Assembly: GCF_001752365.1 (NCBI RefSeq)
Contig: NZ_MEIY01000001.1
Coordinates: forward strand, 1,313,044 to 1,377,043
Reading direction: 5' to 3'
DNA length: 64,000 nt
Source of the DNA: Marinobacter sp. X15-166B
GTDB lineage: Bacteria; Pseudomonadota; Gammaproteobacteria; Pseudomonadales; Oleiphilaceae
Shown: one piece after another, positions 1-64,000 of the stretch
Position numbering within the stretch: position 1 is the first letter of the stretch
Layout of the letters: each line of letters begins with the position of its first letter
Notes under the pieces: generated by a model
What the model was told of the DNA's origin: nothing
What the model saw: only the letters and a program-made list of their open reading frames with translations
Databases searched by the model: none
Made by a program: the position numbers and the translations under genes

Positions 1-157
1 GATTCCGGGCCTGCAGAAAGTGGCCCAGGCTGCCGGTCGGGTGATTCGCACCCCGGACGATCGGGGCGTCATCTGGCTGATCGACGACCGGTTTTTACAG
101 CCGCCGGTCCGCGCCCGGTTGCCGGACTGGTGGTTTGGCCCGGAGGCCGCCCATTGA
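1..157 (+). CDS. DinG/YoaA-type ATP-dependent helicase, C-terminal fragment
   Basis: Partial gene entering from the left edge; only the last 51 codons are present, in the frame starting at base 2, ending at the TGA at 155-157. The visible residues contain a superfamily-2 helicase motif VI (QAAGRVIRTPDDRG) followed by VIWLIDDRF, the pattern of the Rad3/XPD-like DinG and YoaA helicases, which unwind DNA during repair. The remainder of the protein, including the Walker A motif and iron-sulfur cysteines, lies outside the window, so DinG cannot be told from YoaA. It converges on the thioesterase gene on the opposite strand 28 bases away. Confidence 0.75.
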   Translation, partial: IPGLQKVAQAAGRVIRTPDDRGVIWLIDDRFLQPPVRARLPDWWFGPEAAH

Positions 158-185
158 AGTCCGGGGTGACGGTGCATCGCCGGTA

Positions 186-578
186 TTACTCGATCAGATG
201 TCGGGCGAGCGCGTCCCGGACCCCGGCCGGGATGGGCACGGATTTCTCGGTGGCGTAATCGAAATGAATCAGGACCGAGGTTCCCCGTGCGATCGGTTTG
301 CCGTCTTGCCAGGCCTCCTGGATCACCTGCAAGGAACTGTTGCCGATCTTGCCAATGCCGGTACGCACCTCGACCGGCAGCTGCCAGTAGCTTTGCGCCA
401 GAAAATCCACCTCCACCCGGGCAATAATCAACGGCCAGGTTTTGACCTCCAGAGTGGGGTGAAAAATTTCGAAGATGGGCGTGCGCGCCTGCTCAAACCA
501 GACCGGCATAGTGGTGTTACTGATGTGCCCGAGGGCGTCGGTGTCGCTGAACCGGGGCTGGAGCTCGAGATAAAACAT
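186..578 (-). CDS. acyl-CoA thioesterase, 4HBT (YbgC/FadM-like) family
   Basis: A 130-residue single hot-dog-fold protein, the normal length for the family. Near the N-terminus it has FSDTDALGHISN, which matches the 4HBT active-site pattern (D-x-x-GHxxN), followed by a WFEQAR helix. Proteins of this type hydrolyse acyl- or aroyl-CoA esters in the cytoplasm; the substrate cannot be read from sequence. It lies about 100 bases downstream of the IclR regulator on the same strand and may be co-transcribed with it, which would fit a CoA-recycling role beside the 3-oxoadipate genes, but that is inference. Confidence 0.8.
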   Translation of the reverse strand: MFYLELQPRFSDTDALGHISNTTMPVWFEQARTPIFEIFHPTLEVKTWPLIIARVEVDFLAQSYWQLPVEVRTGIGKIGNSSLQVIQEAWQDGKPIARGTSVLIHFDYATEKSVPIPAGVRDALARHLIE

Positions 579-676
579 GCAGTCTGTCCTTTGGGCTGAA
601 ACCGCCTACTGTACAGGTGTTTGCCTGGGCTTTCGGCGTTGGGGGCAAGTTTGCCGGGAACCGGCACGGAAGCCAG

Positions 677-1456
677 TTAACTGGTCAGTCGTTTGACCGC
701 ATCGGCCGCCTGTTGCAGACGAGGCAGGTACACGTCCATGAGCGTGTCCATGTCGACCCGCGCGGCGTTGGTGCTGATGTTGATCGCCCCCAGCAACTCG
801 CCACTGCCGGCGAACACCGGGACGGCTGCGGATCTCAGTCCGGAATCGAGTTCCTGATCCAGAATGGCGTAGCCCTGCTGGCGAACCTTGTTTAATTCCT
901 GCTCCAACACAGCCGGGCTGAGTACGGAGGAGGCGGTATACGGCTCAAGCTGCACCCGGGCCAGATAAGCTTGCAATTCAGCGTCCGGCAACGCGGCCAG
1001 CAACACCCGTCCCATGGAGGTGTAGGCCGCCGGCAGTCGGGTACCCACCGACAGGGTAATGGCCATCAACCGGTGGCGTGCCGACGACCGCACCACGTAC
1101 ACCACGTCGTCGCCGTCCAGCACCGCCAGCGACGAGGATTCACCCAGTTCGGTGGTAATGTCTTCCAGATATTGCTGAATCACCGCCCGATACTGGTTGG
1201 AGGCCTGGTAGGCGTAACCCAGCTGCAGCACCCGGGGGGTCAGTTCGAACTGGCGACCGATACGCTTGACGAACCCCAGGGCGTGGAGAGTCAACAAAAA
1301 GCGCCGGGCCTTGGCCCGGTCCATGTTGGTGCGTGCCGCCATCTCACTCAGGGTCATCCGGGGATGCTCGGCGTCAAACGCCTGCAAGACCTCAAGACCC
1401 GACGCAAGGGCGCCCACATAATCCCGATCTCCCGGTGCAAGAACATGTTCGTCCAT
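677..1456 (-). CDS. IclR-family regulator, PcaR/PcaU/PobR type
   Basis: About 259 residues: an N-terminal winged helix (LEVLQAFDAEHPRMTLSEMA, then TNMDRAKARRFLLTL) and a C-terminal IclR effector domain containing GESSSLAVLDGDDVVYV and the GLRSAAVPVFAGSGELLGAINIS segment. An in-frame ATG exists at 1471, but AAGGAG lies between it and the ATG at 1456 at good spacing, so 1456 is chosen. Regulators of this subgroup sense beta-ketoadipate-pathway intermediates and activate or repress pca/pob genes. The gene is divergent from catI-catJ-pcaF; the roughly 200-base gap carries a palindrome and direct repeats typical of PcaU/PcaR operators, so control of that operon is very likely. Confidence 0.85.
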   Translation of the reverse strand: MDEHVLAPGDRDYVGALASGLEVLQAFDAEHPRMTLSEMAARTNMDRAKARRFLLTLHALGFVKRIGRQFELTPRVLQLGYAYQASNQYRAVIQQYLEDITTELGESSSLAVLDGDDVVYVVRSSARHRLMAITLSVGTRLPAAYTSMGRVLLAALPDAELQAYLARVQLEPYTASSVLSPAVLEQELNKVRQQGYAILDQELDSGLRSAAVPVFAGSGELLGAINISTNAARVDMDTLMDVYLPRLQQAADAVKRLTS

Positions 1457-1508
1457 TCTGTCTCCTTCCACACCTGTAACAATCTGAATCCGCCCATCAT
1501 ATCAGCTG

Positions 1509-1617
1509 GTTCGTGAGACGAACATTCGTGCACATGGGCCATTAACGGAAAACTTGTGCTTGACGACACATTTATTACCACGTCATCATGTTCGCATATA
1601 AAACTCATGTTCGCATA
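1509..1617. promoter_or_regulatory. Predicted IclR operator cluster between iclR gene and catI
   Basis: An inverted repeat GTTCGT-GAG-ACGAAC at 1509-1523 is followed at once by the half-site ATTCGTG (1524-1530). Further on is a 13-base direct repeat TCATGTTCGCATA at 1586-1598 and 1605-1617, whose cores again contain GTTCG. Palindrome plus extra direct half-sites is the known operator layout for PcaU/PcaR-type IclR proteins. The same palindrome arms recur at 8505-8519. Confidence 0.65.
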
Positions 1618-1654
1618 GAGAACTTCCAGGATACGCCACAATGGAGACACTCTG

Positions 1655-2470
1655 ATGGCTGATTTTCTTTCCCTGCAGGAAGCGGTAAGCACGCACATCA
1701 ATCACGGCGACACCGTAGCGATGGAAGGCTTCACCCACCTGATCCCCTTTGCCGCCGGTCATGAAATCATCCGCCAGGAAATCAGGGACCTTACCCTGAT
1801 CCGCATGACACCGGATCTGATTTACGACCAGATGATCGGTGCCGGGTGTGCCAAAAAGCTGATATTTTCATGGGGCGGCAACCCCGGTGTGGGTTCGCTG
1901 CACCGCTTGCGGGATGCGGTTGAAAAGGGCTGGCCCAACTCCATTGAAATACTGGAACACAGCCACGCCGCCATGGCCTGTGCCTATGAGGCCGGAGCGG
2001 CCGGACTGCCGTTGGCGGTGCTGCGCGGTTACATCGGCAGCGATCTGCCCAAGGTGAACGAGCAGATCAAGTTTATCGAGTGCCCGTTTACCGGCGAGCG
2101 TCTGGCCGCCGTGCCGTCCGTGCGTCCGGATGTCACCGTGATTCACGCCCAGCGCGCCGACCGCAAAGGCAACGTCCTGATTGAAGGCATTGTCGGCATT
2201 CAGAAAGAAGTGGTGCTGGCCGCCAAACGCAGCATCGTCACTGTTGAAGAAATCGTGGATGACCTGAACGCGGGTGTAAACGCCTGCGTGCTGCCCTCCT
2301 GGGCGATCACGGCCATCGCCGAGGCTCCGAAAGGCGCCAGCCCCTCCTATGCGCTGGGGTATTACGAGCGCGACAACGCGTTTTATCAACAATGGGACGG
2401 CATTGCCCGCGATCGTGAAACCTTCCAGACCTGGTTGCAAGAGAACGTATTTAACAAGGGAGCTGCGTGA
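1655..2470 (+). CDS. catI: 3-oxoadipate CoA-transferase, subunit A
   Basis: A 271-residue family I CoA-transferase alpha subunit. It has an N-terminal GDTVAMEGFTHLIPFAAGHEI segment for CoA binding and a SWGGNPGVGSLHRLRDAVEKG stretch typical of the CatI/GctA branch, which is longer than the 230-residue PcaI branch. With subunit B it moves CoA from succinyl-CoA to 3-oxoadipate, the penultimate beta-ketoadipate step. Its TGA shares one base with the ATG of catJ, so translation is coupled. The IclR gene and its operators lie upstream and pcaF follows, which supports 3-oxoadipate over glutaconate as substrate. Confidence 0.85.
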   Translation: MADFLSLQEAVSTHINHGDTVAMEGFTHLIPFAAGHEIIRQEIRDLTLIRMTPDLIYDQMIGAGCAKKLIFSWGGNPGVGSLHRLRDAVEKGWPNSIEILEHSHAAMACAYEAGAAGLPLAVLRGYIGSDLPKVNEQIKFIECPFTGERLAAVPSVRPDVTVIHAQRADRKGNVLIEGIVGIQKEVVLAAKRSIVTVEEIVDDLNAGVNACVLPSWAITAIAEAPKGASPSYALGYYERDNAFYQQWDGIARDRETFQTWLQENVFNKGAA

Positions 2471-3243
2471 TGAGCCTTGAATACACCGCTTCGGAAATGA
2501 TGAGTATCACCGCCGCCCGGGCACTGACCAACGACATGACCTGCTTCGTCGGTATTGGTCTGCCCAGTGAGGCCGCCAACCTGGCGCGTCTGACCCATGC
2601 GCCTGACATCACCCTGATTTACGAATCCGGTACCCTGCAGACCCGGCCGGATGTGTTGCCCCTGTCCATCGGCGACGGCGAATTGTGCGAATCGGCGCTG
2701 ACCACGGTGTCCGTGCCGGAAATGTTCCGCTACTGGCTGCAGGGCGGTCACATCAGCGTCGGCTTTCTGGGCACCGCCCAGATTGACCGGTACGCCAACC
2801 TGAACACCACCCTGATTGGCGACTACCGGGCACCCAAGGTGCGCCTGCCCGGCGGCGGCGGTGCCCCGGAGATCGCCACCAACGCCCGGGAAGTGTTCAT
2901 TACCGTCAAGCACTCCAAACGCACCTTCGTAAAGGATGTGGACTTTGTGACCACGGTGGGCTTTGGCCGCGATGGCAAGGCCCGTGAGCAGGTACCCAAC
3001 ATAGGCCGCGGCCCCACGGTAGTGATTACCGATTTGTGCATTCTCAAGCCCGAGCCGGGCACCAACGAACTGGTGGTCACCGCGCTGCATCCGAACGTCA
3101 CCCGGGAACAGGTGATCGAGGCCACCGGCTGGGAGATCCGCTTTGCGGAGGCGCTGGCTACGACCCCGGAGCCAACCAGCAACGAACTGGAAGTCTTGCG
3201 TGACCTCAAGGCACGCACCCACGCCCATCACGCCGGACAATAA
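2470..3243 (+). CDS. catJ: 3-oxoadipate CoA-transferase, subunit B
   Basis: About 257 residues, the usual CatJ length. It contains the YESG motif ([14 protein letters not shown]) carrying the catalytic glutamate that forms the covalent glutamyl-CoA thioester, and [15 protein letters not shown], a typical glycine-rich segment. An in-frame GTG lies just before the chosen ATG at 2470; the ATG overlaps the catI stop. It forms the heteromeric enzyme with CatI and is followed directly by pcaF, whose upstream ATG overlaps the catJ stop. Confidence 0.87.
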
Positions 3244-3254
3244 TGAGGAACCGT

Positions 3255-4457
3255 ATGAACAACGTATATCTTTGCCATCCACGCCGCTCGGCCATCGGCC
3301 GCTTCAGCGGTACCCTGGCCAGCGTGCGTCCGGATGACCTGGCCGCGGATGTTTTCAAAGCCGTGCTGGCCCAGGCACCCGATCTGGATCCGGCCGCCAT
3401 TGATGAAGTCATGATGGGCTGCGCCAACCAGGCCGGCGAAGACAACCGCAACGTGGCCCGTATGTCAGCATTGCTGGCCGGCCTGCCCATTTCGGTCCCC
3501 GGCACCACGCTCAACCGCCTGTGCGGTTCCGGGATGGATGCGGTCGGCACCGCCTTCCGCGCCATTCGTGCCGGTGAAATGGACCTGGTGCTGGCCGGCG
3601 GCGTCGAATCCATGTCGCGGGCTCCCTACGTGATGGGCAAGGCCGACAACGCCTTTTCCCGGGGCCAGAAAATCGAGGACACCACCATTGGCTGGCGCTT
3701 CGTCAACCCGCTGATGAAACAGCAGTACGGCATCGATGCCATGCCCGAAACAGCCGAAAACGTCGCCGAACAGTTCAACGTATCGCGGGAAGATCAGGAT
3801 CTGTTCGCGTTGCGTTCCCAGGAGAAGGCGGCCCGGGCTCAGCAGGACGGCGTTTTTGCCGAAGAAATCGTGCCGGTGTCCATTCCGCGCCGCAAACAGG
3901 ACCCACTGGTGTTCGACACCGATGAGCATCTGCGCAGCACCTCGCTGGAAAAACTGGCGGCCCTGCCGGCCCCGTTCCGTTCCGGCGGCAGCGTCACCGC
4001 CGGCAACGCCTCCGGCGTGAACGATGGCGCCGCCGCCATGCTGGTGGCCAGCGAAGCCGCCGTGACCACCCACGGCCTCAAGCCCCTTGCCAGAATTCTG
4101 GGCATGGCCACCGCCGGGGTAGAGCCGCGCATCATGGGCATAGGCCCGGTACCGGCGGTACAAAAATTGTTGGAGAAACAGGGCCTCAGCCTGGCCGACA
4201 TTGACGTCATCGAACTCAACGAAGCCTTCGCGGCCCAAGGTCTGGCGGTGATGCGCGAGCTGGGCATCGCCGACGACGACCCCCGGGTGAACCCCAACGG
4301 TGGCGCCATTGCCCTGGGCCACCCACTGGGTATGTCCGGCGCCCGTCTGTTGCAGACTGCTGCCCACCAGCTGCAGCGCAGCGGTGGCCGTTATGCCTTG
4401 TGCACCATGTGTGTGGGCGTCGGTCAGGGTATTGCTACCCTCATTGAGCGGGTCTGA
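3255..4457 (+). CDS. pcaF: 3-oxoadipyl-CoA thiolase
   Basis: A 400-residue thiolase, the normal length. It starts [11 protein letters not shown] like PcaF proteins. The nucleophilic cysteine is in [14 protein letters not shown], the catalytic histidine in [17 protein letters not shown], and the second active-site cysteine in [10 protein letters not shown] near the C-terminus. It cleaves 3-oxoadipyl-CoA with CoA to succinyl-CoA and acetyl-CoA, the last beta-ketoadipate step. An earlier in-frame ATG at 3243 overlaps the catJ stop, but GAGGAA sits just ahead of the ATG at 3255, so that start is used. Third gene of the catI-catJ-pcaF operon. Confidence 0.93.
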
Positions 4458-4499
4458 CCAAGCTCGACACACAGTCGTAGCGCAACGTATCGGACCAAT

Positions 4500-4537
4500 A
4501 GCAGCGAGGGGGGGGCCGTAGCATTCCCCTCGCTGCT
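4500..4537. terminator. Strong hairpin between convergent pcaF and aldehyde dehydrogenase genes
   Basis: Perfect 12-base arms AGCAGCGAGGGG / CCCCTCGCTGCT with a 13-base loop. There is no clear T-run on either side, so it is a stem-loop probably serving as a shared transcription end rather than a classical terminator. Confidence 0.5.
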
Positions 4538-4544
4538 GGTACGA

Positions 4545-6011
4545 TCAGAACGGGTACTGGCGCGGTGCCCGCTGCACACTCACCCATTGCACGGTGGTAA
4601 ACTCGTCAATGGCCCAGTTGCCGTTGAAACGGCCCAGTCCGGAGTTTTTCTCACCGCCGAAGGGCATGTGGGCTTCATCATTCACCGGCATGTCGTTGAC
4701 GTGGGTCATCCCGGAGCGGATCTGCCGGGCGAACCGCGCTCCACGCTCCGGATCACCACTGAACACCGCACTGGAAAGGCCAAAATCGGTGGCGTTGGCC
4801 AGCTCCAGGGCGTGCGCTTCGTCCCGGGCTTTGTGAATGCCCACCAATGGCCCGAAAATTTCCTCCCGGCTGAGCTCCATGTCGGGGGTGACCTCACCGA
4901 ACACATGGGGCGGCAGCAGTTGTCCGTCCACCTCACCTTCCAGCAATACCCGGGCGCCCTGTTGTTTCGCGGTAGCGATTTTTTGCTGCAACCCCTCCAG
5001 CTGGGACGGGTTGATGATGGGGCCAATGCTGGTGTCACCGGCGGCCGGATCCCCCACCCTGAGGGTTTGTGTGTGGGCCACAAAGCCGGCCACAAATTCG
5101 TCGTAGCGGCTCTGATCGACAATGATCCGGTTGATTGCCATGCAAATCTGCCCCTGATGCAGAAAGCTGCCGAACACCGCAGCTTTGACCGCCTGATCGA
5201 TGTCCGCATCATCCAGCACCACGAACGGGCTGTTGCCCCCCAACTCCAGAGCCACTTTTTTGAGATGCCGGCCCCCGGTGGCGATGGTACCGATCTGCTT
5301 GCCCACCGGCGTGGACCCGGTAAAGGAAATCAACGCCGGCACCGGATGGGCCACAAAACTCTCACCGATGGCCGCGCCGGAACCGACGATCACGCTCAGC
5401 AACCCCGCGGGCAGACCGGCTTCTTCAAACATGCGCGCAATCAGCAAGCCGCCGCTGACCGGGGTGTCGCTGGCGGGTTTGAGCACCACGGCATTGCCGA
5501 GCGCCAGAGCGGGCGCAACGGAGCGCTGCGACAGGTGCAGCGGAAAGTTCCAGGGACTGATCACCCCCACCACGCCCAGCGGCCGCCGGTCGACCTGGTT
5601 TTCTTTGCCGGGTACATCACTGTCCATGGTCATGCCATGGGCCCGGGCGGGCATGCTCGCCGCTTCCAGGGTAATGCCCCGGGCACTGCCCCATTCGATG
5701 GTGGCTTTCAGGCGGGTGCTGCCCGACTCGCGAATCAGCCAGTCAATGATTTCATCCTTGCGCGCATCGAAAATCGCCACCACCCGGTGCAGCAGCGCCG
5801 CCCTCTCCGCGGGCGGTGTTTGCGCCCACGCCACCTGCGCCTCGGCCGCCTTCCGGTAGGCCTGATCGAGGTCGGCGGCGGTGGCTGCACGTAATGCGGT
5901 CAAGGTCTCACCGGTGTACGGATTGGTCACTCTGATGGTTTCATCGCCACCACCTGCACGCCACTCTCCGGCCAGCGACTGGAACTGAAAACCCTGATAA
6001 GCCTCTGTCAT
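4545..6011 (-). CDS. NAD(P)-dependent aldehyde dehydrogenase, aromatic-aldehyde (vanillin-dehydrogenase) type
   Basis: About 488 residues with all ALDH hallmarks: SPWNFP with the oxyanion asparagine (about N155), ELGGNSP with the general-base glutamate (about E256), and GQICMA with the catalytic cysteine (about C290). The C-terminal [19 protein letters not shown] resembles vanillin/benzaldehyde dehydrogenases such as Bacillus YfmT. This is a family-level similarity, so oxidation of an aromatic aldehyde to its acid is probable but not proven. An ATG at 6023 abuts GGGAGG with no spacing; the ATG at 6011 is placed better. It converges with pcaF and sits 23 bases downstream of the methyltransferase gene, probably in one transcript. 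Confidence 0.83.
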
Positions 6012-6034
6012 CGTAATTCCCATCCTCCCAACGG

Positions 6035-6835
6035 TCAGGCCGCCACGCGCTTGGCCGGGGCCGCTTGCTTGCTGCTTTCTGCCGCCACCAGCTGGTCGTC
6101 CTCAAACCGCATGACAAAACTGTCCGCCGCAGCGGCGTCGTTTTCCTGGATCACCAATTCCAATAACGCACCCTGTAACAGCGCACTCTGCAGCTTGGCG
6201 GGGCGGCCTTCCACCCAGGCTTTGCCGGTGACCTGCTGGTACTTCTGTTTCAGTTCCACCCGGTATTCCTTGCCGTCCGTGCCCTGCCAGTGCCAGCTAC
6301 CGGCCACCGCTGCCGGCACAATCCATTTGTACAAACGCACGCCACTGAAGTTCAGCTGCTCATCGGCCTTCCAGTCGCCCATGTTGAACGCGTGGGACAC
6401 TATGCGAGCCCCCGGGCGCAATTCGGACAACAACCGGGGACGTAATTCCACATTCACCGAATCCAGCAGGTAAAGCGTTACCACGGTCGCTTCGCTGAAA
6501 TCGGCGGTTAACAGATCACCTTCGACGAAATCGACCAGATACTCCACCCCGGTATCCCCGGCGTACTCCATGGCATCCGCAATCCGGGCCGGATCCATAT
6601 CCACACCGACCCCCCGGGTGCTTCTGTTCAGCGCGGCAGCAACCACAATGCGACCATCCCCGCAGCCCAGGTCATAGAGCACGTCCTTGCGGCCCACATA
6701 GGCAAAATCCAGCATGGCCTCGACCACCTTTTCATCCGTCGGCACATAAGGCACATCCAGATACAGGTCCGGCTCCATGGAATAGCCGTCGAAATCAAAG
6801 TCCAGGTCACCGTCAAACTCTAGATCGCTAAACAA
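6035..6835 (-). CDS. class I SAM-dependent methyltransferase
   Basis: The protein has a Rossmann SAM-binding motif [18 protein letters not shown], preceded by [17 protein letters not shown]. Motif II is [11 protein letters not shown] and an acidic motif is [12 protein letters not shown]. The N-terminus is unusually acidic (alternating D, F, E, G). The open frame extends to 6856, but GAGGTG lies 8 bases before the TTG at 6835, so that start is preferred; an ATG about 50 bases further in ([14 protein letters not shown]) is a third option. Substrate unknown. It is on the same strand as the aldehyde dehydrogenase downstream and follows the MFS gene, so all three may be one operon. Confidence 0.7.
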
Positions 6836-6985
6836 AAATGGACACCTCAAAATCAAGTGGTTACAAACTTGGGCACTATGGCGGTGTTGTTTGCCAATGG
6901 GTGCAGAAGAGACTGAAGCAGTGCTTCATTGTTGGCCAAAGCACCCGGGAAGGCAATGTTACCGCCCTGAACGCCGGGGCGGGCA

Positions 6986-8209
6986 TCAGGATTTCCCCAT
7001 GGGGGCGTCTCCAACCCCCACGGCGCCCGACACCCGGCGGCTGAGACGCAGCCACAGCACCGCCAGGATCACCAGCGCCACAGGCACCAGCATGGTCATG
7101 TTCAGGCGCTGCCAGCCCAGCTGGTGCAGCAGCGACCCCGACATCAGCGACCCCATGGCCACCAGCGTAAAGATCGCCAGGTCGTTGACGCCCTGCACCT
7201 TGCCCCGCTCGGCTTCGGTGTGCACGCTGGCGAGCAGGGTGCTGGCCCCCACAAACAGGAAATTCCAGCCCACCCCGAGCAACACCAGAGCACACCAGTA
7301 GTGGCCCAGACTGTCGCCCAGTGTGGCGGTGAGCGCGGACAGAGCGAGCAGCGCACTGCCACTCAAAAGAATACGACTGACCCCGAACCGGGCGATCAGG
7401 CCACCGGTCACAAACGAGGGCGCAAACATGCCGAGGACATGCCATTGCATGATGAATGCCACCTGCCCCATGTCAAACCCGCTGGCGCGCATGGCCAGTG
7501 GGGTCGCGGTCATCACCAGGGCCATGACGGCATAACCCACGGCCCCGGCGGTCAGCGCGACCAGAAATGCCGGCTGCGCCGCCACCCTGGCCAGCGGCCG
7601 GCCCACCTCCCCCGGTTGCGGTTCGCCACGGGCGGGCACTTGCAGCCGGGTGAGCACGGTGATCGCCAGCAGGGCGAGCAGCGCGATCACCAGATAGGGC
7701 CCCCCCATGGGCACCCGGGCAATCAGATTGATGGTGCTGCTGGCGCTCCAGGGGCCGAGAAAGGCCGCCACCACCCCTCCGGCCATGACGTAGGAAATCG
7801 CCCGACTGCGAAACGCCGGACTGGCCACATCCGCTGCCGCGAACCGGTAGTACATGGCGAAGCCCTGGTACAAACCGAGCAACAGACTGCCCACGCAGAA
7901 CAGCCAGAATGAGCCCACCGCAATGGCCGCAAAGCTCAACAGCCCGCCGGCCACTCCACCCAGGCTGGCGCCGGTGATAAACCCGCTGCGACGGCCCACG
8001 CGTTTCATTAACAGGGAGGCGGGCAGCGTGGAGAAGACAGTACCCACCATCATCGCGGCAATGGGCAGGGTCGCCAGATCCGGATCGGGGCTCAGCGCCT
8101 GGCCGACCACTCCGCTCAGCGTCATCACCGTGATGGACGCCACCATGAACAGTATCTGGCTGATCACCAGGACCGCGACATTACGCTTTTCAAGACGGTA
8201 CGAGTCCAC
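6986..8209 (-). CDS. MFS transporter
   Basis: A 407-residue inner-membrane protein with about 12 hydrophobic segments. A cytoplasmic loop LLMKRVGRRSGFITG between helices 2 and 3 matches the MFS signature (R-x-GRR). The middle loop after about residue 200 is charged (RLQVPARGEPQPGEVGRP), separating two six-helix halves. It probably exports or imports a small organic compound; direction and substrate cannot be told. It is the first gene of a possible leftward operon with the methyltransferase and aldehyde dehydrogenase. Confidence 0.8.
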   Translation of the reverse strand: MDSYRLEKRNVAVLVISQILFMVASITVMTLSGVVGQALSPDPDLATLPIAAMMVGTVFSTLPASLLMKRVGRRSGFITGASLGGVAGGLLSFAAIAVGSFWLFCVGSLLLGLYQGFAMYYRFAAADVASPAFRSRAISYVMAGGVVAAFLGPWSASSTINLIARVPMGGPYLVIALLALLAITVLTRLQVPARGEPQPGEVGRPLARVAAQPAFLVALTAGAVGYAVMALVMTATPLAMRASGFDMGQVAFIMQWHVLGMFAPSFVTGGLIARFGVSRILLSGSALLALSALTATLGDSLGHYWCALVLLGVGWNFLFVGASTLLASVHTEAERGKVQGVNDLAIFTLVAMGSLMSGSLLHQLGWQRLNMTMLVPVALVILAVLWLRLSRRVSGAVGVGDAPMGKS

Positions 8210-8504
8210 GGAACACTTTCTCCTCGGTTCACTCGGATCCGGACACCGAACCGCGCACGTCCGCTGCAGCGGCCGCGCTGGCGTGTGACGAAGGCCCCTG
8301 ACACGCGGATCCGGCGGGTGTTGGGGTAAATCGCAAGGCCGAATTGGAAGGGCGTGGTTAGCGCCGTTGCAAGCCGGCGAATTGGCCCATGGTGTCGAAA
8401 ACCATGACGCCCCAGTCAGCCAGTAAACGATTGTTTTGTCAAATTGAGGAAAGGCCAGACTGGTGTTGAACCGGGGTCAGCCAAAACGATTCTTCATCCA
8501 ATTC
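8210..8504. other. Intergenic region between divergent MFS and hydroxyacyl-CoA dehydrogenase genes
   Basis: About 300 bases with no coding sequence that I can support; promoters for both flanking genes are expected here and the right end carries the IclR-type operator listed next. Confidence 0.5.
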
Positions 8505-8536
8505 GTTCGTAGAACGAACGCAAGTTCGTGTAATAT
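8505..8536 (+). promoter_or_regulatory. Predicted IclR operator and promoter of the hydroxyacyl-CoA dehydrogenase gene
   Basis: Inverted repeat GTTCGT-AGA-ACGAAC at 8505-8519, then an extra direct half-site GTTCGTG at 8524-8530 and a -10-like TAATAT at 8531-8536. The palindrome has the same arms and spacing as the one at 1509-1523 beside the iclR gene, so the same regulator probably binds both. Confidence 0.6.
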
Positions 8537-8635
8537 AGCCGCATCCAATCCATCACTGACCGTGTTCAGTGCGACACCCATACCGGGCTGGCTGACACAG
8601 AGCCCGGGCGGGGCGAACAGAAGGAAGGACAAGCG

Positions 8636-9538
8636 ATGCAAATCGAATCATCACGCGCGGCGATAGTGGGTGCCGGCACCATGGGCACCACTCTGGCCAA
8701 ATTAATGGTCGCGCAAGGCGTTAGCGTCACCCTGGTCGACACCAACCCCGGGGTGCTGGAAACCAGCCGGTTGAGCCTGGGGGACTGCGCCGCCTCCGTG
8801 TGCTTCACGACTGAATTAACCGCGGCGCATCGTCCGGATTATGTGATCGAGAGCGTACCCGAAATCACCGCTCTCAAGCAGGAGGTGGTGGCCCAGATTG
8901 AATCCCGGGTGCCTGATTCCACCCTCATCATGACCAACACCTCCGGCATCCCGATCGATGACATCGCCAGTCGCATGCGTTTACCGCAACGGTTCCTGGG
9001 GGCGCACTTCTTCAACCCGGCGGACATTGTCCCGGCAGTCGAGGTGGTTCCCGGCCACCGGACTGAGGCGACGGTTATCGAGGCGGCCTGCGCCTGGCTG
9101 GCCCAGCTGGGCAAACGCCCGGCGGTACTGAACACCTGCGTGCCGGGATTCGTTGCCAACCGGATCCAGCACGCGGTGATGCGGGAGTGCCTCGCTTTGT
9201 TGGAGCAAGGCGTGGTGGAACCGGAGGCCCTGGATGACATAGTGCAGTACTCCATCGGGGTGCGCATGGCGCTGAACGGTCCCCTGCGGCAGCGTGATCT
9301 GAACGGCCTCGATACTCACCTGAACATCGCCCGCTACCTCTATCCGGATCTGGATGCGCGCGACACGCCCGCGGCCTTGCTGGCCGATTACGTGGCCGAG
9401 GGACGCTTGGGGGCCAAGGCCGGGCAAGGCTTTTTCCAGTGGAGCGAGGAATCCCGTGCGCAGTCCCAGGCGCAGGAACGGGTCGACCTGCACCGCATTA
9501 TTGCCATTGCCCTGCAACAGGACCGCACCCGCGCCTAG
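8636..9538 (+). CDS. 3-hydroxyacyl-CoA dehydrogenase family protein
   Basis: A 300-residue protein with an N-terminal NAD-binding GAGTMG (Rossmann), the serine-containing NTSGIPIDDIA, the catalytic-histidine segment GAHFFNPADIVPAVEVVPG, and VPGFVANRIQ at the start of the C-terminal helical domain. The layout is that of stand-alone (PaaH/Hbd-like) enzymes that oxidise 3-hydroxyacyl-CoA with NAD. The gene stands alone; the operator upstream resembles that of the 3-oxoadipate genes. This suggests it feeds a 3-oxo-CoA into the adjacent thiolase pathway (inference). It ends 4 bases inside the convergent LysR gene. Confidence 0.87.
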   Translation: MQIESSRAAIVGAGTMGTTLAKLMVAQGVSVTLVDTNPGVLETSRLSLGDCAASVCFTTELTAAHRPDYVIESVPEITALKQEVVAQIESRVPDSTLIMTNTSGIPIDDIASRMRLPQRFLGAHFFNPADIVPAVEVVPGHRTEATVIEAACAWLAQLGKRPAVLNTCVPGFVANRIQHAVMRECLALLEQGVVEPEALDDIVQYSIGVRMALNGPLRQRDLNGLDTHLNIARYLYPDLDARDTPAALLADYVAEGRLGAKAGQGFFQWSEESRAQSQAQERVDLHRIIAIALQQDRTRA

Positions 9539-10458
9539 CCCGAGGTCGCCGGGATCCGGCTTTTGATGTAGTCAATGAACAGCCGGGCGACCTCATCCAG
9601 CGCCTCTGGGTTCCAGACCATGCTGAGATCGAAGGTGAGCCGGTGATTGCTCAGGGGAATGGCGTGCAGGGATGCGGGCAACTGGTTCACGATGCCTTCC
9701 CCCAAAATGCCGATGCCCTCGCCCATGCGCAGGTGGGCCATCATGTCCGGCAGTTCGTCGGCTTCAGCGACGACCCGTGGCACAAACCCGGCACTCAGAC
9801 AAAGGGCGTTAATAATTTCACGATAATAGCCCCAGCGCTGCACATTACCCAGAATCATGGGCTCGTCGGCCAGCTCCTCAACCGGCAGTCGCTCGCGCCT
9901 GCCCCAAGGGTGCCCTTCATGGACCACGACCACCGGCTGCTCCCGGGAGATTCGCCAGGAGGCCAACGGGGGCCGGCAGGCATTGGAAAAGGCAAACCCC
10001 AGCTGAATGCTGCCTTGATGCAGGGCCTCCAGCTGTTCACTGGTGGCCAGCAGACGCAGTTGCACTTCAATATCCGGGTAGGTTTTGCGGAAGCCGACAA
10101 TCAGGTTGGGCATACACCCCGTCGAAGCGAAGATCCCGTACCCGATCAATAACTTGCCTGTTTTAAGAGCCGCCGTGTGCCGGGCCCGGGCCACCCCTTC
10201 TTGCAGGATGCTGGTGGCGCGTCCGGCATGGTCGGCCAGAATCAGTCCGGCGGCCGTGGGCACCACGCCGCGCGGCTGGCGCACCAGCAGCTGCACCTTC
10301 AGTTCTTCCTCCAGCGCTTTCATGGCACGGCTCAGGGCAGGCTGGGCAACATGCAGCTGGCGTGCCGCTGCATGGATGTTGCCCTGCTCCACCACGGCCA
10401 GAAACTGCACCAGACGCCGCTGTAATAGGTCCACTCGAGATACCTTCAATGCATCCAT
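9535..10458 (-). CDS. LysR-family transcriptional regulator
   Basis: A 307-residue LysR protein. The N-terminal winged helix-turn-helix reads LVQFLAVVEQGNIHAAARQLHVAQPALSRAMKALEEEL, the standard signature, and the periplasmic-binding-like effector domain starts near residue 100 (GKLLIGYG). It is divergent from the amidotransferase and AGCS symporter genes and so is their likely regulator. The 3-prime end overlaps the convergent hydroxyacyl-CoA dehydrogenase gene by 4 bases. Confidence 0.88.
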   Translation of the reverse strand: MDALKVSRVDLLQRRLVQFLAVVEQGNIHAAARQLHVAQPALSRAMKALEEELKVQLLVRQPRGVVPTAAGLILADHAGRATSILQEGVARARHTAALKTGKLLIGYGIFASTGCMPNLIVGFRKTYPDIEVQLRLLATSEQLEALHQGSIQLGFAFSNACRPPLASWRISREQPVVVVHEGHPWGRRERLPVEELADEPMILGNVQRWGYYREIINALCLSAGFVPRVVAEADELPDMMAHLRMGEGIGILGEGIVNQLPASLHAIPLSNHRLTFDLSMVWNPEALDEVARLFIDYIKSRIPATSG

Positions 10459-10460
10459 CT

Positions 10461-10486
10461 ATACCAAATACATATTACAAAAGTAT
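10461..10486. promoter_or_regulatory. Possible LysR binding site in the divergent gap
   Basis: Dyad ATAC-N18-GTAT containing an inner ATA/TA dyad, AT-rich and located immediately upstream of the lysR start. It fits the T-N11-A style of LysR sites only loosely. Confidence 0.35.
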
Positions 10487-10537
10487 CACCATCGCGGGTA
10501 ATCTTGCGCGACATTTTTTACCGGCCTTGAGAGTGAC

Positions 10538-11290
10538 ATGAAACCGTTAATTGGCGTGTTGTCTGACTTCAGCGAAGACGATCAGATCGGCCTTTCCACC
10601 AAACTGGGATTTCGCGGCCAGGAATGGCAGTTGCTGGCCAGCGATTACGTGCGAGCCATCGAATACAGTGGCGGCATTCCGGTGATCATCCCGGTCTTGC
10701 AGAGCCAGGATCACCTGCCCGCGTTACTGTCCCGTCTGGATGGCCTGTTTCTGACCGGCGGCTCGGACATCGACCCGCAACTCTACGGCGAGCTGCCGAC
10801 GGCGGGACTGGGCGACATCAACCCCCAGCGGGACGCCCATGAACTGGCCCTGGTGGGCCTGGCCCTGCAGCAAATGAACTACCCCATTCTGGGCATTTGC
10901 CGCGGCCTGCAGCTGCTGAATGTGGCGGCCGGCGGCACCCTGTATCAGGATCTGGCCAGCCAGCGTCCCTCCGAGCTGCATCATACCAACTGGAATTCCC
11001 CCAAGTACCATCCGGTATTTAGCGCCGAGATCAGCCAGGGTTCCCGCCTGGCGGCCGCCTTCGATACGCTGACCCTGCCCATAAACAGCTATAACCACCA
11101 GGCGGTGAAAGCTCTGGCGCCGGGCTTTCAAGCCACCATGACCGCCCCCGACGGGCTGATCGAAGGCATTGAACAAGACGGCCAGCGGTGGGTCTGTGCG
11201 GTGCAATGGCACCCGGAAATGATGGCGGAGCGTCACCCCCGTTACCAGCGGTTGTTCAGCAGCTTCGTCGAGGCGTGCCAACAACAATAA
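10538..11290 (+). CDS. class I glutamine amidotransferase-like hydrolase (PuuD, peptidase C26 family)
   Basis: 250 residues. Catalytic cysteine in ILGICRGLQLLNV, glycine-rich LFLTGGSDIDPQLYG before it, and the His-Glu pair in VQWHPEMM near the C-terminus. Family members such as PuuD cleave gamma-glutamyl amides, for example gamma-glutamyl-GABA to glutamate and GABA. No synthetase, aminotransferase or other puu genes are nearby, so the substrate is open. The gene lies about 90 bases upstream of the AGCS symporter on the same strand; uptake of the amino acid or its conjugate followed by hydrolysis is plausible. Confidence 0.85.
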   Translation: MKPLIGVLSDFSEDDQIGLSTKLGFRGQEWQLLASDYVRAIEYSGGIPVIIPVLQSQDHLPALLSRLDGLFLTGGSDIDPQLYGELPTAGLGDINPQRDAHELALVGLALQQMNYPILGICRGLQLLNVAAGGTLYQDLASQRPSELHHTNWNSPKYHPVFSAEISQGSRLAAAFDTLTLPINSYNHQAVKALAPGFQATMTAPDGLIEGIEQDGQRWVCAVQWHPEMMAERHPRYQRLFSSFVEACQQQ

Positions 11291-11381
11291 CCGGCACCCT
11301 TCTCGCGAAAGACGCGGCACCGCACCCTGGGCCGTGCGCCACTGGCCCTCACTTAACAACAATTGAAACCTGGATAATTCT

Positions 11382-12785
11382 ATGTTCGATATCAACCAGA
11401 TTATTGGCACTCTCACCGGCTTGATTTGGGGGCCCTGGATGTTGGTCGCCCTCGTGGGCATCGGCGTTTACTACACCTTCCGCCTTGGGTTTTTCCAGTT
11501 GCTTCGTTTCCCCTTTGTGATGAAACAAACCCTGGGGCGCGCATTTCTGCCGGAAGATCAGATAGCCGGTGAAGGCACCCTGCTGCCCCGGCAAGCGGCG
11601 ACGGCCGCCATGTCTTCTACCGTGGGGGTGGGCAATATTGTCGGGGTCGCCAGTGCCTTGATCCTGGGCGGACCCGGGGCCATCGTGTGGATGTGGATTT
11701 CGGCCTTTTTCGGTATGGCCACCAAGTACGCCGAAATCGTGCTCAGCATCGCCTACCGGGAAAAAGACCAGAAGGGCATCTACCGCGGCGGTCCGGCCTG
11801 GTACATGCGTAAGGGTCTCAAGGCCCCCTGGCTGGCCAATATTTTCACCGTATGCCTGGCGGTGGTGTGCCTGGCCGGTAATATGATCCAGTCCAACGCC
11901 ATTGCCGGCAATGTGGAAAGTCTGGTGTCCCTGGACCCTCTGTGGACCGGGCTGATCCTGATGGGTCTGGTGGCGGCGGTCTCCGTGGGTGGGGTGCGCC
12001 GACTGGGCAAAGTCACCGAGAAGGTGGTGCCGGTCATGGTGGTGCTCTATCTGTTCGGTGGCATCCTCACCATCCTGTACCACGCCACCGCATTGCCTGA
12101 GGTGATTGCCGGTATGTTCAGCGCCGCTTTCTCGCTGGAGTCCGTGGGTGGCGGTGTGGCCGGCTATGCCATCATGGAGATCATCCGCTACGGCGTGGCC
12201 CGCGGTCTGTATTCCAACGAAGCGGGCATGGGTACCGCGCCCATTGCCCACGCCTCGGCCAAGACCGACCATCCGGCCCGTCAGGGTATGTGGGGTATTA
12301 CCGAAACCTTCATCGATACCTTCCTGGTGGGCACCATCACCGCGCTGGCCATTCTCACCAGTGGGGTGCTGAGCACCGGCAGCGATGCCACCATCCTGGC
12401 CAGTCAGGCGTTCGACACCGTGGTGCCAGGGTTCCGCTACGTGGTTTCCATCTCCATTGTGCTGTTTGCCTTCTCCACCATCATCGCCATCAACTACTAC
12501 GGCGAATCCATGTGTTTCTTCCTGGGTGGTCAGCGGTTGTCTATGGCGTACCGGTACCTGTTCCTGCCGTTTACCATCATTGGTGCGGTTGGCGGTCTGA
12601 AGATGATCTGGTCGGTGTCCGACCTGCTGTTCGGGCTGGCGGTGATCCCCAACCTGATCGCCATCCTGCTGCTGAGTCCCAAGGTCATCGCCCTGTCGAA
12701 GGAGTTCTTTCAGGACATCGCGGTGCGTGAACGGGCACAGGAACACCCACACCCCCAGACCCGCCCCGACGCTTCAGGTAGCTGA
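11382..12785 (+). CDS. sodium:alanine/glycine symporter (AGCS/DAACS family)
   Basis: A 467-residue membrane protein with roughly 10-11 transmembrane segments. Typical AGCS features are visible: the N-terminal GIGVYYTFRLGFFQL, the AATAAMSSTVGVGNIVGVASAL segment, GGPGAIVWMWISAFFGM, and YSNEAGMGTAPIAHASAKT in the middle. Family members import alanine, glycine or related amino acids with sodium. It is the last gene before a strong terminator and probably shares a transcript and LysR control with the upstream PuuD-like gene. Confidence 0.88.
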   Translation: MFDINQIIGTLTGLIWGPWMLVALVGIGVYYTFRLGFFQLLRFPFVMKQTLGRAFLPEDQIAGEGTLLPRQAATAAMSSTVGVGNIVGVASALILGGPGAIVWMWISAFFGMATKYAEIVLSIAYREKDQKGIYRGGPAWYMRKGLKAPWLANIFTVCLAVVCLAGNMIQSNAIAGNVESLVSLDPLWTGLILMGLVAAVSVGGVRRLGKVTEKVVPVMVVLYLFGGILTILYHATALPEVIAGMFSAAFSLESVGGGVAGYAIMEIIRYGVARGLYSNEAGMGTAPIAHASAKTDHPARQGMWGITETFIDTFLVGTITALAILTSGVLSTGSDATILASQAFDTVVPGFRYVVSISIVLFAFSTIIAINYYGESMCFFLGGQRLSMAYRYLFLPFTIIGAVGGLKMIWSVSDLLFGLAVIPNLIAILLLSPKVIALSKEFFQDIAVRERAQEHPHPQTRPDASGS

Positions 12786-12860
12786 TGCGCGGCACGCGGT
12801 CGACGCAGTAGAGGCCACAGAACCGCTGCCCTGCTGACGGATGGCTGGCCAGATTAACCA

Positions 12861-12893
12861 AAAAAACCGGGGGCACTTGGCCCCCGGTTTTTT
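12861..12893. terminator. Bidirectional rho-independent terminator
   Basis: Hairpin AAAAAACCGGGGGC / GCCCCCGGTTTTTT with a short ACTTG-like loop. A-tract on the left and T-tract on the right let it serve both the AGCS gene (plus) and the P450 operon (minus), which converge here. Confidence 0.92.
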
Positions 12894-12940
12894 CGGTTTA
12901 AAACTCCGGTCTGTTTCCGGATCGGCTGTGGATGCCAGGA

Positions 12941-14197
12941 TTAACCTTGCAGATCCACCCACAGTTTGACCGGCCCGCGGAAGCCCATGTTGAGCGGCCA
13001 TTCAACTTTCTCGTCCGCCGCCAGCTTCATGTTCGGGAAGCGCCGGGTCAGTTCTTCCAGCAGGATTTTCATTTCCAGACGGGCCAGCGGGGCACCCATG
13101 CAAAAATGGATGCCGTTGCCGAATGCCAGGTGCTGACGGGCGTTTCTGCGCTCCACATCGAACTGCATGGGGCAGCCGAACTGCTTTTCATCGTGGTTCG
13201 CCGACACCAGCGACATCAGGATGGTGGCGCCTGCGGGAATGGCTACGCCGCCGATTTCCACGTCGGTCAGGGCCATCCGCCGCCAGGTAATGAAGGGGGT
13301 CATGTAGCGCAGGCCCTCTTCCACCGCGTTGGGGATCAGACTCGGATCCGCGACCACCTTTTCCCATTGATCCCGGTCGCTGAGCATGGCCCAGAGCATG
13401 TTGGCCGAACCGTTCGAGGTGGTCTCATGACCGGCCAGCAACACGCCGTGTATCAGGCTGTGTACTTCGTTCATGGTCAGCACCTCATCGTCACCGTTGC
13501 GCGAACGCAACAGATGACTGACATAGTCCTCACCCAGCCCTTCCTCTTGCCGCTGGGCGACTATGCCCTTACAGAAATTCCAATACTCGAGGACACTTTC
13601 CGCCCCTTCGCGCATTTCCGCTTCGGTGGGCTTTCCCCAAATCATGTTGAACCGGTTTTCGCCCCACGCCTTCACTTGCGCGGAGGCTTCCTCGGGCACC
13701 CCCACCAGGCGGAACAGCACCTTGGCCGGCAGTTCGTAGGTCAGCTCTTCCACCAGGTCGACCCGATTCTTGCCCTCCAGGGCCGCCACTTCCCGCTGGG
13801 TAAGTTCGCGAATTTGCGACTCGTACTGATTGAAGTTTTTCTGGTTCAGAAACTGCCCGGCAATGTTACGGATGCGGGTATGCTTGGGCCGGTCCGCATT
13901 CGTCTGGGTCGGTTCACGGGTAAAACCACCCTCCTGGAATATCTTGACCACTTCCGGGGAATAGCCCGTGATCGGCGCCTGCGCATTCTGGGCGGAGAAC
14001 CGATCCGGGTCGCGGAACACGGCCTGAATATCCTCCCGCCGGGTCAAGACGTAGCAGTCCAGCTCCTTGTTGTAAAACACCGGCTGGGAATCGCGAGCTT
14101 CTTGCAGAAATTCAAACATGCCTTCCTGTTCGAACGGACGGAAACGCTCGCCGAACTCTGCACCGGAAAAGGGACAGGATGGTTTTACGTCAGACAT
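12941..14197 (-). CDS. cytochrome P450 (copy B)
   Basis: A soluble bacterial P450 of 418 residues. The I-helix proton-relay motif is AGHETTSNGSA, the K-helix ExxR is EEGLRYM, and the heme-binding loop AFGNGIHFCMGAPLAR puts the axial cysteine near residue 366. It oxygenates an unknown organic substrate with electrons from the ferredoxin and reductase encoded in the same operon. It is a close paralogue of the P450 at 16374-17633, with many segments identical. Its ATG overlaps the end of the reductase gene by 8 bases, so the two are translationally coupled. Confidence 0.93.
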   Translation of the reverse strand: MSDVKPSCPFSGAEFGERFRPFEQEGMFEFLQEARDSQPVFYNKELDCYVLTRREDIQAVFRDPDRFSAQNAQAPITGYSPEVVKIFQEGGFTREPTQTNADRPKHTRIRNIAGQFLNQKNFNQYESQIRELTQREVAALEGKNRVDLVEELTYELPAKVLFRLVGVPEEASAQVKAWGENRFNMIWGKPTEAEMREGAESVLEYWNFCKGIVAQRQEEGLGEDYVSHLLRSRNGDDEVLTMNEVHSLIHGVLLAGHETTSNGSANMLWAMLSDRDQWEKVVADPSLIPNAVEEGLRYMTPFITWRRMALTDVEIGGVAIPAGATILMSLVSANHDEKQFGCPMQFDVERRNARQHLAFGNGIHFCMGAPLARLEMKILLEELTRRFPNMKLAADEKVEWPLNMGFRGPVKLWVDLQG

Positions 14198-15434
14198 TTT
14201 TTGACTCCCGGGAGGCCAAGGCTGCTTTTATGGCTTCGACGCCTTGCACCACCTCCGCTTCAGTAGGTGAAAAGTTCTCTTTCAACATTTTCCGGGCCAG
14301 CATGTGCTCGCCCGGCCGATTGATGGTTTCGACCGCACACAGTTGTTCGCCCAGATAATGGTAAACCGCAAAGTTGGCATCAGCGGGCTCCCCACTGATC
14401 ACTTGCCTGGTGCCCGGCTTGGCGAGGCCGGCAATCTGTAGGCGGTTGGCGCCCTGTACCGACCAGAACCAGGGGATGGCGTGATATTCTTCCTGAGCGG
14501 AGCCGGTCAGCGCCTCCGCCACGTAATTGGCCTGGTCGGTCGCGTTCTGTACCGATTCCAGCCGCAACGAGTGACTGGCGCTGGGGTCCGGGAAGAACAC
14601 ACAATCCCCCAGAGCGTACACATTGGGGGCGGCTTGCAATTGCCCGTTCACCACGATGCCGTTGGTGCACTCAAGGCCCAGATCCTCGGCCAACCCGGAC
14701 TCAGGCACCGACCCGATCGCCACCACCGCCAGGCCCGCCTCGAACCGTTCTCCGGCGGCGGTCACCACGTGGCTGATGCGTTTGCCATCGCCCTCGAAGC
14801 GGGACACTTCCTCGTTCAATAAAATGCGGACACCCAGTTTTTCCGCTTCGGTCTTCAGAAATTCCGACATGACCGGCGACACCGCCCGCTGCAGAAGTCG
14901 CGGGGTCTGTTCCAGAACGGTGATGGTGCGGCCTTCTCCGGCCAGACTGCAGGCCAGCTCCAGGTTGATAAAACCGCCGCCGACGAGCACCAGTTCTTTG
15001 GTCTGAAACAGCGCTTCGCGAATTTTTTCCGCATCGGCCAGGGTCTTCAGACTGACGATTCCCTCCAGACCGGCGCCTTCAATCGCCAGCTTGCGCGGCG
15101 ACGCACCGGTGGCCAGCACCAGCTGTTTGAATCCCAGCTCGGTGCCGTTGGTCAGGGTCAGTGAACCGGCTTGCAAATCACCCCCTGCCACCCGACAACC
15201 CGGCATAAACGAGATGTTCGGGCTGGACAGGGCACCGCCGGTCAGCAGCGGCCGGGAATCAACCTGTTCTGTTTTCAGGTATTCCTTGGACAAGGGGGGG
15301 CGATGATAGGGCTGAAACATTTCATCGCTGATCAGGGCCACACTGCCGGTATACTTTTTGCGCACCAACACGTTCACCAAGTGCGCGCCGGCATGCCCGG
15401 CGCCGATAATCACAACGTCAAATTCATTTTTCAT
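14190..15434 (-). CDS. FAD-dependent NAD(P)H:ferredoxin reductase (putidaredoxin-reductase type)
   Basis: About 414 residues with two nucleotide-binding sites: FAD at VVIIGAGHAGAHLV near the N-terminus and NAD(P) at ELVLVGGGFINLELA near residue 150. The second FAD motif is NVYALGDC. This is the CamA/rubredoxin-reductase fold that passes electrons to a [2Fe-2S] ferredoxin. The open frame extends to 15467, but the ATG at 15434 starts MKNEFDVVIIGAGHAG, right where the FAD domain begins, and overlaps the MarR stop by 11 bases. Redox partner for the two P450s of this operon. Confidence 0.9.
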   Translation of the reverse strand: MKNEFDVVIIGAGHAGAHLVNVLVRKKYTGSVALISDEMFQPYHRPPLSKEYLKTEQVDSRPLLTGGALSSPNISFMPGCRVAGGDLQAGSLTLTNGTELGFKQLVLATGASPRKLAIEGAGLEGIVSLKTLADAEKIREALFQTKELVLVGGGFINLELACSLAGEGRTITVLEQTPRLLQRAVSPVMSEFLKTEAEKLGVRILLNEEVSRFEGDGKRISHVVTAAGERFEAGLAVVAIGSVPESGLAEDLGLECTNGIVVNGQLQAAPNVYALGDCVFFPDPSASHSLRLESVQNATDQANYVAEALTGSAQEEYHAIPWFWSVQGANRLQIAGLAKPGTRQVISGEPADANFAVYHYLGEQLCAVETINRPGEHMLARKMLKENFSPTEAEVVQGVEAIKAALASRESKNV

Positions 15435-16014
15435 GTTCAGTAGTCCATTCCGGTGACGGCATATCAATCAGCTCGTCAGGCAGGCTGGAAATGCTCTCGA
15501 TAAGCACCTCGAGAATCTGCCTGAACTGATCGACCTGGGCTCCATCAAGGCGAGACAACACACGCTGATATATTTCAACGGATACGTTCAGCATGTCGTC
15601 GTGCAATTTTTGTCCGGCGGCGGACAGCTGCCAGACCTTGACCCGTTCATCGTTGGCATCCGGCTGCCAGCGCACGTAGCCGCGCTGCTCCAAGCGGGAC
15701 AAGGTGCGACTGACTGCAGCTTTGTCGACTCTCAGATAGTTCACCACCATCTTCGACGGGATGTTCGGATTACGATACAGAACAACCATCAGCCGCCAGT
15801 CCAGACTGCCCACACCGAACTGTTTCAGGAAAATTCTGGAGGTGGACTGTTTGTACTGATTGGCGGCGTAACCAAGCAGTACCATCGGGGAATTTTTCAG
15901 ACACAGGGTTACCTGCTTCTCGGCGCTGCCCGGTGCACTGAACCAGTCCAGATACTGGCCTTCATCCACCCCCGCATGTGCGCCTTCCCCAGGCTTGCTT
16001 ATTGGATTGTCCAT
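15424..16014 (-). CDS. MarR-family transcriptional regulator
   Basis: 196 residues; a winged helix-turn-helix is visible in the middle (MVVNYLRVDKAAVSRTLSRLEQRGYV) followed by the wing DANDERVKVWQLSAAGQKL, the classic MarR pattern. About 45 extra N-terminal residues precede the usual domain. Embedded inside the P450 operon between ferredoxin and reductase, it probably regulates the operon it belongs to, with ligand release on binding of the P450 substrate or a similar aromatic (inference). A dyad at 17679-17692 upstream of the operon is a candidate site. Confidence 0.87.
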   Translation of the reverse strand: MDNPISKPGEGAHAGVDEGQYLDWFSAPGSAEKQVTLCLKNSPMVLLGYAANQYKQSTSRIFLKQFGVGSLDWRLMVVLYRNPNIPSKMVVNYLRVDKAAVSRTLSRLEQRGYVRWQPDANDERVKVWQLSAAGQKLHDDMLNVSVEIYQRVLSRLDGAQVDQFRQILEVLIESISSLPDELIDMPSPEWTTEHEK

Positions 16015-16055
16015 ACACGTTATCTCTGCTCAGAGACCACCGCCCGGGTGGTCAG

Positions 16056-16370
16056 TTACCACGCCACTTTCAGACGGATACCATCCAGTTCCGGCGAGGC
16101 CACCAGCTGACAGCTCAAGCGGCTGGTGGGGGTGCGCCCGGACTCCACCATGTCGAGCATTTCGTTTTCCATGGCGAAAGGCTCACCTGCTTTGATGCCG
16201 CAACTTTCGTCCACTTCCACGTGGCAGGTGGCACAGGCCATGGAGCCGCCGCATTCGCCATAAATGGATTCGATGTCGTTGGCCATGGCCGCCTCCATCA
16301 GGTTGACGCCCTCTTCGACAGAGGCTTTGTGCTCGCTACCGTCCGGATAGACCCAATATACAGTGATCAT
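16056..16370 (-). CDS. [2Fe-2S] ferredoxin, adrenodoxin/putidaredoxin type
   Basis: A 104-residue ferredoxin with cluster cysteines at C40, C46, C49 and C87 (GECGGSMACATC then RLSCQL), exactly the C-x5-C-x2-C-xn-C spacing of the adrenodoxin group. It carries electrons from the FAD reductase to the P450s. It follows the first P450 by 3 bases and precedes the MarR gene, so it is part of the same transcript. Confidence 0.95.
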   Translation of the reverse strand: MITVYWVYPDGSEHKASVEEGVNLMEAAMANDIESIYGECGGSMACATCHVEVDESCGIKAGEPFAMENEMLDMVESGRTPTSRLSCQLVASPELDGIRLKVAW

Positions 16371-16373
16371 CTT

Positions 16374-17633
16374 TTACTCTCCTAACTCTACCAACAGTTT
16401 TACGGGGCCTCGAAACCCCATATTGAGCGGCCACTCGATGTTGTCTTTCTCGACCAACCGCATGTTCGGATAACGCTGTGTCAGCTCTTCGAGCAGAATT
16501 TTCATCTCCATACGGGCCAGGGGAGCCCCCATGCAAAAGTGAATACCGTTGCCAAACGCCAGATGTTGACGGGCGTTTTTCCGCTCAACATCAAACGCGA
16601 GCGGACCCTCAAAGGAATCTTCATCGTGGTTCGCGGACACCAGCGACATCAGAATGGTGGCGCCTGCGGGGATGGCAACGCCGCCGATTTCAACATCGGT
16701 CAGGGTCATGCGACGCCAGGTAATAAAAGGTGTCATATAGCGCAGCCCCTCTTCCACCGCGTTCGCTATCAGACTCCGGTCAGCCACCAGCTTGTCCCAT
16801 TGTTCGCGATCGCTCAGCAGCGCCCAGAGCAGGTTGGCCGAACCGTTCGAGGTGGTCTCATGACCGGCTGCCAGCACCCCATGCACGAGGCTGTAGATCT
16901 CGTTCATGGTCAGGATTGCATCATCGCCATTGCGTGCGCGCAGCAGATGACTGACGTAATCATCGCCTTCGACACCGCTCTCCAGGCGGTCATTGACGAC
17001 ACTTTTGCAAAAATCGTAATACTCGACCAGCCCGCGGGCGCCGGCGATGGTGTCGTCTTCGGTCGGTTTGCCCCAGATCATGTTGAAGGTGTTATCCGAC
17101 CACCGTTTCACCCGATACGACTCTTCCTGTGGCACACCCACCAGCAAAAACAGTACCTTGGCCGGCAGTTCGTAGGTCAGTGCCTCAACCAGATCGACGG
17201 TACCCGTGGGCGGAAGCGTAGCGATCTGCTGGCGGGTGAGCTCCCGTATTTGATCTTCATACCGGGCGAAGCGTTTCTGATTCAGAAACTGTCCGGCAAT
17301 ATTGCGTATGCGGGTGTGTTTGGGGCGATCCGTATTGGCCTGGGTTGGCTCACGGGTGAACTCGCCGTCCACCAGGATTTCATGCACGTCCGCGGAATAG
17401 GCATTGACCGGGGATTGTGAGTTGCTGGCGGAAAAACGATCCGGATCGCGGAAGATTGCCTGAATATCGGCTTTTTTGGTGACCACCCAGCAATCCAGTT
17501 CCTGGTTGTAGAACACCGGCTGCTGCGCACGGGCCTCCTTGAAGAATGCGAACATGCCCTCCTGCTCGTAAGGACGGAAGCGCGCGCCTAAGGACCCCGT
17601 TGAAAAAGGACAGGTTTGCAGATCTGCAGTCAT
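16374..17633 (-). CDS. cytochrome P450 (copy A)
   Basis: A 419-residue P450 with I-helix AGHETTSNGSA, ExxR in EEGLRYM and heme loop AFGNGIHFCMGAPLAR (axial cysteine near residue 367). First gene of a five-gene leftward operon: P450, ferredoxin, MarR, reductase, P450. The two P450s share the same architecture and C-terminal NMGFRGPVKL but differ across the N-terminal third and the region around residues 180-215, which in P450s contributes to substrate entry. They may therefore handle related but different substrates or successive steps. Confidence 0.93.
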   Translation of the reverse strand: MTADLQTCPFSTGSLGARFRPYEQEGMFAFFKEARAQQPVFYNQELDCWVVTKKADIQAIFRDPDRFSASNSQSPVNAYSADVHEILVDGEFTREPTQANTDRPKHTRIRNIAGQFLNQKRFARYEDQIRELTRQQIATLPPTGTVDLVEALTYELPAKVLFLLVGVPQEESYRVKRWSDNTFNMIWGKPTEDDTIAGARGLVEYYDFCKSVVNDRLESGVEGDDYVSHLLRARNGDDAILTMNEIYSLVHGVLAAGHETTSNGSANLLWALLSDREQWDKLVADRSLIANAVEEGLRYMTPFITWRRMTLTDVEIGGVAIPAGATILMSLVSANHDEDSFEGPLAFDVERKNARQHLAFGNGIHFCMGAPLARMEMKILLEELTQRYPNMRLVEKDNIEWPLNMGFRGPVKLLVELGE

Positions 17634-17678
17634 TGTTGTTATTCCTCACTGGTTTTCATGCCATCGTAAATCAGCATT

Positions 17679-17731
17679 GTTGACTTATCAACTAGTTTAC
17701 GTGCATTTTTTTATCTATATAAATATAGATA
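17679..17731. promoter_or_regulatory. Dyad-rich promoter region of the P450 operon
   Basis: Two inverted repeats lie upstream of the first P450: GTTGA-CTTA-TCAAC at 17679-17692 and TATCTATA-TAAA-TATAGATA at 17712-17731, within an AT-rich stretch. Both are the size of MarR operators; which one, if either, binds the embedded MarR protein is not known. Confidence 0.5.
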
Positions 17732-17787
17732 GTTATACCTGCATCGGAAAAGGGCAGCCTGCCCGTATCAGGAGCATGACCGGGAAC

Positions 17788-17814
17788 GAAAAACGCCGCG
17801 CAGAAGCGCGGCGT
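17788..17814 (-). terminator. Rho-independent terminator of the TctA operon
   Basis: On the minus strand: arms ACGCCGCGC / GCGCGGCGT with a 4-base loop followed by a short T-tract (TTTTT). It lies 24 bases after the tctA stop and closes the long leftward operon. Confidence 0.8.
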
Positions 17815-17837
17815 AGTTTGTTGATATAGCTCTATAT

Positions 17838-19346
17838 TTAGTGGTTGGCGGCCAGCTTGTCGCTGTTCTTGCGCGCCCGTGCTTTCATCAGATTGCGAAT
17901 TTGCCCGTAAAACATGTACAGGATCATCCCCGCGATAATGACCAGCAACACCTGCGAGTATGGGCGGCTGTAGAAGGCGCTGAAATCACCGTCGGTAATG
18001 ACCAGCGCACGCCGGAAACTCTTCTCGATGATCGGCGACAACACCAGCGCCAGAATAAAGCCCGCCACGGAGTAGTCGAGTTTGCGCAGGAAAAACGCGA
18101 CCACGCCCAGCCCCAGCATCAGCCAGATATCAAAGAAGTTACCCGAGGAGGAATACACCCCCATCAGGGAGCTGGCGACGATGGCCGGCGCCAGCAGCGC
18201 GTTGGGGGTGACCAGCGCCTTGGCAAACAGGGTGGTCATGAACCGCCCCATGAAGAACATCCCAATGGTGGTGAATATGAAGCCGATGTACAGCGCGTTG
18301 ATCAGTTCCGGGTTGTTGCGGATCATCTGCGGGCCCGGGGTAATGCCGTGAATGATGAAGGCGCCGGCAATGATCGCAATGGACGCCGACCCGGGAATAC
18401 CCAATGCCAGGAACGGCAGCAAGGCCCCGCCCACCGTGGCGTTATTGGAGGCATCCGGCCCCGCAATACCTTCCGGGTTGCCCTTACCGAAGGTTTCCGG
18501 CTGTCTGGAGAGTTTCTTGACCCCGGAATAGGCCAACCAACTGGAAATCACCGAACCCACACCCGGCAGCACCCCGATGACCGAACCGATGAACGAACCG
18601 GCAAACATGGCTTTCACGGTCTGCAGCATTTCCCGGAAGGTGAGCGATGTCTTCATGTCCTTCTTTTCGAACTTGAACGACAGGTTCATGTTCTTGGTGT
18701 TCATGTTGAGTACTTCAGAGATCGCAAACAGGCCCACCACCACAGCAATCAGGTTGGGGCCTTCCAGCAGGGAGGGGCTGTCCATGGTAAAGCGCGGAAT
18801 ACCCGAGAACAGATCAATCCCCATGGTGCCGACAAACAGGCCCAGGATGACCGAGATCGCGGTCTTGGACACGTTTCCGCCCCCCAGGGTCACCACGGCA
18901 AACAACCCCAGACCGCTCAACCAGAAAATTTCCGGATCGGCCAGCTTGAGGGCAAATCGTGCCACCGGCTCGGAGAAGAAGATCAGCACCGCCCCGCCAA
19001 ACAGACCGCCAAAGGTGGACCCGTACAGGGAATAGGCCAGGGCTTTACCAGGCGACTTGTTTTCCGCCATGGGGACCCCGTCAAACATGATGGGCGCGGC
19101 CATGGCCGTACCGGGTATTTTCAGCACAATGGCCGAGATGGATCCACCGTATTCCGCGCCCTGATACACCGCCAGCAACATCAGAATCGAACTGGCCGGG
19201 TCCATACTGTAGGAAAGCGGCAACAACAAGGTAATACCGATGATCATGCCCAGCCCGGGCAGGGCCCCCAGCAGCATGCCGACAAACAAACCCAGTGCTA
19301 TGGCAAAAAAACTCGCGACAAAGTCAAAACTGGCTAGAATTTCCAT
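17838..19346 (-). CDS. tctA: tripartite tricarboxylate transporter, large permease TctA
   Basis: A 502-residue protein with about 12 membrane segments and the diagnostic GALPGLGMIIGITLLLPLSY near the N-terminus. A second copy of this half-site is visible as GVLPGVGSVISSWLAYS near residue 260, reflecting the two-fold TctA repeat. It moves a carboxylate captured by a periplasmic TctC protein, using an ion gradient. Last gene of the operon and 15 bases after tctB. It is the only TctA in the window, while at least four TctC-type binding proteins are encoded upstream. Confidence 0.93.
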   Translation of the reverse strand: MEILASFDFVASFFAIALGLFVGMLLGALPGLGMIIGITLLLPLSYSMDPASSILMLLAVYQGAEYGGSISAIVLKIPGTAMAAPIMFDGVPMAENKSPGKALAYSLYGSTFGGLFGGAVLIFFSEPVARFALKLADPEIFWLSGLGLFAVVTLGGGNVSKTAISVILGLFVGTMGIDLFSGIPRFTMDSPSLLEGPNLIAVVVGLFAISEVLNMNTKNMNLSFKFEKKDMKTSLTFREMLQTVKAMFAGSFIGSVIGVLPGVGSVISSWLAYSGVKKLSRQPETFGKGNPEGIAGPDASNNATVGGALLPFLALGIPGSASIAIIAGAFIIHGITPGPQMIRNNPELINALYIGFIFTTIGMFFMGRFMTTLFAKALVTPNALLAPAIVASSLMGVYSSSGNFFDIWLMLGLGVVAFFLRKLDYSVAGFILALVLSPIIEKSFRRALVITDGDFSAFYSRPYSQVLLVIIAGMILYMFYGQIRNLMKARARKNSDKLAANH

Positions 19347-19361
19347 CTGATCCTCGCGCCT

Positions 19362-19811
19362 CTAGACGTTTACATACATGAAGTGATTGAAGACGACATA
19401 AAAAGCCACGGAGACGATGACCGCGAACAGCGCGTTCAGCCCCAGGCTCTTTGCGTTGATGCCCACTGAGGCGCGGTAAAACGTCAGCAGCACAAACAAG
19501 AAAACCGCCAGTTGCAGGTAGAAATAACCAAACGTGGACCAGCTCCAGATGAACAGGGCCATCAGCACCACTGTGCCCGCCACCTGCCATGCCATGGGTA
19601 TGCTGAATTCGTGCACGGCTTTACTGAACAGAGACGACACCGCCCCGAGCACACAAAAGCCGATCAGCATCCAGCCAAGAATGCGCGGAAAATAGCCACT
19701 CCCCATGTCGCCACCGAAGCCCGCCGGGAGCTCATAACTTTGGTAAATGATCATGGCGCCGAGGGCCGCTAATGCAATGAAAACGGTTAGGTCGAGTATT
19801 CGGTAGTGCAT
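19362..19811 (-). CDS. tctB: tripartite tricarboxylate transporter, small permease TctB
   Basis: 149 residues with four hydrophobic helices, the normal TctB length. The GSGYFPRILGWMLIGF segment after the first helix is a typical TctB signature (G-x-x-x-FP). It partners the large permease encoded immediately downstream. Confidence 0.88.
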   Translation of the reverse strand: MHYRILDLTVFIALAALGAMIIYQSYELPAGFGGDMGSGYFPRILGWMLIGFCVLGAVSSLFSKAVHEFSIPMAWQVAGTVVLMALFIWSWSTFGYFYLQLAVFLFVLLTFYRASVGINAKSLGLNALFAVIVSVAFYVVFNHFMYVNV

Positions 19812-19940
19812 GGAAGCTCTCCGGAGTCGCTATATTCGCTACGCAACTGACTGAGTGGTTACTGTTTGATGTTAAGGCCGTGCGCCGCCGGTAAGGCGGG
19901 TAGACGGCCTACCCTGTAATATCGTTGGTGATGTCCCGGT

Positions 19941-20696
19941 TCACGCGACCTGATGTCCGCCATCCACACGGATGATCTCTCCGGTCACAAAACTGGCCGC
20001 CGACGACGCCAGATAGACCACGGCACCGGCCAGATCCTCGGGCTTGCCGACCCGTTTGAGCGGAATTTTCTCAATCAGGTGCGGAAACTTCTCGGCCACA
20101 TTGACGTCGTGGAAAGCAGTATCCACGAGGCCCGGTGACACTGCGTTGACACGGATGCCTTCTGCAGCCAGTTCTTTTGCGCAGGCGCGGGTGTAAGCCT
20201 CTACCCCCCCTTTGGCGGCGGTGTAGGCCGAGCCACCGGGTACGCCACCGCTGGCAACCACCCCGGAACTGAAGTTGACGATGTTCGCTCCTTCGCTCTG
20301 ACGCAGCATCGGCAGTACGGCCTTGGTGATCAGAAACATCGATTTCAGGTTGATATCGATGATCCGGCTCCAGGCCTCTTCGGTCATATCGTCAATTTTG
20401 GATTTCTGCGGTGAACCACCGGCGCAGTTAACCAGCACCGAAAGACGGCCGAATTTGTTCTGAATCTCACTCACCATGCGGTCCACTTGCTGGGCGTCGC
20501 TGATATCGCCCAGAACGACACAGGTCTGACGGCCCAGAGCTTCGATTTCCTTCGCCAGGCTCTCGGCTTCGTCCCGTTCATTCAGACCATGAATCACCAC
20601 ATCCGCACCCAGGCGGGCAAATTGCAAGGCTGTGGCGCGGCCGATACCCAGCGTACTGCCGGTGACCCATACAACTTTATCTTTGAAATCAAACAT
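19941..20696 (-). CDS. short-chain dehydrogenase/reductase
   Basis: About 251 residues, a classical SDR: cofactor motif TGSTLGIG (T-G-x3-G-x-G) near the N-terminus, NCAGG, the active-site serine in NFSSG and the YxxxK pair in SAYTAAKGG, and a C-terminal GEIIRVDGGHQVA. The open frame extends to 20783, but AGGAAGAG lies 5 bases before the ATG at 20696, so MFDFKDKVVW is the start. It oxidises or reduces an alcohol/ketone; the substrate is unknown. It lies in the long operon between a tctC gene and tctB. Confidence 0.88.
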   Translation of the reverse strand: MFDFKDKVVWVTGSTLGIGRATALQFARLGADVVIHGLNERDEAESLAKEIEALGRQTCVVLGDISDAQQVDRMVSEIQNKFGRLSVLVNCAGGSPQKSKIDDMTEEAWSRIIDINLKSMFLITKAVLPMLRQSEGANIVNFSSGVVASGGVPGGSAYTAAKGGVEAYTRACAKELAAEGIRVNAVSPGLVDTAFHDVNVAEKFPHLIEKIPLKRVGKPEDLAGAVVYLASSAASFVTGEIIRVDGGHQVA

Positions 20697-20760
20697 ATTT
20701 TCTCTTCCTGTTTGGGGCATCGCGGGTCGCGATCTACCCCGGTGGTGGAGATTGTGGGCA

Positions 20761-20781
20761 GCGGTTGGCCCGGCCAACCGC
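20761..20781 (-). terminator. Intercistronic hairpin between tctC-1 and the SDR gene
   Basis: Perfect 10-base arms GCGGTTGGCC / GGCCAACCGC with a one-base centre and no T-run. It probably adjusts mRNA stability or relative expression rather than ending transcription. Confidence 0.5.
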
Positions 20782-20807
20782 ACCCTTCAGTACCCGGCCG
20801 AACCGCG

Positions 20808-21773
20808 TTATTTGATCAGACCCATTTGCTTGAGCAGGCGTTTGTTGGCCGCACTGCGCTGGCGAATACCTGCTGCGAAGGTCTCACCGTCCTGGTAAAC
20901 CCGCGGCAACCCGGAGGTTTCGTAAAACCTGATCACATCAGGGTCGTCCATGGCCGCCTTGAACGCGTCGTGCAAAATGGCAACCCGGTCGGCCGGGATG
21001 CCCTTGGGCGCAAATACCCCCATGGGAAAGCTGGCGGTTACCGGCGTATCCAGACTCGAACCCACCGGGGTGTCCGCATAGTCGTCGCCCAACGGCTTGG
21101 CATCGGTCAGAAACACCAGCGGGCGAATCTCACCGCCCTGATGCAGGTTGGGCATCGCGAAGCTGCCCATCACCTGGCCACCCAGGACCGCGGCCTGGCT
21201 CGCGGCGTGCCCCTCGAACGGGATATGACGCAGCTTCAGTCCGGTTTTTTCCATGAATTGTTCCATGGCCAAATGCGCGGAACCGCCGGTAGCGCCGGAG
21301 GTGGTGAAGGTGAACTTGCCGGGATTGGCTTCCACGTACTGCTTCCATTGGGCGTAGTTTTCGAATTCCGACGAATCCAGCACGTTGATCGATGCGGGAA
21401 TGTCCAGCACGGCCAGAATCGGCTCAAAGCTGTCCGCCGTCCATCGGGTCCGCCCGTAGTGCTGCATGACCTCGATTGTCCCGCTGGGGCTCAAGCCCAG
21501 GGTGTACCCATCCGGTTTGGCGGCTGCCAGCACGCTCATGCCGATGGTGGTCGCACCGCCCGGTTTGTTGACCACCACCACCCGTTGTTCGTGGGGCAGG
21601 TATTTACCGAGCACGCGGGCAAAGGAGCGCGCAAACACGTCGGTGGTCCCACCGGCACCAAACGGGACAATCAGTTCGATGGGCCGCTGAGGAAAGTTAT
21701 CGGCTGTCGTCAGACCGGGCATTGCCGCCAACAGTGCGATAAGGGCGGCAAACAGCACGTTAATTTTCTTCAT
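20808..21773 (-). CDS. TctC-family periplasmic binding protein (copy 1)
   Basis: About 321 residues. An N-terminal signal peptide (MKKINVLFAALIALLAAMPG, cut near TTA-DN) is followed by FPQRPIELIVPFGAGGTTDVFARSFA, the ligand-pocket entrance of Bug/TctC proteins, and by VVNKPGGATTIG and AAAKPDGYTLG. The C-terminal RSAANKRLLKQMGLIK is also typical. It captures a carboxylated compound in the periplasm for the TctAB permease. The ATG at 21773 gives a clean signal peptide; a frame extension to 21785 adds four residues. It is the downstream member of a duplicated aldehyde dehydrogenase-tctC pair. Confidence 0.9.
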   Translation of the reverse strand: MKKINVLFAALIALLAAMPGLTTADNFPQRPIELIVPFGAGGTTDVFARSFARVLGKYLPHEQRVVVVNKPGGATTIGMSVLAAAKPDGYTLGLSPSGTIEVMQHYGRTRWTADSFEPILAVLDIPASINVLDSSEFENYAQWKQYVEANPGKFTFTTSGATGGSAHLAMEQFMEKTGLKLRHIPFEGHAASQAAVLGGQVMGSFAMPNLHQGGEIRPLVFLTDAKPLGDDYADTPVGSSLDTPVTASFPMGVFAPKGIPADRVAILHDAFKAAMDDPDVIRFYETSGLPRVYQDGETFAAGIRQRSAANKRLLKQMGLIK

Positions 21774-21856
21774 AAAATATTCCATTCTATCGTTACATCA
21801 ATGAGTTAAGTTAAGGTCACCGTTCTCTCTTGTTGTTGGTTCGTTGACAGACGCGC

Positions 21857-22384
21857 TCACACGCTGAACCACCAGGGTGATGGCTGGCGGGCGCGATTGC
21901 TGAGCAGCGCTCTCTTGCGGACAAAGCGTTTGATCGATTCGGCGCCGGTGCGGGAGCCGCCCAGACCGGAACACTTGAACGCCGTTTTTTCCGGCACATA
22001 GTCACCGCCACTGACGTGCGGCGCCAGACCGGCGTCGTTGATGCTGATGCCACCGGCGTGAATTCTGCGGGCGACGTCCGCCCACTGGTCAATCCAGCGG
22101 GGCGGCAAATCCACTTCCCGCTCACTTTCACGGAACCGACCGGTGTCCGCACACACCGCGGCCAGCAATTCCGGCCGTCGGGCTTTCAGCCGTTCGCCCC
22201 AGGCCTTGAGCACCCGGATCCGGCCTTCGAGCCCCATGGCGTGCCACTGGACCTGCGCGGTACGGGCGCGAGTGCAGACCGCGGTCAGTTCGTCAACGGC
22301 CGTCGGGGTGAACTGATAATCCACCGCACCGGTTCTGGGGTTGCGAACGTTCATGGCGGTGGCCGCGCCCGTTATCTGATGCAT
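21857..22384 (-). pseudogene. Internally deleted aldehyde dehydrogenase (lacks catalytic domain)
   Basis: A 175-residue open frame matching only the first ~110 and last ~70 residues of the intact aldehyde dehydrogenase at 23448-24893. The N-terminal part runs through RFRESEREVDLPPRWIDQWAD and is joined in frame at VARRIHAGG to the C-terminal NDAGLAPH...PSPWW part. About 306 residues are missing, including the PWNFP asparagine, the ELGGK glutamate and the active-site cysteine, so it cannot be an aldehyde dehydrogenase. Start codon, ribosome-binding site (GAGG) and stop are intact and the join keeps frame, so a 175-residue protein could still be made. It directly precedes tctC-1, like its parent precedes tctC-2. 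Confidence 0.85.
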
Positions 22385-22400
22385 ACTCGCCTCGTCCCGA

Positions 22401-23368
22401 TTACTGGATCAGACCCAGTTGCTTCATCAGACGTTGGTTGTCCGCACTGCGCGCACGAATGCCCTCGGCGAAGGTGGCACCGTCTTTGTAGACCTGGGGT
22501 AACCCGGAACTCTCAAACACATTGATCACCGCAGGATCGTCCATGGCCGCCTTGAACGCGTCGTGCAAAATGGCCGCCCGTTCAGCGGAGATGCCCTGGG
22601 GCGCGAACACCCCCATGGGGAAGCTGACGGTCACCGGAATACCCAGCTCCGAACCGAATGGAATGTCGTCGTAGACCTCCCCCACCGGCTTGACGTCGGT
22701 CAGAAACACCAGGGGGCGAATGTCGCCGCCCTGATGCAGATCGGGCATGGCAAAGCTGCCCATCACCTGACCACCCAACACGGCCGATTTGCCGGCCGCC
22801 GCGCCTTCAAACGGCACATGGCGCAACTCCACCCCGGTTTCTTCCATGAACCGTTCCATGGCCAGGTGGGTGGCGTTGCCGGTACCGCCGGAGCTGGTGA
22901 AGGTGAACTTGTTCGGGTTGGCGTCCACGTACGCTTTCCACTGGGCGTAGTCTGTAAACTCGGAATCATTGAACACGTTGATCGACGCGGGCACATCGAG
23001 GACCGCCAGAATCGGTTCAAAATCGTCCACCGACCAGCTGGTGCGCCCGTAATGCTGCATGATTTCCATCGTGCCACTGGGGGTAAAGCCCAGGGTGTAG
23101 CCATCCGGCTTGGCGGCTGCCAGCAGGCTCAACCCGATCGTCGCCGCGCCCCCCGGGTTTATTGACCACCACCACGCGCTGCTCGTTGGGCAGGTACTTG
23201 CCCAGCACGCGCGCAAAAGAGCGTGCAAACACGTCCGTGGTCCCCCCAGGCGCCAAACGGCACCACCAGCTCGATGGGGCGCTCAGGAAATTCTTCCGCG
23301 GTGACGAGACCGGGGATGGCCATGGTGATTACGGTCAACGCCGCAAACAGTACTTTGAATGGGTTCAT
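22401..23368 (-). pseudogene. TctC-family binding protein (copy 2) with two frameshifts
   Basis: The parts of a complete ~321-residue TctC are present but in three frames. The signal peptide and FPERPIELVVPFGA run in one frame from the ATG at 23368; GTTDVFARSFARVLGKYL to VVVVNKPGG follow in a second; AATIGLSLLAAAKPDGYT to the C-terminus in a third. The breaks are an extra base at 23248 beside a six-base C-run and an extra base in the C-run 23149-23154 (G-runs on the coding strand). It is roughly 70 percent identical to copy 1. It is either a recent pseudogene or a gene with two homopolymer sequencing errors. Confidence 0.8.
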
Positions 23369-23412
23369 GAGAACGTCTCTACCTTGTCGTTGTCCGTCAC
23401 GCAAAACGCCCC

Positions 23413-23439
23413 AGGCCCTGCCGCTCAGCGGCAGGGCCT
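23413..23439 (-). terminator. Very strong intercistronic hairpin after the aldehyde dehydrogenase
   Basis: Perfect 12-base arms AGGCCCTGCCGC / GCGGCAGGGCCT around a 3-base loop, between the aldehyde dehydrogenase stop and the tctC-2 start. A short TTTT follows about 6 bases downstream on the minus strand, so partial termination is possible. Confidence 0.6.
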
Positions 23440-23447
23440 GACGGGTT

Positions 23448-24893
23448 TCAGACCTTGTACCACCAGGGTGAGGGCTGCTGGGAGCGATTGGACAGCAGCG
23501 CCCGCTTGCGCACAAAACGCTTGATTGATTCGGCCCCGGTGCGGGACCCTCCCAGGCCGGAACACTTGAACGCGGTTTTCTCGGCCACGTCTTTATCGCC
23601 GATGAAGTGCGGCGCCAGACCGGCGTCGTTGATGCTGATGCCGCCGGCATCAATCCGGCGGGCCACCGCCAAGCCTTCTTCCTCGGTACCGGCAAATACA
23701 CAGGCGCTGAGGCCGTAGTCCGAGTCGTTGGCCAGGGCCACCGCTTCGTCGGCGTCTTTTACCTTCATCACCGGCATGACCGGGCCGAAGGTTTCTTCCA
23801 CCATGATGGTCATCGAGTGGTCCACACCAACGATGACCGTCGGCCGGCACCACAGACCGCCGCCCTGTTCCTCAATGTCCCCGCCGGTCAGACATTCGGC
23901 GCCTTTACCCTGGGCATCCTGCAGGTGGTTCAGAATGATGTCCGCCTGGGGCTCAAAAATCAGCGGACCAATATCGCCCTGTTTGATGTCGGGGAAATTC
24001 AGGGTGATTTTCTTGGCCTTCTCAACCAGTTTCTCCACGAACTGCTCGTACACGGATTCGACCACATAGATCCGTTCTACCGAGAAGCACTGGTGTCCGG
24101 CGCCCATGATGGAGCCGGTCAGAATGGCCGAGGTCGCGCGCTCAATATCCGCGCTGGCCAGTACGATGGCCGGGTCTTTCCCGCCCAGCTCGGTGAACAC
24201 CGGAATGAACCGCTCCGCGCCCCGTACCGCAACCTTGCGGCCGGTTTGGGTGCTGCCGGTGAAGCAAACCATATCCACCTGATCAATCAACGCAGCACCC
24301 ACATCCCCGGCACCGCGCACGTACACCAGCAGGTCTCTCAGAACCTCACACTCTTCAATGGTGGCCATCATCGGATCGATGAAGCGGGGGGTCACCTCAC
24401 TGGGCTTGATGACCACCGCACAGCCGGCAATCAACGCCGGCACCGCATCCATCAGGGACAATGCACAGGGGAAGTTCCACGGGCTGATCACCCCCAGCAG
24501 CGGGTAAGGCGAGTAGTCGTCAAACGAGGTCACCAGCGGGTTGGCCGTCTGCTGGGCTTCCGAGGCCAGCGACTGGCGCGCGGCGTCCGCCCACTGGTCA
24601 ATCCAGCGGGGTGGCAGATCCACTTCCCGCTCACTTTCGCGGAACCGACCGGTGTCCGCACACACCGCATCCAGTAATTCCTGCCGCCGGGCCTTCAAGC
24701 GTTCGCCCCAGGCCTTGAGCACCTTGATGCGACCCTCGAGACCCATGGCTTCCCACTTGACCTGCGCCTCACGGGCGCGGGAGCAGATCAAGGCCAGTTC
24801 GTCAGCCGTCGTCGGTGTGAATTTATAATCCACATCACCGGTTCTAGGGTTGCGGACCTCTAGTGTGTTCGCTGCACCTGTTCCCTGATTCAT
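23448..24893 (-). CDS. NAD(P)-dependent aldehyde dehydrogenase (intact copy)
   Basis: About 481 residues with intact catalytic residues: SPWNFP (oxyanion N near 140), FTGSTQTGR (cofactor loop), TELGGKDP (glutamate near 235) and AGHQCFSVER (cysteine near 269). It oxidises an aldehyde to an acid; the substrate is not known, but the neighbouring oxygenases generate aldehydes. An upstream ATG at 24911 lacks a ribosome-binding site; the ATG at 24893 aligns with the start of the deleted copy and has GGGG at suitable distance. It is the parent form of the duplicated pair aldehyde dehydrogenase-tctC. Confidence 0.88.
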   Translation of the reverse strand: MNQGTGAANTLEVRNPRTGDVDYKFTPTTADELALICSRAREAQVKWEAMGLEGRIKVLKAWGERLKARRQELLDAVCADTGRFRESEREVDLPPRWIDQWADAARQSLASEAQQTANPLVTSFDDYSPYPLLGVISPWNFPCALSLMDAVPALIAGCAVVIKPSEVTPRFIDPMMATIEECEVLRDLLVYVRGAGDVGAALIDQVDMVCFTGSTQTGRKVAVRGAERFIPVFTELGGKDPAIVLASADIERATSAILTGSIMGAGHQCFSVERIYVVESVYEQFVEKLVEKAKKITLNFPDIKQGDIGPLIFEPQADIILNHLQDAQGKGAECLTGGDIEEQGGGLWCRPTVIVGVDHSMTIMVEETFGPVMPVMKVKDADEAVALANDSDYGLSACVFAGTEEEGLAVARRIDAGGISINDAGLAPHFIGDKDVAEKTAFKCSGLGGSRTGAESIKRFVRKRALLSNRSQQPSPWWYKV

Positions 24894-24953
24894 ACTCCCC
24901 CCGTTGTACATGTGATTAACGTTGCTGAAACTGCGGTTGCTGATGCGGGCCGG

Positions 24954-25925
24954 TTATTTGATCAGCCCCAATTGCGTCAACAGCCTCTTGTTTTCGGCGC
25001 TGCGCTGGCGGATACCCCGGTCGAGCGCGGCGCTGTCCCGGTAGATGATCGGCAGGCCGGAAGTTTCAAAAAATGCGATTATGGCCGGGTCATCGAGGGC
25101 CTCTTTAAACGCATCGTGAATAATGTTCAGGCGCTCTTGCGGCACTCCCTTGGGGGCCAGAATGCCCATCGGAAAATCCGAGCTGAAGGGAATACCCACA
25201 TCCCGGGCGTGGGGCACATCGGTGTACACCTCACTGGTGGGCCGTGCCTCACTCAGGAACAGCAGCGGTTTGACCTCGCCGCCTTTGTGGGTGTCCGGGA
25301 TGGAGAAGACCCCCATGGTTTGCCCCCCCAGCAGCGCGGCCTGACCGGCGGCCTGACCTTCAAACGGAATGTGGCGCAGATCCACCTCGGCAATTTCCGA
25401 AAACATTTCCATCGCCAGGTGTGTGCCGCCCCCGGTACCGCCGGACGTGGAGTAGGTAAATTTGCCGGGATTGGCTTGGACAAATTCCAGCCACTGCTCG
25501 TAGTTTTGCAGCTCGGACGAGGCAAGCACATTGATGGCTACCGGGATTTCCAGAAACGACATCACCGGTTCAAAGTCGTCCAGGGTCCAGGTGGTGCGGC
25601 CCTTGTAATGGGGCATGACTTCGATCACCCCGACGGGCGCGAAGGCCAGGGTGTAGCCGTCCGGTTTGGCGGCCGCCACTATGCTCATACCAATGGTGGT
25701 GGCCCCACCGGGCTTGTTGACAACCACCACCCGTTGCTCGTTCGGGAGGTACTTGTTGATCACACGGGCAAACGAGCGCGCAAACACGTCGGTGGTGCCG
25801 CCGGCACCAAATGGCACGACTAATTCAATGGGTCGTTCGGGAAAGCTGTCGGCTTGTACAAGCCCGGAAAAAACTGAGGTTACGGACAGTAGAACAGCGA
25901 ATACAGTGTTTTTTATGTTCATCAT
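24954..25925 (-). CDS. TctC-family periplasmic binding protein (copy 3)
   Basis: 323 residues with a signal peptide (MMNIKNTVFAVLLSVTSVFS, cut after QA), then FPERPIELVVPFGAGGTTDVFARSFA, the conserved TctC pocket entrance, VVNKPGGATTIG, and the C-terminal RSAENKRLLTQLGLIK. Two adjacent ATG codons (25925, 25922) are possible starts. It is probably one of several alternative binding proteins feeding the single TctAB permease encoded downstream. More divergent from copies 1 and 2 than they are from each other. Confidence 0.9.
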   Translation of the reverse strand: MMNIKNTVFAVLLSVTSVFSGLVQADSFPERPIELVVPFGAGGTTDVFARSFARVINKYLPNEQRVVVVNKPGGATTIGMSIVAAAKPDGYTLAFAPVGVIEVMPHYKGRTTWTLDDFEPVMSFLEIPVAINVLASSELQNYEQWLEFVQANPGKFTYSTSGGTGGGTHLAMEMFSEIAEVDLRHIPFEGQAAGQAALLGGQTMGVFSIPDTHKGGEVKPLLFLSEARPTSEVYTDVPHARDVGIPFSSDFPMGILAPKGVPQERLNIIHDAFKEALDDPAIIAFFETSGLPIIYRDSAALDRGIRQRSAENKRLLTQLGLIK

Positions 25926-25967
25926 AATTGTCTTTCTTATTGGATGGTTTTTTATCGTGCATTTGCT

Positions 25968-26001
25968 GACGGGCGGCTCCTGGAACGGCGAACCGCCCGT
26001 C
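25968..26001 (-). terminator. Intercistronic hairpin between tctC copies 4 and 3
   Basis: Arms GACGGGCGG / CCGCCCGTC with a 16-base loop and no T-run, just after the tctC-4 stop. It resembles the other hairpins that separate cistrons in this operon. Confidence 0.45.
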
Positions 26002-26018
26002 GGTTGAAGTCCCGACGA

Positions 26019-26981
26019 CTAGATCAGCCCCAGCTGCTCGAGCAGCCGCTTGTTCTTGGCACTGCGCTCGCGCATGCCCTCGCCCAGGGTTTCTCCGTCC
26101 TTGTAGGTCCGCGGCAAGCCGGCGGTGTCAAAGAACTTGACCACTTCCGGATCATCCATGGCCGCTTTGAACGCGTCGTGGATAATCTTCAAGCGCTCGG
26201 GAGGTACACCCTGCGGGGCCAGAATGGCCATCGGGAAACTGGCCGTCACCGGGACACCCGCCTCAGTGGCGGTCGGTATATCTTGGTAGACCTCACTGAG
26301 CGGTCTGGCTTCGGTCAGAAACACCAGCGGCCGAATCTCGCCGCCTTTATGAATGTCGGGGATCGAGAAGGTGCCCATCACCTGGCCACCCAGCAGCGCA
26401 GACTGGGCTGCGGCTTGTCCCTCGAACGGAATATGGCGAACCGCCAGTTCGGACACTTCCGAAAAGTACTCCATCGCCAGATGGGTCGACGCCCCCGTTC
26501 CGCCGGAAGTGGCGTAGGTGAACTGGTTGGGATTTGCACTGGCAAATTCTTTGAACTGCTCGAAGTCCTTGATGTCGGAATCCTTCCGAACATTGATCGA
26601 GGCGGGAATCTCCAGAAACGACATCACCGGTTCGAAGTCGTCCAGCGACCAGCGGGTGCGGCCATAATGGGGCATGACTTCCAGCGTGCCGCTGGGTGTG
26701 AACGCCAGGGTGTAGCCGTCTGCTTTGGACGCCGCCACCAGACTCATGCCGATGGTGGCGGCACCGCCGGGTTTGTTCACCACCACGACCCGTTGTTCGT
26801 TGGGCAGATATTTGCTGATCACCCGTGAGAAGGAACGAGCAAACACATCGGTGGTGCCACCTGCTCCATAGGGTACAACCAGTTCAATGGGCCGTTTGGG
26901 GAAGTCCTCGGCAACCGCCCAACCGGGCAGTGCGCACGCGGCCGCAAGAATGATCGAGAGTATGGTCTGTGTTGTTTTCAT
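26019..26981 (-). CDS. TctC-family periplasmic binding protein (copy 4)
   Basis: 320 residues; signal peptide MKTTQTILSIILAAACALPG cut near AVA-ED, then FPKRPIELVVPYGAGGTTDVFARSFS, VVNKPGGAATIG and the C-terminal RSAKNKRLLEQLGLI. The first tctC copy in the transcript, immediately after the alpha/beta hydrolase genes. The presence of four related binding proteins with one permease pair suggests a transporter with interchangeable receptors. Confidence 0.9.
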   Translation of the reverse strand: MKTTQTILSIILAAACALPGWAVAEDFPKRPIELVVPYGAGGTTDVFARSFSRVISKYLPNEQRVVVVNKPGGAATIGMSLVAASKADGYTLAFTPSGTLEVMPHYGRTRWSLDDFEPVMSFLEIPASINVRKDSDIKDFEQFKEFASANPNQFTYATSGGTGASTHLAMEYFSEVSELAVRHIPFEGQAAAQSALLGGQVMGTFSIPDIHKGGEIRPLVFLTEARPLSEVYQDIPTATEAGVPVTASFPMAILAPQGVPPERLKIIHDAFKAAMDDPEVVKFFDTAGLPRTYKDGETLGEGMRERSAKNKRLLEQLGLI

Positions 26982-27036
26982 AGGACGCTCGTTGTTCTCT
27001 GGGTGATTTCAGGGGGTGTGCGTAAGCTGTCGCGGG

Positions 27037-27822
27037 TCAGCCAAACCGGCTGGTCAGAAAGCCGAGCACAATCGTCAGATACTCTTTCGGGCGTTCAGCA
27101 AACCCGTAATGACCGCAGCCGTCGATGACGTGAAATTCACTGTCGGGCACCATTTCGGCCATCTTGCGCATACCGTCGGCGGTACAGGCGGGATCTTCCG
27201 CACCCGCAACCAGCAACGTGGGCACCGGAATTTTCTGCAACGCGGGCCGGCTGTCGTAGGCGGAAATCGCGCGGATGGAATTGGCGAAGGTTTCCGTCTT
27301 CATGGACAGGATGACGTCAAACACCTGATCGACCAGTTCACCCTGGGCGCCGTCTGCCATCATGTGGGTGATCAGCGGGCGGGCGTATTCAGCGACCGAT
27401 ACCCCATTCTCGATCGGCTCCAGCCGCTCTTTCAGGTAAATGGCCTGGTCTTCGGGTGTGCGCGCCACGAACCCGGGCGACCCGGCGGACAGAATCACGG
27501 CTGACAGGTCGGAAGAGCGGGATGCAACCAGCGGCGCAATCAAGGCCCCCATCGAGTGACCCAGCAATACGTTGACCGCAGTCTTTTCTTTGTCAATCAG
27601 AGCCTCCGCCGCTTCGGCAAAGCACTCAATGGTCGCCTCCGCTGCCGGAGCCGACTCCCCGTACCCCGGACAGTCCCAGACCACCACGCGGTAATGGGCA
27701 GCCGCCAGTTTGGTAGCCAGGTCGTCAAAATATCGGCCGTCCCCGTATGCGCCGTGCAAAAGGAATACGGTCTTGTCCCCGGACCCGTAGGTTCTGTAGT
27801 TCGGTAATGGGTTATTCGTCAT
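27037..27822 (-). CDS. alpha/beta hydrolase
   Basis: 261 residues, canonical alpha/beta-hydrolase fold: oxyanion LLHGAYGDGR near residue 22, nucleophile elbow GHSMG with serine near position 90, acid in VAGAEDPAC and histidine in DGCGHYGFAERP near the C-terminus. Its overall shape resembles enol-lactone or C-C hydrolases and esterases of catabolic operons, but the reaction cannot be assigned. Second gene of the long leftward operon, between another hydrolase and tctC-4. Confidence 0.85.
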   Translation of the reverse strand: MTNNPLPNYRTYGSGDKTVFLLHGAYGDGRYFDDLATKLAAAHYRVVVWDCPGYGESAPAAEATIECFAEAAEALIDKEKTAVNVLLGHSMGALIAPLVASRSSDLSAVILSAGSPGFVARTPEDQAIYLKERLEPIENGVSVAEYARPLITHMMADGAQGELVDQVFDVILSMKTETFANSIRAISAYDSRPALQKIPVPTLLVAGAEDPACTADGMRKMAEMVPDSEFHVIDGCGHYGFAERPKEYLTIVLGFLTSRFG

Positions 27823-27891
27823 GTGTCGTTTCTCCGTAAGGTCATCACTGCCGGGTTATCGGGCACCGGCAGTGATGTGCTGCGCGCGCAA

Positions 27892-28587
27892 TCAGAAGCT
27901 TTGCTGAGCCCAATCGTTAATGATTCCGGCCAACTCTTCAGGAGCTTCTGCCGGGAGCATGTGCCCCGTGGTGGGTATTTCGTGATAGACCGCACCGACA
28001 CGCTCTGCCATTGCCTTCTGCTTGGCAGTCGGAATGACCACGTCGTTATCGGCGGCCACGACCAGTTTCGGTTTCGGGAAAGCCGCAAACGCCGCCTCCC
28101 GGTTGGGGCGACTGCCCATGGCCAGCTGATGGGCGGCGAAACGCTCGACCCCATACTCGGCCACTTCCCGCTCGCGGTTCGCCATCAGATCGTCCCGCTT
28201 CAGGTTGTCCGGGTGGTAGGCGCGCGCGGTGGCACCGGCGGCGATTTTCAGATACCCGCCATTACGGGCCTCTTCCACTCGGCCGGCGCGGGCCTGGGCC
28301 ACTTCCGGAGAATCGCTGCCATCGGTGCTGTTGACCAGAACCACACCCTGGATGCGCTCGGGAGCCAGCGCCATGAGTGATAAAGCCACCATGCCACCAA
28401 ACGAGTGGCCCACGACCACAAACTCACTGTCGTCGGCGGGTAACAGCGTCTTGGCCAGCTCCTCGACATCGGCGATCGGCGGACAATCAACCGCCACACA
28501 CTCGTGACCGGCTTCGCGCAGCGCCGCACATACAGGTGCCCATGTATTCTGGGTATTGTTTACACCTGGAACGAAAAGAAATTTCAC
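27892..28587 (-). CDS. alpha/beta hydrolase
   Basis: 231 residues: the N-terminal strand MKFLFVPGVNNTQNTW replaces the common HG oxyanion motif, nucleophile elbow VVVGHSFGG with serine near 62, acid in VVAADNDVVIP and histidine in TTGHMLPAEAP. Similar small hydrolases include esterases and hydroxynitrile-lyase-like enzymes; the function is open. It is the first gene of the long operon, with a well-formed promoter about 65 bases upstream that matches the promoter of the second oxygenase gene at 38.7 kb. Confidence 0.83.
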   Translation of the reverse strand: MKFLFVPGVNNTQNTWAPVCAALREAGHECVAVDCPPIADVEELAKTLLPADDSEFVVVGHSFGGMVALSLMALAPERIQGVVLVNSTDGSDSPEVAQARAGRVEEARNGGYLKIAAGATARAYHPDNLKRDDLMANREREVAEYGVERFAAHQLAMGSRPNREAAFAAFPKPKLVVAADNDVVIPTAKQKAMAERVGAVYHEIPTTGHMLPAEAPEELAGIINDWAQQSF

Positions 28588-28649
28588 GTGGATTCCCCTA
28601 TTTAATTGGAGTCTTTTTTGTGCTTCGTGAACGCAGAGATGATTTGGGC

Positions 28650-28678
28650 AAATTAATACGATTAACTACCTATGTCAA
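28650..28678 (-). promoter_or_regulatory. Promoter of the hydrolase-tctC-ALDH-SDR-tctBA operon
   Basis: On the minus strand: -35 TTGACA (28673-28678), 17-base spacer beginning TAGGTAGT, -10 TAATTT (28650-28655). The stretch TTGACATAGGTAGT is identical to that at 38506-38519 in front of the second oxygenase, and similarity continues through the spacer and -10 region. Confidence 0.75.
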
Positions 28679-28755
28679 GATTTGGTTATACAATCTTTGG
28701 TATTCGAAATTATCCCCGCAATTCCCGAACCAGCGGTTTGAAAACTGCGTTTGGC

Positions 28756-28784
28756 GGGCAGCAGCGCCGTCGGCACCGCTGCCC
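28756..28784. terminator. Stem-loop after oxygenase copy 1
   Basis: Arms GGGCAGC / GCTGCCC with a 15-base loop, 15 bases beyond the oxygenase stop. A TTTT tract follows it only on the plus strand, so its role as a terminator for the minus-strand gene is doubtful. Confidence 0.35.
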
Positions 28785-28798
28785 TTTTGTGAGAGCGG

Positions 28799-30286
28799 TC
28801 AGACCCGCTCCCCATCGATTCGATCCCCTTCAATCCAGCAGGTGTGGTTACCAATGGGCACACGCTCGGGCAGGATGATCCGTGCGACAGGACCCTGACT
28901 GATGTCCTTGGCATCCAGAATCACACACTCGGAACGGTTCTCGATCATGTCGGTCACGATGGTGATCACGTAACCGTCGTCTTCTTCAACCGCACCTTTG
29001 CGCAGCCCCACCTGAACCTCGCCCCCGGTGCGGCCTTCACCGTATTCGTAGCGCTGATGACTGTTGGTGAGCAGGTCGTACTTTTTGAGCCCTCTCATCC
29101 AGTAAGGCTTGTCACCAAACAAGGCGTTGTAGCTGTAACGGTACGGCTTGCCCACGTATTCGTTGTTCACCGTGGGAAACTCGGTGACTTCGTCGTCCAG
29201 GTATTCCTCGTGGGTCTTCCCGGTCTTCAGATTGAACGTCCAGCGGTGCATGCGGTACTGGGTAGCCCCCTTGTCAAACTGGTTCATCATCTTGTCAATC
29301 GCCCGGTCGTCCTGCTTGCCCACCGCCGGCTTGCGCGGGTTGGTGGTGATGCAGCCTTCCATCACCACGCAATCACCTTTCTCATAGCAGTTGGACAGGT
29401 GCAGGATGAAGCAGGGGGTGGCCTCAAACCATTTCACGTCGTCGTTGGTACCGTGGCGTGGAATGACACCAAAGCGCGCCGGCATCTCGTTAAAGAAGGT
29501 GACCTTACGCTCCCCCTTGGCCAGCAGCTCCGGATCAAAAATAAACGGCAGGTCGTGCAGAATGGAGTAATTTTTGGTGACGCCGATGTCGTGGGGCCAG
29601 CGAATGCCCGGCAGTTCGATCGGCACGTAATGTTTCAGGTTGCTGTTGCTGTCCAGCACCCCGTAATGCATGTACGGGGGGCGCTCACTGAAGTTGAAGA
29701 ACATCAGTTCGCCGGTGTCGTTGTCCACCTTGTAATGGGAGCAGATGCCACCGTGCTCGGCGATGGTCAGGTTCCAGTGGTCCGGTTCGGTCATTTCGAG
29801 GGTACGCGGATCCAGACGGTTCAGCTCGCTGCACTGCGACATACTCGCAATCAGTTTGCCGGCATGACAGATCACATCGGTACCGGCGTTGTCTTTCATC
29901 GCACCGATGCTGCCCCAGCCACGACGGTTGCCCAAATGGGGTTCCAGCATGCCCGGCCACAACGACCTGCCCGCCGCCTGCTCCGCCAGGAACCCGGTGG
30001 TGCGCACGAACCGGTTGCGGTACTCGGCCTTGCCATCCTCGAAGTGGATCGCGTGGATCATGCCGTCGCCGTCAAAGGTGTGGTAGACACCGATAGGCTC
30101 ATGGACCTGGTTGTGACCGTTGCGCATGAAAATTCCGTGCAGATCTTTCGGAATTTCGCCAATGACTTCCAGAGAGTCAGTGGTCGCCGTGTATTCCTTA
30201 CCAATCGACTGGAAGTGGTCCAGCAGAAACGGATTGGTGTTGTCTTCATGAATGGTAATCTTAATTTCGTTTTCGAGCTTTAACAT
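28799..30286 (-). CDS. carotenoid/lignostilbene oxygenase family (RPE65-like) protein, copy 1
   Basis: About 495 residues. The four iron-binding histidines of the seven-blade propeller are visible near H184 (CSHYKVD), H232 (WPHDIGV), H296 (FILHLSN) and H481 (IGNHTCW), with EIPKDLHGIFMRNGHN and HTFDGDGMIHAIHF near the N-terminus. Enzymes of this family cleave a conjugated C=C bond (carotenoids, stilbenes, isoeugenol) with O2 to give aldehydes or ketones; the substrate here is not known. The frame reaches 30292 through a TTG, but AAAAAGG sits 7 bases before the ATG at 30286 and the paralogue at 38695 starts equivalently. Nearly identical to copy 2 in long stretches. Confidence 0.92.
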   Translation of the reverse strand: MLKLENEIKITIHEDNTNPFLLDHFQSIGKEYTATTDSLEVIGEIPKDLHGIFMRNGHNQVHEPIGVYHTFDGDGMIHAIHFEDGKAEYRNRFVRTTGFLAEQAAGRSLWPGMLEPHLGNRRGWGSIGAMKDNAGTDVICHAGKLIASMSQCSELNRLDPRTLEMTEPDHWNLTIAEHGGICSHYKVDNDTGELMFFNFSERPPYMHYGVLDSNSNLKHYVPIELPGIRWPHDIGVTKNYSILHDLPFIFDPELLAKGERKVTFFNEMPARFGVIPRHGTNDDVKWFEATPCFILHLSNCYEKGDCVVMEGCITTNPRKPAVGKQDDRAIDKMMNQFDKGATQYRMHRWTFNLKTGKTHEEYLDDEVTEFPTVNNEYVGKPYRYSYNALFGDKPYWMRGLKKYDLLTNSHQRYEYGEGRTGGEVQVGLRKGAVEEDDGYVITIVTDMIENRSECVILDAKDISQGPVARIILPERVPIGNHTCWIEGDRIDGERV

Positions 30287-30355
30287 TGTCAAACCTTTTT
30301 GTTATTTCGACTTAACTAAACGACGTTCACCACAGGGGTGGTCAGCGTGTACCGA

Positions 30356-30679
30356 TCAGCTCACCCGATCAGGCCAGCGCTTGTTTTCGGCGTCGGGTTC
30401 CTGCATGCCGCGCTGGAACCCGACGCCACTTCCGTAAGCACCGGCACAACCGGCGCTTGCATAAATTGCCATGGCCACCGGATCGGTCGGGGCCGCTGCA
30501 AGAAATGGGTAGGTGATTTCGGATTGGTCAGGGAAGGCAGAACGCGCCGGTCTGTCGGCTGCGCCACCGGCAGCATAAGGGACGCTCAGCCCACTCGGGC
30601 GCTCGGGGAAACCCTGCGCAGAAGCACAAACGGAAACGACTGAAAAGAAAACTGCCGCCAGGGCGGTGTAGGTGCTCAT
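30356..30679 (-). pseudogene. Decayed TctC-family binding protein (copy 5 remnant)
   Basis: A 107-residue open frame that looks like the two ends of a TctC gene. The start is a signal peptide (ALAAVFFSVVSVCASAQ) followed by FPERPSGLSVPYAAGGAADRPARS, like the pocket entrance of the intact copies. The end (DPVAMAIYASAGCAGAYGSG, GMQEPDAENKRW) resembles the C-terminal DDP-V--FY-SAGLP--Y--G and RSAENKRLL of the others, then runs out of frame. The ~200-residue middle is missing. It lies upstream of oxygenase copy 1 on the same strand, so an intact TctC-oxygenase pair may once have existed here. Confidence 0.6.
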
Positions 30680-30951
30680 ACTCTCTGCTCTTTGTTGTTC
30701 GCTTATTGATCAGGCCAGAGGTTTGGTACATTTATTTTTATATATAACTCTTTTTCTATATAGAGGCATTCTCGCCGCGATGTCAACCCCTTTCAATCGG
30801 GGAGTTTCTGCATTACTTTGGCTCCAGAGCGGGCGCCCCGGCGCAGACCATCAGACCGCTCCAGGCACGCTGCAGGTTGCTAATTTTTTCAGTCCGAGCT
30901 CTACAGGCAACATCGACAGAGAGCGTTTTTTGCACAGGTACGGGGGTTCCG

Positions 30952-31848
30952 ATGAATCGACAAGACATTGAATTTAAAGTGGATACAGGCGTAATCCGGG
31001 GCTGGTTTTACCTTCCCGACGAGACCCGCGAGACAGTCCCGTCGCCCTGCATTGTCATGGCCCACGGCTACGCCGCGACCAAGGACATGGGCCTGGACCG
31101 GTTTGCCCGGTCCTTTGCCGGGGCTGGCTTTGCCGTGCTGGTGTTCGATTATCAGGGGCTGGGTGCCAGCACCGGGCTGACGCGCCAGCACATTGACCCG
31201 TTCCGTCAGGTGGACGATTACCGCCACGCCATCACCTACGCCACCAGCCGTCCGGAAGTGGACCGCAACCGCATCGGTGTCTGGGGAACCAGTTACAGCG
31301 GCGGCCATGTGCTGATGCTGGCCGCCACCGACAAACGGGTTAAATGTGTGGTCTCCCAGGTGCCCACCATCAGTGGCAGCAAAGCCTTCAAACGCCGCAT
31401 GACCCCGGACAGCGCGCAAGTGCTCGAAGCCGCGTTTGCGCAGGAACGCCTCGACCTGCTGGACGGAAAGCCCGCCACCATGCGTACCCTGGTGTCCACA
31501 CAGGCCGCCGACAACCCGGTCTATTCCCATCCGGACGCCGTGGCCTGGTATCTGGATCAAGGCAAGCAATCCCCCACCTGGGTCAACGGGGTGACCTTGC
31601 AATCCATGGAACTGTTCCGCGCGTACGAGCCGGGGTGTTACATCGGTGAAATCAGTCCCGCGCCGCTGCTCATCGTGGTCGCGGAAAACGACCAGATCAC
31701 CCCCACCGATCTGGCGCTGGAGGCCTACGAGGCGGCCGGGCTCCCAAAGAAACTGGTAACCATTCCGGGGGGGCACTTCACCCCCTACGACGAATCGTTC
31801 CCTGAAGCCAGCAAGGCCGCATGCGCGTGGTTCACCGAACACCTGTGA
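30952..31848 (+). CDS. alpha/beta hydrolase (DUF1100/X-Pro peptidase-like, polyketide-hydrolase type)
   Basis: 298 residues. Oxyanion motif VMAHGYAATKDMGLDRFARSF, the FDYQGLGASTG segment, nucleophile elbow GVWGTSYSGGH with serine near 114, acid in VVAENDQITP and histidine in IPGGHFTPYDE at the C-terminus. Family members hydrolyse C-C, ester or amide bonds of aromatic and other xenobiotics; the substrate is unknown. The open frame extends to 30877, but GGGGG lies 5 bases before the ATG at 30952. Divergent from the TctC remnant and oxygenase 1; the ~270-base gap is AT-rich with CTATATAG-type dyads around 30740-30765. Confidence 0.85.
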   Translation: MNRQDIEFKVDTGVIRGWFYLPDETRETVPSPCIVMAHGYAATKDMGLDRFARSFAGAGFAVLVFDYQGLGASTGLTRQHIDPFRQVDDYRHAITYATSRPEVDRNRIGVWGTSYSGGHVLMLAATDKRVKCVVSQVPTISGSKAFKRRMTPDSAQVLEAAFAQERLDLLDGKPATMRTLVSTQAADNPVYSHPDAVAWYLDQGKQSPTWVNGVTLQSMELFRAYEPGCYIGEISPAPLLIVVAENDQITPTDLALEAYEAAGLPKKLVTIPGGHFTPYDESFPEASKAACAWFTEHL

Positions 31849-31931
31849 GGCGCACCTTGCGCCCATAACCATGGGCAACCGGTTGCCGGAGCAAAACCCG
31901 AAATCGGCGTTGCTCCGGCACCGTCCGCTGT

Positions 31932-33446
<1,515 letters not shown>

Positions 33447-33571
33447 GGTGGTCCTTCCTGCCAAAATAAAATGTAGAACCCCAGTCTAGAAGTTGCGGCG
33501 GCTAAAACAATATCGCTACACTGAACGAACTGTTTAGTATTTTGAACAATCAATCGGGAATCTTGTGAAAT

Positions 33572-34549
33572 ATGGAAGCGCAAACCAGGCACCGCCTGTG
33601 GACTCACCTGCACTGGTTGACGGTCCTGGCAGAACAGGGCACCTACACCGCGGCGGCCAGCCGTCTGGGGGTCAGCAAAGCCTCCATGAGCCAGCACATC
33701 ACCGAACTTGAGCGCCTTGCGGGTTTGCCTCTGGTACAACGCACCACCCGCAGCGTCCGGCTGACCGAAGCGGGGCAGCAACTGGTGGACGGCATTAAAA
33801 TGCCGTTCGACCAGATTTTCAGCCACTTTGCCCGGGTCAGTGATCTGGCCGATGAGCCGAGCGGAAAACTCCGGGTGACCGCACCGGTCGCCTTTGCCCG
33901 ACAGCAGTTGCTGACCCCGATTGCCGATTTTCTGGCCACCTATCCGGGGGTGCGCATCGAACTGGATCTGTCTGACCGTCTGAGTTCACTGGCCATGGAG
34001 GGGTTCGATCTGGCCATCCGCCACACCCACGCTCCGCCCGACACTCACGTGGCCTGGTTGCTCAGCCACACCCGGTCCGTGTTGGTAGCCAGCCCCAGCT
34101 ATCTGGAGCGCAGCGCCCCGCTGACACACCCCAACGAGCTGAGCCGTCATGCCTGCCTGCACTATCCCCGGCCCGGCGGTGATACGGTGTGGCATTTCGT
34201 GCAAACCAACCAAGACGCGGGTTCTCGGGCGGACCCCCTCACCGTGCCGGTTTCGGGCCCCTTCTCGGCGAACAACAGCGAGGCGCTGCGAGACGCCGCA
34301 GGCGCGGGGCTGGGGTTGGCGGTGATACCGGATTTCAGTGCCCAACGGGCGCTGGCGACCGGCGCCTTGACGGAGGTGCTGCCAGAATGGAAGCCGGTGG
34401 AGTCTTTCGCAGAACAGCTATACGCCATCCGCCCTTACGCCGCCCACGTCCCCCGGGCGGTCGGTTTGCTGGTGCAGTTCCTGCGCACCCGGTTCGCCAG
34501 CGGATTCAGCCACGCACCGGCGGAACGCGCCGCCGAGTCAGTTACGTAA
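33572..34549 (+). CDS. LysR-family transcriptional regulator
   Basis: 325 residues. N-terminal helix-turn-helix LTVLAEQGTYTAAASRLGVSKASMSQHITELERL and an effector-binding domain from about residue 95 (GKLRVTAPVAFARQQL). The pattern resembles the DsdC/AaeR-like LysR group that acts on neighbouring dehydrogenase or efflux genes. Divergent from mmsA (gap of about 125 bases) and overlapping the convergent MFS gene by 12 bases, so mmsA is the likely target. Confidence 0.88.
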   Translation: MEAQTRHRLWTHLHWLTVLAEQGTYTAAASRLGVSKASMSQHITELERLAGLPLVQRTTRSVRLTEAGQQLVDGIKMPFDQIFSHFARVSDLADEPSGKLRVTAPVAFARQQLLTPIADFLATYPGVRIELDLSDRLSSLAMEGFDLAIRHTHAPPDTHVAWLLSHTRSVLVASPSYLERSAPLTHPNELSRHACLHYPRPGGDTVWHFVQTNQDAGSRADPLTVPVSGPFSANNSEALRDAAGAGLGLAVIPDFSAQRALATGALTEVLPEWKPVESFAEQLYAIRPYAAHVPRAVGLLVQFLRTRFASGFSHAPAERAAESVT

Positions 34550-35989
34550 CCGCGACACCGGCAGCAACATGGCGATGAGCGCCACCGCCATAAACAGCCA
34601 GGCGATGCTGAATTCCGACAGGGGCAGCAGTTGGGCCGACACCCCCTCGGTTTTGGTGATGAGCAGCGCAATGATATTGATCCCGTAGGCGCCGCCCACC
34701 TGACGGACAAAGCTGATGGTGGCGGAGCCATCACTGAGTTCGTCCGGGCTGAGCTGGTTCAACGCCCCGGTGGATACGGAGGGCAGCAACAACCCCATGC
34801 CCAACCGGCTGACCACCGCACAGGTGGCCAGATACACAAAGCTGGTCCCCACCGCGCTCTGGGAAAAAAACAGCGCCGACACCACCACCAGCACCATACC
34901 CGCAAGCAACAGGTTGCGGGAGAGCATGATGTCGGTGAGCCGGCTGCCCAGTAACAGGGTGGCGCCGAGCACCACCCCGGCCGGTAACATCAGCAGGCCG
35001 GCATCCGTCGGGGTGTACGCAAGAGCGGTCTGAGAAAATACCGGTATCAGGTAGGTGGTCCCGTACATCGTAAGCCCCAGTCCCAGGGCGCCACAACTGG
35101 CGTATAGAAACTGCCGGCGGAACAGCAGGGCCAGATTGAGCAACGGATGCGCCACCCACCGTTCGTAGACCACAAACGCCACCAGACTGACCAGTGACAA
35201 ACCCAGCAGGATAATGCTGCGGGCCGTCCAAAGCGGGTGGTATTGCAGGTCATTCAGCATATACAGACTGATAACCAGCACCGCCGACAAGAGCGCACAT
35301 CCCACAAAATCAAACCGGTAGCGTTGCTCGCGAGGGCCTTTGACCGGCAGAAAATACCAAGCGAGCACGGCCGCCATCAAGGTCACCGGCACCGGGGCGT
35401 AAAACACGTAGCGCCAGCTGAAATAATCAACCAGAAACCCACCGATGACCGGTCCCAGCGCCGGCGCCAGGACAATGCCAAAGCCGTAAAACCCCAGCAC
35501 GGTGCCCCGCTGCTGGGGCGGAAACACCCGGAACACCAGAAATATCGACATGGGTTGCATCAGCCCCGCGAGCGCGCCCAGCACCAGCCGCGACACCAAC
35601 AGCTGCCCGGTATGCTGACTGAGCCCGCCGACCACAGAGGCCACGGAAAACAACAGCACGGAGATGAGGGTCGCACGACGGATACCCACGTGGTCCAGCA
35701 CCCAGGTGGCGCACAACATGGAGACGGTCATGGCGGCCAGGTAGCCGGTCGCCAGCCAGTGAACTTCCCCCTGGCTCAGGTTGAAAGTCACCATGATGTC
35801 GGCCAGCGCCACATTGATCGAAGTCGCGCTGAGGACCGTAGCCATGGTCGTGACCATCACGGTAAGCAGGGCATACCAGCGCCAGCGACTGCCATAGCGA
35901 TGTTGCAGCGCCGCAACGCTGTATCTGCTCACAGCACTGCCGGAGACTGGCGGTTTCACTGCGGGGCGGTTATCCATATTTTCACACAC
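34538..35989 (-). CDS. DHA2-family (EmrB/QacA-type) MFS multidrug exporter
   Basis: 483 residues with about 14 transmembrane segments. Signatures are visible: MVTTMATVLSATSINVALADIM (helix 1, D-x2-I-V-N-V-like), VHWLATGYLAAMTVSMLCATW in helix 2, RVFPPQQRGTVLGFYGFGIVLAPALGPVIGGFLVDYFSW (antiporter motif C). It exports lipophilic compounds against a proton gradient. Divergent from the padR gene; PadR-family proteins commonly control adjacent exporters, so it probably protects the cell from aromatic substrates. Confidence 0.88.
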   Translation of the reverse strand: MCENMDNRPAVKPPVSGSAVSRYSVAALQHRYGSRWRWYALLTVMVTTMATVLSATSINVALADIMVTFNLSQGEVHWLATGYLAAMTVSMLCATWVLDHVGIRRATLISVLLFSVASVVGGLSQHTGQLLVSRLVLGALAGLMQPMSIFLVFRVFPPQQRGTVLGFYGFGIVLAPALGPVIGGFLVDYFSWRYVFYAPVPVTLMAAVLAWYFLPVKGPREQRYRFDFVGCALLSAVLVISLYMLNDLQYHPLWTARSIILLGLSLVSLVAFVVYERWVAHPLLNLALLFRRQFLYASCGALGLGLTMYGTTYLIPVFSQTALAYTPTDAGLLMLPAGVVLGATLLLGSRLTDIMLSRNLLLAGMVLVVVSALFFSQSAVGTSFVYLATCAVVSRLGMGLLLPSVSTGALNQLSPDELSDGSATISFVRQVGGAYGINIIALLITKTEGVSAQLLPLSEFSIAWLFMAVALIAMLLPVSRLRN

Positions 35990-36016
35990 GCCTGTTTTGA
36001 CGCTATTTCTAGCGAT

Positions 36017-36065
36017 ATAGGTAGGGAAGCGCTAGAATCGGCGTAATTGTCGGTAAGATACCTAC
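36017..36065. promoter_or_regulatory. Candidate PadR operator between exporter and padR
   Basis: ATAGGTAG at 36017-36024 and its near mirror GTAGGTAT (minus strand, 36058-36065) face each other across 33 bases in the divergent gap. The TAGGTA core is also found in the promoters at 28650-28678 and 38506-38534. Confidence 0.55.
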
Positions 36066-36132
36066 TTTCTGCGTTATTATTGGAGCAGATCAGTAAGTAA
36101 CCGCTACGCTGTATTCATATACGGGCCTATAT

Positions 36133-36714
36133 ATGATCTTCAATACAACAACCTATCTGGTCTTGGGTATTCTGCTGCGCGAGCCCCGTTCCGGGTACGA
36201 TATCGTCAAGGAGCTGGCTTCGTTCAGACCGGCAAAATCCAGTCAGATCTATCCGATTCTCAGCAAGCTCGAGAAAAATGGTTACGCCAGCAGCAGTCAG
36301 GTGTTACAGACCGGCAGACCCAATAAAAAAGTCTATTCGGTGACCTCCAGCGGCAAGGAAAAGCTGAAAAAATGGCTGGACACCTCTCCGGAACCTCCCG
36401 TGATCCGCGACGACTTCCTGTCGATGATTTTCTCCGTGTGGATTAAAGAGCCGGAAACCCTCGAACGGCTGGTGCTGCAGCGGCTGGATTACCTGACCGA
36501 ACGGCTGCAATACTTCACTGACCGCCAACAGACCCTGGAAACCGCCTTTCCCAGCGAAATCCGCAATTTTTACAGCTGGCACCACAGCAATTACCTGCTG
36601 ACCCGGCGGCGCATTGCCGTCACCAAAGAAGACATCAAATGGTGCAAGGAGGTTCTGGAAGAGCCCGCCATTGCCTGGAAACGCGCTCAGGCAGAACCAC
36701 CCTCTCCGGTTTGA
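36133..36714 (+). CDS. PadR-family transcriptional regulator
   Basis: 193 residues. The N-terminal winged helix TYLVLGILLREPRSGYDIVKELA and SSQIYPILSKLEKNGYASSS matches PadR, followed by RPNKKVYSVTSSGKEKLKKWL for the wing and a C-terminal helical PadR_C dimerisation region (about residues 90-180). The prototype PadR represses a phenolic-acid decarboxylase and releases DNA on phenolate binding. Here it is divergent from a DHA2 exporter and sits midway between the two oxygenase genes. Its TAGGTA-containing upstream repeats recur in the oxygenase-2 and long-operon promoters. Confidence 0.88.
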   Translation: MIFNTTTYLVLGILLREPRSGYDIVKELASFRPAKSSQIYPILSKLEKNGYASSSQVLQTGRPNKKVYSVTSSGKEKLKKWLDTSPEPPVIRDDFLSMIFSVWIKEPETLERLVLQRLDYLTERLQYFTDRQQTLETAFPSEIRNFYSWHHSNYLLTRRRIAVTKEDIKWCKEVLEEPAIAWKRAQAEPPSPV

Positions 36715-36867
36715 TCCACCGGTGCGACTCGCCGGCCGCGAGTATTAGCCTCCCCCGGTTGTTCGCCCTGCCCTGACCGGCAACCGGCCCCTTGGGGGCC
36801 AGGCGCCGCTGTTGCCCTGCAAACCCTGCCGTTGGGCACCGTCACCGGTTACGCGGGCAGCGCACAC

Positions 36868-36897
36868 AAAAAACCCCGAAAGGAGACCTTTCGGGGA
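36868..36897 (-). terminator. Rho-independent terminator of the porin gene
   Basis: On the minus strand: arms CCCCGAAAGG / CCTTTCGGGG with a 3-base loop, then TTTTTT. Located 28 bases after the porin stop. Confidence 0.9.
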
Positions 36898-36924
36898 AAG
36901 AGAAGACAACAATTCAGCGTCGGC

Positions 36925-38091
36925 TCAGAAGAAGTACTGGAGCGAACCCTGCAGGCGGGTGGCATCGCCCTTCCTGCCGCTCACGGTTTCGCGGGTGTGA
37001 TGGGCGACCTCTACACCGTAACGGATCCGCTTGACCGGGCTCCAGATGTAGTTCAGGTACACGCTGGTCTGCACTTCGTCGGTGCTGTCAGCCGACATCA
37101 CGCCGGCCGCAACCGCATCGTCGACGTCGTTTTCAAGCCGGTTATAGCCGAGGTTGATCGCACCCGGGCCCACCTGCTGACTGATGCTGGTTTTGAAGCC
37201 GGTCGCGGTAATGGTTTCCAGGCTCTGGGTGGCCGGATCGTAGTAAGTGGGCTGGTGGAAGTTGAAATAAATCGCCTTGCCGATGCCGTCTCCGTGGGTC
37301 ACCCCAGCGCGCACCGTGGTCCCGGTGCCGGGGAAGTTGTAGGCGGCCTGCACCAGCGCGCCCCAGCCAAAGGCACTCTCGTCGTTGTTGGTGGACGCAT
37401 CGTAGTACACCAGCTTGCGGGCGATACCGGCGACCACGTAACGCAGATTGTCGGTCCTGCCGTTGTAGGCCGCGGTCAAGTTGGGCAGATCGCTTTTAGA
37501 GTCGTCCCCTGCGGCGTCAAGTGGTGTACCCCCACCGGCCACTTCCGGGTCTTCCAGCGACACCGAAAACTTGTCCATGGTGTACCGGATTTGCGGCACC
37601 CGGCCGTTGGGGCCACCCGCCTGGCCGTAGAAATCCAGGGTGGGCATGTACGCGTTTTCCGGACCGAAGTTGGAGGTGGTCTGACCGGCCAGCAGGCCGT
37701 TCCAGGACGCGTAGGCGTGGCGCAGGCGCAGTTTCTGCGAGCTGGTTTCTTTACCCAGGGCATCGCCGTAGAAATCGAACTCAATCACCGTGGTCAGCGG
37801 GCCACCGTGAGCCATGGGGGTGGTGGTTTTGGTGCCGATCCGGCTCTGGTTGGCGTGAAAATTGAGGTGGCCGTCGGAGCCGTCAACCCCGTCGTAACGG
37901 ATGTTGGAGCGGAGAACCGCGGGGCCCAGATAGGCGTCCACGTCGTAGGTCGCGTCCAGTTTGACGTACCCGTACAGATCAACTTTAGTGTCTCCTACTT
38001 CCCAGCTTACCGCGTGGGCAGCACCCGACAACATCAGCGCAACCGAATACGCAGATACTCCCAGTACGAGACGATTCTTATTAATACGCAT
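36925..38091 (-). CDS. DcaP-like trimeric outer-membrane porin
   Basis: About 388 residues: signal peptide ending SGAAHA-VS, then a beta-strand-rich barrel with alternating hydrophobic residues, DLYGYVKLDATYDVDAYLG near the N-terminus and a C-terminal QGSLQYFF ending in phenylalanine as required for BamA recognition. DcaP-type porins take up dicarboxylates and aromatic acids in Acinetobacter and relatives. The ATG at 38091 lies 8 bases after AGAAGG; the one at 38097 is too close. Placed between padR and oxygenase 2, it would admit the pathway substrate through the outer membrane (inference). Confidence 0.85.
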   Translation of the reverse strand: MRINKNRLVLGVSAYSVALMLSGAAHAVSWEVGDTKVDLYGYVKLDATYDVDAYLGPAVLRSNIRYDGVDGSDGHLNFHANQSRIGTKTTTPMAHGGPLTTVIEFDFYGDALGKETSSQKLRLRHAYASWNGLLAGQTTSNFGPENAYMPTLDFYGQAGGPNGRVPQIRYTMDKFSVSLEDPEVAGGGTPLDAAGDDSKSDLPNLTAAYNGRTDNLRYVVAGIARKLVYYDASTNNDESAFGWGALVQAAYNFPGTGTTVRAGVTHGDGIGKAIYFNFHQPTYYDPATQSLETITATGFKTSISQQVGPGAINLGYNRLENDVDDAVAAGVMSADSTDEVQTSVYLNYIWSPVKRIRYGVEVAHHTRETVSGRKGDATRLQGSLQYFF

Positions 38092-38282
38092 TTGCATAAC
38101 CTTCTGATTTGTTTTTTTACTGAGCCACCATGACAGCGACAGCGCCGTTCATCTGACCGATCCGGTATTTCTGCCAGCCTGTTCATCGAAGCCCGGGTGC
38201 TTCAGCCCCGGACTGATGCTGTGTCTGAATGCAGATAGTCACTTGAATCTCTCCGCCAGATTGGATCTAGGATAGGAAAATT

Positions 38283-38296
38283 TTGACACATGTCAA
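38283..38296. promoter_or_regulatory. Dyad upstream of the porin gene
   Basis: TTGACA-CA-TGTCAA inverted repeat in an otherwise non-coding stretch (38092-38505) between the divergent porin and oxygenase-2 genes. The left arm also reads as a -35 hexamer. No other feature is evident in that stretch. Confidence 0.4.
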
Positions 38297-38505
38297 CAAT
38301 TTTGCGGTCGGACCGTTTACGCGCAGAAGTTCTTCAAATTCAGTCTTGATTGTTTCTAGCTTATTTTCAGCAAGTTACATACTGATAGACTGGACAGGCG
38401 CAGAAAAATGCCGGATAGATCTAATGGTTCTATATAAAGAGCCACCATCCGCAGTCCAGCACCGATACTGAATGCTGGCAGGCTACCCCGCACCATGTGT
38501 AATTA

Positions 38506-38534
38506 TTGACATAGGTAGTCATTAGTACTAAGTT
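38506..38534 (+). promoter_or_regulatory. Promoter of oxygenase copy 2
   Basis: -35 TTGACA (38506-38511), 17-base spacer starting TAGGTAGT, -10 TAAGTT (38529-38534). Nearly identical to the promoter at 28650-28678 on the other strand, so the two transcription units should share a regulator. The predicted leader before the ATG at 38695 is about 155 bases. Confidence 0.75.
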
Positions 38535-38694
38535 TGAATTTCGATGGCAGACGCGCAGCCTTTACCTCTATGGGGGGCTGTCAGTGTCGTGGAATCTGTT
38601 GGACGTCATTCGGTACGTGGGAACTCCGTAACGACCGGGTGTGTGAGAGGTGACCAACCTCCGGGTGAATTCATACTGAGCACGAGGCGAAACA

Positions 38695-40182
38695 ATGATA
38701 AAGCTTGAAAATGAGATCAAAATTACCATACGGGAAGATAACCAGAACCCGTTCCTGCGTGACCATTTTACCTCGGTCGGTAAGGAGTACACGGCCACCA
38801 CGGACAGTCTCAAGGTCATCGGTGAAATTCCCAAAGATCTGCACGGTATCTACGTGCGTAACGGCCACAACCAGGTGCACGAGCCGCTGGGGGTTTACCA
38901 CAGCTTCGACGGCGACGGCATGCTGCACGCGGTGCATTTCGAGAACGGCAAGGCCGAATACCGTAACCGTTTTGTGCGCACCACCGGCTTTTTGGCCGAA
39001 CAGGGTGCCGGAAAATCCCTGTGGCCGGGCATGCTCGAACCCCACCTGGGCAGCCGCCGCGGTTGGGGCAGCATCGGTGCGATGAAAGACAACGCCGGTA
39101 CCGATGTGATCTGCCACGCCGGCAAACTGATTGCCACCATGTCGCAGTGCAGTGAACTGAACCAGCTGGACCCGCGGACCCTCGATCCGGCCGAGCCGGA
39201 CCACTGGAACCTGAAAATTGCCCAGGACGGCGGTATCTGCTCTCACTACAAGGTAGACAACGACACCGGCGAACTGATGTTCTTCAACTTCAGTGAGCGC
39301 CCCCCGTACATGCATTACGGGGTGCTGGACAGCAACAGCAACCTGAAGCATTACGTACCGATTGAACTGCCGGGTATTCGCTGGCCCCACGATTTGGGGG
39401 TCACCAAGAACTACTCCATCTTGCACGACCTGCCGTTTATTTTTGATCCGGAACTGCTGGCCAAGGGTGAGCGCAAAGTCACCTTCTTCGACGACATGCC
39501 GGCGCGCTTTGGCATCATCCCGCGCCACGGTACCAACGAGGACGTGAAGTGGTTTGAAGCCACCCCCTGCTTCATTTTGCACCTGTCCAACTGCTACGAG
39601 AAAGGCGATGAAGTCATCATGGAAGGCTGCATCACCACCAACCCGCGCAAGCCGGCGGTCGGTAAGCAGGACCACGACGCCATCCAGAAGATGGTCAATC
39701 AGTTCGACAAGTCCGCGACCCGCTACCGCATGCATCGCTGGGCCTTCAACATGAAAACCGGCAAAACCAGAGAAGAGTATCTGGACGACGAGGTCACCGA
39801 ATTTCCGACCGTGAACAACGAATACGTCGGCAAGCCCTACCGTTACAGCTACAACGCCCTGTTTGGCGACAAGCCCTGGTGGCTGAAGGGTTTGAAGAAG
39901 TTCGACCTGCTGTCCAACACCACCCAACGCTACGAGTTCGGTGAAGGCCGGTGCGGCAGTGAAGCCCATGTGGCGCTGCGTGAAGGTGCGGTTGACGAGG
40001 ACGACGGCTACGTAATCACGCTGGTGACCGACATGATCGAGGACCAGTCCGAGTGCGTGATTCTGGACGCCAAGGACATCAGCCGCGGCCCGATCGCGCG
40101 GATTATCCTGCCCCACCGGATCCCGATTGGCGCCCACGCCTGCTGGGTGGAAGGTGACCGCATCGACGGTGAGCGGGTGTAA
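38695..40182 (+). CDS. carotenoid/lignostilbene oxygenase family (RPE65-like) protein, copy 2
   Basis: 495 residues with the four iron-ligand histidines near H184, H232, H296 and H481, all in the same contexts as copy 1 (CSHYKVD, WPHDLGV, FILHLSN, IGAHACW). It cleaves a conjugated C=C bond with O2; natural substrates in the family include carotenoids, stilbenes and isoeugenol. It is arranged as an inverted repeat of copy 1, 8.4 kb apart. Differences cluster near the C-terminus (EDQSE, ISRGPIARIILPHRIP) and residues 380-430. Transcribed alone between a shared-type promoter and a strong terminator. Confidence 0.92.
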   Translation: MIKLENEIKITIREDNQNPFLRDHFTSVGKEYTATTDSLKVIGEIPKDLHGIYVRNGHNQVHEPLGVYHSFDGDGMLHAVHFENGKAEYRNRFVRTTGFLAEQGAGKSLWPGMLEPHLGSRRGWGSIGAMKDNAGTDVICHAGKLIATMSQCSELNQLDPRTLDPAEPDHWNLKIAQDGGICSHYKVDNDTGELMFFNFSERPPYMHYGVLDSNSNLKHYVPIELPGIRWPHDLGVTKNYSILHDLPFIFDPELLAKGERKVTFFDDMPARFGIIPRHGTNEDVKWFEATPCFILHLSNCYEKGDEVIMEGCITTNPRKPAVGKQDHDAIQKMVNQFDKSATRYRMHRWAFNMKTGKTREEYLDDEVTEFPTVNNEYVGKPYRYSYNALFGDKPWWLKGLKKFDLLSNTTQRYEFGEGRCGSEAHVALREGAVDEDDGYVITLVTDMIEDQSECVILDAKDISRGPIARIILPHRIPIGAHACWVEGDRIDGERV

Positions 40183-40199
40183 CCCCCCCGTTTAGAAAA

Positions 40200-40234
40200 A
40201 CCGGCTCTCTGGTAACAGGGAGCCGGTTTTTTTT
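40200..40234. terminator. Rho-independent terminator after oxygenase copy 2
   Basis: 12-base arms ACCGGCTCTCTG / CAGGGAGCCGGT with a GTAA loop and a run of eight T on the right, A-tract on the left; it can also stop transcription from the minus-strand phosphodiesterase gene. Confidence 0.92.
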
Positions 40235-40291
40235 AGAGAGTAATTTAGCGAGTTTATTGAAATTTAGCGCGTGCGCTGCTGCTCGCGTTCA

Positions 40292-41119
40292 TCAATCGAT
40301 TAACCGGCCGTGTTGATCAAAAAAAGGGTGGGGGCCATCGCAGGCATCGACATGGCTCTGGTGACTCACAATGATGCCGCTCTGTGGGTGCAGATAGAGT
40401 AACCGGATCATCGCCGCCTCCAGCGTAAAGGAGGGTGGTGCCTTTGGGTTCAAGTCCAGCGTAACCGCATGGTTGTGCGCCGAACCAACATACACTGGTC
40501 TGCCGCACCAGATGAACTCGACCGGGCGGTGCAGGTGGCCGCACAGGATCAGTTCTACCTGTCGATGCTGGTTTAACACCCTGGCCAGTTCACCGGCACC
40601 GTTGAGCCGCTGCACATCCATATGATTCAGTCCGACCGCCACCGGTGGATGGTGCATAAACAGCAGCGAGCGTTGCTGCGGCTTTTCACGCAATGCTGCG
40701 TCCAGCCACTCGCGCCGTTCCGCCTCAATCAGCCCGTATGGTTTCCCCGGTACACTGGTATCCAACCCAACCAGACGCACCGGAAAATCGTCGATGGTGT
40801 AACTGAGATGCGAGTTGTGGCGGAACAAGTAGTCATGGTCAGGAAACGCTTTTCTGAGTTCACCCCGCTCATCATGGTTACCCGGTACCAGATAGAAGGG
40901 CATCTGCAGACCATCCAGTGCCAGACGCGCCTGCCGGTATTCCGCTTCCAGGCCGAAGTCCCCGATATCACCCGTGATAAGGACCACGTCCGGTTGCGGG
41001 CGCATCCCGTTGAGGTGGGCGACAGCACGCTCCAGCTTGGCGAAGGTATCGACTTTGCCGGCGTAAGCGGTTTTACCGCCCGCCTTGATATGCAGATCCG
41101 TCAGTTGCGCAATAAGCAT
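40292..41119 (-). CDS. metallophosphoesterase, CpdA-like phosphodiesterase
   Basis: 275 residues with the full class-III phosphodiesterase set: TDLHI (D-x-H), ITGDIGDFG, PGNHDERGELR, the FMHHPP histidine and CGHLHRP. Two metal ions hydrolyse a phosphodiester; homologues act on cAMP or glycerophosphodiesters. It starts directly after the stop of the ABC ATPase gene and is the last gene of the importer operon, so it probably processes the imported compound rather than regulating cAMP globally (inference). Confidence 0.88.
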   Translation of the reverse strand: MLIAQLTDLHIKAGGKTAYAGKVDTFAKLERAVAHLNGMRPQPDVVLITGDIGDFGLEAEYRQARLALDGLQMPFYLVPGNHDERGELRKAFPDHDYLFRHNSHLSYTIDDFPVRLVGLDTSVPGKPYGLIEAERREWLDAALREKPQQRSLLFMHHPPVAVGLNHMDVQRLNGAGELARVLNQHRQVELILCGHLHRPVEFIWCGRPVYVGSAHNHAVTLDLNPKAPPSFTLEAAMIRLLYLHPQSGIIVSHQSHVDACDGPHPFFDQHGRLID

Positions 41120-42184
41120 TCAGGCCCTCTCCGACTGAGCGTCTAGCACAATCAACTGTTCGGGTCGGATCTGCAGTCCCACTGGCTGCCCTACGCTGAA
41201 CTCGGAGCGCCCATCGCTATCAACAATCACCAATTCATGGCTGGCCCCCTTCACCCACACCCGATTTCGGTCACCGATAAACTGGGACTGGTGCACCACG
41301 CCCCTGATACCGCCGCTGGCGTTGTTGGTGAGTTGGATATCTTCTGGGCGGCAATAGATGCGGCCATGCCCATCGGCCAATGCAGCTCCATGCAAGACCC
41401 CACCGGGCAACTGCATGCTACGGTTACTGACAGGACCCTCGAAGGTATTGATCTGTCCAATAAAATCAGCAACAAAATCATTCTGCGGCGAGAAGTAGAT
41501 CTGTTTCGGTGTGCCGATCTGGGACACCCGACCCTGCTCCATCACGACGATACGGTCGCCCAGTGCCATCGCCTCCTCCTGATCATGGGTGACGTAAATG
41601 GCGGTCACCCCCAACTGGCGCAGCAGAGCGTTTATATCCGCACGCAACCGGTCTCGCAAAATGGCATCCAGCGCGGTCAGTGGCTCGTCCAGCAACAACA
41701 CACGGGGACGGGTGATGATGGCCCGGGCCAGCGCCACCCGCTGACGCTGGCCACCGGACAACTGGTCGATGTAGCGGTGCGCCAACGCCCCCAGTTCCAT
41801 CATCTCCAACATCTCACGGACGCGCTGATTGATCACGGTGGGTTGCTCTTTCTGCACCTTCAAACCGTAGCCCACGTTTTGAGCGACCGTCATATTCGGG
41901 AACAGCGCATAAGACTGAAACACCATGCCCACATGGCGCTGTTCAATTGACTGTCGGGTAACCTCTTCTTCATCAAAGAGTATGCGCCCACCCTCATCGG
42001 GAAACTCCAGTCCAGCGATCAAGCGGAGCGTGGTGGTCTTGCCGCAACCTGAGGGCCCCAGCAGCACCAGGGTTTCCCCGGCAGGCACCGACAGATCTAA
42101 CGGGTGCAACGCCAGGGTGCCGTCAGCAAAGGTTTTCTTACAGTTTTCGAGGCGAATGGACGCACCATGGTCATGGGTGTTCAT
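41120..42184 (-). CDS. ABC transporter ATP-binding protein (phosphonate/iron/polyamine importer type)
   Basis: 354 residues. Walker A GPSGCGKTT, Q-loop VFQSYALF, signature LSGGQRQRVALARA, Walker B RVLLLDEPLTALD and the switch histidine in YVTHDQEEA, plus a C-terminal TOBE-like regulatory domain from about residue 240. Energises the two permeases encoded upstream. Its ATG overlaps the permease stop by one base (TAATG). Confidence 0.92.
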   Translation of the reverse strand: MNTHDHGASIRLENCKKTFADGTLALHPLDLSVPAGETLVLLGPSGCGKTTTLRLIAGLEFPDEGGRILFDEEEVTRQSIEQRHVGMVFQSYALFPNMTVAQNVGYGLKVQKEQPTVINQRVREMLEMMELGALAHRYIDQLSGGQRQRVALARAIITRPRVLLLDEPLTALDAILRDRLRADINALLRQLGVTAIYVTHDQEEAMALGDRIVVMEQGRVSQIGTPKQIYFSPQNDFVADFIGQINTFEGPVSNRSMQLPGGVLHGAALADGHGRIYCRPEDIQLTNNASGGIRGVVHQSQFIGDRNRVWVKGASHELVIVDSDGRSEFSVGQPVGLQIRPEQLIVLDAQSERA

Positions 42185-43092
42185 TAATTAATTCCCGTAG
42201 AAGTGTGAAAAGGTAAGTCTTTGCCGGATACTGTTGGCGCCGTCGGGCGCTGTTTGCGAAAGCGGACACTTTTTGTCAGGCCGGACTCTTTTCGCCTGCC
42301 TGGACGCTTGTGTCGAAACCGGGAACCGCTCCATTGCACGCCAATCATCAGCGGCAGCAGCAGAACCAGGAAGATCAGGGTGTAGGCGCTGCTGATCTCT
42401 AATCGCATGGACGCATACGCATCGGCCAAGCCAACGGGCAGAGTTTTGGTGAGCGGTGTGTGCAACATCCAGGTGAGGTTGAACTCGCCCACCGACAGAG
42501 TGAGGGTCATCAGCGCACCACTGATGATGCCGCCCTTACAGTTGGGCACGACCACGTCAAAAAAGCGACGATAAAAACCGGCCCCCAGACTCGCTGCGCC
42601 CTCTTCAAGCTGCCTGAAATTGATGCTGTGCAGAACCGCCAGCACGGCCTTTACCATGAACGGCAGGGTGTAGAGTACATGCCCTATGAGTATGAACAAC
42701 CAGCTGGTGCGCAACCCATGAACGCCGCCGTAGGCAATAATCAGCGCCAGTGCGATCGCCAAACCGGGAATCGCCACCGGTAGCACGAGTAACTCCTCAA
42801 ACACGCGCGCCCAGCGGCTGGCGGAACAGGCCAGAAAATAGGCGGCCGGCACCCCCACCATCAGGTTCACCAGCAGGGTTGCCAGCGCCAGGCGCACCGT
42901 CAGCCAGATGGTCTCGCTGTAGAGTGCCAACACCTCTTCAACCCAGCGCAGGGTCAAACCACTGGACAGCCCCTGAAAGTAGTTGCTGGTCAACCCGGCC
43001 GTGACCGACATCAGTACCGGCACCACCAGAAACGCACAGATCAGCAGGGTGAAGCCCAGCTGCAAGTAATAGAACAGACTTCGATGCATCAT
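42184..43092 (-). CDS. ABC transporter permease (second)
   Basis: About 302 residues with six membrane segments and the EAA loop LEEGAASLGAGFYRRFFDVVVP that contacts the ATPase. The C-terminal 40 residues are a basic, low-complexity tail (RFRHKRPGRRKESG) longer than usual. The frame extends to 43125, but TGAGG lies 5 bases before the ATG at 43092, which also follows the upstream stop; chosen start MMHRSLFYYL. Confidence 0.88.
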   Translation of the reverse strand: MMHRSLFYYLQLGFTLLICAFLVVPVLMSVTAGLTSNYFQGLSSGLTLRWVEEVLALYSETIWLTVRLALATLLVNLMVGVPAAYFLACSASRWARVFEELLVLPVAIPGLAIALALIIAYGGVHGLRTSWLFILIGHVLYTLPFMVKAVLAVLHSINFRQLEEGAASLGAGFYRRFFDVVVPNCKGGIISGALMTLTLSVGEFNLTWMLHTPLTKTLPVGLADAYASMRLEISSAYTLIFLVLLLPLMIGVQWSGSRFRHKRPGRRKESGLTKSVRFRKQRPTAPTVSGKDLPFHTSTGIN

Positions 43093-43099
43093 AATAACC

Positions 43100-43921
43100 T
43101 CAGGCGGCGGGGCTGGCAGTGGCACCCGAAACAGAGCGTGCCAGCAGCAACGCCAACCAGGTGATCAGGCCGAGGATGATGCTCAGCGTCGCCGCCATGG
43201 CGAGATTGGCGCCCAGGGTGAATTCGGTGTAGATCGTCATCGGCATCACGTTGATACCGCTGGCCAACGCAAACGCGGTGCCGAAAGCGCCCATGGAGGT
43301 TGCAAAGCAGATTGCGCCACTGGCAATCAGTGCTGGCTTCAGCGCCGGAAGGACCACATCAAGGAAAACTCTGGTGCGCGATGCGCCGAGCGAGCGAGCG
43401 GCCTCTTCAAGCTGGTGATCCATTTTCTCGACCGCGGCTATGACCGTCAGCAAGACACGGGGAATGGAAAAGTAGACATACCCCACAAACAGCCCGACGA
43501 CAGAATAGGCAAAGGTCCAGCGCGTGCCGTCTATCAGCAGACCCAGTTCGGCGCTCAGCCCCTGACGACCGCCCAGCATGATCACCAGAAAGCCGACCAC
43601 GACGCCGGGGAAAGCCAAAGGGAAGGTCAGCAGGGAAACCAGTACCGACTTACCGGGAAAGTGATTGCGGGCCAAAAACAAGCCGCTCACCACCGCGATG
43701 GCCAAGGTCACCAGGGTGGTTGCTACCGACAGCATCAGCGTTTCCAGCAGACTGGTCAGGTAGCGGCTGTCGGTGAGCGCCTGCCAGTAAATCACCACAC
43801 CGTCGTCACCGCCGGTGGAGATCAGGATCAATTTACCCATGGGAATCAGCAAAAAGGCGCAGGTTATGATGAGCACCGGTAGCATCATCACAATCAGGGA
43901 AGGTGTCAGTCGGGTGAACAT
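43100..43921 (-). CDS. ABC transporter permease (first)
   Basis: About 273 residues, six helices, EAA loop LEEAARSLGASRTRVFLDVVLP. With the second permease it forms the membrane channel. The frame reaches 43954, but the ATG at 43921 (MFTRLTPSLIVMM) begins at the first hydrophobic helix and has GAGA upstream; it follows the binding-protein gene after a hairpin. Confidence 0.88.
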   Translation of the reverse strand: MFTRLTPSLIVMMLPVLIITCAFLLIPMGKLILISTGGDDGVVIYWQALTDSRYLTSLLETLMLSVATTLVTLAIAVVSGLFLARNHFPGKSVLVSLLTFPLAFPGVVVGFLVIMLGGRQGLSAELGLLIDGTRWTFAYSVVGLFVGYVYFSIPRVLLTVIAAVEKMDHQLEEAARSLGASRTRVFLDVVLPALKPALIASGAICFATSMGAFGTAFALASGINVMPMTIYTEFTLGANLAMAATLSIILGLITWLALLLARSVSGATASPAA

Positions 43922-43961
43922 AGGGTTTCTCAACAGAAGATGGTCACAGAGCAAAATAAGA

Positions 43962-43976
43962 GGGGGCTTGGCCCCC
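43962..43976 (-). terminator. Intercistronic hairpin after the binding-protein gene
   Basis: Arms GGGGGC / GCCCCC with a 3-base loop in the gap between the binding-protein stop and the first permease. Such hairpins often keep binding-protein mRNA more abundant than the permease part. Confidence 0.5.
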
Positions 43977-43997
43977 GCCTTCGGGACAGAGTCTCGA

Positions 43998-45017
43998 TCA
44001 GTTCAGCCGATCAAGGTACCGTCTCTGAAAACTGCTCTGTACTTCGGCCATTTTCTTGTAATCGACGGCGACTGCCCGGGCATACTCGGATTCGGGCAGA
44101 AATTTGGCCTTCACCTCATCCGGCATGGTGTCGGGGCGAACCGGGCGCAGGAACGCCTGGGCCCACACCGCCTGTCCCTTGTCGGATAGCACGAAATCCA
44201 GAATCCGGCGACCCTTTTCCGGGTTGGGAGAGTTTTTCACCAGGCTCATCACGTAGGGGACAACAACACTGCCCTCTGCAGGGATGACAAACTCGATGTT
44301 GGCACCGTCCTTGTATTTCGCGCGGTAGGCGTTGAAGTCGTAATCCAGCAGGATCGGGATCTCACCGGAGATCACCCGGGCATAGGAGGTTTGTTTGGGT
44401 ACGATCGGCCGATTCTGCTGCAGCTGGGCGAAATAGTTCAGAGCCGGTTCGAAGTTATCCAGATCGCCGCCCAGTGCACCATTGATGGCCACCGCACCGG
44501 CATAACCAACAAAGGCACTGGTCGGGTCCAGATACCCCACCATTCCCTTGTAGATCGGATCAAGCAGATCCTGCCAGCTCTTCGGCACCGGCTTGCCCTC
44601 CAGCGCATCCACATTAACGAACAAACCAATGGTGCCGGAATGGATGGTGAACCACTCGCCGTCAGGGTCTTTCAACCCGGTGGGGATTTGCTCCCAATTA
44701 GCGGGCTGGTAGGCTTCAGTCACGCCCTTGCCTGCTGCGGTAATGCCGAAAGACACACCGTAGTAGGCCACATCAGCCACCGGGTTGTTCTGCTCAGCCA
44801 GCAGCTGCGACAGGGTCTGTCCGGAGTTCTTGTTGTCAAACGGCACGACGTACCCCAGCTCGTGCTTGATCACCCTGAGCTGAGTGCCCCAATCCGCCCA
44901 GTGGGGCGAGCAGTTGTAGCAGATGGCATCGGCTGCCTGGGCAACGGCAGCGCCCAGGACACTTGCGGTTACCGCCATGACTGAAGCCCACTTTAATAAA
45001 CGTTGTTTAAACATCAT
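43998..45017 (-). CDS. ABC transporter periplasmic substrate-binding protein (family 1)
   Basis: About 339 residues with a signal peptide cut after AAVAQA (ADAICYNCSPH). DVAYYGVSFGITAAGKGV and the SYARVISGEIPILLDYDFNAYRA stretch are typical of the iron/2-aminoethylphosphonate/polyamine-like group. The mature protein starts with an unusual Cys-rich CYNCSPHWADW. First gene of the five-gene importer-phosphodiesterase operon. The double ATG at 45017/45014 follows GAGAG; the 45029 extension adds four residues. Confidence 0.87.
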   Translation of the reverse strand: MMFKQRLLKWASVMAVTASVLGAAVAQAADAICYNCSPHWADWGTQLRVIKHELGYVVPFDNKNSGQTLSQLLAEQNNPVADVAYYGVSFGITAAGKGVTEAYQPANWEQIPTGLKDPDGEWFTIHSGTIGLFVNVDALEGKPVPKSWQDLLDPIYKGMVGYLDPTSAFVGYAGAVAINGALGGDLDNFEPALNYFAQLQQNRPIVPKQTSYARVISGEIPILLDYDFNAYRAKYKDGANIEFVIPAEGSVVVPYVMSLVKNSPNPEKGRRILDFVLSDKGQAVWAQAFLRPVRPDTMPDEVKAKFLPESEYARAVAVDYKKMAEVQSSFQRRYLDRLN

Positions 45018-45575
45018 TGTTACTCTCATCGGACAGTCGCAAAGGGTATTTCTGGCGCGCCACCGTCTACCCGCTGATTTGACCCGAGCCGCCCGTGCGC
45101 TGTTTTGATGGTGGATGACTGGACCTGGAATGGCCCCCCTTGGTGTTGGAGGGCAATATAGGGTTGGGATGTTAACGCTTGATGACAGAATGCTGATGAG
45201 GCTGCCACGGAGGGGGCGTTACAACGGCGGCCGGGTTCTTCGCTAGAGAAGGGAAAGGTGGAGCCTGCCGGTGGTCGGGATGAGCGTCACTTGCCGATAC
45301 AGAATCTAACAACCCAAATAAAAACAATAAGTTATAGATATTTTGGAGCACATACGGAGTGCAAAAAACTGCGAAAAAAGTGTAAATGTTTATAAGTTTT
45401 TTCAGAACCGGTTCCTGACCACCCAATTCCAAACCGGGATAAGTGGGAAACTGGGAACCCTGTATCTGTTTCAATTGTAAAATCCGAGCATTGAGACCGA
45501 CTCATAGCGCCTTCATACCAGCTCTAGCTATAGTAACATCGTTTTCTAAACGGATTCGTTCTCATTTAAACAGCA
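45018..45575. other. Non-coding gap before higBA
   Basis: About 560 bases, AT-rich between 45290 and 45600. A 100-residue frame on the minus strand here has no recognisable domain or convincing coding pattern. I see only the promoter expected for the importer operon and, at its right end, the higBA promoter. Confidence 0.5.
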
Positions 45576-45604
45576 TTGACGCACAAAGGCGTTGTGCATA
45601 CAAT
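45576..45604 (+). promoter_or_regulatory. higBA promoter with operator dyad
   Basis: -35 TTGACG (45576-45581), 17-base spacer, -10 TACAAT (45599-45604). The spacer holds an inverted repeat GCACAA-AGGCG-TTGTGC (45581-45597), well placed for autorepression by the HigA antitoxin. Confidence 0.75.
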
Positions 45605-45627
45605 GAATAAAAAGTGATCAGGTAACT

Positions 45628-45921
45628 ATGGCGGTTGAATTCAGGGATGCGTGGCTGGAAGCTTTCTACGAGCAAGACCGGAGCCATAAGAAAATACCCA
45701 GCACCATTGAAGGTGCCCTCTTTAGGAAGATCCAGATTCTGGATGCCGCAACGCAGGAGTCAGACTTGAGGATTCCGCCGGGTAACCGGTTTGAGCATTT
45801 ACAGGGAAACCTGTCTGGATGGTGTTCCATTAGGGTAAACAAACAGTATCGCCTGATCTTTCGCTGGGAAGACAGCACCGCCCTGGATACGTACCTGGAC
45901 CCACATACGTACAAGGGTTAG
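45628..45921 (+). CDS. higB: HigB-type toxin (RelE/ParE superfamily)
   Basis: 97 residues, with KIQILDAATQESDLRIPPGNRFEHLQGNLSGWCSIRVNKQYRLIFRW, the recognisable HigB core ending in the R-x2-F-R-W strand; basic residues near the C-terminus fit the ribosome-dependent mRNA interferase. An AGG lies 5 bases before the ATG. It lies 14 bases upstream of higA; toxin-first order is typical of higBA. It would cut mRNA in the ribosome under stress until neutralised by HigA. Confidence 0.9.
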   Translation: MAVEFRDAWLEAFYEQDRSHKKIPSTIEGALFRKIQILDAATQESDLRIPPGNRFEHLQGNLSGWCSIRVNKQYRLIFRWEDSTALDTYLDPHTYKG

Positions 45922-45935
45922 TGGAGGTTATAGTT

Positions 45936-46259
45936 ATGAGAACTACAAAACGTCGTCCGGTGACCGTGGGCCAAATGCTGGTCACCGAGTTCCTGGAGCC
46001 GATGAACATAGAAATCAGTGAGCTGGCAGAAGCCATGGGTGTGCACAGAAATACCCTCAGCCGGATTGTTCACGACAAAGGCACCTTGACCGCGCCCATG
46101 GCCATCAAACTGGCAGCGGCTCTGGGAAATACACCGGAGTTTTGGCTGAACATTCAGCACGCAGTTGAATTATGGGATGTGCGTCATCGTGCCTATGAAC
46201 AAGAAGCTAAGAACGTGAAACCTGTAAAGCCTCACGTTCTGCCGATGAAGCAAGCCTGA
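45936..46259 (+). CDS. higA: HigA-type antitoxin, helix-turn-helix
   Basis: 107 residues; an N-terminal XRE helix-turn-helix (ISELAEAMGVHRNTLSRIVHDKGTLTAPMAIKLAAALGNTPEFWLNIQ), the usual HigA antitoxin pattern, binds the operator upstream of higB. A GTG at 45921 is also in frame, but GGAGG lies 8 bases before the ATG at 45936. The lysine-rich C-terminal tail (KNVKPVKPHVLPMKQA) is probably flexible. Forms the complex that neutralises HigB and represses the operon. Confidence 0.9.
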   Translation: MRTTKRRPVTVGQMLVTEFLEPMNIEISELAEAMGVHRNTLSRIVHDKGTLTAPMAIKLAAALGNTPEFWLNIQHAVELWDVRHRAYEQEAKNVKPVKPHVLPMKQA

Positions 46260-46651
46260 AAAATAACTTGATTCCGCCGCGCTTCCCGTTCTTCTGGAAA
46301 TCTACAAAGAGCTGGCATAAGAGATGTTACCGGTACCAGTTTTTTTCACTTGGGTAAAGCAGCTGTAATCCCCCTACATGGACGCTCCCGGCTTGCCAAG
46401 TCTTCAACGAATATGACATTAGGCAAAGATTGCCCCCGTACATTCGGACTTTCTCTGTGGTTCACCCACTGTCCCTGATGGAATGTGCTGGCCGGTGCCC
46501 CAATCGTTTTTTCGCACTCATCGCACAGGGGGGGATTACGGGCTTTGCCGACCGCGGTCTAACCTGTTTTCCATCATCATTGATTACCAGAGCAATCGAC
46601 GAGCTATACCTCTATCAACATTTGGTTCTGTGCTCTCACTGGCCGAGTTGA
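46260..46651. other. Non-coding gap after higA
   Basis: About 390 bases. Small open frames exist but none has recognisable domains; I see nothing else I can support apart from possible further decay of the IS110 element to the right. Confidence 0.45.
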
Positions 46652-46890
46652 TTATGCTCCAGCGTAATCAGCTTGGAATTCGCTATCATGCGCCAACAAG
46701 GCCCACACAATCCGGGCATTTTTATTCGCCAGCGCTACCGTAGCCACGTTCTTATGGCGTCGTACATTCACCAATTTTGTTTGCCGTAAAATAATGCGGT
46801 AATGATCACCGCCGAATTCCTCTATCTCACCCCATACCAGCTTGTGGATATCTGACCAGCGCAGGCCTGTGGTGCAGGAATGCAGGAATG
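46652..46890 (-). pseudogene. Scar of a tyrosine recombinase and an IS110-type transposase
   Basis: In one minus-strand frame two unrelated fragments are fused. About 46765-46890 encodes FLHSCTTGLRWSDIHKLVW, the box-I arginine region (C-x-TGLR-SDI) of a tyrosine integrase. About 46652-46765 encodes VATVALANKNARIVWALLAHD and ends at a stop, like the C-terminal tail of IS110-family transposases. Neither is complete. The scar begins about 30 bases beyond the mnmE stop, at the edge of the conserved origin block. Confidence 0.65.
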
Positions 46891-46922
46891 TCGGCCGTGT
46901 TCTTGGCCAGTTTGGTAGCGAT

Positions 46923-48287
46923 TTACTTTCCGATGCAAAAACTGCTGAAAATCTTGCCCAGCAGATCATCCGGGGTCAGCGTCCCGGTGATTTCCCCCAG
47001 GGCATCCTGAGCGGCGCGCAGGTCTTCGGCCAGCAACTCGCCGGCACCATAGCCCTCCAACTGTGCGCGCCCCTGCCACACCGACGCCTGGGCGCGCTCC
47101 AGCGCATCCAGGTGGCGGCGACGGGCCAGAAAGCCGCCTTCGGTGGTGCTGGCAAAGCCCATGCACTGTTTCAGGTGATCGCGCAGCGCGTCCAGACCTG
47201 CGGCGGATTTGGCCGCCAGACGCAGCACCGGTCCCGACGCCGTGTTCGTCAGCCCCACCGGCTCCCCGGTCAGATCCACCTTGTTGCGCACCACGGTGAC
47301 CGGCGCGGACTCCGGCAGGTGGTCGATAAAATCGGGCCAGATGTCGTGGGGCTCGGTTTCCGCGGTGGTGGTGGCATCCACCATCAGCAAAATGCGGTCC
47401 GCCTGGCGGATTTCCTCCCAGGCCCGGGCAATGCCGATCTGCTCCACCGCATCGGGACTGTCCCGCAAGCCGGCAGTGTCGATGATGTGCAGGGGCATGC
47501 CATCGATATGAATGTGTTCCCGCAGTACGTCCCGGGTGGTGCCTTCAATGGGCGTTACGATGGCCGCTTCCCGACCCGCCAGGGCGTTGAGCAGACTGGA
47601 TTTGCCAGCGTTGGGACGGCCGGCAATCACCACTTTCATGCCGTCCCGCAGGATGGTGCCTTGTTGCGCCTCCGCCAGAATCAGCTGCAGATCCCGGGTG
47701 ATGCTGTCCAGATCCGCAGAGACCTTGCCGTCGGCGAGAAAATCAATCTCTTCTTCGGGGAAGTCGATGGCCGCTTCCACATAGATGCGCAATCGGGTCA
47801 ACGCGTCCACCAGGGCGTCGATGCGCCGGGAAAACTCTCCCTGCAGGGAACGCATGGCGCAGCGAGCGGCCTGTTCGGAACTGCTTTCGATCAAATCGGC
47901 AATGGCCTCGGCCTGGGTGAGGTCAAGTTTGTCGTTCAAAAAGGCGCGCTCCGAGAACTCCCCCGGCCGGGCCAGCCGCGCCCCCTGATTGCACACTTCG
48001 CGCAGCAGCATGTCCAGAATGACGGTGCCGCCGTGGCCCTGAAGTTCCAGCACGTCTTCGCCGGTGAACGAGTGGGGGTTGGGGAAAAACAAGCCAATAC
48101 CCTCGTCGATCAGCCCCCCTTCGCCGTCCCGAAAGGCGCCGTAATGGGCGTAGCGGGGTTGTGGGGCAAACCCGAGCATGGCGGTGGCAATGGCCAGTGC
48201 CCGGGGGCCGGACACGCGCACGATCCCGACACCGGCCTGACCCGGTGCGGTGGCAATGGCGGCAATGGTGTCGGTGCTCAGGTTCAT
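46923..48287 (-). CDS. mnmE: tRNA modification GTPase MnmE
   Basis: 454 residues, standard length. The N-terminal tetrahydrofolate-binding part begins [24 protein letters not shown], the G domain holds [12 protein letters not shown] (Walker A), [14 protein letters not shown] (switch II) and NKVD, and the protein ends in the invariant CIGK. With MnmG it makes the 5-carboxymethylaminomethyl group on wobble uridine 34 of certain tRNAs. Downstream of yidC in the ancestral rpmH-rnpA-yidD-yidC-mnmE order. Confidence 0.97.
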
Positions 48288-48321
48288 CTGCAGGGCTCCC
48301 GGGGCAGGTTGGCGGTATACA

Positions 48322-48348
48322 ACAAAGGCCCCGAGTCGGAGCCTTTGT
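48322..48348 (-). terminator. Hairpin between yidC and mnmE
   Basis: Nearly perfect 13-base arms ACAAAGGCCCCGA / TCGGAGCCTTTGT (one wobble on the minus strand) around a one-base centre, without a T-run. It may partly separate the two cistrons. Confidence 0.4.
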
Positions 48349-48372
48349 GGGGATTATTCAAACGCGCTCAGG

Positions 48373-50085
48373 TCAGCGGGTTTTGGTGGCCATTTCCGCT
48401 TCAATCTTGCGGGTAATGTACCACTGCTGGGCGATCGACAGAATGTTGTTGACCAGCCAGTAGAGTACCAGACCGGCAGGGAACCACAGGAAGAACACGG
48501 TAAACACCACCGGCATCAGTTTCATGATCTTGGCCTGCATCGGATCGGGCGGTGCCGGGTTCAGACTCATCTGGATGAACATGCTGGCGCCCATCAGAAT
48601 CGGCAGAATGAAGTAAGGGTCCATCACCGACAAGTCGTGAATCCACAACATGAACGGGGCGTGCCGCAGTTGCACACTTTCGAACAGCACCCAGTACAGG
48701 GAGATGAACACCGGCATCTGGACCAGAATCGGCAGGCAGCCGCCCAGCGGATTGATCTTCTCTTTTTTGTACAGCGCCATCATTTCCTGCGACATACGCT
48801 GGCGATCGTCCCCGTACAGCTCACGCAGCCGGGTCAGTTGCGGTGCCACGGCGCGCATCCGTCCCATGGACCGGTAGCTGGTGGCCGACAGATGGAAAAA
48901 CACCGCCTTGACCAGCACCGTCAACAGGATGATCGCCACCCCCCAGTTACCCACCAGTCCGTGGAACCATTCCAGAATGATGAACAGCGGCAGGGCGATG
49001 AAGAACAGGAAGCCAAAATCCACCGTGCGATCCAGATTGGGTGCCACCGCTTCGAGCCGGTCGATGATTTTCGGTCCGATGTATGCACGGGCACTGGCCT
49101 GCCCGGTTTCACCCGGCGCCACCACAGTGGCCGGGCTGACAAACCCCATCACCTGCAGGTTGCCACGCTGTGTGCTCTGGAACTGGTTGGCCTGGTTTTC
49201 CTCTGGTATCCATGCGGTGAGGAAGTAATGCTGCAAAAACGCCAACCAGCCGTTGGCGACGGTCTGGTTGATGGGTTTTTTGCTCAGGTCACCGAAATCG
49301 TATTTTTCGTAGGGTTTGTCCGGGGTGCTGACCACCAGTCCCAGGAACGCCTTGATACCCAGACTGTTCTGGGCGGTCGGATCCGGGGTCTGGTCGCGCA
49401 CGATTTTGCCCGTCAGATTGCCTTCCCAGACGCTGTCCGACTGGTTTTCAATCAGATAATCAAGTTTGATTTCGTAGCTGTTACGGGCCACACGGTAACG
49501 TTTGGTGACCTTGACGCCGGTGTCGCTGGTGAACACCAGATCGACCTGCAATTCGGATTCGCCGGCACCGAGCTCATAGCTGGATTCTGCTGACTGATAC
49601 ACCGGTGGGGGGCCGTTACGACGGCTGTCAAAGCCGTGTTTACCGATAAGACCACTTTCCAGCAGATAGGTGCGCTGGGCGTCGTTTTGCAACAATTTGA
49701 GCGGTTGTTCACTGCCCAGACGGTCGTCGTACGCCAGCAGGGAGGATTCCACCAGATTGCCGCCTACCGGGTCAATTTTGAGCTCCAGAACGTCCGTGCG
49801 CAGGGTAATCAGCTGACTGCTGACCGGCACGGAACGGCTTTCTGCGCTGAGGGTAGCGGGGTTGGTGCCTTCAGGGGTTATGAACTCTTCGTCACTGGCA
49901 GCAGCGGTTTGCCGGGCGGTGGATGATTGCTCACCGGCCTGCTCGAAACCCGCTGAGGACGCATTGGAATGCTGGGTGGCCACCGGCGTTACCTGTGGCT
50001 GGTGATAATCTTCATTCCAGGCAAGAACCATCAGATAGCTGACAATGGCCAGGCCGGCAAATAGTACAATGCGTTGAATATCCAT
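48373..50085 (-). CDS. yidC: membrane protein insertase YidC
   Basis: 570 residues. N-terminal anchor (IVLFAGLAIVSYLMVLAWNED), a large periplasmic domain (about residues 50-345), and a C-terminal insertase core with five helices including GVAIILLTVLVKAVFFHLS and GGCLPILVQMPVFISLYWVL; the hydrophilic-groove arginine is in ATSYRSMGRMR. Inserts membrane proteins alone or with SecYEG. Downstream of yidD by 5 bases. Confidence 0.97.
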   Translation of the reverse strand: MDIQRIVLFAGLAIVSYLMVLAWNEDYHQPQVTPVATQHSNASSAGFEQAGEQSSTARQTAAASDEEFITPEGTNPATLSAESRSVPVSSQLITLRTDVLELKIDPVGGNLVESSLLAYDDRLGSEQPLKLLQNDAQRTYLLESGLIGKHGFDSRRNGPPPVYQSAESSYELGAGESELQVDLVFTSDTGVKVTKRYRVARNSYEIKLDYLIENQSDSVWEGNLTGKIVRDQTPDPTAQNSLGIKAFLGLVVSTPDKPYEKYDFGDLSKKPINQTVANGWLAFLQHYFLTAWIPEENQANQFQSTQRGNLQVMGFVSPATVVAPGETGQASARAYIGPKIIDRLEAVAPNLDRTVDFGFLFFIALPLFIILEWFHGLVGNWGVAIILLTVLVKAVFFHLSATSYRSMGRMRAVAPQLTRLRELYGDDRQRMSQEMMALYKKEKINPLGGCLPILVQMPVFISLYWVLFESVQLRHAPFMLWIHDLSVMDPYFILPILMGASMFIQMSLNPAPPDPMQAKIMKLMPVVFTVFFLWFPAGLVLYWLVNNILSIAQQWYITRKIEAEMATKTR

Positions 50086-50089
50086 AAAC

Positions 50090-50335
50090 CTACTGTGTCG
50101 TCTGTGTGTCTTTGGGTGGAGTTATATCAGGTACCGGATCATACCCGCCTTGTGCCCATGGATGACAGCGCAGAAGCCTTTTACTGGTAAAAAACAGCCC
50201 CTTGCAGGCACCGTGACGTTCGATCGCCTCAATTGCGTAAGCAGAACAGGTTGGGTGATGACGACAGTGGCTGGCCATCATGGGGCTGATAGCGTACTGG
50301 TAAAAACGGATGGGTAGAAGCAGAGTTCTGCGCAT
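50090..50335 (-). CDS. yidD: membrane protein insertion efficiency factor YidD
   Basis: 81 residues with the conserved [41 protein letters not shown] cysteine pattern (CRHHPTCS) and an amphipathic N-terminus. Helps YidC. It starts at the base where rnpA ends (stop/start overlap). Confidence 0.93.
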
Positions 50336-50745
50336 TAACCCGAGCCTTTACTGAGACCAACTGTGTCTGGATGCGCTGGTGCAGTGGGGAGAGACCGGGC
50401 CTTGCGGACTAACCGCTGCCACAACTCGTTGAGAATTGTGTGAAGTTCCGGATTGTCCACCGCTGCCAACCCCTGGCGTCCCAATACCACGATGTCCAGG
50501 GACGGCAAGGCTGGTTGCAGGCGAAACGTTTCCCGGACCACGCGTTTGACCCGGTTACGTTGCACCGCCAGTTTCAGGTGCTTTTTCGAGAACACCAAGC
50601 CGATTCTGGCGTGTCCCAGGGCATTGGGCGTCGCCAGGATCAAAAAGTGCTTGTGTGGCACCCGAACCTGAACGTTACTGAAGACTTCGCTGTAATCCCG
50701 CGGTTTCAGCAACCTGGCGGTCTTTGGAAAGCCCGAAGCCTTCAT
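50335..50745 (-). CDS. rnpA: ribonuclease P protein component
   Basis: 136 residues with the RNA-binding [13 protein letters not shown] signature in the middle and an alpha-beta fold around [15 protein letters not shown]. Binds RnpB RNA to mature tRNA 5-prime ends. Follows rpmH by 16 bases. The C-terminal 20 residues (after SLPTAP) are a non-conserved extension. Confidence 0.95.
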
Positions 50746-50761
50746 TGCTGCAGGTTAAATA

Positions 50762-50896
50762 TTAAGCAGACAGACGCACACGGCCTTTGGCACGACGACG
50801 GGCAAGGATCTTACGACCGTTTGCAGTAGCCATACGGGCACGGAAGCCATGGTTGCGCTTACGCTTCAGATTACTGGGTTGAAACGTTCTTTTCAT
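50762..50896 (-). CDS. rpmH: 50S ribosomal protein L34
   Basis: A 44-residue basic protein, [18 protein letters not shown]... ending [10 protein letters not shown], an invariant L34. First gene of the leftward rpmH-rnpA-yidD-yidC-mnmE cluster; the ATG at 50896 is preceded by GGGGG-type purines. Confidence 0.97.
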
Positions 50897-51555
50897 TGGG
50901 GGTTCTCACATTACGAATGATGGAAATTCAGTTGCTGGCTGTAAATTGAACAGTCGGAACAGGTGCGGCATTTTATGCAATGTGGGCGTGCATTTCAATG
51001 GCTGGTTTTCGACAGCCCAAAATCCGTCCGCCGAAGGGTGGTGGCGAAGCGGTTAATATTAGTAGTTAGTTCTTTTTTTTAATTCTTTTAAAGATCTATT
51101 ATTACTGTTATTAGGCCTGGTGATTTCTGTGGGTAAGGTTATTAATCTCATACCAAACAGCAAGTTACACTAATGACAACCGCGTTGAGCGATGGGGATA
51201 GGCGCTGTGGATAACGCCAAAACGAATTGGGGATAACTTTCCAGTCTGGCTCGAACCGGACTTATCCAGAGACGGTGAAAAAGTTAACCACAGGCCTGAT
51301 GAGGTGTTGCTCACACCCCGATGTGTGTAACTCTAAAGCGCGATTTTCTGTACACAAGGGTGTTTGTAAGGTTGTAACTATCTGATATTTAAGGGTAAAG
51401 ATATTCACAGGGTGTGGGTTGTTTTATTCCTGCCCTTTAATTGGGTGCGTTGGCAGGGTAGAATCCGGCTTCAATGAATACTTTCTGTCGTGGACACCCG
51501 CTGTGTGGCTCAGCAGGGTCCCGACCGTGGTTTACCGTGTTGGAGGCAGACTGCC
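50897..51555. other. Chromosomal origin of replication (oriC) region
   Basis: Non-coding gap between rpmH and dnaA. A perfect DnaA box TGTGGATAA (inverted TTATCCACA) lies at 51206-51214, with near-boxes TGGGGATAA at 51228-51236, TTATCCAGA at 51262-51270, TTAACCACA at 51284-51292 and ATATTCACA at 51401-51409. A strongly AT-rich segment (about 51069-51115) to the left fits a DNA-unwinding element. The position between the ribosomal L34 and dnaA genes is the classical oriC location in this group. The rpmH and dnaA promoters must also lie here. Confidence 0.85.
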
Positions 51556-53007
51556 TTGTCGCAGACTATTTGGCATCAATGCCTGGAGGTATTACGGGAT
51601 GAATTTCCCGCTCAGCAATTCAATACCTGGCTGAGACCGTTACAGAGTGATCTTCGTGAAGGGCAGCTGATGTTGTTCGCCCCCAACCGCTTTGTGATGG
51701 ATTGGGTTAACGAAAAATACCTGGACCGGATCAAAGAAGTGCTCAAGGATCTGGAAGGGGGGCAGGCCCCGAAAGTGGGGATGAAGGTGGGTTCGGCGCC
51801 CAAGCAGGAGCAACCGGTGGAGCCTTCCGCGGCCGCGACGCCCCCACCCGGATCCTTTCAGGAAGACGTCGGGACGGTGACCGAAGAAGAGCAAGGGGTG
51901 GCGGCTTCGGCCAGGGACGCCCGTGCCCGTAACAGAGGGGAAACCGGCGGTCGGCCGCGGGTGCAGGTGGAAGGTGACATCAAGCATCAGAGTTTTCTGA
52001 ATGAAGGCTTCACCTTCGATACCTTTGTGGAAGGCAAGTCCAACCAACTGGCCCGCGCGGCCTCCATGCAAGTGGCGGAGAATCCGGGAGGCGCCTATAA
52101 CCCTTTGTTCCTGTATGGCGGCGTTGGGCTGGGTAAAACCCATTTGATGCACGCCATTGGCAACGACATTGTACGACGGAATCCCCGTGCCAAAGTGGCC
52201 TATCTGCGCTCGGAACGGTTTGTCGCGGATATGGTCAAGGCGTTGCAATTGAACGCGATCAACGAATTCAAACGCTATTACCGCTCGGTGGACGCGTTGC
52301 TGATCGATGACATTCAGTTTTTTGCGCGCAAAGAGCGTTCCCAGGAAGAATTTTTTCACACCTTCAATGCCCTGCTCGAGGGGGGCCAGCAGGTGATTGT
52401 TACCTGTGACCGTTTCCCCAAGGAAATCGTCGACATGGAAGAGCGGCTCAAGTCCCGGTTCGGTTGGGGGCTGACCGTGATGGTGGAACCGCCCGAGCTG
52501 GAAACCCGGGTGGCCATACTGATGAAAAAGGCGGAGCAATCCAACGTCAGACTGAGCAGCGAAGCGGCCTTTTTCATTGCCCAGAAAATCCGCTCTAACG
52601 TCCGAGAGCTGGAGGGAGCGCTCCGACTGGTGATAGCGAATGCTCACTTCACCGGGTCGGAGATTACGCCGCCGTTCATTCGCGAAAGCCTTAAGGATTT
52701 ACTGGCGTTGCATGAGAAACAGGTCAGTATTGACAACATTCAGCGCACGGTGGCCGAGTATTACAAGATCAAGGTTGCGGATTTACTGTCGAAACGCCGC
52801 ACCCGGGTGGTGACCCGTCCGCGGCAGATTGCCATGTCCTTGTCCAAAGAGCTGACCAATCACAGTCTGCCGGAAATCGGCGATGCCTTTGGCGGGCGTG
52901 ACCACACCACGGTGTTGCACGCCTGTAAAAAAGTCGTTGAATTGCAGGAAACGGATGCAACCATCCGTGAGGATTACCAGAACTTTATGCGTCTGCTGAC
53001 CAGTTAA
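51556..53007 (+). CDS. dnaA: chromosomal replication initiator DnaA
   Basis: About 483 residues. Domain I starts [24 protein letters not shown]; a variable linker spans ~residues 80-150; the AAA+ domain has [13 protein letters not shown] (Walker A) and [11 protein letters not shown] (Walker B). The C-terminal DNA-binding signature [14 protein letters not shown] is intact. The frame extends to a GTG/ATG at 51490, but homology begins at a TTG at 51556, which has GGAGG 9 bases upstream; TTG is therefore chosen. Binds the boxes upstream and opens oriC. Confidence 0.95.
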
Positions 53008-53070
53008 ACCGATGGGTTGGGCAAGGTCGCGAAAACAGACTTCATTCATTGATAACAAGTTGTGAGTGCC

Positions 53071-54174
53071 ATGAAACTGACAATCAGCCGAGAGTCTCTG
53101 CTTACCCCGCTGCAGTCGATCGCCGGGGTGGTGGAGCGTAAACAGACCATGCCGGTGCTGTCCAACGTGTTGTTGGTGGCCGAAGACAACACGCTGACAC
53201 TGACCGGCACCAACATGGAAGTAGAACTGGTGGCTCGGGTGGTACCGGTGCATGTCGACCAGCCCGGACGCATCACCGTGCCAGCACGCAAATTGGTGGA
53301 TATCTGCCGCGCCCTCAACGAGGATTCGTCCATCGACCTGGTGCTCGAAGGGGATCGTTTGCACATCCGCAGCGGTGCCAGTCATTTCACCTTGTCGACC
53401 CTGCCCGCGGAGCATTTCCCCAATGTGGAAGACGAACCGGAAAGCTTCCGCCTGGAATTGCCGCAACGGGAACTGCAGCGCATGCTGGATGCGACGGCGT
53501 TCGCCATGGCGCAGCAGGATGTGCGCTATTACCTGAACGGGCTGTTGCTGGAGGTGGATCAGAATCACGTGCGCACAGTGGCCACCGACGGTCACCGGCT
53601 GGCCATGGCCTATATGGAGGTGCCCATGGGCTGTCCGGAAGTGCGACAGGTGATTGTCCCCCGCAAGGGGGTGCTGGAGCTGGCGCGACTGCTGGACAAT
53701 GTGGAAACGCCGGTGACGCTGGTGATTGGTGACAACCACTTGCGGGCCACGGTGGGCGCGTACACCTTCACCTCCAAGCTGATTGAAGGCAAGTTTCCCG
53801 ACTATAATCGGGTGATTCCCCGGGGCGGCGACAAGGTGGTGCTGGCCGATCGCACCACCCTGAGAAACACCCTGCAACGGGCCGGCATCCTGTCCCATGA
53901 AAACATTCGTGGGGTGCGTCTCAACCTGACGCCGAACCAGCTGCAGGTGTTTGCCAACAACCCCGACCAGGAGCAGGCCGAGGACACTCTGGCGGTGGAG
54001 TATCAGGGCGAAGCGCTGCAAATCGGTTTTAACGTGGGCTATCTGGTCGACGTGATGAATGCACTGGAGGAAGATCAGGTCAAACTGACCCTGGCGAACC
54101 CCAACAGCAGTGCGCTGATCGAGGCGCAAAACGATAACCGCTGCCTGTATGTGGTCATGCCCATGCGGTTGTAG
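53071..54174 (+). CDS. dnaN: DNA polymerase III beta sliding clamp
   Basis: 367 residues, the standard size. Three similar domains; starts MKLTISRESLLTPLQSI as in other clamps; ends YVVMPMRL. A GTG at 53062 is in frame upstream. Encircles DNA and tethers polymerases. Second gene of dnaA-dnaN; followed not by recF but by an ABC1-type gene. Confidence 0.97.
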   Translation: MKLTISRESLLTPLQSIAGVVERKQTMPVLSNVLLVAEDNTLTLTGTNMEVELVARVVPVHVDQPGRITVPARKLVDICRALNEDSSIDLVLEGDRLHIRSGASHFTLSTLPAEHFPNVEDEPESFRLELPQRELQRMLDATAFAMAQQDVRYYLNGLLLEVDQNHVRTVATDGHRLAMAYMEVPMGCPEVRQVIVPRKGVLELARLLDNVETPVTLVIGDNHLRATVGAYTFTSKLIEGKFPDYNRVIPRGGDKVVLADRTTLRNTLQRAGILSHENIRGVRLNLTPNQLQVFANNPDQEQAEDTLAVEYQGEALQIGFNVGYLVDVMNALEEDQVKLTLANPNSSALIEAQNDNRCLYVVMPMRL

Positions 54175-54198
54175 GCGGCGCCCGCTAACAGGACGGTG

Positions 54199-55477
54199 GT
54201 GATCATGGTGGCAGTGACCCGGGGAATCAAAGGCGCGTTCAGAATCGGTCAGACCTTATCGGTGCTGGGGCGCACCGGGATCAACTGGGTCCGGGGGGAG
54301 CGGCCACCAGCCCCCCGGTTGTTGCGACAGACATTCGAATCCCTGGGGGCCACCTACATTAAACTGGGGCAGTTCATCGCCAGTTCCCCGACCTTTTTTC
54401 CCCAAGGAATACGTCGACGAGTTTCAGAATTGCCTCGACCAGACCCCTCACCTGCCCTTTCGGGTGATCCGTAACGTGATTGCCGCCGAGCTGGGGCGTC
54501 CGGTGCATGAAGTATTCGCGCACATCGACCCGGTGGCCCTCGCCTCGGCGTCGATTGCACAGGTGCACGCCGCCCGCCTGGTGACCGGCGAGGATGTGGT
54601 CATCAAGGTGCAAAAGCCCGGGGTGGAAAACCTCCTGCAAACGGATCTGAGTTTTCTGTACCTGTCTTCCCGTTTGGTGGAGGCGCTGGCACCGCGCCTG
54701 TCCTGGACCTCCCTGTCGGGGATTGTGGAAGAAATTCAACGCACCATGATGGAAGAGTGCGATTTCATCAAAGAAGCGAAGAATCTTCAGGTGTTCCGCG
54801 AGTTTCTGCACGCCACCCACAATACCGACGCCACGGTGCCCAAAGTCTACGAGCACGCCAGCAGCCGGCGCATGCTGACCATGGAACGGTTTTATGGGGT
54901 GCCGCTGACCGATCTTGCCAGTATCCGTCAAGTGACCGATGACCCGGAGCGCACGCTGATCACCGCGATGAACACCTGGTTTGCCAGCCTGACCCGGTGT
55001 GAGTTTTTTCACGCCGACGTGCACGCCGGGAATCTGATGGTGTTGCAGGACGGTCGTGTGGGGTTCATTGATTTCGGTATAGTCGGGCGCATTGCCGCCG
55101 ATACCTGGGAAGGGGTGTCCGACTTCATCGCCACGGTGATGGTGGGGGATTTCGATGGCATGGCGCGGGCCATGGTACGTATCGGGGTGACGCGGGAGCA
55201 GGTGAACACCGGGTTACTGGCCAGCGACCTGCGCCAGCTGTATGAACGGATGGACAGTATGGTGGCGGGGCCAGGACGCTACGGGGCAGACCAGACCGAC
55301 GAGGAGGTCAACAACATCCTGCAGGAAATCGTTAAAATTGGTGAATGCCACGGGCTGCACTTCCCGCGGGAGTTTGCCCTGTTGTTGAAACAGTTTTTGT
55401 ATTTTGATCGTTATGTCCATATTCTGGCCCCCGAAATGGACGTGTTTCTGGACGATCGCCTGAGTCTGCTGCAGTAA
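54199..55477 (+). pseudogene. ABC1/UbiB-type atypical kinase, frameshifted
   Basis: Two frames together make a complete ~425-residue ABC1 kinase. Frame 1 ends the N-terminal KxGQ region ([21 protein letters not shown]). Frame 2 resumes after a T-run with EYVDEFQN and continues through ASASIAQVHAA, VVIKVQKPG, FHADVHAGNLM and FIDFGIVG. The break fits one extra T in the run 54394-54399 (six instead of five). Members support quinone synthesis or lipid homeostasis. Insertion between dnaN and recF is uncommon. Pseudogene or sequencing error cannot be told; a single error would restore the frame. The start codon (GTG 54199, or ATG 54205) is uncertain. Confidence 0.78.
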
Positions 55478-55518
55478 ATGGCCGCAACCCCCTCTTTTGG
55501 CGGAGCACCTGCTTTTCT

Positions 55519-56652
55519 ATGGCACTGGTGAAGTTACACACCCAGCATTTTCGTAATCTGGACGACGCACCCATTTCGTTTTCACCGGCCATCAACCTGG
55601 TGTATGGCCAGAACGGCAGTGGCAAAAGCAGCCTGCTGGAAGCGATCGGGTATCTGGCGTTGGGCCGGTCTTTCCGGGTCGGTCGCCACCAGGCGGTGTG
55701 TCAGCACGGCCAGCACAAATTCACCGTGTTTGGCGGGCTCGACGGCGGTTTCGACTCACCCCGGCAGCGACCCGCTGACGGGGCCACCCCCCTCGCCCAC
55801 CGGCTGGGCATTGCCCGCGACCTGAGTGCCAAAGAAACCAGTCTTCGGGTCGATGGCGTGGCGGTGCGCAGCCTGTCGGCCCTGGCCCGCCACTTCCCCG
55901 TCTCCGTCATCGATCCGGGGGTGTTTGACATCATTGCCGGGGGGCCCGGTAAACGCCGGCAATTTCTGGACTGGTCAGTGTTCCACGTGGAACCTTCGTT
56001 CTCTTCGGTGTGGCAGCAGTGTCAAAGAGTGACGTCACAGCGGAACCAAACGCTCAGAAATGGTAGACTAGACGACGCGCTAATCAAGGTGTGGGACAGT
56101 CAATACGTGGTGCTGGCCGAACAGGTGACCGAAGCGCGGCGGCGAGCGTTTGCACAGTTCAGCGAAGCGTTCAGGGGGTTGCTGGCGGAAACCCGGTTGC
56201 CCTGGGTCGATGGCATGAAGCTGGAGTTTTACCCGGGATGGGACAAGACCCGCGCCCTGAGCGACGTGCTGGTGGCGCACCGGCAGCAGGAATTACGCAT
56301 GGGGCACACCCTGTATGGCCCCAACCGGGCGGACCTGCGTTTACGCTTCGAGGGGCGTCCGGTTGCCGAAACTTTTTCCAGGGGGCAGCAAAAGACCCTG
56401 GTGGTCCTGATGAAAATTGCCCAGTGCATGGTGCTGTCGGCCCAGGGCAAACAGGTCACCTTTCTTCTCGACGACATCAACGCGGAACTGGATATCGACA
56501 ACCGTGCAATGTTGGCGGAAAAATTACACACCCTCGGCTGTCAGGTTTTTTTAACGTCTATCGAAAAACCTTGCCCCCGCAAATTGTGGCGGGCATCGCA
56601 GCCAGCATTCAAAATGTTCCACGTGGAACATGGCAAACTAACGCAAGAATAA
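55519..56652 (+). CDS. recF: DNA replication/repair protein RecF
   Basis: 377 residues. SMC-like ATPase: Walker A GQNGSGKSS (residues 30-38), signature TFSRGQQKTLVVLMK, and Walker B VTFLLDDINAELD. Loads RecA at gaps together with RecO/RecR. Its coding sequence contains two parS-like palindromes (55979 and 56615), the second encoding FHVEHG close to the C-terminus. Confidence 0.95.
   Translation: MALVKLHTQHFRNLDDAPISFSPAINLVYGQNGSGKSSLLEAIGYLALGRSFRVGRHQAVCQHGQHKFTVFGGLDGGFDSPRQRPADGATPLAHRLGIARDLSAKETSLRVDGVAVRSLSALARHFPVSVIDPGVFDIIAGGPGKRRQFLDWSVFHVEPSFSSVWQQCQRVTSQRNQTLRNGRLDDALIKVWDSQYVVLAEQVTEARRRAFAQFSEAFRGLLAETRLPWVDGMKLEFYPGWDKTRALSDVLVAHRQQELRMGHTLYGPNRADLRLRFEGRPVAETFSRGQQKTLVVLMKIAQCMVLSAQGKQVTFLLDDINAELDIDNRAMLAEKLHTLGCQVFLTSIEKPCPRKLWRASQPAFKMFHVEHGKLTQE
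55979..55994. other. parS-like centromere site 1
   Basis: TGTTCCACGTGGAACC, one base from the perfect palindrome used as parS by Pseudomonas ParB. Located inside recF about 4.5 kb from oriC. Confidence 0.8.
56615..56630. other. parS centromere site 2
   Basis: TGTTCCACGTGGAACA, a perfect 16-base palindrome identical to the Pseudomonas consensus parS. Located at the 3-prime end of recF. ParB nucleation there would organise the origin region for segregation; parA/parB genes are outside the window. Confidence 0.88.
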
Positions 56653-59091
<2,439 letters not shown>

Positions 59092-59126
59092 CCGGCCCGG
59101 CTAGCGCCGTGTCCGCACCCAGAGGT

Positions 59127-59167
59127 AAAAAAAAGCCAGTCTCCGATCGTCGGGGACTGGCTTTTTT
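59127..59167. terminator. Rho-independent terminator of gyrB
   Basis: 12-base arms GCCAGTCTCCGA / TCGGGGACTGGC (one wobble) with a 3-base loop, A-tract left and T-run right; also usable for the minus-strand gene 59185-59940. Confidence 0.93.
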
Positions 59168-59184
59168 AGTGGGCGCGCGCCGGC

Positions 59185-59940
59185 TTATTTGGGGGCGGAC
59201 CTGGGGGGTTGATCCTTGTCGCTGTCCGGATGCAGGTGGGGCGCCATGACCTCTTCCAGGGTGTAACCGGTGAGCCGGCGGATGGTACGCCACAGGTAAT
59301 AAAAAATCGCCATCATCATGATCATGGAGGGGATGGCGATCATCGGGTAACTGACCAGGGTCATCCGGCCCAGTTCCTCATTGAACGCCTGCGTGCCCGC
59401 CGGGCTGACGACGATCCATTTGGCCAGGATGTAATTCATCACCGAGGAAAACAAGAAGGTGCCACTGAACAGATAACTGGCGGTGAGCAGTCGCGCTTCA
59501 AACTCCGCTTCGCACTGGTGCTTGACCAGGGCCTGGCGGATTTTTTCCACGTTGAGAATTTTCGGGTTGTACAACAGGGTACGCACCAGCGGGTATTTGG
59601 TGCGCGTGGACACCAGCACCGCCAGACCGATCAACAGGGGCACCGCGGCCTCCTTGACCGCCAACCATTGCGGGTCCAGCTCCATCAGGCCGATGCCGCC
59701 GGTCAGGCCAACACTGACCACCCCGAGCACGGCGATAAAGTTGTATTTACGATAGCGAACGAGCTCGAACAACCCCCACCCCAGCGGAAAGGCAAGCCCT
59801 ATAATCAGCGCCCAGGTGCTGCCCAGGTGGGCGTCGCCACTGAATTTCATCAGAATCACCGACGGAATGATGATGCTGACCAGCAGATCCACCCAGGGTC
59901 TGGGTTTGTGTTCAGGTATGTGTCCAGCTGTGTTGCTCAT
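59185..59940 (-). CDS. VC0807-family membrane protein
   Basis: 251 residues with about six hydrophobic segments: VDLLVSIIIPSVILMKF, WALIIGLAFPLGWGLFELV, FIAVLGVVSVGLTGGIGLM, AAVPLLIGLAVLVSTRT, LFSGTFLFSSVMNYILAKW and MIAIPSMIMMMAIFYYLW. The pattern fits the VC0807 family of conserved inner-membrane proteins without a known function. Charged C-terminal tail (HLHPDSDKDQPPRS) is probably cytoplasmic. Stands alone between gyrB and the tRNA gene. Confidence 0.7.
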   Translation of the reverse strand: MSNTAGHIPEHKPRPWVDLLVSIIIPSVILMKFSGDAHLGSTWALIIGLAFPLGWGLFELVRYRKYNFIAVLGVVSVGLTGGIGLMELDPQWLAVKEAAVPLLIGLAVLVSTRTKYPLVRTLLYNPKILNVEKIRQALVKHQCEAEFEARLLTASYLFSGTFLFSSVMNYILAKWIVVSPAGTQAFNEELGRMTLVSYPMIAIPSMIMMMAIFYYLWRTIRRLTGYTLEEVMAPHLHPDSDKDQPPRSAPK

Positions 59941-60160
59941 AAGTAAGGTGCAGACTCTGTCAGATAATATGATTGCAGTGGGGGTGTCCCGGGCGTAACG
60001 TGAGTGGCGCCGAACAGGACGGATATGGCGCCGCTCCCGGTGGTTGATGACGTCCGGGGGTGTACGGATCAGGCCTTAGTGTAGCCTGCCTTGCAGCGAC
60101 TAAAAAGTGGTTTGGCTGGAGGAACCGGGAAGTTACTTACAGGAGGTGACGGGAATGAGT

Positions 60161-60237
<77 letters not shown>

Positions 60238-60339
60238 TATTGCCGCAAGCATTATACCGGACCGGCGGAAATTATCCAGAACGGGCGGTGCAAATCTCGC
60301 CCTGCCCGTTCTGGCAACATTGCCCTTCCAGCCTTGCGC

Positions 60340-62429
60340 TCAGGCGCTGCTGTGGGAGCTGGGCAACAGGGAGATGTCGGCCACCCGCAAAAACAGATTG
60401 CGCAACCGGTTCAGCAGCGCCAGCCGGTTGTTGCGCACCGCGTCATCGTCCGCCATCACCATCACCTGATCGAAAAACTGATCCACCGCGCCCTGCAGGC
60501 TGGCCAGCGAGCTGAGCGCGGCGCCGTAATCGCCCTGCTCCAGCAGCGGCAGTACGATGCGGGCCTGTTGCTCGACCTGCTCGGCCAGAACCTTCTCCGC
60601 GTCGTCCTGCAGCAGGGTCGGATCGACGGTTTCACCCACCTGATCCCCCCCTGTTTGGTGAGGATGTTGGACACGCGTTTATTGGCCGAGGCCAGTGCCT
60701 GGGCTTCCGGCAATTGACGGAAAGCCTCCACCGCGTTGATGCGGCGGTCAAACACCAGAGGTTTGGTGGGCCGGCGGGCATGCACGGCCAGGTAGACTTC
60801 GGCCACTATGCCTTGCTCCTCATAGTGAGCACGGAAACGCTCCAGCATATAATCCACCACGGTGGTGGCGGTGTCGGCCGCGATCAGGTCGCCAAACCCT
60901 TCCGCCGCCCACTCGCAGCAGACCTGCAGATCCAGGGGCAAACCCCGTTCGATAATGATGCGCAGTACCCCCAACGAGGCACGGCGCAGCGCGAACGGGT
61001 CGCGGGTGCCTGACGGGGGCTGATTGATGCCGAACAGGCCCACCAGAGAGTCCAGACGGTCGGCAATGGCCAGGGCGCAGCCCGTCGGCGTGGCAGGTAA
61101 TTGGTCACCGGCAAAATGAGGCATGTACTGCTCATTGAGCGCGCGGGCCACTTCCTCCTGTTCGCCGTCGTTCTGGGCGTAGTACTGCCCCATCACGCCT
61201 TGCAACTCACTGAACTCGAGCACCATCTGGGTCACCAGATCGGTCTTGGCCAGCATGGCGGCACGCTCGGCCAAGGCCGGCTGACTGCCAATGGCGCTGG
61301 CGATCTTGCTGGCCAGGGCGGCCACCCGTACCGACTTGTCGTAAATGCTGCCCAGCTTTTCCTGAAACACGATGGGTTTGAGCCGCTCGATGCGGTCTTC
61401 CAGACGGGTTTTGCGGTCGGTTTCGTAGAAAAAGGCGGCATCGGCCAGACGTGGCCGGATGACCTTTTCATTACCGGCGATCACCTTGGCGGGGTCCCTG
61501 CTCTCGAGGTTCGCCACGGTGACGAACAACGGCAGCATGTGCCCCTCGCCATCGACCACGTGGAAATACTTCTGGTGCTCCTTCATCGACGAGATCAGGG
61601 CTTCTGCGGGCACCTCCAGAAAGCGCTGGTCGAACCGGCCCAGCAAGGGCACCGGCCATTCATTGAGCGCGGTGACTTCATCCAACAGTTCCTCATCGAT
61701 GACCGCGACGGCGTTGCCTTCCTGTTGGGCGAGTGCGACGACGCCCTTGCGGATCAGTTCGCGTCTTTCGGCAAAGTCGGCGAGCACATAGCCTTCCTGC
61801 TTGAGCACCACTTCATAATCCGCCGGGGTGGGGATAATCAGGGTCTTGGGGCAATGGAAGCGATGGCCGCGGGTTTTGTTACCGGGGGTCAGGCCCATGA
61901 TGGGGCTGTTGATGACCTGGTTGCCGAACAACAGCACCACCCAGTGCACCGGGCGCACAAACTCCACCCGGTGGGCACCCCAGCGCATGCGTTTGGCGAT
62001 GGGCAAATTGGCGAGGGATTGTTCCACCAGCGCCGGGATCAGCTCGACCGTGCGCTTGCCCTGCTCGACACTGCGGTACACCAGCCAGGCGCCCTTGTCG
62101 GTTTCCATGGTATCGAGCTGGTCCGGGGTGATGCCCAGGGAAGTGGCAAACCCGGTCAGCGCGCGGGTGGGGTTACCGGCATCGTCAAACGCTGCTTTCA
62201 CCGCGGGCCCGCGTTTTTCGATCGGTTTGTCCGGCTGGGCGTCCTGCAGGTCACGAATGCGCACAGCAAGACGCCGGGGCGCGGCGAACGTTTCGATCAG
62301 ACCGTGGCTGATGCCGGCCGCTGCCAGGCCTTTGCCGATGCCCTGGGTAAACGCCTCGGAAAGGGTTTTGAGTGTTTTCGGGGGCAGCTCTTCGGTGCCC
62401 AGTTCAACAAGAAAATCTTGTGTTGCCAT
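60340..62429 (-). CDS. glyS: glycine-tRNA ligase beta subunit, frame broken near the C-terminus
   Basis: The N-terminal ~600 residues (start [21 protein letters not shown] at 62429) match GlyS and run to [14 protein letters not shown]. The rest of that frame is nonsense and reaches 60462. The true C-terminus, [21 protein letters not shown] to SSHSSA, lies in the next frame and ends at 60340. The break is at the G-run (coding strand) 60645-60651, with seven G where eight keep the frame. Corrected length is about 696 residues, as expected (E. coli 689). The part lost in the literal frame includes most of the anticodon-binding domain, so a sequencing deletion is far likelier than a real mutation. 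The beta subunit charges tRNA-Gly with GlyQ. Confidence 0.85.
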
Positions 62430-62431
62430 GA

Positions 62432-63421
62432 TTATGCGTTCCCTTTCCGCGTGTCTGCTGCGGGTTCATCGTCTGCCTTGGCCAACAGTTCCTTGCGCAA
62501 CTCCTCGGGAGCCAACGGGAATCCATGGGCTTTGCGGCTGTCAAAGTAGGCCTTGGCCACTGCCCGGGCGAGATTGCGCACCCGCAGGATGAATCGTTGG
62601 CGCTCGGTCACGGAAATTGCGTGGCGGGCGTCCAGCAAGTTGAATGTGTGTGAGGCTTTCAGTACCTGTTCGTAGGCAGGCAGTGCCAGTCCGAGGTCAA
62701 TCAGCCGGCGGCTTTCCCGCTCGTAGACATCGAAGCTGTGAAACAGGAAGTCGGTGTCCGCGTGCTCGAAGTTGTAGGTGGACATCTCCACTTCCTGCTG
62801 ATGAAACACGTCACCGTAGGTGACCACCCCATCGGGTCCGTGGGTCCACACCAGGTCGTATACGCTGTCGACCCCCTGGATATACATGGCGATGCGTTCC
62901 AGACCGTAGGTCAGCTCACCGGTCACCGGGTAGCATTCAAGACCGCCCACTTGCTGGAAATAGGTAAACTGGGTGACCTCCATGCCGTTCAGCCAGATTT
63001 CCCAACCCAGCCCCCAGGCACCCAGGGTGGGGGACTCCCAGTTGTCCTCCACAAAACGGACGTCGTGCACCAGCGGATCCAGCCCCAGCGCTTTGAGTGA
63101 GTCGAGGTACAACTCCTGGATGTTATCCGGAGAGGGCTTGAGCACTACCTGGAACTGGTAATAGTGTTGCAGGCGGTTGGGGTTTTCACCGTAACGGCCG
63201 TCGGTGGGACGGCGGCTGGGCTGCACGTAAGCCGCGTTCCAGGTTTCCGGGCCGATCGCCCGCAGGAATGTGGCGGGGTGAAAGGTGCCAGCACCCACTT
63301 CCATATCCAGGGGTTGGAGCACGACACAGCCCTGCTGCGCCCAGAAGTTTTGCAGAGCCAGTATCAGACCCTGAAAGGTTTTAATGTCCGGTGAGGTGTT
63401 GCACGTTGCCTTGTCTGTCAC
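62432..63421 (-). CDS. glyQ: glycine-tRNA ligase alpha subunit
   Basis: A class II synthetase core begins [18 protein letters not shown] and continues through [38 protein letters not shown] and [20 protein letters not shown], with [12 protein letters not shown] near the end. The frame extends to an ATG at 63493, but that ATG overlaps a TATAAT and family homology begins about 35 residues later; a GTG at 63421 with AGG 8 bases upstream is taken as the start. Ends 3 bases before glyS begins, forming the glyQS operon. Confidence 0.93.
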
Positions 63422-63491
63422 GACGGTTGCCTGCTGCTCAGTCTGTGTGTGGCGCGAAGGTGTGTCTGTCACGCATCGAAATAAAAACGGC

Positions 63492-63497
63492 ATTATA
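63492..63497 (-). promoter_or_regulatory. Probable -10 box of the glyQS promoter
   Basis: TATAAT on the minus strand about 70 bases before the preferred glyQ start; the -35 region is poor (TAGAAA at 17-base spacing). Confidence 0.4.
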
Positions 63498-63510
63498 CGC
63501 TGCCGGAGCG

Positions 63511-63526
63511 GGCTTTTCTAAAAGCC
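63511..63526 (-). terminator. Small hairpin after trkA
   Basis: GGCTTTT-CT-AAAAGCC, 12 bases beyond the trkA stop; no further T-run. Confidence 0.35.
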
Positions 63527-63538
63527 GGTGACGGTACG

Positions 63539-64000
63539 TCAGAAAAATGTCAGCCCCACCGCAAACAGCCGTTCGACATCGCGGATGCGGGTCTTGTCCA
63601 CCAGAAACAAAATCACGTGGTCGTCGGGCTGGATCCGCAGATGGTCGTGGGCGATCAGCACCTCGTTGTGGCGTACGATGGCGCCGATGGTGGTGCCTGC
63701 AGGGAGCGTCACTTCATCCAGTCGCCGCCCCACCACCTTGGAGGACCGGTGATCCCCGTGGGCGATCACCTCAATAGCCTCGGCGGCCCCCCGGCGCAGT
63801 GAGTAAGCATTTACTATGTCGCCACGCCGCACGTGGGTGAGCAGACTGCCGATAGTCGTTTGCTGGGGTGAAATGGCCACGTCAATGTCGCCGCCCTGGA
63901 TCAGATCCACGTAATCCGGGTTGTTGATCAGGGTCAGCACCTTACGGGCGCCCAAGCGTTTGGCCAGCAACGAGGCCATGATATTGGCTTCGTCGTCGTT
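63539..64000 (-). CDS. trkA: Trk potassium-uptake regulatory protein TrkA, C-terminal part
   Basis: Partial; the 5-prime end lies beyond the right edge. The visible 153 residues start [34 protein letters not shown], the end of a TrkA-N (RCK) domain, followed by a complete TrkA-C domain ([24 protein letters not shown]). It binds NAD(H) and controls the TrkH channel at the inner membrane. The stop codon and last residues (GLTFF) are intact. Confidence 0.9.

Follow-up and report, generated by a model that had tools for sequence, protein, structure and literature searches.

Among described systems, the closest to the locus studied here are the lignostilbene dioxygenases LsdA, LSD4 and NOV1 together with PinU, which belong to pathways for beta-1, beta-5 and beta-beta dimers. 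They share with the oxygenases of this locus the RPE65 fold and a four-histidine iron, and they likewise occur in a catabolic setting with several paralogues per genome. The oxygenases of this locus differ from them in lacking Tyr101 and Lys134, in having Gln for the Glu after Lys134, and in being linked to uptake by a tripartite tricarboxylate transporter (TTT) and to alpha/beta hydrolases. Nearest by score, with the same fold, are plant CCD1 (a carotenoid 9,10-dioxygenase; 229 bits, the best sequence match) and the model NF052295 (13,14-cleaving apocarotenoid dioxygenase; 246 bits, far below its cut-off of 675). In contrast to both, the oxygenases studied here lie in a catabolic-type cluster with an importer. 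TTT systems for aromatic and other acids, such as those of the terephthalate-binding protein and the Bug proteins, also have TctABC and several TctC receptors beside catabolic genes, whereas here these genes stand beside an oxygenase of the alkene-cleaving type. Finally, the nearest solved chains of the P450 of this locus are 5xjn and 5gwe, followed by further chains. We take 5gwe, 5xjn, 6gii and others to be of the CREJ/CYP116 type and the later chains of the CYP116B type; like these, the P450 has its own redox partners, here a separate ferredoxin and reductase.

The oxygenases of this locus are of the carotenoid cleavage type (CCOs). The sequence-only reading recognised no described pathway that pairs such oxygenases with a TTT importer, and literature searches agreed: within the mainly non-subscription literature covered, no paper joined carotenoid oxygenase or lignostilbene with tripartite tricarboxylate transporter, and none of the papers listed had both carotenoid oxygenase and TctC. 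From their sequences, the CCOs are predicted to form an uncharacterised subfamily within an alkenyl-acid catabolic module; the searches found no activity for any member.

Gene content of the locus

Profile scans of the window, the whole 64,000-nucleotide stretch of Marinobacter sp. X15-166B that was analysed, confirmed all genes named in the sequence-only reading; a LysR gene is present as well. The features are:

14190..15467, minus strand: ferredoxin reductase; PF07992 205 bits, PF14759 72 bits
15424..16014, minus strand: MarR-family regulator; PF12802 44 bits
16056..16370, minus strand: 104-residue ferredoxin, presumably [2Fe-2S]-type from its CGGSMACATC motif; sequence reading
16374..17633, minus strand: cytochrome P450; PF00067 104 bits
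17838..19346, minus strand: TctA, large TTT membrane subunit; PF01970 422 bits
19362..19811, minus strand: TctB, small TTT membrane subunit; by place and clustering
19941..20783, minus strand: SDR oxidoreductase, FabG-like; PF13561 222 bits
20808..21785, minus strand: TctC solute-binding protein 4; PF03401 124 bits
21857..22384, minus strand: second ALDH, middle lost in frame, 175 residues remaining; PF00171 positions 7-113 of 461
22401..23228, minus strand: TctC 3; PF03401 109 bits
23448..24911, minus strand: ALDH, succinic-semialdehyde-dehydrogenase-like; PF00171 378 bits, PRK09407 387 bits (below its cut-off of 521)
24954..25925, minus strand: TctC solute-binding protein 2; PF03401 145 bits
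26019..26981, minus strand: TctC solute-binding protein 1; PF03401 147 bits
27037..27822, minus strand: ABH1, alpha/beta hydrolase; PF12697 95 bits
27892..28587, minus strand: ABH2, alpha/beta hydrolase adjoining CCO 1; PF12697 74 bits
28799..30292, minus strand: CCO 1, RPE65-family (carotenoid-cleavage-type) non-heme iron oxygenase; PF03055 409 bits, cut-off 27
30877..31848, plus strand: third alpha/beta hydrolase, S15-like; PF02129 67 bits
31932..33464, minus strand: mmsA-type dehydrogenase; TIGR01722 684 bits, cut-off 448.5
34538..35989, minus strand: DHA2 MFS exporter; TIGR00711 263 bits
36133..36714, plus strand: PadR-family regulator; PF03551 57 bits
36925..38097, minus strand: DcaP-type outer-membrane porin; PF19577 75 bits
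38695..40182, plus strand: CCO 2, RPE65-family oxygenase; PF03055 411 bits, cut-off 27

The true start of CCO 1 is likely the ATG two codons inside its ORF. TctA, TctB and four TctC copies occur together, which identifies a tripartite tricarboxylate transporter. The TctB ORF clusters with a small gene beside TctA in 5 other loci, and its matches adjoining TctA in L047 and L032 were 32% and 35%, respectively. TctC 3 is spread over three frames, with a full span of about 22404-23377 by tblastn; the frame breaks are either real decay or assembly indels. The closest PDB chains of TctC 1 were 4x9t, 2dvz and the terephthalate-binding protein 8hkb, at similar scores. For this TctC, the one compared, several chains matched, terephthalate-binding and Bug proteins among them, so a substrate assignment from the match was rejected. 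The N-terminal 107 residues of the second ALDH were 79% identical to those of the ALDH at 23448.

Counterparts with identities of at least 38% were found among 82 related loci for ABH1 (44 loci), ABH2 (18), the third alpha/beta hydrolase (6) and PadR (3). The PadR operator ATGT-N8-ACAT had 0 matches in the window, with 0.67 expected. Counterparts of the P450 occur at CCO loci with identities of 72% (L055) and 51% (L017), and the P450/ferredoxin/MarR/reductase set at 14190-17633, directly left of the genes named earlier, probably belongs to the system. For mmsA, the DHA2 MFS exporter, LysR and DcaP, no counterpart was found at 38% identity in the 82 related loci. Of the linked catabolic set of the sequence-only reading, the CCO, the hydrolases and the TTT importer are supported and recur in other genomes; membership of mmsA (0/82) and of the exporter in the system is not supported. 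The DcaP porin is plausible as the entry route of the substrate.

The oxygenase pair and its iron site

CCO 1 and CCO 2 were 87% identical. Both pass the curated cut-off of PF03055, which places them in the RPE65 (carotenoid cleavage oxygenase) superfamily, and the CCO fold is conserved in a structure model. The iron ligands of CCO 2 are H184, H232, H296 and H481, with aligned His residues in CCO 1. Residues were counted over 85 rows (63 of type A and 22 of type B; seven outgroup or long-branch rows excluded) and over 152 relatives, and the tree omitted one short row, the L055 fragment. Position 184 was His in 138/152 relatives and Glu in 14/152 (6/85 rows), and the other three ligands were invariant among the 152. 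E369 and E423, which we take to be two of the three acids H-bonded to the iron His ligands, were present in 85/85 rows. The Glu following Lys134 in LsdA aligned with Gln151 in 85/85 rows, and E154 could substitute as the third acid. Because the residue next to the Lys134 site is this invariant Gln151, ordinary CCO chemistry cannot be assumed. One study describes three acids that form hydrogen bonds with the His ligands in the CCO superfamily and calls the iron site remarkably conserved across all CCDs characterised to date (PMC8191317).

The fold might have been repurposed. It could, for instance, cleave an enolised beta-dicarbonyl oxidatively or catalyse an isomerohydrolase reaction, and the hydrolases would then share this dicarbonyl or ester as their substrate. 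Such a change would fit the invariant Gln and the natural His-to-Glu replacement, the hydrolase as the most constant partner, and BKACE or thiolase in relatives; however, three of four iron ligands do not vary and the fourth is mostly His, the two presumed His-bonding acids persist in every row, and ALDH in some relatives suits aldehyde products. Repurposing is considered unlikely.

Stilbene, one of the substrates suggested by the sequence-only reading, was not borne out. The signature residues of lignostilbene dioxygenases are Phe59, Tyr101 and Lys134 (PMC8191317). The Tyr101 and Lys134 sites were never Tyr or Lys (85/85 and 152/152); in the 85 rows they were L/I/M/V and S (two G), respectively, so the phenol-binding residues are missing throughout. 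The Phe59 site was mostly retained (F in 140/152). Moreover, the NCBIfam lignostilbene equivalogs scored 228/220 and 171/170 bits, far under their cut-offs of 800 and 650.

These results count against a lignostilbene or phenylpropene pathway, in which CCO cleavage of a 4-hydroxyaryl alkene would yield vanillin-like aldehydes for the left-hand beta-ketoadipate genes. To the left, pcaF is a firm profile match (700 bits), and the two CoA-transferase genes beside it score far below the cut-offs of pcaI (30 against 128.5 bits) and pcaJ (43 against 243.55 bits). The catIJ-like genes had no match in related loci, and pcaF reached 64% in L071 alone and at most 43% elsewhere; the suggested left-hand outlet through the catIJ-like genes is not supported. 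In addition, this CCO family is tied to TctC, whereas a review reports that transporters have not been implicated for the dimers of such pathways (PMC12997858). We regard such a pathway as improbable here.

Recurrence of the oxygenase, hydrolase and TctC genes

The sequence-only reading had staked its proposal on recurrence of the gene set in other genomes, and the core of CCO, ABH and TctC does recur. The related loci were the best 80 of 100, in which weaker relatives are under-represented. Within 3 kb of the CCO in 78 related loci, ABH was found in 60, TctC in 51 and both in 42. L093, whose cluster lacks a CCO ORF, was excluded from the counts of ORFs near and far from the CCO; family labels rest on one scanned member per ORF cluster. 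ABH made up 86/478 ORFs near the CCO and 7/352 far from it (p=5e-15; 1.5e-7 after thinning), and the TctC enrichment fell to p=0.013 after thinning. ALDH (7/478 near, 4/352 far) and SDR (15/478 near, 11/352 far) were not enriched near the CCO. An ORF map of the loci overlooked TctC, TctB and TctA of L047, so counts taken from that map may be too low.

The locus L047, from a MAG, holds ABH2, PadR, ALDH, SDR, TctC, TctB, TctA, CCO and ABH1 within 10 kb. It shares with the window seven further gene kinds at identities of at least 38% (PadR, ALDH, SDR, TctC, TctA, ABH1 and ABH2), and L017 shares six (PadR, P450, TctC, TctA, ABH1 and ABH2). The linkage of CCO, ABH and TctC exceeds chance. If catabolic genes with no relation to each other had come together by chance in a gene-rich island, this would explain the missing counterparts of mmsA, MFS, LysR and DcaP, the lack of ALDH and SDR enrichment, and the abundance of TctC in many hosts; it is at odds with the ABH enrichment and with the repetition of nearly the whole set in L047. 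Such a chance grouping is largely refuted for the core and scarcely credible overall.

TctC was very common in eight counted genomes, in each of which 84 of 101-422 candidates were scored. Four genomes, however, have just one or two TctC genes each, and in every one of these a TctC lies within 3 kb of the CCO; TctC as a bystander is therefore disfavoured. This argues against reading the CCOs as signalling or detoxification enzymes for carotenoids or apocarotenoids, with TctC and hydrolases as bystanders. Although plant CCD1 as best match would suit that reading, TTT systems, to our knowledge, do not import carotenoids, and we find it very improbable.

Candidate pathway and origin

We put at about even the chances of the following reading: a likely horizontally acquired cluster whose core of CCO, ABH and TctC-fed TTT is predicted to import, cleave, hydrolyse and oxidise an alkenyl acid. 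The importer would bring in a small alkenyl carboxylic acid, possibly prepared or trimmed by the P450, which has a ferredoxin and a reductase of its own. The CCO, using O2 at the four-histidine iron, would split the acid at its C=C into carbonyl pieces, which the alpha/beta hydrolases may then hydrolyse, and the ALDH and SDR of the window would carry out the first oxidations. The lack of ALDH and SDR enrichment near the CCO counts against this pathway, which requires both, as do the commonness of TctC with its weakened enrichment and the Actinomycetota loci that lack TctC. In betaproteobacterial relatives, later steps may involve ALDH, an acyl-CoA ligase or CoA-transferase, and thiolase; a BKACE enzyme occurs in Bacillota relatives. 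A beta-keto-acid intermediate would fit either arrangement. As a weak guess, the substrate is a degraded isoprenoid acid of the apocarotenoid or norisoprenoid type rather than 4-hydroxystilbene; VIA-align, which ranks lignostilbene dioxygenases over CCD1, counts against this guess.

More tentatively, horizontal transfer may have carried a whole undescribed pathway into Proteobacteria, Bacillota and Actinomycetota. In it, a distinct CCO subfamily with a rewired iron site (Gln in the outer sphere and, within one marine branch, Glu for the first iron His) would degrade a common alkenyl carboxylate, which TTT would import in those hosts that have it; in freshwater Comamonadaceae, several CCOs would work one after another. 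If the alkene-cleavage reading is right, a transporter-coupled route of alkene cleavage would join bacterial carbon cycling, and the search for an orphan substrate in lakes, soils and the sea would have a defined gene set to start from. Glu to Gln and His to Glu would then be natural variants of an iron site that is described as conserved in all characterised CCDs (PMC8191317).

The core recurs in Proteobacteria and Bacillota. Among seven Actinomycetota loci, none had a TctC match and two lacked an ABH match. The CCO was probably acquired, because it is missing from 36/36 congeners; congener matches of TctA were at most 38% identical. Insertion borders were not found in a flank scan (TctA and ABC ATPase; 36 congeners); in one of its searches a genome had as many as 131 candidates, and scoring covered at most 56 of them. 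The best places in plasmid records were 61.5% and 61.2% (Cupriavidus basilensis and Polaromonas) and were informative on operon layout. Genes annotated as porin adjoin CCOs in Cupriavidus.

Each of 21 genomes had 1 to 6 CCO places, some of these places cut by contig ends, and 20 genomes had more than one. Because several genomes carry both type A and type B, a two-step order from A to B was considered; it was dropped, since there are more than two CCO types and the data support no order. The third CCO of this genome (L099) has among its neighbours only a TctC that can be linked to the system, and its surroundings look unrelated (aldo/keto reductase, SLT, SRAP, methyltransferase, a cytochrome bd subunit and ABC genes).

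Gene order, duplications and broken genes in the window

The gene content that the sequence-only reading had given for the window (C1:1313044-1377043 within the 3.49 Mb genome) was confirmed by Pfam and NCBIfam scans. Most of the named matches to its glyS were from Marinobacter, at 81-85% identity, which places the genome in that genus or near it. The RPE65-family carotenoid-cleavage-type oxygenases (CCOs), the alpha/beta hydrolases (ABHs) and the irregular genes are located as follows:
22401-23377, minus strand, TctC in three frames
27037-27822, minus strand, ABH1
27892-28587, minus strand, ABH2
28799-30292, minus strand, CCO 1
30539-30628, minus strand, TctC-like relic of 30 residues
38695-40182, plus strand, CCO 2
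60355-62429, glyS in two frames

Leftward from CCO 1, the minus strand carries CCO 1, ABH2, ABH1, TctC, TctC, ALDH, the three-frame TctC, an ALDH remnant, TctC, SDR, TctB and TctA, followed by P450, ferredoxin, MarR and ferredoxin reductase genes. To the right of CCO 1 are a third ABH (+), mmsA (-), LysR (+), MFS (-), PadR (+), DcaP (-) and CCO 2 (+), beyond which lie a metallophosphatase and ABC genes. The TctC-like relic is directly upstream of CCO 1 (50% identity, E 6e-4).

The identities among the three CCOs of this genome were 79-87%. Those among the four TctC genes of the window were 58-74%, and those between these genes and the TctC beside the third CCO were 53-60%. The ALDH remnant was 79% identical to the full ALDH across its N-terminal 107 residues; past residue 107, an in-frame ALDH C-terminus could be read from the sequence. 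As glyS, which is normally essential, is split over two frames with a break near 60650, the assembly may contain indel errors, and it is therefore doubtful whether the TctC at 22401-23377 is broken. Its frame changes adjoin G runs.

Recurrence of CCO with ABH and TctC

With one genome per species, the best 80 of 100 relatives from the scan represented 79 distinct loci, whose ORFs were called, clustered and mapped. A CCO ORF was among the clustered ORFs in 78 loci; ABH was found within 3 kb of the CCO in 60 of them, TctC in 51 and both in 42, and these counts are somewhat low, as the map missed the TctC of L047, a locus of MAG RHODO2. The internal control was the set of ORFs in these loci that lie over 5 kb away from the CCO (352 far against 478 near ORFs). 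ABH accounted for 86 near vs 7 far ORFs (p=5e-15), TctC for 56 vs 14 (p=7e-5) and, before thinning, thiolase for 18 vs 2 (p=0.002). Enrichment among these 478 near and 352 far ORFs was not significant for SDR (15 vs 11), ALDH (7 vs 4), acyl-CoA ligase (12 vs 13), ABC ATPase (10 vs 12) or NMO (13 vs 4). The loci share descent, and thinning to CCOs below 80% identity left 42, of which 33 had ABH (p=1.5e-7), 24 had TctC (p=0.013) and 20 had both; thiolase, ALDH and SDR were not significantly enriched in these 42 loci.

Since TctC is common in many hosts, its matches were tallied across the whole of 17 genomes or records. Eight had at least 84 each (best 84 of 101-422 candidates). The others were the genome of L032 (12), our genome (10), the genome of L047 (9), Sporosarcina P13 (8), the Cupriavidus basilensis plasmid (4), Neobacillus citreus and Ureibacillus manganicus (2 each), and the Halieaceae MAG and Sporosarcina P32b (1 each). 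In each of the four genomes with only one or two, a TctC was within 3 kb of the CCO. Moreover, four TctC genes in the window and one by the third CCO are near CCOs in our genome, and these five are presumably counted within its ten.

An undescribed catabolic system of C=C-cleaving oxygenases with tripartite tricarboxylate transporter (TTT) uptake, hydrolases, ALDH and SDR had been proposed from the sequence. The gene set is real and recurrent; as far as literature searches reach it is uncharacterised, its chemistry being predicted from family.

Closest relatives and origin of the cluster

L047 has almost the whole set packed into 10 kb, with matches to CCO (62%), ABH1 (60%), TctA (58%), ALDH (54%), SDR (52%), ABH2 (50%), TctC (44-50%), PadR (43%), a second PadR (34%) and TctB (32%). 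The Halieaceae MAG (L017) matched CCO 1 (78%), ABH1 (70%), TctA (65%), PadR (55%), P450 (51%, cut short), ABH2 (49%) and TctC (47-49%). An Alcaligenaceae MAG (L055) shared P450 (72%), reductase (53%) and MarR (49%). None of 82 loci matched mmsA, MFS, LysR or DcaP at 38% identity over 55% of length. At the seven Actinomycetota loci, ABH matches were found in five and TctC matches in none.

In a search of 58 genomes, CCO was missing from all 36 of the same genus and present in six including our own, the other five at no more than 45% identity. The window TctA had no congener match above 38% identity, and the ABC ATPase neighbouring the cluster had none at 1e-100 among the candidates scored in the 36 congeners. 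In a CCO tree of 92 rows (quick method, SH-aLRT support), the window CCOs, the third copy, the Halieaceae MAG and nine Bacillota rows formed a 13-row clade (support 100), with two further Bacillota rows (L033, L086) outside it; the type B clade (22 rows, support 99) was separate. The plain reading is that the cluster was probably gained horizontally; borders of an insertion were not identified.

Operon layouts, proposed function and variants

Two CCO operons lie side by side on C. basilensis plasmid pRK1-2:
operon one: thiolase, regulator, NMO, acyl-CoA ligase, ABH, CCO, porin
operon two: MarR, ABH, ABH, TctC, CCO, porin, MFS, ALDH

C. necator NH9 pENH92 has an operon of the first kind, with SDR, ALDH, MFS and TctC nearby. 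At E 1e-60, between 1 and 6 CCO places were found per genome in 21 genomes (20 behind the type B rows plus that of L093), and 20 of the 21 had at least two. Stretches taken from five of these genomes each had two CCOs together with thiolase, NMO and acyl-CoA ligase; TctC was present in four and ABH in three. Scans detected ALDH in two of the stretches and, in one, a lipocalin-like gene (PF13924, L102:12839-13477), which lies in a betaproteobacterial CCO operon with NMO on one side and ALDH on the other. Five Bacillota loci had BKACE and six a Cpn60-like gene, and some had IclR regulators or an amidohydrolase. A beta-keto acid would suit thiolase with CoA activation, and it would suit BKACE as well.

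In the proposed pathway, a small acid would enter via the porin and TTT, the CCO would cut its C=C bond, one or two ABHs would hydrolyse the product, and ALDH and SDR would oxidise it. The coupling of CCO to TTT suggests that the substrate is charged. The sequence ranking of the CCO is best matched by isoprenoid-type acids, its fold ranking leans towards lignostilbene dioxygenases, and the case for any particular substrate is thin.

The Cpn60-type chaperonin gene lies near CCO and TTT genes (L019:269-1891, L020, L021, L023, L033, L057; one assigned by scan, five by clustering), as if it were the oxygenase's own folding helper. A Comamonadaceae MAG (L039:6567-15962) has three divergent CCOs in less than 10 kb, with ABH, TctC, NMO and thiolase. 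Sporosarcina sp. P13 has at least seven CCO genes of the window-CCO family (L018, L021, L022, L024, L025, L057, L086), which is an unusual expansion. Finally, the first iron-binding His is replaced by Glu (position 184, CCO 2 numbering) in six marine relatives (L067:9998-11482, L068, L069, L070, L083, L091); these are members of SAR92, Porticoccaceae and Halieaceae, apart from an unplaced Gammaproteobacterium. Among 152 database proteins, 14 have Glu184, with the other three His retained.
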